From positions 1 to 23,255 of the IMG/VR virus record IMGVR_UViG_3300032288_000549: a stretch of DNA of 23,255 nt. One strand, given 5' to 3'. Under the pieces are notes generated by a model. That model did no database searches, was not told where the DNA came from, and saw only the letters and a list, made by a program, of their open reading frames with translations. A program made the position numbers and the translations under genes. Position 1 is the stretch's first letter. Each line of letters starts with the position of its first letter. Below are positions 1 to 23,255 of this stretch, in pieces. This DNA is from a virus.

Positions 1-617
1 ATGAGCTCAATGATACGGTCCTCATTAGCAATGGGGAGCACTGCTATCTTTTCTGCCTTGTGGTATCCTTTATCCTGGGTAATTCCTTGAAACACCTCGC
101 AGAACTCATTGAGGTAGGCCTCAGGGTCATAGCTTTCAAAGCAAACTCTGCTCACATTGCTATTGGCTACATCAAAATAATCACTTTGGATATATTCCTT
201 GTATGCTTCAAACCTCCGTTTGTGTTCAAACTTGTTACTTTCAGGTGTACGTATAACTACCTTAAGTCCATTTCCTGAGGGTGAAGTGAACATCATGTAC
301 ACATACGGGCATTCCTTGAGCCTGTTCCGTTCAGCTGTCAAAGTTGCTTTGTCAGGGTACTTATCAAAGTCTAGGACACACAATCCTGAGTGTTGGATGA
401 GTCCATCATCCTTGCGTTCAGAGAATGTGCCGTTAAACATGATTGCCATGAGTTGCATCTTGCTTTCACTATCTCCAGCACGCAGTTTCTTAATCTTATT
501 AATCAGCTCGGGGTTACCTTGCTTAATTCTATTGTACACTTCTATTGCCTCAAGTGTGAAAGGTGTTTCTTTGGAGTTAAACAAGCTCCTGAAAACTGAT
601 ATTTTTGGGTTATACAT
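1..617 (-). CDS. Primase/primase-helicase, BT4734-like N-terminal domain (3' end outside window)
   Basis: The frame is open from the ATG at 617 to the left edge without a stop, giving 205 residues of a longer protein. The segment around residues 79-87 (CVLDFDKYP) has the hhhDxD pattern of the archaeo-eukaryotic primase metal site. SPSGNGLKVVI (112-122) is the following conserved strand. VANSNVSRVCFESYDP (150-165) is typical of the BT4734-like/VirE N-terminal domain, which in Bacteroidota phages is usually fused to a VirE-type helicase. The likely role is primer synthesis and possibly unwinding in phage replication. A host-type promoter lies directly upstream, and the box cluster upstream of it may control the gene. 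The family is confident; the helicase part is inferred because it lies outside the window. Confidence 0.8.
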   Translation of the reverse strand, partial: MYNPKISVFRSLFNSKETPFTLEAIEVYNRIKQGNPELINKIKKLRAGDSESKMQLMAIMFNGTFSERKDDGLIQHSGLCVLDFDKYPDKATLTAERNRLKECPYVYMMFTSPSGNGLKVVIRTPESNKFEHKRRFEAYKEYIQSDYFDVANSNVSRVCFESYDPEAYLNEFCEVFQGITQDKGYHKAEKIAVLPIANEDRIIEL

Positions 618-621
618 GTTA

Positions 622-652
622 CAAATATAAATTAATGACGATAAAAAGACAA
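622..652 (-). promoter_or_regulatory. Bacteroidota-type promoter for the primase gene
   Basis: Read on the minus strand, TTG (652-650), a 20-nt spacer and TATATTTG (629-622) match the Bacteroidota housekeeping -33/-7 consensus. The -7 element ends only 4 nt before the ATG at 617, so the transcript should have almost no leader. One copy of the TTATCGTCA box (635-643) lies in the spacer and a second (656-664) abuts the -33 element, so a protein bound there could block or modulate transcription. Confidence 0.65.
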
Positions 653-820
653 TTTATGACGATAAAATAAAAACATCGTCATGGATATAAACCAATGTAG
701 GCTTATGTTTCAGTGATTTCATGACGATATGACGATAAATTTTCCAAAGTACAAAGTTTTTTAGTGGTGTATTTTATAAGGACCCTATATAAGAGAACTG
801 TCACACCGTCATACGGTCAT
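635..820. repeat. Repeated ATGACGATA boxes (TTATCGTCA on the other strand): candidate origin or operator
   Basis: ATGACGATA begins at 635, 656, 721 and 729, the last two in tandem with an 8-nt period and one shared base. An inverted copy, CATCGTCAT, sits at 674-682. Three degenerate 8-nt units (ATGACCGT, ATGACGGT, GTGACAGT on the minus strand) occupy about 797-820. Three copies read TTATCGTCA on the minus strand, close to the DnaA box TTATCCACA. The surrounding 618-780 is very AT-rich. The cluster lies between a DnaA-domain-IV gene and the primase gene, so it could be a replication origin, an operator, or both. No exact copy was seen elsewhere in the window. Confidence 0.65.
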
Positions 821-848
821 AAAAAAGAGGAGCCGAAGCCCCTCCTTA
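820..848 (-). terminator. Rho-independent terminator with UUCG loop
   Basis: On the minus strand a ten-pair stem, AAGGAGGGGC / GCTCCTCTTT (two G-T pairs), is closed by a TTCG tetraloop and runs into six T residues (826-821). It lies 19 nt after the stop of the DnaA-domain-IV gene. It should end the early operon that begins at 3324 and insulate the primase promoter. Confidence 0.85.
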
Positions 849-866
849 GTATTAACCCTTAAAAAA

Positions 867-1319
867 TTATGATAGCTCAAATGTAGTACTAAGTTCGTTC
901 TTAGTCATTCTTTCTTGAAAACTTTTTAACAATTTAATAGGGAAGTTACCTGTGATTGTTACCCTAGTTTCTTCGTCATCTATCGGCATAACATCGACAT
1001 CAAAGATATTAATATCTACTCGTTTTGGCCTGATGAGTTCTGGAATGGGGTGTATCATCTTGATGTAGTTATGGTCTTTTTTATGGTACCAATACTTGTG
1101 TTCCTGTATCCCATGCACTACCGTACTATGATCGCGGTTGAAGTACTGACCAATCATGGTAGTGGTCATGTGCCGGTTCTCATACATAAAGTTGTACAGG
1201 TAGTATCTCTTGCTTACTATCTCCTGCTTTCTGCTAGGAGTGTTCAGCTGATACTTTTGGATGATATCCACTATATCCTCATTCAAGGCTTGGCTCAGTT
1301 TGAATAGTTCCTCATTCAT
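867..1319 (-). CDS. Stand-alone DnaA domain IV-like DNA-binding protein
   Basis: A 150-aa protein. Residues 31-72 resemble the C-terminal DNA-binding domain of DnaA (Bac_DnaA_C). IGQYFNRDHSTVVHG (56-70) matches the DnaA signature motif GRxFGGRDHTTVLHA, with the R-D-H-[ST]-T-V core kept. There is no AAA+ ATPase part, so it cannot melt DNA in the way full DnaA does. The C-terminal 75 residues are unfamiliar. It is the last gene of the early operon, overlaps the previous gene by ATGA, and lies immediately upstream of the TTATCGTCA box cluster. I infer a role as phage replication initiator, initiator recruiter or autoregulator. Confidence 0.75.
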   Translation of the reverse strand: MNEELFKLSQALNEDIVDIIQKYQLNTPSRKQEIVSKRYYLYNFMYENRHMTTTMIGQYFNRDHSTVVHGIQEHKYWYHKKDHNYIKMIHPIPELIRPKRVDINIFDVDVMPIDDEETRVTITGNFPIKLLKSFQERMTKNELSTTFELS

Positions 1320-1504
1320 AGCTCTTGAATTTTATAACCCCATCGCAGGTACTGCTCTAAGGTCTCAGGTTGTTCATTCTCTTTATAAGCGAAGTTGAGC
1401 TGCCATAAAAAGCCTTTCTCATCCATCCCCATGTAGCACCATGTGCCACCCTCTAGCTCTACTTTATCCTCAAGCCACATTCTGTAGTATTTTACGTATT
1501 TCAT
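1316..1504 (-). CDS. Small protein of unknown function (62 aa)
   Basis: Not recognised. It is rich in aromatic residues (several Trp and Tyr) and has no membrane segment. The alternation WCYMGMDEKGFLWQLNF at about 22-38 suggests a small beta-sheet fold. It overlaps both neighbours by 4 nt (ATGA), which supports translation in the early operon. It lies between a winged-helix protein and the DnaA-domain-IV protein, so a regulatory or replication-related role is possible, but nothing in the sequence shows one. Confidence 0.65.
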   Translation of the reverse strand: MKYVKYYRMWLEDKVELEGGTWCYMGMDEKGFLWQLNFAYKENEQPETLEQYLRWGYKIQEL

Positions 1505-1695
1505 TTTTTATCAATAAAGTATTTATAATATATATCTCTTTGCACATTATACTCTAGCTTTTCAAATAGCTTAAGGTACCTGTATGCTGTTCGTTCACTG
1601 GTGCCTAAGTACCTAGCCATCCCCATCACTGTTCTCGGTTTTTCCTGCAGCATAGCTAATAGCCTTAGTACCCTATATATTTTGTGTTGGTTCAT
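1501..1695 (-). CDS. Small winged-helix/HTH DNA-binding protein (64 aa)
   Basis: Residues 3-50 form a helix-turn-helix of the HTH_11/DeoR type. Helix one is KIYRVLRLLAMLQ, then TVMGMARYLGTSERTAYRYLKLFEKL is the turn and recognition helix. The tail after it can form the wing. It is short enough to be only a DNA-binding domain. It overlaps the next gene by ATGA and its ATG shares a base with the stop of the gene before it. It is probably an early regulator of phage transcription. Its binding site is unknown, although the boxes at 635-820 are one candidate. Confidence 0.7.
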   Translation of the reverse strand: MNQHKIYRVLRLLAMLQEKPRTVMGMARYLGTSERTAYRYLKLFEKLEYNVQRDIYYKYFIDKK

Positions 1696-1940
1696 TAGTC
1701 TAATCTTTTAGGGTCATTCACTCCTTTGAACAGGTTGCTTGTAGTAGCTATCATGCCGGTAGCTTTCATGAAGTCAACCTCAGCCTTGGCACTGTTTATC
1801 ACTGAGTTAGATAGGTTAGAAATTGCCTGAGCCTTTTCTACTTCAGTAGATAGTTGTTCAGGTGTTAGCTCATCATCATTTAATCTCTCTAGAGCTGCAA
1901 AGAGGTGATCTCTAAGATCGTTCATTCCGTTTCTTGCCAT
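1695..1940 (-). CDS. Conserved phage protein of unknown function (81 aa)
   Basis: The pattern MARNGMNDLRDHLFAALERL followed by an all-helical segment with INSAKAEVDFMKATG is one I recognise from many phage genomes, where it is annotated only as hypothetical and often sits among early or replication genes. No catalytic motif is seen. The predicted fold is helical and soluble. It overlaps the 3' end of the HNH gene by 29 nt and the next gene by one base, so it is translated as part of the early operon. Confidence 0.7.
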   Translation of the reverse strand: MARNGMNDLRDHLFAALERLNDDELTPEQLSTEVEKAQAISNLSNSVINSAKAEVDFMKATGMIATTSNLFKGVNDPKRLD

Positions 1941-2532
1941 TGTTTATTTGTTTATTAAGTTTACTTTTTAATTTCATGACCTGCTGTAGCTCCATTGGGA
2001 ACCGTTGGATTGTATTCCTAGTCATGTTTTTGTTCATTGGGATGCACTCCAGGTTGCTCAGTTCTAAATTCATGGTGTTACCATCAATGAACCTCACTAT
2101 GTGCTTAGGAGGGATTGGTCCATTAGCCTGTTCCCACATCAACCGGTGCGTTAATACCCATACGCTATCTGCTAATTTTGTGTACTGATACAATCTACCT
2201 GCTGTATCTTTACGGATGCTAGTTGCATTGGCCTCCCTAGTATTGAATGGCTTATTGCCTTTCTTAAACATGGTAGCAGCTGCATTTGTTTGCAGTAGGT
2301 TAGGACATTTCATGCCTTTATTGAATGGCACATGACCTTTATCAAACCTCGTATGCTTACCTGCGTTTAACATTAGGGCCCTGTTTACTGCTTTCTTTGT
2401 CTTAGGGTCTTTCTTGATGCCTCTGTTGTACGTTCTATTGTACACTTGGGATGCAGTCAATCCTAGGTATTCACCTAATATCTTAGCAGGGATGTATGGG
2501 TATAGTATTTTTAGTATCTTATCTTGTCGCAT
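1912..2532 (-). CDS. HNH endonuclease-like protein with NUMOD-type motifs
   Basis: A 206-aa protein. Residues 1-40 form a helix-turn-helix (AKILGEYLGLTASQVYNRTY). Residues 60-98 carry two NUMOD3-like units (FDKGHVPFNKG and FKKGNKPFN). Residues 125-165 form an HNH_3-like core: WVLTHRLMWEQANGPIP, then FIDGNTMN and NLECI. Where most members have two histidines before the aspartate, this one has Arg147-Phe148, so the catalytic general base may be missing or displaced. It could be a homing-type nuclease or a DNA-binding derivative. It lies in the early operon, not next to the terminase, which argues against a role in cos cleavage. Confidence 0.75.
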   Translation of the reverse strand: MRQDKILKILYPYIPAKILGEYLGLTASQVYNRTYNRGIKKDPKTKKAVNRALMLNAGKHTRFDKGHVPFNKGMKCPNLLQTNAAATMFKKGNKPFNTREANATSIRKDTAGRLYQYTKLADSVWVLTHRLMWEQANGPIPPKHIVRFIDGNTMNLELSNLECIPMNKNMTRNTIQRFPMELQQVMKLKSKLNKQINNGKKRNERS

Positions 2533-2672
2533 ACTTTCTCAATTACAAAGTGTCCGTAAACATGAGTTCCTGCTGCCCTGAACTGTTGGAGTTTCCAATG
2601 GCAGAGTGCTTTGGTAGGGAACTCATAGCTTTCTGCGAGCTTGCTTTCATAGAAGTATAATAATCGGTACAT
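2511..2672 (-). CDS. Small protein of unknown function (53 aa), overlaps the HNH gene
   Basis: An ATG at 2672 opens a 53-codon frame, MYRLLYFYESKLAESYEF..., that ends 22 nt inside the HNH gene. Its composition is that of an ordinary folded protein: aromatic and charged residues alternate, with HWKLQQFRAAG near residues 25-35. It overlaps a competing frame (2543-2791) by about 130 nt. The competing frame turns serine-rich and low in complexity exactly where this one starts. I therefore prefer this frame for 2511-2672. The function is unknown. Confidence 0.6.
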   Translation of the reverse strand: MYRLLYFYESKLAESYEFPTKALCHWKLQQFRAAGTHVYGHFVIEKVCDKIRY

Positions 2673-2791
2673 GTGTTCTTACATTTTAAGTATTCTAAAT
2701 ATAGGGAGGTATTAAAGGAGCCTCCCTTATCTCCTGCAAATGACTGCTTGGTCCACCATCTAGCCATCTCGGATATATCTCTATGCATCAT
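2543..2791 (-). CDS. Small protein of unknown function, C-terminus doubtful
   Basis: The ATG at 2791 overlaps the stop of the upstream gene by 11 nt, in the style of this operon; an in-frame ATG at 2812 is also possible. The first 40 residues (HRDISEMARWWTKQSFAGD, then SLYLEYLKC) look like a real amphipathic protein. From about residue 48 the frame becomes serine- and lysine-rich and overlaps the better-looking 53-aa frame at 2511-2672. Either two genes overlap here by about 130 nt, or a frameshift has extended the first beyond its natural end. The function is unknown. Confidence 0.45.
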   Translation of the reverse strand: MMHRDISEMARWWTKQSFAGDKGGSFNTSLYLEYLKCKNTCTDYYTSMKASSQKAMSSLPKHSAIGNSNSSGQQELMFTDTL

Positions 2792-3071
2792 ACCTCCACT
2801 CATCCTCATCAAAATAATTCATAGGGTCCTGCATATCTCTTACAAGGTTGGTATCCTGGATGCACCACATAATCTCTTCCTTGAGTTGGTCAAGTTCGGT
2901 ATCAGTTAGGATGTAGTCAAGCTCCACCTCACCAATCACCTGAGTAGCTAACACATTGCTAATCTCCACCTCATAATCCTCATCGGTTATGTTAGTTATT
3001 TTGAACTCACAGTTACCATGCACATCATCATAGTCAAAATAAGCTACTTCAATTCCTATTGTTACTTGCAT
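2781..3071 (-). CDS. Small acidic protein of unknown function (96 aa)
   Basis: Strongly acidic, with Asp and Glu far outnumbering Lys and Arg, for example FDYDDVHGNCE near residue 12 and FDEDEWRYD at the end. The middle looks beta-rich (YEVEISNVLATQVIGEVELDYIL) and is followed by a helix. Not recognised. Acidic early phage proteins include DNA mimics that block host nucleases or restriction enzymes, but nothing beyond charge and position supports that here. It overlaps the upstream 32-aa ORF by 10 nt. Confidence 0.65.
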   Translation of the reverse strand: MQVTIGIEVAYFDYDDVHGNCEFKITNITDEDYEVEISNVLATQVIGEVELDYILTDTELDQLKEEIMWCIQDTNLVRDMQDPMNYFDEDEWRYDA

Positions 3072-3160
3072 ATCATTAAGATTAAAACATTATACATTGC
3101 TACCATGGTACCCACGACCACAGCAAAGCTTGCTACTACATTCAATAGTTCTTTTTTCAT
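3062..3160 (-). CDS. Tiny membrane peptide (32 aa)
   Basis: The ATG at 3160 overlaps the stop of the 55-aa gene (ATGA-type), and its TAA overlaps the next start by 10 nt. The peptide starts MKKELLN and continues as one hydrophobic segment, VVASFAVVVGTMVAMYNVLIL, then ends ICK. That is a single transmembrane helix with a positive N-terminus. The tight coupling on both sides favours translation. The function is unknown; small early membrane peptides in phages can alter host entry or membrane state. Confidence 0.5.
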   Translation of the reverse strand: MKKELLNVVASFAVVVGTMVAMYNVLILMICK

Positions 3161-3324
3161 CGGTTAGCGTTTAGAATGGTTAAAAAATCTTCGGTGTTAT
3201 CTAATGCTGTCTGAGTCATTTCCTCAGTAGCTTCAACAAGCAGCTGCTCTAGAAATAAAGCAAGTACCTCTGCGTTGTTTTCGTGTGTCTTGATAAAGTC
3301 AAGGGCTCTTTCAAACTGTTTCAT
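3157..3324 (-). CDS. First gene of the early operon, helical 55-aa protein
   Basis: The ATG at 3324 follows a good Bacteroidota promoter, 27 nt downstream of its -7 element. The protein begins MKQFERALDFIKTHENN, continues ALFLEQLLVEATEEM and ends FLTILNANR. It is entirely helical, acidic and without a membrane segment. Its stop overlaps the start of the membrane peptide at 3160. Not recognised. As the first early gene it is a candidate host-takeover or regulatory factor, which is only an inference from position. Confidence 0.6.
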   Translation of the reverse strand: MKQFERALDFIKTHENNAEVLALFLEQLLVEATEEMTQTALDNTEDFLTILNANR

Positions 3325-3351
3325 ATATCATTTTTAAGTGTTAATACCTTA

Positions 3352-3381
3352 CAAAGATACAAATAGTTTCATATATGCAAA
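3352..3381 (-). promoter_or_regulatory. Early operon promoter, Bacteroidota -33/-7 type
   Basis: On the minus strand TTTG (3381-3378), an 18-nt spacer and TATCTTTG (3359-3352) match the Bacteroidota housekeeping consensus well. The spacer contains a perfect palindrome, CATATATG (3370-3377), directly beside the -33 element, a plausible operator. This is the only strong promoter between the exonuclease and the DnaA-domain-IV gene and should drive 3324 to 867. Confidence 0.75.
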
Positions 3382-3474
3382 CAATTTTACATAATTTTCC
3401 ACAAATTTAGAATGAGTCTAAATAAGAATGCAGCCTATAAGCTGAATAATCACCGCAAAAATAAGGCTATAAGC

Positions 3475-4251
3475 TTAAGATATATTTTTCTTACGGGTAT
3501 ATAGGTACTCTTGATACTTAGTAAATACTAGATGATTTACTTTATTGTGTTTCTTGCAGTCACGACATTGTAGCCAATGGTGTACGGTGCCTGAAACAGT
3601 AACTACTTTCTTATTGTACCTGTGATTAGCACCTCCACATTCAGCACATTCGTACTTATCGCCTCCATGCTGCACTGCATAGTTGTGATTAGATAGTGTA
3701 TAGCTATTGAGTTTATCAAATACTGCCTCAAGTACCTCAACATCCATCTTGCAATAGGCCACCATCTTATCTAATGCCTCCTGGTCTTTGCGAAATACTA
3801 TATCTTTCCATAGGTCAAGCCCTCCTGTTTCCATCTTAGCACCTACCTTAAGTAGTTTAGCTATGTAATCTAGTTTATTGCTATTAAAATTAAAGTACTT
3901 TTTAGCCCATTTAAGAGTGTCTATGGTCTTAGGTGATGGCATAAACTGAATGCCATGGAATAAAGCCCTTGTGCGTATCCATTTAAGGTCAAATCTATCA
4001 CCATTGTGAGCCACTATCTCATCTGCTTGAGCTAGGACCTTGACAAACTTTTCAATCATTTGCTTATCACTCTGATTTTTGGACCATGTTAGGCTGTGAA
4101 TTTCATCCTCACCCTCCCATTTGTAGCAGATGCAGATGATTGCACGTTCATGAATGATATCACCCGGGTTAATTGTTAGGTTGTATCCTGTCCTCCAGAA
4201 CACACCGACATTGAAAGAGGTCTCAATGTCATAAAATAGACGTTTTCTCAT
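3475..4251 (-). CDS. DEDDy 3'-5' exonuclease with C-terminal zinc ribbon
   Basis: A 258-aa protein of the ribonuclease H-like exonuclease superfamily (YprB-like). FYDIET gives Asp8 and Glu10 (Exo I), HNGDRFDL gives Asp85 (Exo II), and YCKMD gives Tyr166 and Asp170 (Exo III, DEDDy type), so all catalytic positions are present. Residues 202-232 carry CxxC and CxxC pairs (Cys202, 205, 229, 232) that should bind zinc. It probably acts on phage or host DNA ends during replication or recombination. It overlaps the spanin-like gene by ATGA, so it is transcribed after the lysis genes, an unusual place for a nuclease. Confidence 0.85.
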   Translation of the reverse strand: MRKRLFYDIETSFNVGVFWRTGYNLTINPGDIIHERAIICICYKWEGEDEIHSLTWSKNQSDKQMIEKFVKVLAQADEIVAHNGDRFDLKWIRTRALFHGIQFMPSPKTIDTLKWAKKYFNFNSNKLDYIAKLLKVGAKMETGGLDLWKDIVFRKDQEALDKMVAYCKMDVEVLEAVFDKLNSYTLSNHNYAVQHGGDKYECAECGGANHRYNKKVVTVSGTVHHWLQCRDCKKHNKVNHLVFTKYQEYLYTRKKNIS

Positions 4252-4694
4252 AGCTTAAATAGCAGGGCAATCCTATCTAGTAGCCCCTTTTGAATTAAAA
4301 AACGGAGCAATATCCCTAGAATAAACGCAACAATCATAGGCCACCATAGTATTTTGTACTTTACTACCTCTTTAGCTTGAGCAGTTTTATAGATAGTCTT
4401 ACCTCGTATCCTTTCAACTCTTGTTTTATATCTATACTCAATCCTTGTTTGCCATCTTGTTTTTGGTACGTACACATTATTGAATTGTATCACCGTATCC
4501 TTAGTGGTGTAGAATTTTTCCCATACAATAGTGTCATTGTGAATAACAGGGATGCTGTCAACTGTTGTTATCCGGATGGTATCACTATCCTGCACTACTT
4601 GCAGTCCGTTCTTTAATGCTTTTTTGTAGTGCCATTGAGCACGCTTAGGAGCTGAGCATGATAGCAGGATGAGTATAGGTATTAAATATCTCAT
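4248..4694 (-). CDS. Spanin-like lipoprotein with C-terminal membrane anchor (candidate u-spanin)
   Basis: A 148-aa protein. The N-terminus MRYLIPILILLSC is a lipoprotein signal with a lipobox ending at Cys13. Residues 30-110 are a periplasmic segment rich in beta strands and Thr/Arg. Residues 116-134 (ILWWPMIVAFILGILLRFL) form a transmembrane helix followed by a short basic tail. A lipid anchor at one end and a membrane helix at the other is the layout of unimolecular spanins, which link outer and inner membranes and fuse them at lysis. It directly follows holin and amidase genes, overlapping the amidase by ATGA. No homology to a named spanin was recognised. Confidence 0.7.
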   Translation of the reverse strand: MRYLIPILILLSCSAPKRAQWHYKKALKNGLQVVQDSDTIRITTVDSIPVIHNDTIVWEKFYTTKDTVIQFNNVYVPKTRWQTRIEYRYKTRVERIRGKTIYKTAQAKEVVKYKILWWPMIVAFILGILLRFLIQKGLLDRIALLFKL

Positions 4695-5338
4695 AGGCTT
4701 TGTAACATCTTAATCATTCGGGGGCATGGGTAAATATCAGCCTTATCTTTTCTCACACTGTTGTGCGTGTAGATCCCTTCAGTTCCTTTGAATGCCTCTT
4801 TATCTATGCTAAATATCTCTGACCGGTAAGTCTTAGGAATGTCATAGGTATCACACAGGTACTCCACTAACTGCCGAGTGCTTTCAATTTGTTCATCCGT
4901 ATATTTGTACCAATGGATATTACCCTTGTATGGAGTTTCTAATGTAGTTACCATTGATGGGTCCACTACTCCCTTAACATAATTGTAGTACTTACCATCC
5001 TTTAGCTTTAATGGACCCCAATTGCACACCTCAATACCTATTGAAAGTTTATTTAAGTTTTGATACTTGAGTCCATGAGCTGAGAAATCTTGGCTATCTA
5101 TCCCCAGGTGATAAGCCCAATGCCTAGAGCTGAAGCACTGCACTATTGTACCTCTTTCACCTATTACAAATGCAGTAGCAATCCTGTCTGAGTTACTATT
5201 CCACCAACGTGATACAGCTACAGCATTACCATTGCCTGCAGTATGGTGTAGATAGATTTGTTTTTTCTCAGACTCCTCATGGAAGTACTGAGCATTAGAT
5301 AGGCGTTCCTGTAATATCTTGCTTGTGTCTAATTTCAT
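4691..5338 (-). CDS. Endolysin: N-acetylmuramoyl-L-alanine amidase (Amidase_2)
   Basis: A 215-aa single-domain zinc amidase. IYLHHTAG holds the first zinc histidine (His31 or 32). IGIEVCNWG holds Glu103. YTHNSVRKDKAD gives His192 and Asp201, whose nine-residue spacing fits the AmpD/PGRP-type second and third zinc ligands. It cuts the amide bond between muramic acid and the stem peptide. There is no signal peptide, so release depends on the neighbouring holin. The ATG at 5338 is 44 nt inside the holin gene, the longest overlap in this operon. Confidence 0.9.
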   Translation of the reverse strand: MKLDTSKILQERLSNAQYFHEESEKKQIYLHHTAGNGNAVAVSRWWNSNSDRIATAFVIGERGTIVQCFSSRHWAYHLGIDSQDFSAHGLKYQNLNKLSIGIEVCNWGPLKLKDGKYYNYVKGVVDPSMVTTLETPYKGNIHWYKYTDEQIESTRQLVEYLCDTYDIPKTYRSEIFSIDKEAFKGTEGIYTHNSVRKDKADIYPCPRMIKMLQSL

Positions 5339-5786
5339 CCACCTCTTTTTTAATATCCTTAGCTCTAGCGAAAAGGTTTTTCATAGCCTGCCATAGGTCA
5401 AGGCCTTTCACTGCTTTGTAGTTTTCATTGATACTCATAACCTCGATTGATACCAGGATGAGTGCAAGTACCTTAGTGAGCAGTAACTCTACTGAGAAAA
5501 ACTGCAGGATGATATTGTTAAGTATGAATTGGTCAATCATGTAGAACATGATAACAGTTATCTCATAGAGTAACATCTTGCTAATGATTGCAGATAGGCC
5601 CCTGCTTGTAATTTTAACCTTGTTTTTTACTGACTTCCATACACCTGTGATAGTATCAAGTACGATCACAAAGCCTACCAAAAACAATAAGCCTGAAATA
5701 GGCATTAAGAATGCACCAATGGTAGCTGTAAGCTTCAACCAATTGGCTTTCATTGTGGCTAGTAGTATGGTAAACTGTGACTGCAT
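5295..5786 (-). CDS. Phage holin (Phage_holin_4_1-like)
   Basis: A 163-aa protein with three to four hydrophobic segments: about 20-45 (ATIGAFLMPISGLLFLVGFVI), 68-90 and 98-117. Between the first and second lies VLDTITGVWKSVKNK followed by TSRGL, the cytoplasmic motif typical of this holin family. The C-terminus is charged (RAKDIKKEVDEIRHK) and probably cytoplasmic. It should form the inner-membrane lesions that release the amidase encoded next. Its ATG shares a base with the stop of the connector-like gene. Confidence 0.85.
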   Translation of the reverse strand: MQSQFTILLATMKANWLKLTATIGAFLMPISGLLFLVGFVIVLDTITGVWKSVKNKVKITSRGLSAIISKMLLYEITVIMFYMIDQFILNNIILQFFSVELLLTKVLALILVSIEVMSINENYKAVKGLDLWQAMKNLFARAKDIKKEVDEIRHKQDITGTPI

Positions 5787-6352
5787 TACAAGATTAGGAT
5801 GCTGTTATTGTATCCATTCTCAAGGAAGTTACCACATAACCCTGTGCAAGATGTTTGATACTGAGTGATACATGAGCAGTTGTTAAACATTGGCCGTAGG
5901 TCAGTATCCATGTTGGTAGTGGATATGAATATAGGGAACAGGTTTCGGTTAGCAAGTAGCCATCTAATTAAACGCTGCTCAAAGAAACTAGCTTTCTGTG
6001 CATAGTGTTCCATACCAAAGGCTACCTCTGAACGTGATACGCTTGCAGAATAATCACCGTTTTGTGTTTGAAGTCCTTTGTTTTTTAACTGATACGTCAA
6101 TCCAAATACAGCATCCTCAGCACTTCTCCATGCAATAACAGGCTGAATGAACTCAACTAGGTCAATCTCATCCGGTGTAAGTGTCTGATTGTTGTATGCT
6201 GTTAGCATGTGATTGTAGAATGTAGTGCCTAAGATAGGTTGAATTCTCAATGCACTTTGAGTAGCTATGTATGGGGTCACATCCGTTACATCCACATTGG
6301 CTGTTATCGGAGTGTTAGTCTTAAGGTAGGTTTCAGTGATAAAATATAACAT
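5786..6352 (-). CDS. Head-tail connector-like structural protein (unassigned)
   Basis: A 188-aa protein that begins with a helical segment (YIATQSALRIQPILGTTFYN) of the kind seen in small head-completion proteins. It resembles a family often beside the portal gene in Bacteroidota phages, annotated only as a domain of unknown function. The C-terminal part is unusual in having five cysteines (NNCSCITQYQTSCTGLCGN), perhaps a metal or disulfide site. It shares one base with the portal stop, which supports a head-tail joining role. The function is inferred from context. Confidence 0.55.
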   Translation of the reverse strand: MLYFITETYLKTNTPITANVDVTDVTPYIATQSALRIQPILGTTFYNHMLTAYNNQTLTPDEIDLVEFIQPVIAWRSAEDAVFGLTYQLKNKGLQTQNGDYSASVSRSEVAFGMEHYAQKASFFEQRLIRWLLANRNLFPIFISTTNMDTDLRPMFNNCSCITQYQTSCTGLCGNFLENGYNNSILIL

Positions 6353-7680
6353 CAGATTGCAGGTGTTTGTGCTGCTGCTGTTGCAGCTGCTTGTGTAACA
6401 TCTCCACCATCTACAGGAGGCAATGAAGCAAGTGCTCTAATCTCATTGATGGTCATGGTCTCAAGTACTTTGGTAGCTACTAATGGACTCAATGTGTTCA
6501 ATGCATCATTAGTCTTAGAGCTATCACCCTCAAGTTCAACAATGGTCTCATTAATGATTTGAAAGTTATTGATGGTGAACTCAGCAGGGATGCGAGCAAT
6601 GGTTAGTATCTCCTGAAAGATAGTAACTACCTGTTGACGTAGCTCCATTACTACGTTTTTCTCAAATATCACATAGGCCTGCTTGATATCACTACCATTA
6701 CCCAAGCTACCTGTGGTACGGATACCCATTAAGATAGGGTCAATGGTATGGCTAAAACAAATCTGCTCAGTGTTCAATGCAGATGCCTCATGAAATAGCT
6801 TATCATTGGCATTAGTTGGTAGGCTTTCAATCTTTGGAAGTTGGTCCGCACTATTGGCAAAAAATGCAACTGCCTTACCGGCATTGGCTGCACCCTTAAG
6901 ACGGTCAATAGTTTCCTTGATCATGTGTTTTTCCTCCTCAGACTGTGGTCTTTTAGGGAACATCATAGCAAAGCTAGGGAACACACTATTTTGGATGTTA
7001 CTTTTTGCGAAGTAAGATAGCTCACCACTTAAAAAAGCAAAGTTTAATGCACTTGTATAGGTAGGTAGTGGGTAATAATCTTGACCTACTGACTTAACCT
7101 CATAGCAATATAGTTGACATTCATCCGTACAGGTGATATGATAAGGCTTAATAACCTCAGTATCTATCCTGGTACTCCAATCATCTGATAAATAATACAA
7201 CTTTCTGCATGGTGATACCCTTACTTTCTCAGGTGATACATTCTCAATCTTGATTAGCTTTCTTTTTTCACCAAAATATAGCTTAAAGTACACACGATTG
7301 TGGATGATTAGCTGTTTTGTAACTGCCTTAACAGTGTGCTTGAGATTGGCTTTCTTTTCAAAGCTAAACATCTCTAGTTTTTCCTGTGGTGTAAGCTTGT
7401 CAGTGGTAAGGTTAAACCCTCCACCAATAACAGCGTTGGTCTTAAAGTCAACAATGGCACCATGTAAAGGTGAGCTGTAGTACATTTGATTGAGCATCTC
7501 AGGGTAAAGGTTACCCTCACCAAATCTAACCCATGACTCCTGCACGTATCTCCCATTCACATAGGGCAGTGTCAAGTTACCTCTACCTACCGGTAGAAAT
7601 GGGGTGCTGAATGATTGATAGCCCTCTACCATTTCGGGGCCTTTTGGTTTGCTGTTAAATAGTCTTTCGTACCAAGCCAT
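6352..7680 (-). CDS. Portal protein
   Basis: A 442-aa protein. The order of segments fits phage portal proteins: a basic N-terminus, then SPLHGAIVDFKTNAVIGGGF near residue 70, a beta-rich wing, LSGELSYFAKSNIQNSVFPS in the middle, and a long helical stem with IDPILMGIRTTGSLGNG and the region after it. Portal rings sit at one capsid vertex and dock the terminase and tail. The C-terminus has the alanine-rich tail TQAAATAAAQTPAI. It starts 2 nt after the preceding gene and directly precedes the connector-like gene. Confidence 0.8.
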   Translation of the reverse strand: MAWYERLFNSKPKGPEMVEGYQSFSTPFLPVGRGNLTLPYVNGRYVQESWVRFGEGNLYPEMLNQMYYSSPLHGAIVDFKTNAVIGGGFNLTTDKLTPQEKLEMFSFEKKANLKHTVKAVTKQLIIHNRVYFKLYFGEKRKLIKIENVSPEKVRVSPCRKLYYLSDDWSTRIDTEVIKPYHITCTDECQLYCYEVKSVGQDYYPLPTYTSALNFAFLSGELSYFAKSNIQNSVFPSFAMMFPKRPQSEEEKHMIKETIDRLKGAANAGKAVAFFANSADQLPKIESLPTNANDKLFHEASALNTEQICFSHTIDPILMGIRTTGSLGNGSDIKQAYVIFEKNVVMELRQQVVTIFQEILTIARIPAEFTINNFQIINETIVELEGDSSKTNDALNTLSPLVATKVLETMTINEIRALASLPPVDGGDVTQAAATAAAQTPAI

Positions 7681-7682
7681 AG

Positions 7683-8033
7683 TTAGTCATATATTGATGT
7701 ACCTGCAGGACCACTTACAACCATTCTCCCCTCCTCAATTACTACACCTGTAGTTTGTGCTATTGTAAGAGGTAGAACGAATGCAGTTGAGCTTTCATAT
7801 ACCTGGTACGTGTACTGCCCTTTTAAGAGTGAGATATCCGTTGGCTCATCAAGAGTAAACAGGTTGTATCTTTCAGGGTATGCACTTGTATCAGCAGATG
7901 TAAAGAGCTGTGGTGTGCTAGTAGTATTCATTTCATTAGTGAATACAAACAAATAGTGCGGTGTACTAACCGTAGTGACCTCTGAAAGAGTCAGTACAAA
8001 CTGATTAATAACACCTTGATCTAAGTATATCAC
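7683..8033 (-). CDS. Virion-associated protein of unknown function (116 aa)
   Basis: The start is GTG at 8033, chosen because it directly follows the AATATAGGT element found before other late units. The protein is beta-rich (FVLTLSEVTTVSTPHYLFVFTNEM, then YTYQVYESS and FVLPLTIAQTTGVVIEEGRMVV), giving an Ig-like impression. Similar proteins occur with head genes in Flavobacteriia phages, but no function is known to me. It opens the portal/lysis unit and precedes the portal gene by 2 nt, so a head role is plausible. Confidence 0.6.
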   Translation of the reverse strand: MIYLDQGVINQFVLTLSEVTTVSTPHYLFVFTNEMNTTSTPQLFTSADTSAYPERYNLFTLDEPTDISLLKGQYTYQVYESSTAFVLPLTIAQTTGVVIEEGRMVVSGPAGTSIYD

Positions 8034-8043
8034 ACCTATATTA
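8034..8043 (-). promoter_or_regulatory. Late start element AATATAGGT (portal/lysis unit)
   Basis: On the minus strand TAATATAGGT directly abuts the GTG start at 8033. An upstream TTTG lies 12 nt before the element. It follows the terminator at 8067-8094, so a new transcription unit is needed here. Confidence 0.55.
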
Positions 8044-8066
8044 AATTAGGTTTGTCAAATGTTCAT

Positions 8067-8096
8067 AAAAAAAGCCCCACCATGTGGCAGGGCTCT
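8067..8096 (-). terminator. Rho-independent terminator after the 179-aa structural gene
   Basis: On the minus strand AGCC and CCAC pair with GTGG and GGCT, with a short internal bulge and a three-base loop, followed by seven T residues (8073-8067). It lies just after the stop at 8118 and separates the head unit from the portal unit. Confidence 0.75.
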
Positions 8097-8117
8097 AATA
8101 TATAGAGAGGCAGGATA

Positions 8118-8657
8118 TTAAACTGTGATACCAATTGATGCTAAAGCAGCAGGGTCTACCTCATAAGCTAGGTACTCATTCTCAGCTACCAAAGTAACTG
8201 AATACTTAGAACCATCTGCACGAGCTGTTCCTGAACCTTCACCTGTAGCAGATACCTGCATGTATGGGAAGTACCAAAATATACCATTAGCATCTAATAC
8301 GATTGCAGTCAAGTATTGTTGACCTGCACCTAAGATTTTAATAGCACGAGACTTATCAGCCTCTCTTCGGTGGAACATTAAGTTAATAGTCTGAGTAACA
8401 AATGAGCTACCATTAACTAGGTCAATAGTGCTATCCTCAGTAAAGTTAGATGTGTTTCTGCGAACGTAGTAGTTTTCAAATGGAACACCTGGAGTACCTG
8501 CTAGAGTGATTGCAGTGATAAGCCACCCCGCACCCGCTGATGGGTCCGTTGGAGTGATTGATGCAATGTTATCTTGTTGGTTAATCCAAATACCATAAAT
8601 ACCACCACTATTGTTGTCGCATGATTTTACGATTGCTTCTAATGCTTGACAAGCCAT
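8118..8657 (-). CDS. Structural protein, candidate major tail tube protein
   Basis: A 179-aa beta-rich protein with few charged stretches. Features are GGIYGIWINQQDNI, a middle segment TQTINLMFHRREADKSRAIKIL, and a C-terminal half with FWYFPYMQVS and SKYSVTLVAENEYLAYEV. Size, beta content and position beside the capsid gene fit a tail tube or other abundant virion protein, but I do not recognise a defined family. Terminator-like hairpins stand on both sides (8672-8697 and 8067-8096), as expected for a gene expressed at its own level. Confidence 0.5.
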   Translation of the reverse strand: MACQALEAIVKSCDNNSGGIYGIWINQQDNIASITPTDPSAGAGWLITAITLAGTPGVPFENYYVRRNTSNFTEDSTIDLVNGSSFVTQTINLMFHRREADKSRAIKILGAGQQYLTAIVLDANGIFWYFPYMQVSATGEGSGTARADGSKYSVTLVAENEYLAYEVDPAALASIGITV

Positions 8658-8671
8658 TGTGTTAAAGTATT

Positions 8672-8697
8672 AAAGAGCCCCCTTGGTAGAGGGCTCA
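8672..8697 (-). terminator. Hairpin after the major capsid gene
   Basis: On the minus strand GAGCCCTCT pairs with AGGGGGCTC (nine pairs, one G-T) around an ACCA loop, followed by TTTAATACTTT. The U tract is interrupted, so read-through into the 179-aa gene is likely. It may act as an attenuator that sets the capsid to downstream ratio, or protect the capsid mRNA end. Confidence 0.6.
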
Positions 8698-8709
8698 TGG
8701 TTATTATTA

Positions 8710-9642
8710 TTATGAGTAGTAAACGATATCAACACCATTCACATATTCAAAACCAACTTTCATGTTGGCACGTGTACGGATGTACGGCTCAGCTACAGTA
8801 TCAGCTAAGTTAACAGCACGTAGGTCAGAAGAGTCACCCTCAGCATCAAATGCATAGATAAGGTTATCTTTCAAAGTCCATACGAAAGTGTTGTTAGACA
8901 TACCAGGACATACTACAATCTTAACACCTAAGAAAGTTAAGTTCAAATCTTGAGTAATGTAAGCTTGAGTGTTACCTGAAGCTACTCCTAATCGGTAGAT
9001 ATTCACTAATTGAGTAGGCATGTACAAACGTAAATCAGCTGTACGTGTAGCAATAGATGCAGGAAGTAAAGCAAATGCAGCAGCTAATTTAGTCTCTAAT
9101 GTAGAGAAGTTAGCGATTGTTCCTGTACCACCATTGATAACTGTATCAGTTGGGTCAGTTAAACCTGCAGTTAATTTTTTCTCATAACCGTCACACAAAG
9201 CAAGTGTAGGGTTTAATGAAGCAGTGTCACCTTGCCAACGGATTGACTCGATATCACCATTGATTTTGTTAGCCATCTCACCCCAGTAGAAAGACATGAA
9301 AGATGCAACTGAGAAATCTCCGTTAGATCCTTTTGACATTTGAAGAGATAAGAAAGATTGCTCAAGGTCAAACTGACAAATCTGAGCCATTGCAGAAAGA
9401 GCACATACATCAATTTCTTTAGCGTTCAAATCATCATTAGGAGCAGTAAAGCTACAAGTAGATGGTTGTAAGATGTTACCAAAAGTAACAGTCGCTAATT
9501 TAGTTTTGTACTTTACTCCTGGCAAAGAACGGTAGTTATCAGCAGTATCCTCAGACAAGTAAGCTTGAGAATAGAATGCCTCAGGGTTAGCTGCTAATAA
9601 AGCAGTTGGGTCAACTTGTAAGTCGAATTTTAATTTACGCAT
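8710..9642 (-). CDS. Major capsid protein
   Basis: A 310-aa protein directly after the protease/scaffold gene, which is the usual partner of a capsid protein. Its features are an N-terminal arm, SCSFTAPNDDLNAKEIDVCAL, LSLQMSKGSNGDFSVASFMS, a domain with LRLYMPTQLVNIYRLGV, then ITQDLNLTFLGVKIVVCPGM and a C-terminal strand GFEYVNGVDIVYYS. These recall HK97-fold capsid proteins of Bacteroidota phages. The start follows an A-rich leader (AACAACAAATAAA) with no Shine-Dalgarno box. The codons look more uniform than in the neighbours, in keeping with high expression. Confidence 0.8.
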   Translation of the reverse strand: MRKLKFDLQVDPTALLAANPEAFYSQAYLSEDTADNYRSLPGVKYKTKLATVTFGNILQPSTCSFTAPNDDLNAKEIDVCALSAMAQICQFDLEQSFLSLQMSKGSNGDFSVASFMSFYWGEMANKINGDIESIRWQGDTASLNPTLALCDGYEKKLTAGLTDPTDTVINGGTGTIANFSTLETKLAAAFALLPASIATRTADLRLYMPTQLVNIYRLGVASGNTQAYITQDLNLTFLGVKIVVCPGMSNNTFVWTLKDNLIYAFDAEGDSSDLRAVNLADTVAEPYIRTRANMKVGFEYVNGVDIVYYS

Positions 9643-9643
9643 T

Positions 9644-10627
9644 TTATTTGTTGTTTATGAATTTGTTTACACTAGAAAATCTTTGCTGTGCACTCATGGC
9701 CACAGCCTCAGTCAACACCTCTTCCTCTACTTCCATAGATAGAGCCTCCTCAAGTTGGTTCTTAAGGTCAGCAATCATAGCAAGCAAAGCATTCATTTGC
9801 TCATCCATTGCAGGCTTAACAATAGCAAGGATTGCCTCTGCATCAACTACAGGGTCAATTGCCATTGTTGTTTCCTCTGCAGGAACTTCTGCTGTTACTT
9901 CCTCTTCGATAACAGTATCTTCTAGAGCCACTTCCTCAGAAGCCTCTACTTTTTCAACATCTTTTACTTCAACTACTTTACCATCCTTTACGATGTAGAT
10001 TTTTTCGTTGATGATGTGCTCGCCGTCCGGCAACATTAACTCATTCATTTGTGTATTTATTTGGGATTGTTTTTGCTCTTTTAATTTCATGCCTAAGTAC
10101 CCCTCAATACTGAAACCTATCTGCTCTTGACTAACAAGCTCAGCATAGTATTCTTTGTCAGTTACCTGAGCTGTTACCATTAGTGTACCCTCCGGTACTT
10201 CAATACCAAATGATGAGTAAGCTTTGTCCTCTTTTGGGTTATCTACTATCCATGCCTCAAGTACATAGGCAGGAACGGTCTTAGATTGGTCATGCTCCAG
10301 GTTGAATAGGTCTCGGTTGACCATCTGCTGCATGAACTTGCCATGAATTTTCTCTATCTCCTCCTTGCTAAACTTGACATTGTACTCCTCTTTGCTATCC
10401 TCATCAAAGCGGTATATCTCCATAGGTATCAAAGCAGGTGCAGTGATACGGTACTTGAGTTCATCCGAAAAGAATAAAGGCTTAGCTTGAGCACTGAATG
10501 CCATCCCCTTAACTTTGATTGCAGGAGTAGCTGTAAAAGCTATCTGCTCAATGCCAAGGTCCTCACCATTTTCAGCGTATGCTGGGTCAATGGTTATTTG
10601 ATAGGTAGGGATATTGTCTTTTGCCAT
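9644..10627 (-). CDS. Prohead serine protease (XkdF-like) with acidic scaffold-like tail
   Basis: A 327-aa protein. Residues 1-185 resemble the XkdF-like prohead protease: NLEHDQ supplies the probable catalytic His112 and IGFSIEGY the probable Ser173. Residues 215-320 are extremely acidic and helical (VEKVEASEEVALEDTVIEEE, then a coiled coil with MNALLAMIADLKNQLEEAL), which looks like a scaffold. One ORF may therefore supply both scaffold and maturation protease for the capsid protein encoded next. It starts behind the AATATAGGT element, 6 nt further from the ATG than in the tightest cases is not needed: only three extra bases separate them. Confidence 0.75.
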   Translation of the reverse strand: MAKDNIPTYQITIDPAYAENGEDLGIEQIAFTATPAIKVKGMAFSAQAKPLFFSDELKYRITAPALIPMEIYRFDEDSKEEYNVKFSKEEIEKIHGKFMQQMVNRDLFNLEHDQSKTVPAYVLEAWIVDNPKEDKAYSSFGIEVPEGTLMVTAQVTDKEYYAELVSQEQIGFSIEGYLGMKLKEQKQSQINTQMNELMLPDGEHIINEKIYIVKDGKVVEVKDVEKVEASEEVALEDTVIEEEVTAEVPAEETTMAIDPVVDAEAILAIVKPAMDEQMNALLAMIADLKNQLEEALSMEVEEEVLTEAVAMSAQQRFSSVNKFINNK

Positions 10628-10629
10628 CT

Positions 10630-10639
10630 ACCTATATTA
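10630..10639 (-). promoter_or_regulatory. Late start element AATATAGGT (head unit)
   Basis: On the minus strand TAATATAGGT is followed by AG and then the ATG at 10627, two bases further from the start than at the other sites. It lies in a 44-nt gap shared with the divergent plus-strand gene, and a run of T residues lies upstream. Confidence 0.55.
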
Positions 10640-10648
10640 AAAAAAACG

Positions 10649-10656
10649 TATATTTG
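10649..10656 (+). promoter_or_regulatory. Candidate -7 element for the plus-strand chaperone pair
   Basis: TATATTTG matches the Bacteroidota -7 consensus TAnnTTTG and ends 15 nt before the ATG at 10672. No -33 element is seen at the usual distance; the nearest TTG (10621-10623) is 25 nt upstream. It is therefore a weaker candidate than the two early promoters. Confidence 0.45.
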
Positions 10657-10671
10657 TTCAAAAATTACAAC

Positions 10672-11211
10672 ATGATAAATGTACTTAACAGGGATATTCC
10701 CAACCAACTTGATGAGATAACCATTGAGCAGTTTGAAACTATTACCGAAATCAACAATGACCCTAACCTGGACCCCATTGATAAACACCTTAAAGTGTTC
10801 GCTTATCTTGGGATACCTGAGTCTGAGTTTTGGGATTATGATGTTGCTGATTTTATTAATGTGGTAAAGGAATTTAATAGCCTTGAGCAGAAAGAACATG
10901 CAACAGTTGAAGAGCTAGAGCTTGAGGGCTACACCTACAAAGCACAAATGAAGTTGACCGTACGTGATACTAAGATGATTGAGAAAGTAGCACTACATAA
11001 AGAGAAAGGATATATCTCTGAGATGTTAGCGATCATGTTCAAACGTGAGGACCTTACACCTGCAGAACACTATGCTGAGGCACATATCAAACACAAAGCT
11101 AAATTAATTAGAAAGTTAACTGCAGATGTAGCTATTCCTTATTTGATTTTTATTGCTGATAAAATTAGCCAACAAGTTAAGAACAATGCAAGTACCCAAG
11201 CAGTGGAGTGA
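10672..11211 (+). CDS. Candidate tail assembly chaperone 1
   Basis: The ATG at 10672 (MINVLNRDIP) is preferred over a TTG at 10621, which lies before the promoter-like TATATTTG. The 179-aa protein is acidic and helical. Its N-terminus (PNQLDEITIEQFETITEI) matches that of the next gene (PKQWSDITVEQFIEFNGI), so the two are related. Such paired proteins beside tail genes are typical of tail assembly chaperones, which bind the tape measure before tube polymerisation. Here they lie on the opposite strand from every other structural gene. No slippery site for a frameshift fusion was seen. Confidence 0.55.
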   Translation: MINVLNRDIPNQLDEITIEQFETITEINNDPNLDPIDKHLKVFAYLGIPESEFWDYDVADFINVVKEFNSLEQKEHATVEELELEGYTYKAQMKLTVRDTKMIEKVALHKEKGYISEMLAIMFKREDLTPAEHYAEAHIKHKAKLIRKLTADVAIPYLIFIADKISQQVKNNASTQAVE

Positions 11212-11923
11212 TATAACTGTTGAGCAGTTCATTGAATTTAACGGAATAGCAAAAGACCAGGGAGCCTACTACTACAATAGTGAGGCTCTTTCTATTTTAT
11301 CCAATGAACCCATTGAGGTCATTGAGGACCTTGATGTGGATGAACTCACTGAACTAATCCAAGAGAACAGTTGGTGTGCCTCCGAACCATCCAAAAAATA
11401 TAAGCATGAGCTGTTAGGGATGAAGTTCAAACCATTCAATAAGCTAACCCTTTACGAGTACATTGACCTTGACTATTATTTTATCAATAACTACATTAAT
11501 AACCTAGCTAACATTTGTGCTATCTGCTACCGGCAAACTAGAGTGAACGAATGGGGTGAGCAAATCATGGAGCCTTATGACTTTGACTGCACCATTAGAG
11601 CTGAGAAATTCCTTGACCTACCAATCACCGATGTATATGGTATCCTGCAGGAGTTCATTAAGTACAGGGATAACTTTCTTAAGAACTATGAAAACTTATT
11701 TAGTGGTGAACTTGATGAAGAGCTATCCAATGAGGAACGTCAAGAGATGGACCCTGAAGAGATTAAAGAAATTGAGAAAGAGCAAAGCCTTGCTAAGTGG
11801 TCATGGGAACAAACCATCTACAATCTAACCAAAGGTGATATAACCAAGAGTGATAAGGTTGGAGCCCTACCACTCGTCTATGTGTTTAATATCTTGTCTA
11901 TGAAAAAAGAACTAGACATCTAA
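11186..11923 (+). CDS. Candidate tail assembly chaperone 2
   Basis: The ATG at 11186 gives MQVPKQWSDITVEQF; an upstream TTG frame is rejected because the alignable region starts at this ATG. The 245-aa protein shares the DITVEQF start and the following pattern (I.D..V.EL..LI) with the previous gene, then diverges. It has LTLYEYIDLDYYFINNYINNL and a very acidic stretch, DEELSNEERQEMDPEEIKEIEKE. It overlaps the first gene by 26 nt. Its stop overlaps the stop region of the convergent minus-strand gene by 12 nt, with no terminator between them. Confidence 0.55.
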   Translation: MQVPKQWSDITVEQFIEFNGIAKDQGAYYYNSEALSILSNEPIEVIEDLDVDELTELIQENSWCASEPSKKYKHELLGMKFKPFNKLTLYEYIDLDYYFINNYINNLANICAICYRQTRVNEWGEQIMEPYDFDCTIRAEKFLDLPITDVYGILQEFIKYRDNFLKNYENLFSGELDEELSNEERQEMDPEEIKEIEKEQSLAKWSWEQTIYNLTKGDITKSDKVGALPLVYVFNILSMKKELDI

Positions 11924-12364
11924 TGGGAACCCAGGAGTAAATCCTGCAGGAGGGTCAACTGCTTCAAATGTGTACACAATTTTCTGCTGTTTTTCAAGGA
12001 CCTCAACAGCCTGTACTAATGGGTACTTTTTAGTTAACCATTCAGTGTACTGTCTATATATTTCTGCTGTGATACCTGCAGCGTTTAACTCATCCGTAAA
12101 TTGTGCCACGAAGTCACGAGGGGTGATTACTCCACCATTCCAAAGAAACGCACCATTGTTTAGGAATATAAAGTAATACATGGCCACGATTTGTATCTCC
12201 AACTTTTGGAAGCCTGTGACCTTGGCATTGATACGGATACTTTCTACGAGTGTACCCTCACCATCCACAACATCATTCCTAATTATTCTTTTGAGTATTG
12301 TAGCCATTTTCCTACGAGTAGGATATAGCACATTGAACTCCCCTGTGTTTGCGTATCTAGCCAT
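11912..12364 (-). CDS. Head-tail or tail-completion protein, unassigned (150 aa)
   Basis: The N-terminus is basic and helical (TRRKMATILKRIIRN), followed by a beta segment (LVESIRINAKVTGFQKLEIQIV), a hydrophobic stretch (YYFIFLNNGAFLWNGG) and a helical region. Size and layout recall small HK97 gp10-like tail-completion proteins, but the match is only by impression. It overlaps the preceding 47-aa gene by 8 nt and runs convergently into the plus-strand chaperone pair. Placement among tail genes supports a virion assembly role. Confidence 0.45.
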   Translation of the reverse strand: MARYANTGEFNVLYPTRRKMATILKRIIRNDVVDGEGTLVESIRINAKVTGFQKLEIQIVAMYYFIFLNNGAFLWNGGVITPRDFVAQFTDELNAAGITAEIYRQYTEWLTKKYPLVQAVEVLEKQQKIVYTFEAVDPPAGFTPGFPLDV

Positions 12365-12500
12365 TGATTAATGCTTTATATATTTCCATTGTATCATCCA
12401 CTAGAATGATACCCTTATCAGTTTCTACATGCAGCTGTGTATCACTGACCACCTCAATGGGGCCTGTTATAGTGTACTCTATTCCGTTTATATTAATCAT
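12357..12500 (-). CDS. Small protein of unknown function (47 aa)
   Basis: The ATG at 12500 overlaps the stop of the fibre gene by 8 nt (ATGATTAA), and its stop overlaps the next start by 8 nt (ATGGCTAG). The sequence MININGIEYTITGPIEVVSD, then LHVETDKGIILVDD, looks like a compact beta protein. Such symmetrical overlaps are strong evidence of translation. The function is unknown; a small accessory of the fibre or tail is possible. Confidence 0.6.
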   Translation of the reverse strand: MININGIEYTITGPIEVVSDTQLHVETDKGIILVDDTMEIYKALING

Positions 12501-13854
12501 ATATCTGTACTATTACTCGTTTATGTCCAAGGTTATCAGGTGTAGTTGTTGAATTTTGTACTGCAAAAATTAAGTAATAAGCAGTAGCAGAATTGAATGG
12601 TATAAGAGCTATTCCACCAGTGGTTAAATCCGAACTAACAAAACCCGTTGTTAGATACACATTCAAATTTGTTCCGTCAAAAAATATATTTCTTCGAAAA
12701 TTTTGAATATAATTAGTACCTGTCATTTGTGCAGAAGTTGCTAGTAGTGTAGCACCTGTCAAACTATTTGAAGTATTGATATAAATTCTACCCGTTGAAG
12801 TAGTTGAGCCTGCGGTCTTTGTTAATAAGCTTTGAATATAAATAGTATTATTACTTACCAACGTACCTGCAGGTATCAATACGGATGCACTAATCTGATT
12901 AGCTGTACCTGTTAGGTTGCTACCATTAATACTAGCTAATGTACTAGGGTTAGTAGTTATATTCCCACTACCCAACAAAGATGTTGAGTTAATTGTCTTA
13001 ATGTTTGTACCTGATACCAATGCTGCTTGCTTAGCATTGAACGCACTCCAATCGGTAGTACTCAATGCACCCCTAGTTGTAGCCGATGCTGTTGGTAGAT
13101 TGAATTGGTGATCAGTGCCACTTGATACCACGTTGAAGTCAGTACCTGTAGTGCCTGTGCTTATTGTTTGTATATCCGCACTTAGGCCATTCAATGCAGT
13201 CATTCCTGTTCCTGCTATGATGCCTGCCTGTTGTGTTACGGTAAAGATAGCAGATGCTGTAGCAGGAGGTGGACTACCTGCAGGATAGTACTCCATTGTA
13301 ACATCCAAGCTAGTAGCACTCCACATGAGCTCATAGAAATCACCACCAACTGCATCAAGTAAATAGTTCCATGATGGTATGCAGTGACCAGGTATTCCAC
13401 CATGAGATGATATAACAGCTACAAAGCCTGCACTACCTGCTACATCTGAGCCATTCTTTCTAAGCCATACAGTTACATCATGCTCTTGGCTATCTATATT
13501 TTGAAACTGAAAAGAGAACTGCAGGTTATATATTCCTGTGTTAGCTATGGTTATCTCAGTATCACTGTTGACTGTTACCCCATTGCTGAAGTCCATGGTC
13601 CTGAACTTAGTAGGTTGGCCTACATTCACTGCACCTAATGGTTGACTAAGGTCATCCTGGTATTGTGCATAGTACCCTGCAGCACCGCCACCACCACCAC
13701 CTGCTCCATCAATGATTTGTTGACCGGTGATAACAGTGTTAGTAGGTACTCCACCTGACATCATTGTACATTCAATCAAGTCAGTAGGCTGTAAATTTCC
13801 TGTGTGAGGTGTGAGGGTTGGCCTCCAATCACCCCACCATAAAGGTGAACTCAT
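12493..13854 (-). CDS. Tail fibre or receptor-binding protein with C1q/TNF-like and jelly-roll parts
   Basis: A 453-aa protein. The N-terminal 50 residues (WWGDWRPTLTPHTGNLQPTD) look like an attachment domain, joined by a GAGGGGGGAAG hinge. Residues about 70-210 are beta-rich (ITIANTGIYNLQFSFQFQN, VTVWLRKNG) in the manner of C1q/TNF-like domains. Then comes GALSTTDWSAFNAKQ and SLLGSGNITT, shaft repeats common in Bacteroidota phage fibres. The C-terminal 150 residues, with many Asn, Thr and Ser, form a second beta domain. This part is more AT-rich than the rest of the gene, as if exchanged. It probably recognises the host surface. Confidence 0.7.
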   Translation of the reverse strand: MSSPLWWGDWRPTLTPHTGNLQPTDLIECTMMSGGVPTNTVITGQQIIDGAGGGGGGAAGYYAQYQDDLSQPLGAVNVGQPTKFRTMDFSNGVTVNSDTEITIANTGIYNLQFSFQFQNIDSQEHDVTVWLRKNGSDVAGSAGFVAVISSHGGIPGHCIPSWNYLLDAVGGDFYELMWSATSLDVTMEYYPAGSPPPATASAIFTVTQQAGIIAGTGMTALNGLSADIQTISTGTTGTDFNVVSSGTDHQFNLPTASATTRGALSTTDWSAFNAKQAALVSGTNIKTINSTSLLGSGNITTNPSTLASINGSNLTGTANQISASVLIPAGTLVSNNTIYIQSLLTKTAGSTTSTGRIYINTSNSLTGATLLATSAQMTGTNYIQNFRRNIFFDGTNLNVYLTTGFVSSDLTTGGIALIPFNSATAYYLIFAVQNSTTTPDNLGHKRVIVQIYD

Positions 13855-13864
13855 ACCTATATTA
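13855..13864 (-). promoter_or_regulatory. Late start element AATATAGGT (fibre unit)
   Basis: On the minus strand TAATATAGGT directly abuts the ATG at 13854. The upstream 20 nt (TTCGGATGCTTAGAA) closely match those before the element at 20912, so the conserved region extends beyond the core. Confidence 0.55.
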
Positions 13865-13883
13865 TTCTAAGCATCCGAAATGT

Positions 13884-14327
13884 TTAATTGCCTGACAAAG
13901 GAACTGCACAATCAGTCCAATCATTAACCGTTAATGTTATGTTCATGACATAGCCTGCAGCGTAGTCAAGTAAATCATTGTTCAAAGGTTGGAAGTTAGG
14001 TATCCCAATCACATCAAAGCTATAGTCAGTACCATCCATGTAGTAAACATAAAGGTCATTGAGTATCTGCTGTGTATCGCTTAGGATTGTTATGATGTTA
14101 GCCCTGTCCTTTTGGATGATGTCAAAGCAGTAGATGTCAAAGTTAAACTCTGAGGTGTTCTCGGTAGGGTTTACGCTAACAGGAACCACAAACACAATAG
14201 GATATTTCTCATCCTTAGTAGCGAAGTTAAATAGCTGTTCCTTAAAGTCACTGCCTACTTTCTTAACCTGGAGGTGATTGTTATAAAACAGTTCAATGTG
14301 ATCTATGATTGCTTGTAGTGAGTTCAT
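13884..14327 (-). CDS. Conserved tail-region protein of unknown function (147 aa)
   Basis: The sequence HLQVKKVGSDFKEQLFNFATKDEKYPIVFVVP and FNFDIYCFDIIQKDRANI belongs to a family I associate with Bacteroidota phage tail modules, but it has no named function. It is a mixed alpha/beta protein with no membrane segment. Size and position beside the tape measure would suit a tail terminator or a minor tail protein. Its ATG shares a base with the tape measure stop (TAATG). Confidence 0.6.
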   Translation of the reverse strand: MNSLQAIIDHIELFYNNHLQVKKVGSDFKEQLFNFATKDEKYPIVFVVPVSVNPTENTSEFNFDIYCFDIIQKDRANIITILSDTQQILNDLYVYYMDGTDYSFDVIGIPNFQPLNNDLLDYAAGYVMNITLTVNDWTDCAVPLSGN

Positions 14328-16612
14328 TATAGTTCAGCGTTTTTGTTAATCTTGGTTATCTTGTTTTGTACGTTGGTTATTTGTGTCTCTGATACTACAG
14401 CTGTGACAGTCATGTTGGTGCTTGCTGTACCACCTCCTGCACTTATCACATTGCCGGTATTAGCTGAGCCAAATAACTGAGCTGCTTGAGGTACTTGCTG
14501 TGCTACATTAGCACCGCCTCCTGTTGACTCTGAGCTTGTGCCTCCACCACCTGCAGAGGGGCTACCTCCTGAAGTTAATATCTGCTTGGCCTTGGCTACG
14601 TTGGTAGCAATCTGAATGATACCTGAAGCGAACTGAGCAATACCTGCAGCACCTGCTGTCACTCCGTTGAATGGGTTGGATTGTGAAGCAGCAACCAATG
14701 CAGAGATAGCCTTGGCTGTATCAATACCTATTTGTATCAATGCGTTTGCCTTGTTAAACTTCTCTAGTTTCTTTTGGTCCTTGATAAACGCAGCACCTAC
14801 GGTATTAAGGCCATTAGCTATATCGGATGCAAGTGCTAGTTTAGCCTCCCTTTCTTTCTTAGCGTTCTCAATCTTTTCAAGGGTGTACTTATTCTCAATG
14901 TTTTTCTTATCCTCTTCAAACTTAGCTGTAAGCTGTAGCTGTGCAGCTGCATTATCACCTAGTATCTTTTGCTCTTCCTTATACTTCTCCTCCAGTGCTT
15001 TAATATCTTTCTGCTCTTGAGTAGCATTCATGTTGAAGATTAAATCTTGAGCTTGCTTAAGTGCTGCTGCTTTTTTCTCTTCCTCTGCTTTTAGTTTATC
15101 CTCTTCCTCTTTTCTTTTTTTCTCAGCCTCATCTGCGTACTTTTGGTCAATGGCTGCCTTATCCTTTCCTAGTTGCTCAAGTAGTAACTTCTCAAGTTCA
15201 GCATTCCCATCTGCTATCTCCATCTGCTTGTCAAACTCCTCAGTAAGTTTCTGCTTTTCATATTCCTTTTGAGACATGGTGAGCTTGTTCATGAGGTCGA
15301 ACTGAGCATCTTCTCTTTTTATCCTTTCCTCATTTTCCTTAAGAGCTATATCATGAAGTCTCTTTGCCTCTGCCTCTGCTGCCTTAATTCTTGCATCACT
15401 TTCTTTCTTATGGTTAGCAGTCTTTTTCTTTTGGCCATCAATGTTAATTTTATTAGTCTTCTCTAATTCCATTGCTTGCTTGAGTGCGTTCTTAGCCTCC
15501 TCCTCATACATGTTAGACTCTTTCTTGAAGCCTGCCTCTTTCTCCTTAACACGTTTCTTTTGCTTAGCTGCAAGTGTCTCTTCACTATTACCTGCTAATG
15601 CATTGGCTCCTACAATCACCTGACCTAGTAAACCTGTTGCTGCAATGTACTGCTTATTCCTGTTAACAAAGTCTCGTGTCTTATCAAGGGCTGTAGTCTG
15701 GTCTTGAGTCTTAGCTAGGATTGCCTTAGCATCTGCCTCAGCTGCTTTCTTAGCAAATACCTCAGCTCTAGCCCTTGCCATGGTAGCGGCAATATATGCA
15801 TCGGTCTTAGCCACATATAATCTTTCAGCCTCCTGTAGTGTAGTGGCTGCACCAAATGTATCACCTAGCTTTTCGTTGTAGGTAGCAAGTGCCTCCTCTT
15901 TAGATATCACTCCCTCTTTAGCTAGGTCGAATGCAGTGCCTACTTCATTCACTGTAGTGATCACCCCAACAGCTGAGTCCTCCATTGCTTTATTAGCTTC
16001 GGCATTGGCCTCCTGCATACGTTTGAACTCTTCACTTTCTGCTGCTGCTATACCTAGACTCTCACCGAATTCCTTTATGATTTCAATGACTGCATCGAAT
16101 GCTATACCTACACCCTCAACTACTTTGTCAAGATAGCCTAGCTTCTGCATCAATACCACAGTGATAGCAATGATGGCGGCAATGACTGCAGCAATTAAAA
16201 AGATAGGGTTAGCCATTAAGGTAGTACCTAATGACATGAATGCTTTGCCTATTGTTCCAATGGTGCTAGTAAGTCCTCCGAATGCCTTGCTTAAATCTCC
16301 AGGTTTAATGTTACCCAATGAGGTAGCAAACACTTTAGCTCTTTCACTAGCCTCCTCAAAGTCAAGGCTCATTAAACTATCCTTGATACCACCTAATGAG
16401 TTACCTACTGCTTCAAACTTTGAACCTGTCGCAAAGGTATTAACTGCCTCATTGGCATCCTGTAGTTGGTCCTTTAACTCCCCTGCTCGCTGTGCTAACC
16501 TGGCAATATCTGCAGGGTCAGTAGCGTTAGCAATGGCACCCTTTAATTCTCTGAGCTCTGCCTTGATGGCACCAATGCCACCAAGCTTAATAGGTATTTC
16601 TACTTCATTCAT
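14327..16612 (-). CDS. Tape measure protein
   Basis: A 761-aa protein. Residues about 120-160 are a hydrophobic double segment (LMANPIFLIAAVIAAIIAI). Residues about 200-580 are long, highly charged coiled coil (KRKEEEDKLKAEEEKKAAAL and similar). The C-terminal 130 residues are alanine- and glycine-rich with GIAQFASGIIQIATNVAKAK and a serine/glycine linker. This is the classic build of the protein that sets tail length and leaves the virion during DNA ejection. It shares one base with the gene before and the gene after it. Confidence 0.9.
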   Translation of the reverse strand: MNEVEIPIKLGGIGAIKAELRELKGAIANATDPADIARLAQRAGELKDQLQDANEAVNTFATGSKFEAVGNSLGGIKDSLMSLDFEEASERAKVFATSLGNIKPGDLSKAFGGLTSTIGTIGKAFMSLGTTLMANPIFLIAAVIAAIIAITVVLMQKLGYLDKVVEGVGIAFDAVIEIIKEFGESLGIAAAESEEFKRMQEANAEANKAMEDSAVGVITTVNEVGTAFDLAKEGVISKEEALATYNEKLGDTFGAATTLQEAERLYVAKTDAYIAATMARARAEVFAKKAAEADAKAILAKTQDQTTALDKTRDFVNRNKQYIAATGLLGQVIVGANALAGNSEETLAAKQKKRVKEKEAGFKKESNMYEEEAKNALKQAMELEKTNKINIDGQKKKTANHKKESDARIKAAEAEAKRLHDIALKENEERIKREDAQFDLMNKLTMSQKEYEKQKLTEEFDKQMEIADGNAELEKLLLEQLGKDKAAIDQKYADEAEKKRKEEEDKLKAEEEKKAAALKQAQDLIFNMNATQEQKDIKALEEKYKEEQKILGDNAAAQLQLTAKFEEDKKNIENKYTLEKIENAKKEREAKLALASDIANGLNTVGAAFIKDQKKLEKFNKANALIQIGIDTAKAISALVAASQSNPFNGVTAGAAGIAQFASGIIQIATNVAKAKQILTSGGSPSAGGGGTSSESTGGGANVAQQVPQAAQLFGSANTGNVISAGGGTASTNMTVTAVVSETQITNVQNKITKINKNAEL

Positions 16613-19452
16613 TATGGCTTGTAATATCTTATTTCTAATGTGGTATAGTTAAGGTAGTTGTCTACATACCCTACACCTATCTGAGTTGTTAATATATAAA
16701 TGCTATTGTTACTTGGTATGTACTGAGCACTGATCACCCCGTCAAAGTTTACGTTGTTAATCATGACAGTCATCTCACTTGCTAGAATTGTTCCTATCTC
16801 CCAATTTTGTATGAACCCCTCATACTCACCTTGGTTGTTTCTTACCCATAGGATATCTCCAAAGCTACCCTCTTTCACATCGGCTACAGGGTCACTTGTT
16901 CCTGATTGTGTGAGCAATGCAGTGTACTTGTAATAAGATGGGTCAACCGGTATGCCGTTCATTCTACCTCTTACCACAAGGTTGTCAGTTACTATACCAT
17001 CATCCTCAACTGAGTATCCCTCGGTGGCCACCATTACTCTGAGTCCACCCGGTACAATGTTACCCCTGTTCACTACCTCACCAATGATACCACCACCTGT
17101 GAGCACGTTGCTGTTCATGCTCTTGGTCTTAACAATGGTGCTGTTAGCTACCTGCTGAATTGCTGAGATGTTAGGAAGTCCAACACCTGGTGTACCGAAT
17201 GGGTTAATGAACGGCATGAAGTTCACCTCACTATCCACTGAGATAAGTTCTACCTGTGTGAGCTTGTTAGCATTGGCATCGTAATCAATGACCTTGTTAA
17301 TGTTCCACCATGAGTTATCAATGCGTATCTTGTCATTGAGCTTCATAGATTGGATGTCAGTGTCCTTGAGATTAAAGAATGCAGTCAACATCTTACCGCT
17401 ATTAATCTGCCCCATGGTTCGCCTCCAATACCTGTTATAAAGGTTGTTATCAGTTAGGCTTAATGGTTGGTAGTAGTAGAATGAACACACCGAGTAGTTC
17501 AAATCCCACGTAGGATTAAGTGGGTTATCAAAGTGTCCAACGTATGGGTAAGTGGTTACACCTGTCATACCCGTTGTGCCATAGTCATAGATGTGGTATG
17601 GTGAACAGGTACTCAATCCTATCTCAGCTGTACTGTCGTACATGATACGGAGGTTAGTCTTAGGTGCTTGTCCTGCAATCATTCCAACATATGCACCGAA
17701 TGGTGTACGGATGATTGGTGTAGGACCAAACAATACAGGCTTAGTGGTTACATCCTTGACATACTCATTGTCAAAGACTACCTCTGCTTGTCCGTAGATT
17801 TGATTGGTAGCTGTGGTGTATGTAGCATTAGGGCTGTCCGTATCAGGTGCATAGGTGAGTATTAATTTCTTGCTTGTCAGTTCCGGTAAGAATGAAAGTG
17901 ACTGCTCCTGGTTCTTAGCTAGCTTGTATGTCCAATCTACTTCATTGCCTGCATCGTAGTATGCATCCCTATGGATTAGGTTGAGCTGATTGGGTTGGTT
18001 CTTATCTACATCTGCATACAGGTTGTACATGTTAAAGATAGCCTTAACAAAGTCATTCTGCTTTATCTTTTGTGGCACGTAGTCATTCACATCAATAGTA
18101 CCACCAATGGCCACAATGTTATTGGATGGGGTAATGCTAATGTTAATGCTAGTAATCACTGCCTGTATCTTAATCTGACCAGATGCACATGGAGTTCCTG
18201 ATGCTGACCCTATTCTCCATAGTGGAGCTTGAGCATTGGTAATAGGTGTTAATATCTTTGGCACCTTAATAGCTAACCTACCTTGAGATAGCTGTGGTAA
18301 GTTCTGAGCAGTCAAAGCCATAGTACATACAGCTGTTTGACTTAATACTGTAGTAGTACCGTTAGGTATTGAGGTAGGAGTCTGAACTGCATAGGTAACC
18401 GTAGCACTGTTGTTAAGTGGTGCAGGATTGGTGTATAGGTTGGTAGTGTAGCACACAGTACCATTCTGAGTGAGTGCTATCTGAGGCTGATAAAATTGCG
18501 GAGATGAGATACCATTCATCCCTGAGTATAATGTCACACCTGAAGAGTTGACTAATCTTATCTCATATTGTATCTGCACATTGTAGTCGTACTGCTGTGC
18601 ATTGTTTGAACTTATATTGAATGGGGTGCTATAGACTCCAGTGGTAGGGTTAAATATGTTCTGAGGGTCCTCGGTCTCAGTCCATCCTGCTATGGTTTGT
18701 AAGTTCTGAAACTCAGCAGACCCTGCAAAGAATGTACCGGTGTAAGTGGTTGGTCCTGCATTAGCCTTGACTGTGTAATCTGCATAGTCAAAGTTATCCG
18801 TATCCCCATTGTATGGAATGACTAGCTTGTCAAACTTATCATCTACCAAGTCAGGCCAACTGTATGTAAACCCTGCACCTTGAAAGATACGGTCAAAGTA
18901 AGTCTTGGCAAAGATAGCAGGCTTGAACTCCTGAGTGCTGTAGAATGCATCCCCACTACCAGGGAGGAAGTACTTGAAGCCATCCACCTCAGTGTTGGTA
19001 AACCTGTTCACCACATTGAATGCATCGTATGTGTGATTGAGGTCACTGAAGTCTATATCGGTTAGCTCAAGGTTATTGATGGCTGTAAAGAAATCGGCCT
19101 TGCTTTCCTTGACCAATACCTCATACTCCACATGCTCCTCATACTGCTCAGTGAGCTGTACCTTTTTAATAGCTGTGAGCTGTAGGCTTGCATCCTCCAT
19201 GACAGGTATCCCATCCTGGATAACTGAGCAGGTAGTCACTGCATTGATGTCAAACGTTCCTGCTTGAATGTTCACATCGTAGTAGTGGTTCAGTAGGTCA
19301 TTGTTATTCTTGCTACCTACCAAAACAATAGTCTTAGAAAAGTTACCTTTCCTTTGACTTATATCTCTAATGTCTCCTACCTGAAATGTCAAAGGGAATG
19401 AAGTACCCTCTTTAACATCAAGGTATCCTGTTGCTAGTTGTATCCTAACCAT
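16612..19452 (-). CDS. Large tail/baseplate protein (946 aa)
   Basis: The start is the ATG at 19452, where ATGGTTAG overlaps the preceding stop by 8 nt; a TTG at 19473 would give seven extra residues and is less likely. The N-terminus GDIRDISQRKGNFSKTIVL with GSKNNNDLLNHYYDVN is a recurrent start of large tail proteins in Flavobacteriia phages. The middle is beta-rich and threonine/asparagine-rich, and the C-terminus has GRMNGIPVDPSYYKYTALL. It is probably a tail tip or baseplate component beside the tape measure. The exact role is unknown. Confidence 0.65.
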   Translation of the reverse strand: MVRIQLATGYLDVKEGTSFPLTFQVGDIRDISQRKGNFSKTIVLVGSKNNNDLLNHYYDVNIQAGTFDINAVTTCSVIQDGIPVMEDASLQLTAIKKVQLTEQYEEHVEYEVLVKESKADFFTAINNLELTDIDFSDLNHTYDAFNVVNRFTNTEVDGFKYFLPGSGDAFYSTQEFKPAIFAKTYFDRIFQGAGFTYSWPDLVDDKFDKLVIPYNGDTDNFDYADYTVKANAGPTTYTGTFFAGSAEFQNLQTIAGWTETEDPQNIFNPTTGVYSTPFNISSNNAQQYDYNVQIQYEIRLVNSSGVTLYSGMNGISSPQFYQPQIALTQNGTVCYTTNLYTNPAPLNNSATVTYAVQTPTSIPNGTTTVLSQTAVCTMALTAQNLPQLSQGRLAIKVPKILTPITNAQAPLWRIGSASGTPCASGQIKIQAVITSINISITPSNNIVAIGGTIDVNDYVPQKIKQNDFVKAIFNMYNLYADVDKNQPNQLNLIHRDAYYDAGNEVDWTYKLAKNQEQSLSFLPELTSKKLILTYAPDTDSPNATYTTATNQIYGQAEVVFDNEYVKDVTTKPVLFGPTPIIRTPFGAYVGMIAGQAPKTNLRIMYDSTAEIGLSTCSPYHIYDYGTTGMTGVTTYPYVGHFDNPLNPTWDLNYSVCSFYYYQPLSLTDNNLYNRYWRRTMGQINSGKMLTAFFNLKDTDIQSMKLNDKIRIDNSWWNINKVIDYDANANKLTQVELISVDSEVNFMPFINPFGTPGVGLPNISAIQQVANSTIVKTKSMNSNVLTGGGIIGEVVNRGNIVPGGLRVMVATEGYSVEDDGIVTDNLVVRGRMNGIPVDPSYYKYTALLTQSGTSDPVADVKEGSFGDILWVRNNQGEYEGFIQNWEIGTILASEMTVMINNVNFDGVISAQYIPSNNSIYILTTQIGVGYVDNYLNYTTLEIRYYKP

Positions 19453-20911
19453 TGACCATGTCGTTGTTAGCAAGCTTGATTGTAATGCTTTGCTTGATTA
19501 GATTTTTATTCCGTTGCTTGTAATACTCATAGTTGGATGTCACCACGTTGCAGCTCACATACTGAGTGCTTTCAGGTATGTCACAGCTTTCATCATAGTT
19601 GCTTATCTTAAAGTATGTGTAAGGTGAGCTAATCAGTTCAGTGAAGTAGGTAGCCATGTCCTCACTCATCCAATCGGTATTGAGGTCAATAGTTTCATCC
19701 ACTGTTACATACGTGTTGGTGTATCCTCTTTCGGTTAGGTCATAGGTCCACTCACTTGAGTCAATATATCCTGGTACATCTTGATTGTATTGTTCTCTTG
19801 TTACGTTGCCTCTTTGGTATGCTCTACCTGTGAATGCAAAGCTACCCCATGAACCATAACGGTCTAGGAAGATGATGCTGTACTCTTGGCTTTGTGTTCT
19901 GCGATCTATGTTAACCTGGTATGACTGTGTAACCTGTGCACCATTGTACTCATAGTAGTATCTATAGAATTGTGTGGTAGGCTTAATCAATGGCAGTGTA
20001 CCTGACACTACAGTTAGTGTTCCTGCATTGTTAGGACCTACTGCATTGCCTGTTATGAACCCACTTGCACTCAATGGTTTTTCAAATATATCCCCTCCAT
20101 CATTCTCAAATATAATCTTGTGAGTACCTGCACCTACTATTCCATAGACTGCATTCATCCAAAGGTCTTGAGATAGGGTACAATAGAATTCACTCTTAGG
20201 GCATGAGGTCAAAAACTTATCACTTGAAGTTAATAAGAAATAGTCATTCTCATTCCATGATGGCCATTGAGTCCAAGGCAATGCACCATTGAACACGTAG
20301 TTATTCAGGTCATCAATGATATTGTATGTGGTGGTCTTTCTCCCATCTGCATAGGTGATTGCCACATCCTTGTTTGCGTTGGTGATTGAACTCCAAAGAA
20401 AGTTGATAACAATGTATGTACCGGTAGCAACAAGCACAGTGTACAGTCCGTCAAAGTTAGCATTGGCTGTACCTGCTCCTGTTTGAGTCAAGACTATCTG
20501 ATCACCAACAGCGAATGTGTTAGTGCCGTTCAGCTGTACCGTACCTGCATAGGGTGCAGTCACATACTGAGTCATGGCTGAGGTGAATGAGGTGGTAGTT
20601 AGATATTCCTCACCTACCTTAAGGTCATACTTGTAAGAGCTGTTAGGTGCGTTGTATGATGTGTCATTAGTTGGGTTGAGGTCAAAGCTAACCTTGGCTT
20701 GAAGTAGCTTGGTTAGGTCTATCTCACCGTACCCTGTAGAGTAAACAGGTAGGACCCTGTACTCTGCTATTTGATTGGCAGTACCTGATTGATACACTTC
20801 AAAGATATACTTAAACCCTGCTAGGTTTTTGTTGGTGCTATCATAGATGAACTTGATAGGATTGTATGCTGGAGTGAAACGCTGAGGTGCAGCCTGTAAT
20901 GTCATTGCCAT
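19445..20911 (-). CDS. Tail-associated structural protein (488 aa)
   Basis: A mainly beta protein with N-terminal FTPAYNPIKFIYDSTNKNLA and FKYIFEVYQSG. A central insert has FDGLYTVLVATGTYIVIN, and the C-terminal part has QSQEYSIIFLDRYGSWGSFAF and DWMSEDMATYFTELISSPY. It looks like a fibronectin- or Ig-type virion protein of the distal tail, not recognised further. It opens the tail unit behind an AATATAGGT element, 31 nt after the large terminase gene. The second ATG, two codons in, is an alternative start. Confidence 0.6.
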   Translation of the reverse strand: MAMTLQAAPQRFTPAYNPIKFIYDSTNKNLAGFKYIFEVYQSGTANQIAEYRVLPVYSTGYGEIDLTKLLQAKVSFDLNPTNDTSYNAPNSSYKYDLKVGEEYLTTTSFTSAMTQYVTAPYAGTVQLNGTNTFAVGDQIVLTQTGAGTANANFDGLYTVLVATGTYIVINFLWSSITNANKDVAITYADGRKTTTYNIIDDLNNYVFNGALPWTQWPSWNENDYFLLTSSDKFLTSCPKSEFYCTLSQDLWMNAVYGIVGAGTHKIIFENDGGDIFEKPLSASGFITGNAVGPNNAGTLTVVSGTLPLIKPTTQFYRYYYEYNGAQVTQSYQVNIDRRTQSQEYSIIFLDRYGSWGSFAFTGRAYQRGNVTREQYNQDVPGYIDSSEWTYDLTERGYTNTYVTVDETIDLNTDWMSEDMATYFTELISSPYTYFKISNYDESCDIPESTQYVSCNVVTSNYEYYKQRNKNLIKQSITIKLANNDMVNG

Positions 20912-20921
20912 ACCTATATTA
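20912..20921 (-). promoter_or_regulatory. Late start element AATATAGGT (tail unit)
   Basis: On the minus strand TAATATAGGT directly abuts the ATG at 20911. A TTTG lies 11 nt upstream of the element, and GCTTAGA in between is shared with the site at 13855. Confidence 0.55.
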
Positions 20922-20942
20922 ATCTAAGCAGGCAAAGTGTTT

Positions 20943-22094
20943 CTAAAATGCGTAGTAGCTGTCATCCGTATAGTACTCCTGTCGGATGTGAGTAGTGGCA
21001 TAACGGATTGCATCCATCGCATCATCAAACATCTTGACCGGTTCATCCGTTATCATATCCCCTACTTTTTTCCACTTGTAATTTTCATACTCTTTCTTGA
21101 GTGCCTTATCATCCTGGCATAGGACCCCGAATGTCTTGATGTTATCTATCCCTTTCTTTACCACCTTGTTTGCGTTCTGCACGTCATACCCTGCATTGTT
21201 CAGCTCGGCTATTATTTCAGGCCTAGCATAATCTGCTACTATGGTTACAGTCTTTTCAACGTTGAAGCTTTGCATCTTGTCAATCAGCATTGGTGTAGTC
21301 AGGTAGCTTTCATATATCACAGGCTCAATGTATATGTCGTTGTCACACCAATAGACACGCATGAGTGCAGTAGGGTGATTGTATCCAAAGTCTAAGCCAT
21401 ACACATAGTTGACAAACCTAGCAGGCCTATGAGGGATGAATGACCAATTAGAGTAGATGTTACTCTTGCTGATTGCTTTCTCACCTAGGGCATAGATTTG
21501 ATATAGTGCCTCATCCGTTCTCTTGAGGTCCTCTATCTGAGCCCTGATACTCTGAGGTAGGAATGGGTTATCTTTGTAGGTTGACTTTATCAGGATGCTT
21601 TCCTCCTGAGGTAGCTCATACAGCCATGAGGTTGACTCACTGGGGTTGTAGTCAAAGATTAGCTTAGACTCCGTTCTCATGTTCAGCTGAGTGAAGTCAT
21701 CAAAGTATAGCTCATTGGCCTCGTTACACCAAGCTATATCTCTTTTACGGCCCCTTATCTTTTGCTCATCATCCACACTAAAGAACTCCACAATGGACCC
21801 ATTAGGGAACGTGTAGATGTGCTCACTCTTGTTGTGGTCCTCCACTGAGTAGATGTTGAGTTCCTTGAGTATCTCAATGAAGTCTCTGAGTACTGTAGCC
21901 CTTAGAGCAGGGAATGTCTTACGGATGATACTTACTACCTTGTTATTGTTCTGCAGGCAGTATATGATAACTAACTGACATAGGCTGTAGGTCTTAGATG
22001 AACGGGAGCCTCCCTCGTTAATCACAAACCTTATATCCTGGTCATTGAGTGCTGCGTAGTTTTTCTCAAATATGACTGTGCTCTTTATCTCCAT
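20943..22094 (-). CDS. terL: Terminase large subunit
   Basis: A 383-aa protein with an ATPase and a nuclease domain. GGSRSSKT (28-35) is the Walker A motif, RDIAWCNEAN (118-127) the Walker B region with Glu125, and FDYNPSES (148-155) the coupling motif. In the nuclease half GLDFGYNHP gives Asp235, IVADYARPE Asp288 and MFDDAMDAI Asp358/Asp361, the RNase H-like metal ligands. It pumps DNA into the prohead and cuts concatemers. It is slightly short for the family but all motifs are present. Its start lies inside the 55-aa ORF. Confidence 0.93.
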   Translation of the reverse strand: MEIKSTVIFEKNYAALNDQDIRFVINEGGSRSSKTYSLCQLVIIYCLQNNNKVVSIIRKTFPALRATVLRDFIEILKELNIYSVEDHNKSEHIYTFPNGSIVEFFSVDDEQKIRGRKRDIAWCNEANELYFDDFTQLNMRTESKLIFDYNPSESTSWLYELPQEESILIKSTYKDNPFLPQSIRAQIEDLKRTDEALYQIYALGEKAISKSNIYSNWSFIPHRPARFVNYVYGLDFGYNHPTALMRVYWCDNDIYIEPVIYESYLTTPMLIDKMQSFNVEKTVTIVADYARPEIIAELNNAGYDVQNANKVVKKGIDNIKTFGVLCQDDKALKKEYENYKWKKVGDMITDEPVKMFDDAMDAIRYATTHIRQEYYTDDSYYAF

Positions 22095-22233
22095 GTGCTA
22101 TCTGATATGCATTCATTAGCATAGCCATCTGCCTGCCATCTGCAGCTACTGCTCTTCTATCTATCCTTACCTGTACCCCTTTCATCCTGTAGATGTAATC
22201 CTCCACCACTGCACACATGAACTCAATCTGCAT
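22066..22233 (-). CDS. Nested 55-aa protein between terminase subunits
   Basis: The ATG at 22233 overlaps the small terminase stop by 11 nt, and the stop at 22066 lies 29 nt inside the large terminase gene. Without it, 128 nt between the two subunits would be empty in a genome that otherwise has no such gaps inside operons. The product (MQIEFMCAVVEDYIYRMKGV, then RRAVAADGRQMAMLMNAYQI) is helical, with methionines and basic residues. The function is unknown; a packaging accessory factor is possible from its place. Confidence 0.6.
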   Translation of the reverse strand: MQIEFMCAVVEDYIYRMKGVQVRIDRRAVAADGRQMAMLMNAYQIAHGDKEHSHI

Positions 22234-22645
22234 CCGGTCTCACAATGGTTACCTTGATGCTGTCTATCTTTTCACCCTTGGTTGTGGTGTCAACCCGTTC
22301 GGTTAGGTTGTTTAATCTCTGAGTAATGGATGCATTGTACTGCCCGGTCATACCTCCCTCTATTTGGTCCATGCGGATTGCCTCCTCTATACGCGAGCAG
22401 ATTGTGGCATATTCAGAATATCTATCTCCCTTGTTACAAAAATAATCATTCACTGTTTGCCCTTTCTCAGCAGCAAAAGTCCTGAAACCCACTTGAGTAA
22501 GTGGTCTTTCTAATGGTACTGCTGTAGCTTCACCTGTCTTAGTAGATAGTGAATAGGAGTATCTAGGGTTTTCCTTGCACCAACGTTTGTAGGCCTCAAA
22601 TAGATCCCACATTGCTTCAGGTGTTTCTATGTGCTTAGGCCTCAT
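22223..22645 (-). CDS. terS: Terminase small subunit, P22 gp3-like
   Basis: A 140-aa protein. The N-terminus IETPEAMWDLFEAYKRWCKE, then RPLTQVGFRTFA and VNDYFCNKGDRY, follow the GP3_package family of small terminases. A helical segment, CSRIEEAIRMDQIEGG, and a C-terminal part with ITQRLNN follow, the region used for ring assembly. It recognises the packaging site and feeds DNA to the large subunit. It overlaps the upstream 68-aa gene by 11 nt. Confidence 0.85.
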   Translation of the reverse strand: MRPKHIETPEAMWDLFEAYKRWCKENPRYSYSLSTKTGEATAVPLERPLTQVGFRTFAAEKGQTVNDYFCNKGDRYSEYATICSRIEEAIRMDQIEGGMTGQYNASITQRLNNLTERVDTTTKGEKIDSIKVTIVRPDAD

Positions 22646-22841
22646 CTGACTCAGGTTCTATTCCTTTGAATTTCTTACTCTTAGGCTCTACATCCTCAAA
22701 CAAATAACCGAGACCTACCTTTGTAAAGTACTCATGGTTATCAGCTAATTTCTCAGTAACTACTATAGAGATATCAAACCCCTTATCATTGTACCTAGTT
22801 ATGTAAGTGCCCAGGTGCTCACTCTTTACTTTCTTTGTCAT
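22635..22841 (-). CDS. Small charged protein of unknown function (68 aa)
   Basis: A soluble protein with a beta-like middle (TYITRYNDKGFDISIVVTEKL) and a lysine/glutamate tail (EPKSKKFKGIEPESDEA). Not recognised. Its ATG overlaps the small membrane protein gene by 23 nt and its end overlaps the small terminase by 11 nt. It is therefore translated as part of the packaging unit, but nothing shows its role. Confidence 0.6.
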   Translation of the reverse strand: MTKKVKSEHLGTYITRYNDKGFDISIVVTEKLADNHEYFTKVGLGYLFEDVEPKSKKFKGIEPESDEA

Positions 22842-22995
22842 ATTCGTATTGTTCTAAAAATAACCATGCGTAATATAGTACTACCCATATCCCAAAAGCT
22901 TTCATTGACATTGAAGTGTTCTCCCTGACTAGAAAGAACGCACCGGTTAATGCAGTGAATGTAGCAATGATGCTAATTATTTGAGAAAGTCTCAT
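22819..22995 (-). CDS. Small membrane protein (58 aa)
   Basis: The ATG at 22995 directly follows an AATATAGGT element. Two hydrophobic segments are visible: IISIIATFTALTGAFFLV (6-23) and AFGIWVVLYYAWLFL (33-47), joined by a polar loop and followed by an acidic/basic tail, QYEYDKESKE. It overlaps the HTH gene upstream and the 68-aa gene downstream by 23 nt each. The function is unknown. Its position ahead of the packaging genes does not suggest a lysis role, and superinfection exclusion is one possibility. Confidence 0.6.
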   Translation of the reverse strand: MRLSQIISIIATFTALTGAFFLVRENTSMSMKAFGIWVVLYYAWLFLEQYEYDKESKE

Positions 22996-23255
22996 ACCTA
23001 TATTGTAGATTGCGTAAATTTTGTTTAATTTCAGTTATCAGGTAGTGAGCTGAGGTAACCGGTATATCAAAGTACTTAGCCATGCTTCGAGCTGTGGTGT
23101 ATCCTTTGTCGATGTATGCCTCAAATACTATCCTGTGCACGTTATCACTTATTTGTGATCTATATATCTCAATCATCCCCTTGTGAGTGCTGTATATCTT
23201 ATCCTCAAGTATCTTAGCCTGCAGGTCCTGCTCATCATCTACCTCGTCACTGGGC
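22973..23255 (-). CDS. Helix-turn-helix protein, 5' end outside window
   Basis: The frame is open from the right edge to the stop at 22973, giving about 93 residues. An ATG at 23176 is inside the open frame and probably internal, because the residues before it (DEQDLQAKILEDKIYS) look like genuine protein. The part after it contains a helix-turn-helix, TTARSMAKYFDIPVTSAHYLITEI, with the flanking helices of a small regulator or terminase-like DNA-binding domain. It lies upstream of the packaging genes. It could be a late regulator or a second small-terminase-like protein; the sequence does not decide. Confidence 0.6.
   Translation of the reverse strand, partial: PSDEVDDEQDLQAKILEDKIYSTHKGMIEIYRSQISDNVHRIVFEAYIDKGYTTARSMAKYFDIPVTSAHYLITEIKQNLRNLQYRYETFSNN
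22996..23004 (-). promoter_or_regulatory. Late start element AATATAGGT (packaging unit)
   Basis: On the minus strand AATATAGGT directly abuts the ATG at 22995. Unlike the other four copies it lies inside a gene (the 3' end of the HTH gene) and is preceded by C instead of T, so its upstream context is constrained by coding. Confidence 0.45.

Follow-up and report, generated by a model that had tools for sequence, protein, structure and literature searches.

A predicted bipartite late promoter and its candidate phage-encoded sigma-like reader in an uncultured phage of Bacteroidota-type bacteria

The DNA analysed here (the window) is a 23,255-nt stretch from an uncultured tailed phage of Bacteroidota-type bacteria, the TerL of which shares only ~34% identity with those of cultured Bacteroides and Flavobacterium phages. 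Five gene units, taken here to be late, are headed by copies of a short element, listed below as predicted promoters together with a terminator-like hairpin and a truncated sigma-like gene.

22973-23254, minus: sigma-like protein, C-terminal part (93 aa, sigma4-like HTH), cut by the contig end
22996-23025, minus: predicted late promoter 1 (AACA 23022-23025, N16, CAATATAGGT 22996-23005), abutting ATG 22993-22995 of gene 22819-22995, followed by small ORFs and the terminase small and large subunits
20912-20941, minus: predicted late promoter 2 (AACA 20938-20941, N16, TAATATAGGT 20912-20921), abutting ATG 20909-20911 of gene 19445-20911; tail unit with tape measure
13855-13884, minus: predicted late promoter 3 (AACA 13881-13884, N16, TAATATAGGT 13855-13864), abutting ATG 13852-13854 of gene 12493-13854
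10630-10658, minus: predicted late promoter 4 (AACA 10655-10658, N15, TAATATAGGT 10630-10639), before ATG 10625-10627 of the protease/scaffold-like gene 9644-10627, followed by a virion structural protein
8071-8096, minus: hairpin with T run resembling an intrinsic terminator, separating the capsid unit from late promoter 5, which it directly precedes
8034-8063, minus: predicted late promoter 5 (AACA 8060-8063, N16, TAATATAGGT 8034-8043), abutting GTG 8031-8033 of gene 7683-8033, followed by portal and lysis genes

The element was noticed as a 9-mer, AATATAGGT, with exact copies at 8034, 10630, 13855, 20912 and 22996, all on the minus strand and at distances of 0, 2, 0, 0 and 0 nt from a start codon (one GTG, four ATG), and with no other copy in the window. 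Dinucleotide shuffles give an expectation of 0.49 copies (sd 0.67; maximum 2 in 100 shuffles), and the probability that five independent copies would all fall 0-2 nt ahead of any of the 33 starts, on the correct strand, is roughly estimated at ~4e-14. The preliminary description of this DNA, which had reported this placement and fewer than one copy by chance, is borne out by the exact search, the distances and the shuffles, and the extension to TAATATAGGT at 4/5 sites and the GCTTAGA at 2/5 are present as it had listed them. TT[TC]G does occur at the three sites named for it, but the conserved upstream partner is AACA, which all five sites carry, separated from YAATATAGGT by 16 nt (by 15 nt at 10630); AATATAGGT is one half of a bipartite element consisting of AACA, 15-16 nt and YAATATAGGT. 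The further claim that gaps between late units all carry the motif holds for the five unit heads but not for the 52-nt gap at 8658-8709, which contains a small terminator-like hairpin only, nor for the gene at 9642, which starts immediately after its neighbour. The tail of the hairpin at 8071-8096, GGGGCTTTTTTT, is kept in relatives.

The conservation on which the preliminary description had made its proposal depend was found, the same five gene families being marked across the lineage. The comparison set comprised ~190 related IMG/VR loci, counted over unique upstreams; plain 7-mer enumeration missed several subclades and was replaced by anchored searches. AATATAGG lies within 16 nt of the start in 137/188 unique upstreams of the five families versus 1/804 of all others, and the bipartite pattern is present in 226/237 (39/39 at the orthologous start for late promoter 1, then 57/66, 53/55, 40/40 and 37/37 for late promoters 2 to 5), and elsewhere in none except six cases at two neighbouring families. 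The upstream box, [AT]ACA (AACA or TACA), stands at a spacer of 15-17 nt in 194/194 unique core-aligned family sites compared with 40/426 non-site copies of the core. When viral contigs were scanned for the exact bipartite pattern, all but five of the loci among the matches listed (up to L198) encode family proteins.

The sigma-like gene at the edge of the window immediately precedes the terminase unit and ends at late promoter 1. Its full-length product of ~180 aa is unannotated and is complete in relatives L016 (8574-9116) and G006; the gene occurs together with the late motif in 21/21 genomes examined and is not itself preceded by that motif. Twelve of the 16 NCBIfam families matched by the protein are sigma factors (best sigma-model E 2.6e-4), all matches lying far below the curated cut-offs, while Pfam and PDB profile/sequence searches returned no sigma match, PHROGs nothing and the INPHARED phages no homologue. 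The AlphaFold model (pTM 0.41) has helices at 2-27, 33-46 and 54-73, and at 95-122, 126-136, 143-150 and 154-180, that is two helical domains (sigma2, sigma4) and no sigma3 in ~180 aa, which is the ECF-type architecture. Among its first ~30 Foldseek matches in the PDB almost all are sigma factors, mainly ECF, with Mtb SigL, SigH and E. coli sigmaE among the best; a viral library likewise yielded sigma factors, including an ECF sigma of the 7-11-like Cronobacter phage GAP52 at a weak E of 0.13. A search of 396 Bacteroidota genomes gave a single match, an ORF for an ECF-type sigma (E 1e-4, 25% identity), and hhalign aligned the protein with ECF sigmas over the full length, though weakly (global P 0.0015, HH probability 2-7%). 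Because no match exceeds the curated Pfam or NCBIfam cut-offs, we call the protein ECF-like and do not file it as an ECF member of the sigma-70 superfamily; the assignment is a remote one. A comparable gene position is known from RinA/ArpU, late regulators of Firmicutes phages, where a sigma4-like regulator gene likewise stands just before the terminase genes; unlike the candidate here, these are activators without a sigma2 domain.

Sites within one genome change their motif together. G019 has GCAATATAAG at 4/4 sites and G022 at 3/4, G021 has TAATATATA at three, and members of the L404 clade have AACACGAA...YATTATAA at three orthologous heads. Non-orthologous sites differ by 1.15/10 bases within a genome versus 2.78/10 between genomes, a pattern reached in 0/20000 permutations within site classes. 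The concerted change implies a shared trans-acting reader. Motif distance correlates with sigma distance (Mantel r = 0.65, a value to which relatedness contributes). As these five promoters appear to change with the sigma-like protein, the subclades form a natural series in which the specificity of sigma factors for their promoters could be studied, in a phylum whose promoters are unusual. The preliminary description had mentioned neither the AACA box nor the sigma-like gene with its end at the first site, nor that the motif changes in concert between subclades.

We consider it probable that AACA-N15/16-YAATATAGGT is a bipartite late promoter that heads the five late units and is read by the phage sigma-like protein. 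This reading draws on the bipartite build with its fixed spacing, the recurrence at the same operon heads, a position that in one subclade does not depend on the start codon, and the concerted change between subclades; genome position, co-occurrence and covariation suggest that the ~180-aa protein is the best candidate, and most likely the reader. In the proposed sequence, host RNA polymerase with the housekeeping sigma would first read the TAnnTTTG promoters of the early genes; the gene just ahead of the terminase unit would then supply an ECF-like sigma factor, with which the host core polymerase would initiate at the five late promoters. AACA would be recognised by the sigma4 domain of this protein and YAAT(ATA) by its sigma2 domain. 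Late timing is, like the position of the transcription start, a prediction from sequence.

The element might instead be read by a host alternative (ECF) sigma, or serve as an operator for another DNA-binding protein. Many ECF sigmas are encoded in Bacteroidota, and ECF promoters typically have AAC-type -35 boxes. A scan of 85,000 cellular genomes for the same bipartite pattern gave 110 matches against an estimated ~90 by chance, none in the phage family and ~40% without an ORF of 50 codons from ATG, and a host regulon was rejected on this near-chance level. With the motif variants following the phage sigma-like protein, which is present in every family genome examined, a host reader is unlikely.

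Boxes of the host housekeeping-sigma type are found at other genes of this phage.

622-629, minus: host-type -7 box TATATTTG, before the early primase gene (ATG at 617)
3352-3359, minus: host-type -7 box TATCTTTG, before gene 3157-3324
10649-10656, plus: host-type -7 box TATATTTG, for the divergent genes 10672-11211 and 11189-11923, overlapped by the AACA of late promoter 4

In relatives, TAnnTTTG precedes the early primase gene in 16/22 unique upstreams (late motif 0/22) and the divergent gene pair in 40/40, again not the late motif. The late core is YAATATAG, and TAnnTTTG is essentially absent upstream of the late heads, in agreement with the preliminary description, which had set the late element apart from the early host promoters. 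A scan for E. coli-type sigma70 promoters showed no excess, an Rfam search returned nothing and a tRNA search none. That the element is a TTTG/TAnnTTTG variant for the housekeeping sigma is quite improbable. A loosely conserved TTR lies ~20 nt from TAATATAG, resembling the host -33/-7 geometry, and the overall spacing is similar to that of sigma-ABfr promoters (PMC7366714, PMC6847099), but YAATATAG breaks two near-invariant T positions of TAHHTTTG (PMC6847099). The late motif also shifts in concert between phage subclades while the TATATTTG of the divergent gene remains unchanged, and the housekeeping register of F. johnsoniae (T-12 to G-5; PMC6847099), applied to the late element, would place the transcription start inside the start codon.

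Between the two options left by the preliminary description, the evidence strongly favours a phage-specific late promoter and speaks against a translation-initiation signal. Such a signal, acting in the mRNA as a ribosome-contacted enhancer or leader, could explain why the window copies touch or nearly touch the start codon and why the T before ATG is conserved among aligned family sites, the more so in Bacteroidota, which lack Shine-Dalgarno sites (PMC6847099). In one subclade, however, the start codon of the late promoter 2 unit sits 11-12 nt further downstream and AACA-N16-TAATATAGGT is intact, which argues for a promoter. An AACA box at fixed spacing across a spacer of variable sequence is a DNA-like geometry, the GG at -3/-2 runs counter to the preference for A-3 in Flavobacterium (PMC6847099), and structural genes inside late units never carry the element in the ~190 loci. 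We regard the translational reading as very unlikely. Just five window copies could conceivably reflect chance or a short stretch that was recently duplicated, but this can practically be dismissed given the low expectation, the unrelated flanks of the five copies and a conservation at the same genes that holds even where the sigma-like proteins share as little as ~40% identity. A promoter of the single-subunit (T7/mitochondrial) type was rejected as well: GCAATATAAGTA resembles TATAGG, and the gene list of a complete relative contains no such polymerase.

The closest known system is that of the Salmonella phage 7-11 late sigma SaPh711_gp47, whose promoters read GTAAtg-(16)-aCTA (PMC8948821). 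Common to both are a phage-encoded sigma with a -35-reading domain and bipartite late promoters with a 16-nt spacer before structural units (here predicted), and the use of host core polymerase with early promoters for the host sigma (here proposed). The present phage differs in its motif (AACA-16-YAATATAGG), host phylum, ~29-kb genomes and a promoter that abuts the start codon. A conserved motif upstream of late units and distinct from the host promoter is shared with phiEco32/7-11-type systems in general. The phiEco32 sigma gp36 uses tAATGTAtA (PMC8948821, PMC4331800), an AT-rich -10-like element resembling TAATATAG, and is phage-encoded like the candidate here; it differs in its single-element promoter, in having no recognisable region 4 and in transcription starts 6-8 nt downstream of the element. 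Alternative Bacteroidota promoters are likewise represented by Flavobacterium psychrophilum SM5 (TAnnTTGY) and SM6 (CGT, probably ECF-read), which differ from the late motif, neither being described as AACA-16-YAATATA (PMC9723704). The literature searched contained no late regulator or late promoter of Bacteroidota phages. The present case would make a late promoter readable from sequence in a lineage known from hundreds of contigs, and it offers a specific candidate gene and a promoter short enough for direct tests.

With the predicted promoter so close to the start codon, the first transcribed base would be the A or G of that codon or lie no more than a few nt from it, and most late mRNAs may be leaderless or nearly so. 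The tight geometry, in which Y+10 is already the A of ATG, counts against the proposed promoter: transcription starts 6-9 nt beyond the element, as known from phages 7-11 and phiEco32 (PMC8948821), can be accommodated only with YAAT(A) as the core that is read. A stronger version, in which the start codon is itself the transcription start, the mRNAs are leaderless by design and promoter and sigma have co-evolved while mostly keeping this fusion, is tentative and falls somewhat short of an even chance. The GTG start of late promoter 5 counts against leaderless mRNAs, for which this codon is less usual. Leaderless transcripts make up ~4-6% of mRNAs in mapped Bacteroidota transcriptomes (PMC7366714, PMC9723704), and if the late mRNAs are of this kind the phage leans heavily on a mode of translation that is rare in these bacteria.

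The exact 9-mer occurs five times in the window, always on the minus strand and immediately 5' of a start codon, and nowhere else, bearing out what the preliminary description had claimed of it. Reading of the upstream regions uncovered a second box, AACA, which precedes YAATATAGGT by 16 nt (15 at one site) at all five sites. The window genes form a small tailed phage set comprising primase, HNH endonuclease, exonuclease, endolysin, holin, portal, structural proteins, tape measure and terminase; end repeats were looked for in the 23,255-nt IMG/VR virus record and none were found.

Relatives were gathered by TerL, recovering 507 viral stretches from which 80 loci were retained. Here the motif is found 204 times in sense versus 18 times in antisense orientation, and it precedes orthologues of the same five genes in 137 of 188 unique upstreams versus 1 of 804 for all other genes. 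The bipartite pattern is present in 226 of the 237 unique upstreams of late-head orthologues, and [AT]ACA lies at 15-17 nt in all 194 aligned sites versus 40 of the 426 core copies that are not sites. The spacer sequence drifts among aligned sites; constant spacing around a free spacer agrees with recognition of DNA. In a large subclade, AACA-N16-TAATATAGGT is retained ahead of the gene after TerL with the start codon 11-12 nt further downstream, and the element therefore persists apart from the start codon. One feature lies just before the fifth late site (8034):

8071-8096, terminator-like structure

Its position supports separate transcription units. Judged from sequence, the element is a promoter and not a translation signal; of these two readings in the preliminary description the former was right, and it can be made more precise: the late promoter has two parts and is specific to the phage, and a phage sigma is the candidate reader. 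The whole viral collection was scanned for AACAN{15,17}TAATATAGGTATG; among the matches listed, every locus except five (L109, L168, L184, L185 and L196) codes for proteins of the present family of phages. A host regulon is rejected: the 110 matches of the bipartite pattern in 84,980 cellular genomes are near our own chance estimate, with none in the phage family and no prophage seen.

At the sites examined, the start codon follows the heptamer after 3 nt in 75 cases, after 4-5 nt in 41 cases and after 12-15 nt in another 7, and it never comes closer than 3 nt. At the sigma promoters of phages 7-11 and phiEco32, transcription starts 6-9 nt downstream of the element (PMC8948821). With this offset and YAAT as the core read, transcription would start at the A of the ATG or slightly past it, which makes leaderless or near-leaderless late mRNA likely, though at the edge of the range. 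Such mRNAs, or very short leaders, are rare in host relatives (PMC7366714, PMC9723704): leaders under 10 nt make up 3.7% in B. thetaiotaomicron (PMC7366714), and 5.5% are leaderless in F. psychrophilum (PMC9723704).

The host-type box TAnnTTTG is present in 16 of 22 unique upstreams of the primase gene and in 40/40 of the divergent pair 10672/11189, the late motif in none of either. Within 10649-10658, the pair's host-type box and the AACA box of late promoter 4 share bases, and early transcription from this point could thus be occluded when the late promoter fires. The pair itself (10672-11923, plus strand) consists of two overlapping genes that lie between the blocks for capsid and tail and run opposite to every other gene; both hold a similar 'ITxEQF' stretch, have a host-type promoter in all relatives and gave no convincing family match where scanned.

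The candidate reader of the late promoters is a sigma-like protein, termed ECF-like, which is present in family genomes and has 379 relatives in the viral collection. The window holds its last 93 residues, the rest being cut off by the contig end; in a complete relative, the first late unit is directly preceded by a gene whose 181-aa product resembles a two-domain ECF sigma. Single-sequence searches found no convincing relative in Pfam, PHROGs or PDB; of the 16 NCBIfam families matched by a 27-member alignment, 12 are sigma factors. The structure prediction (pLDDT 80, pTM 0.41) retrieves almost exclusively sigma factors among its first ~30 PDB matches, and phage sigma factors are among the named matches in BFVD. 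A search of 396 Bacteroidota genomes gave a single match, a 175-aa ECF-type sigma ORF, and direct profile alignment to E. coli RpoE and 16 ECF sigmas of Bacteroidota was collinear but weak.

Wider searches with divergent sigma-like proteins as queries yielded further subclades, in which the late sites are altered together within a genome: genomes G019 and G022 have GCAATATAAG, G021 has TAATATATA, and the clade of locus L404 has AACACGAA-N~12-YATTATAA. The sigma-like protein of the L404 clade shares 39% identity with the L146 query. For non-orthologous sites, the ten-base cores show a mean of 1.15 differences within versus 2.78 between genomes, a result reached in 0 of 20,000 within-class shufflings of sites among genomes. 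Such concerted change would be expected if a single protein per genome reads every site. Left out when the late sites of the subclades were counted was GTTGACAAYATAGAT, a coding sequence behind an AACA-like box that mimics the late motif just after the sigma-like gene in the L072 clade (e.g. locus L483, 8602). Phage sigmas with their own late promoters have precedents in 7-11 and phiEco32; what appears new here is the lineage, the motif, the fusion to the start codon and the evolution in concert.

Upstream of the primase gene, TTATCGTCAT occurs four times on the minus strand at 635-738 (three exact, one with a mismatch), with a faint likeness to the DnaA box; nearby, the small protein encoded at 867-1319 carries the C-terminal domain of DnaA (Pfam Bac_DnaA_C), and the cluster is a possible origin or operator. 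The label 'RNA polymerase beta subunit' (PHROG 2044) for the protein at 1695-1940 (minus strand) is probably wrong, 81 aa being far too short and the protein weakly resembling a scaffold domain in Pfam. In two related genomes, G015 (L339/L340) and G024 (L317/L318), the late promoter and the start of a gene of the 12493-13854 type appear twice, one near each record end, reflecting either gene duplication or terminal redundancy of the assembly. The window HNH endonuclease gene (1912-2532) occupies a variable slot, its place being taken in genome G006 (L323/L324) by a DNA cytosine methyltransferase gene at 5282-6595.
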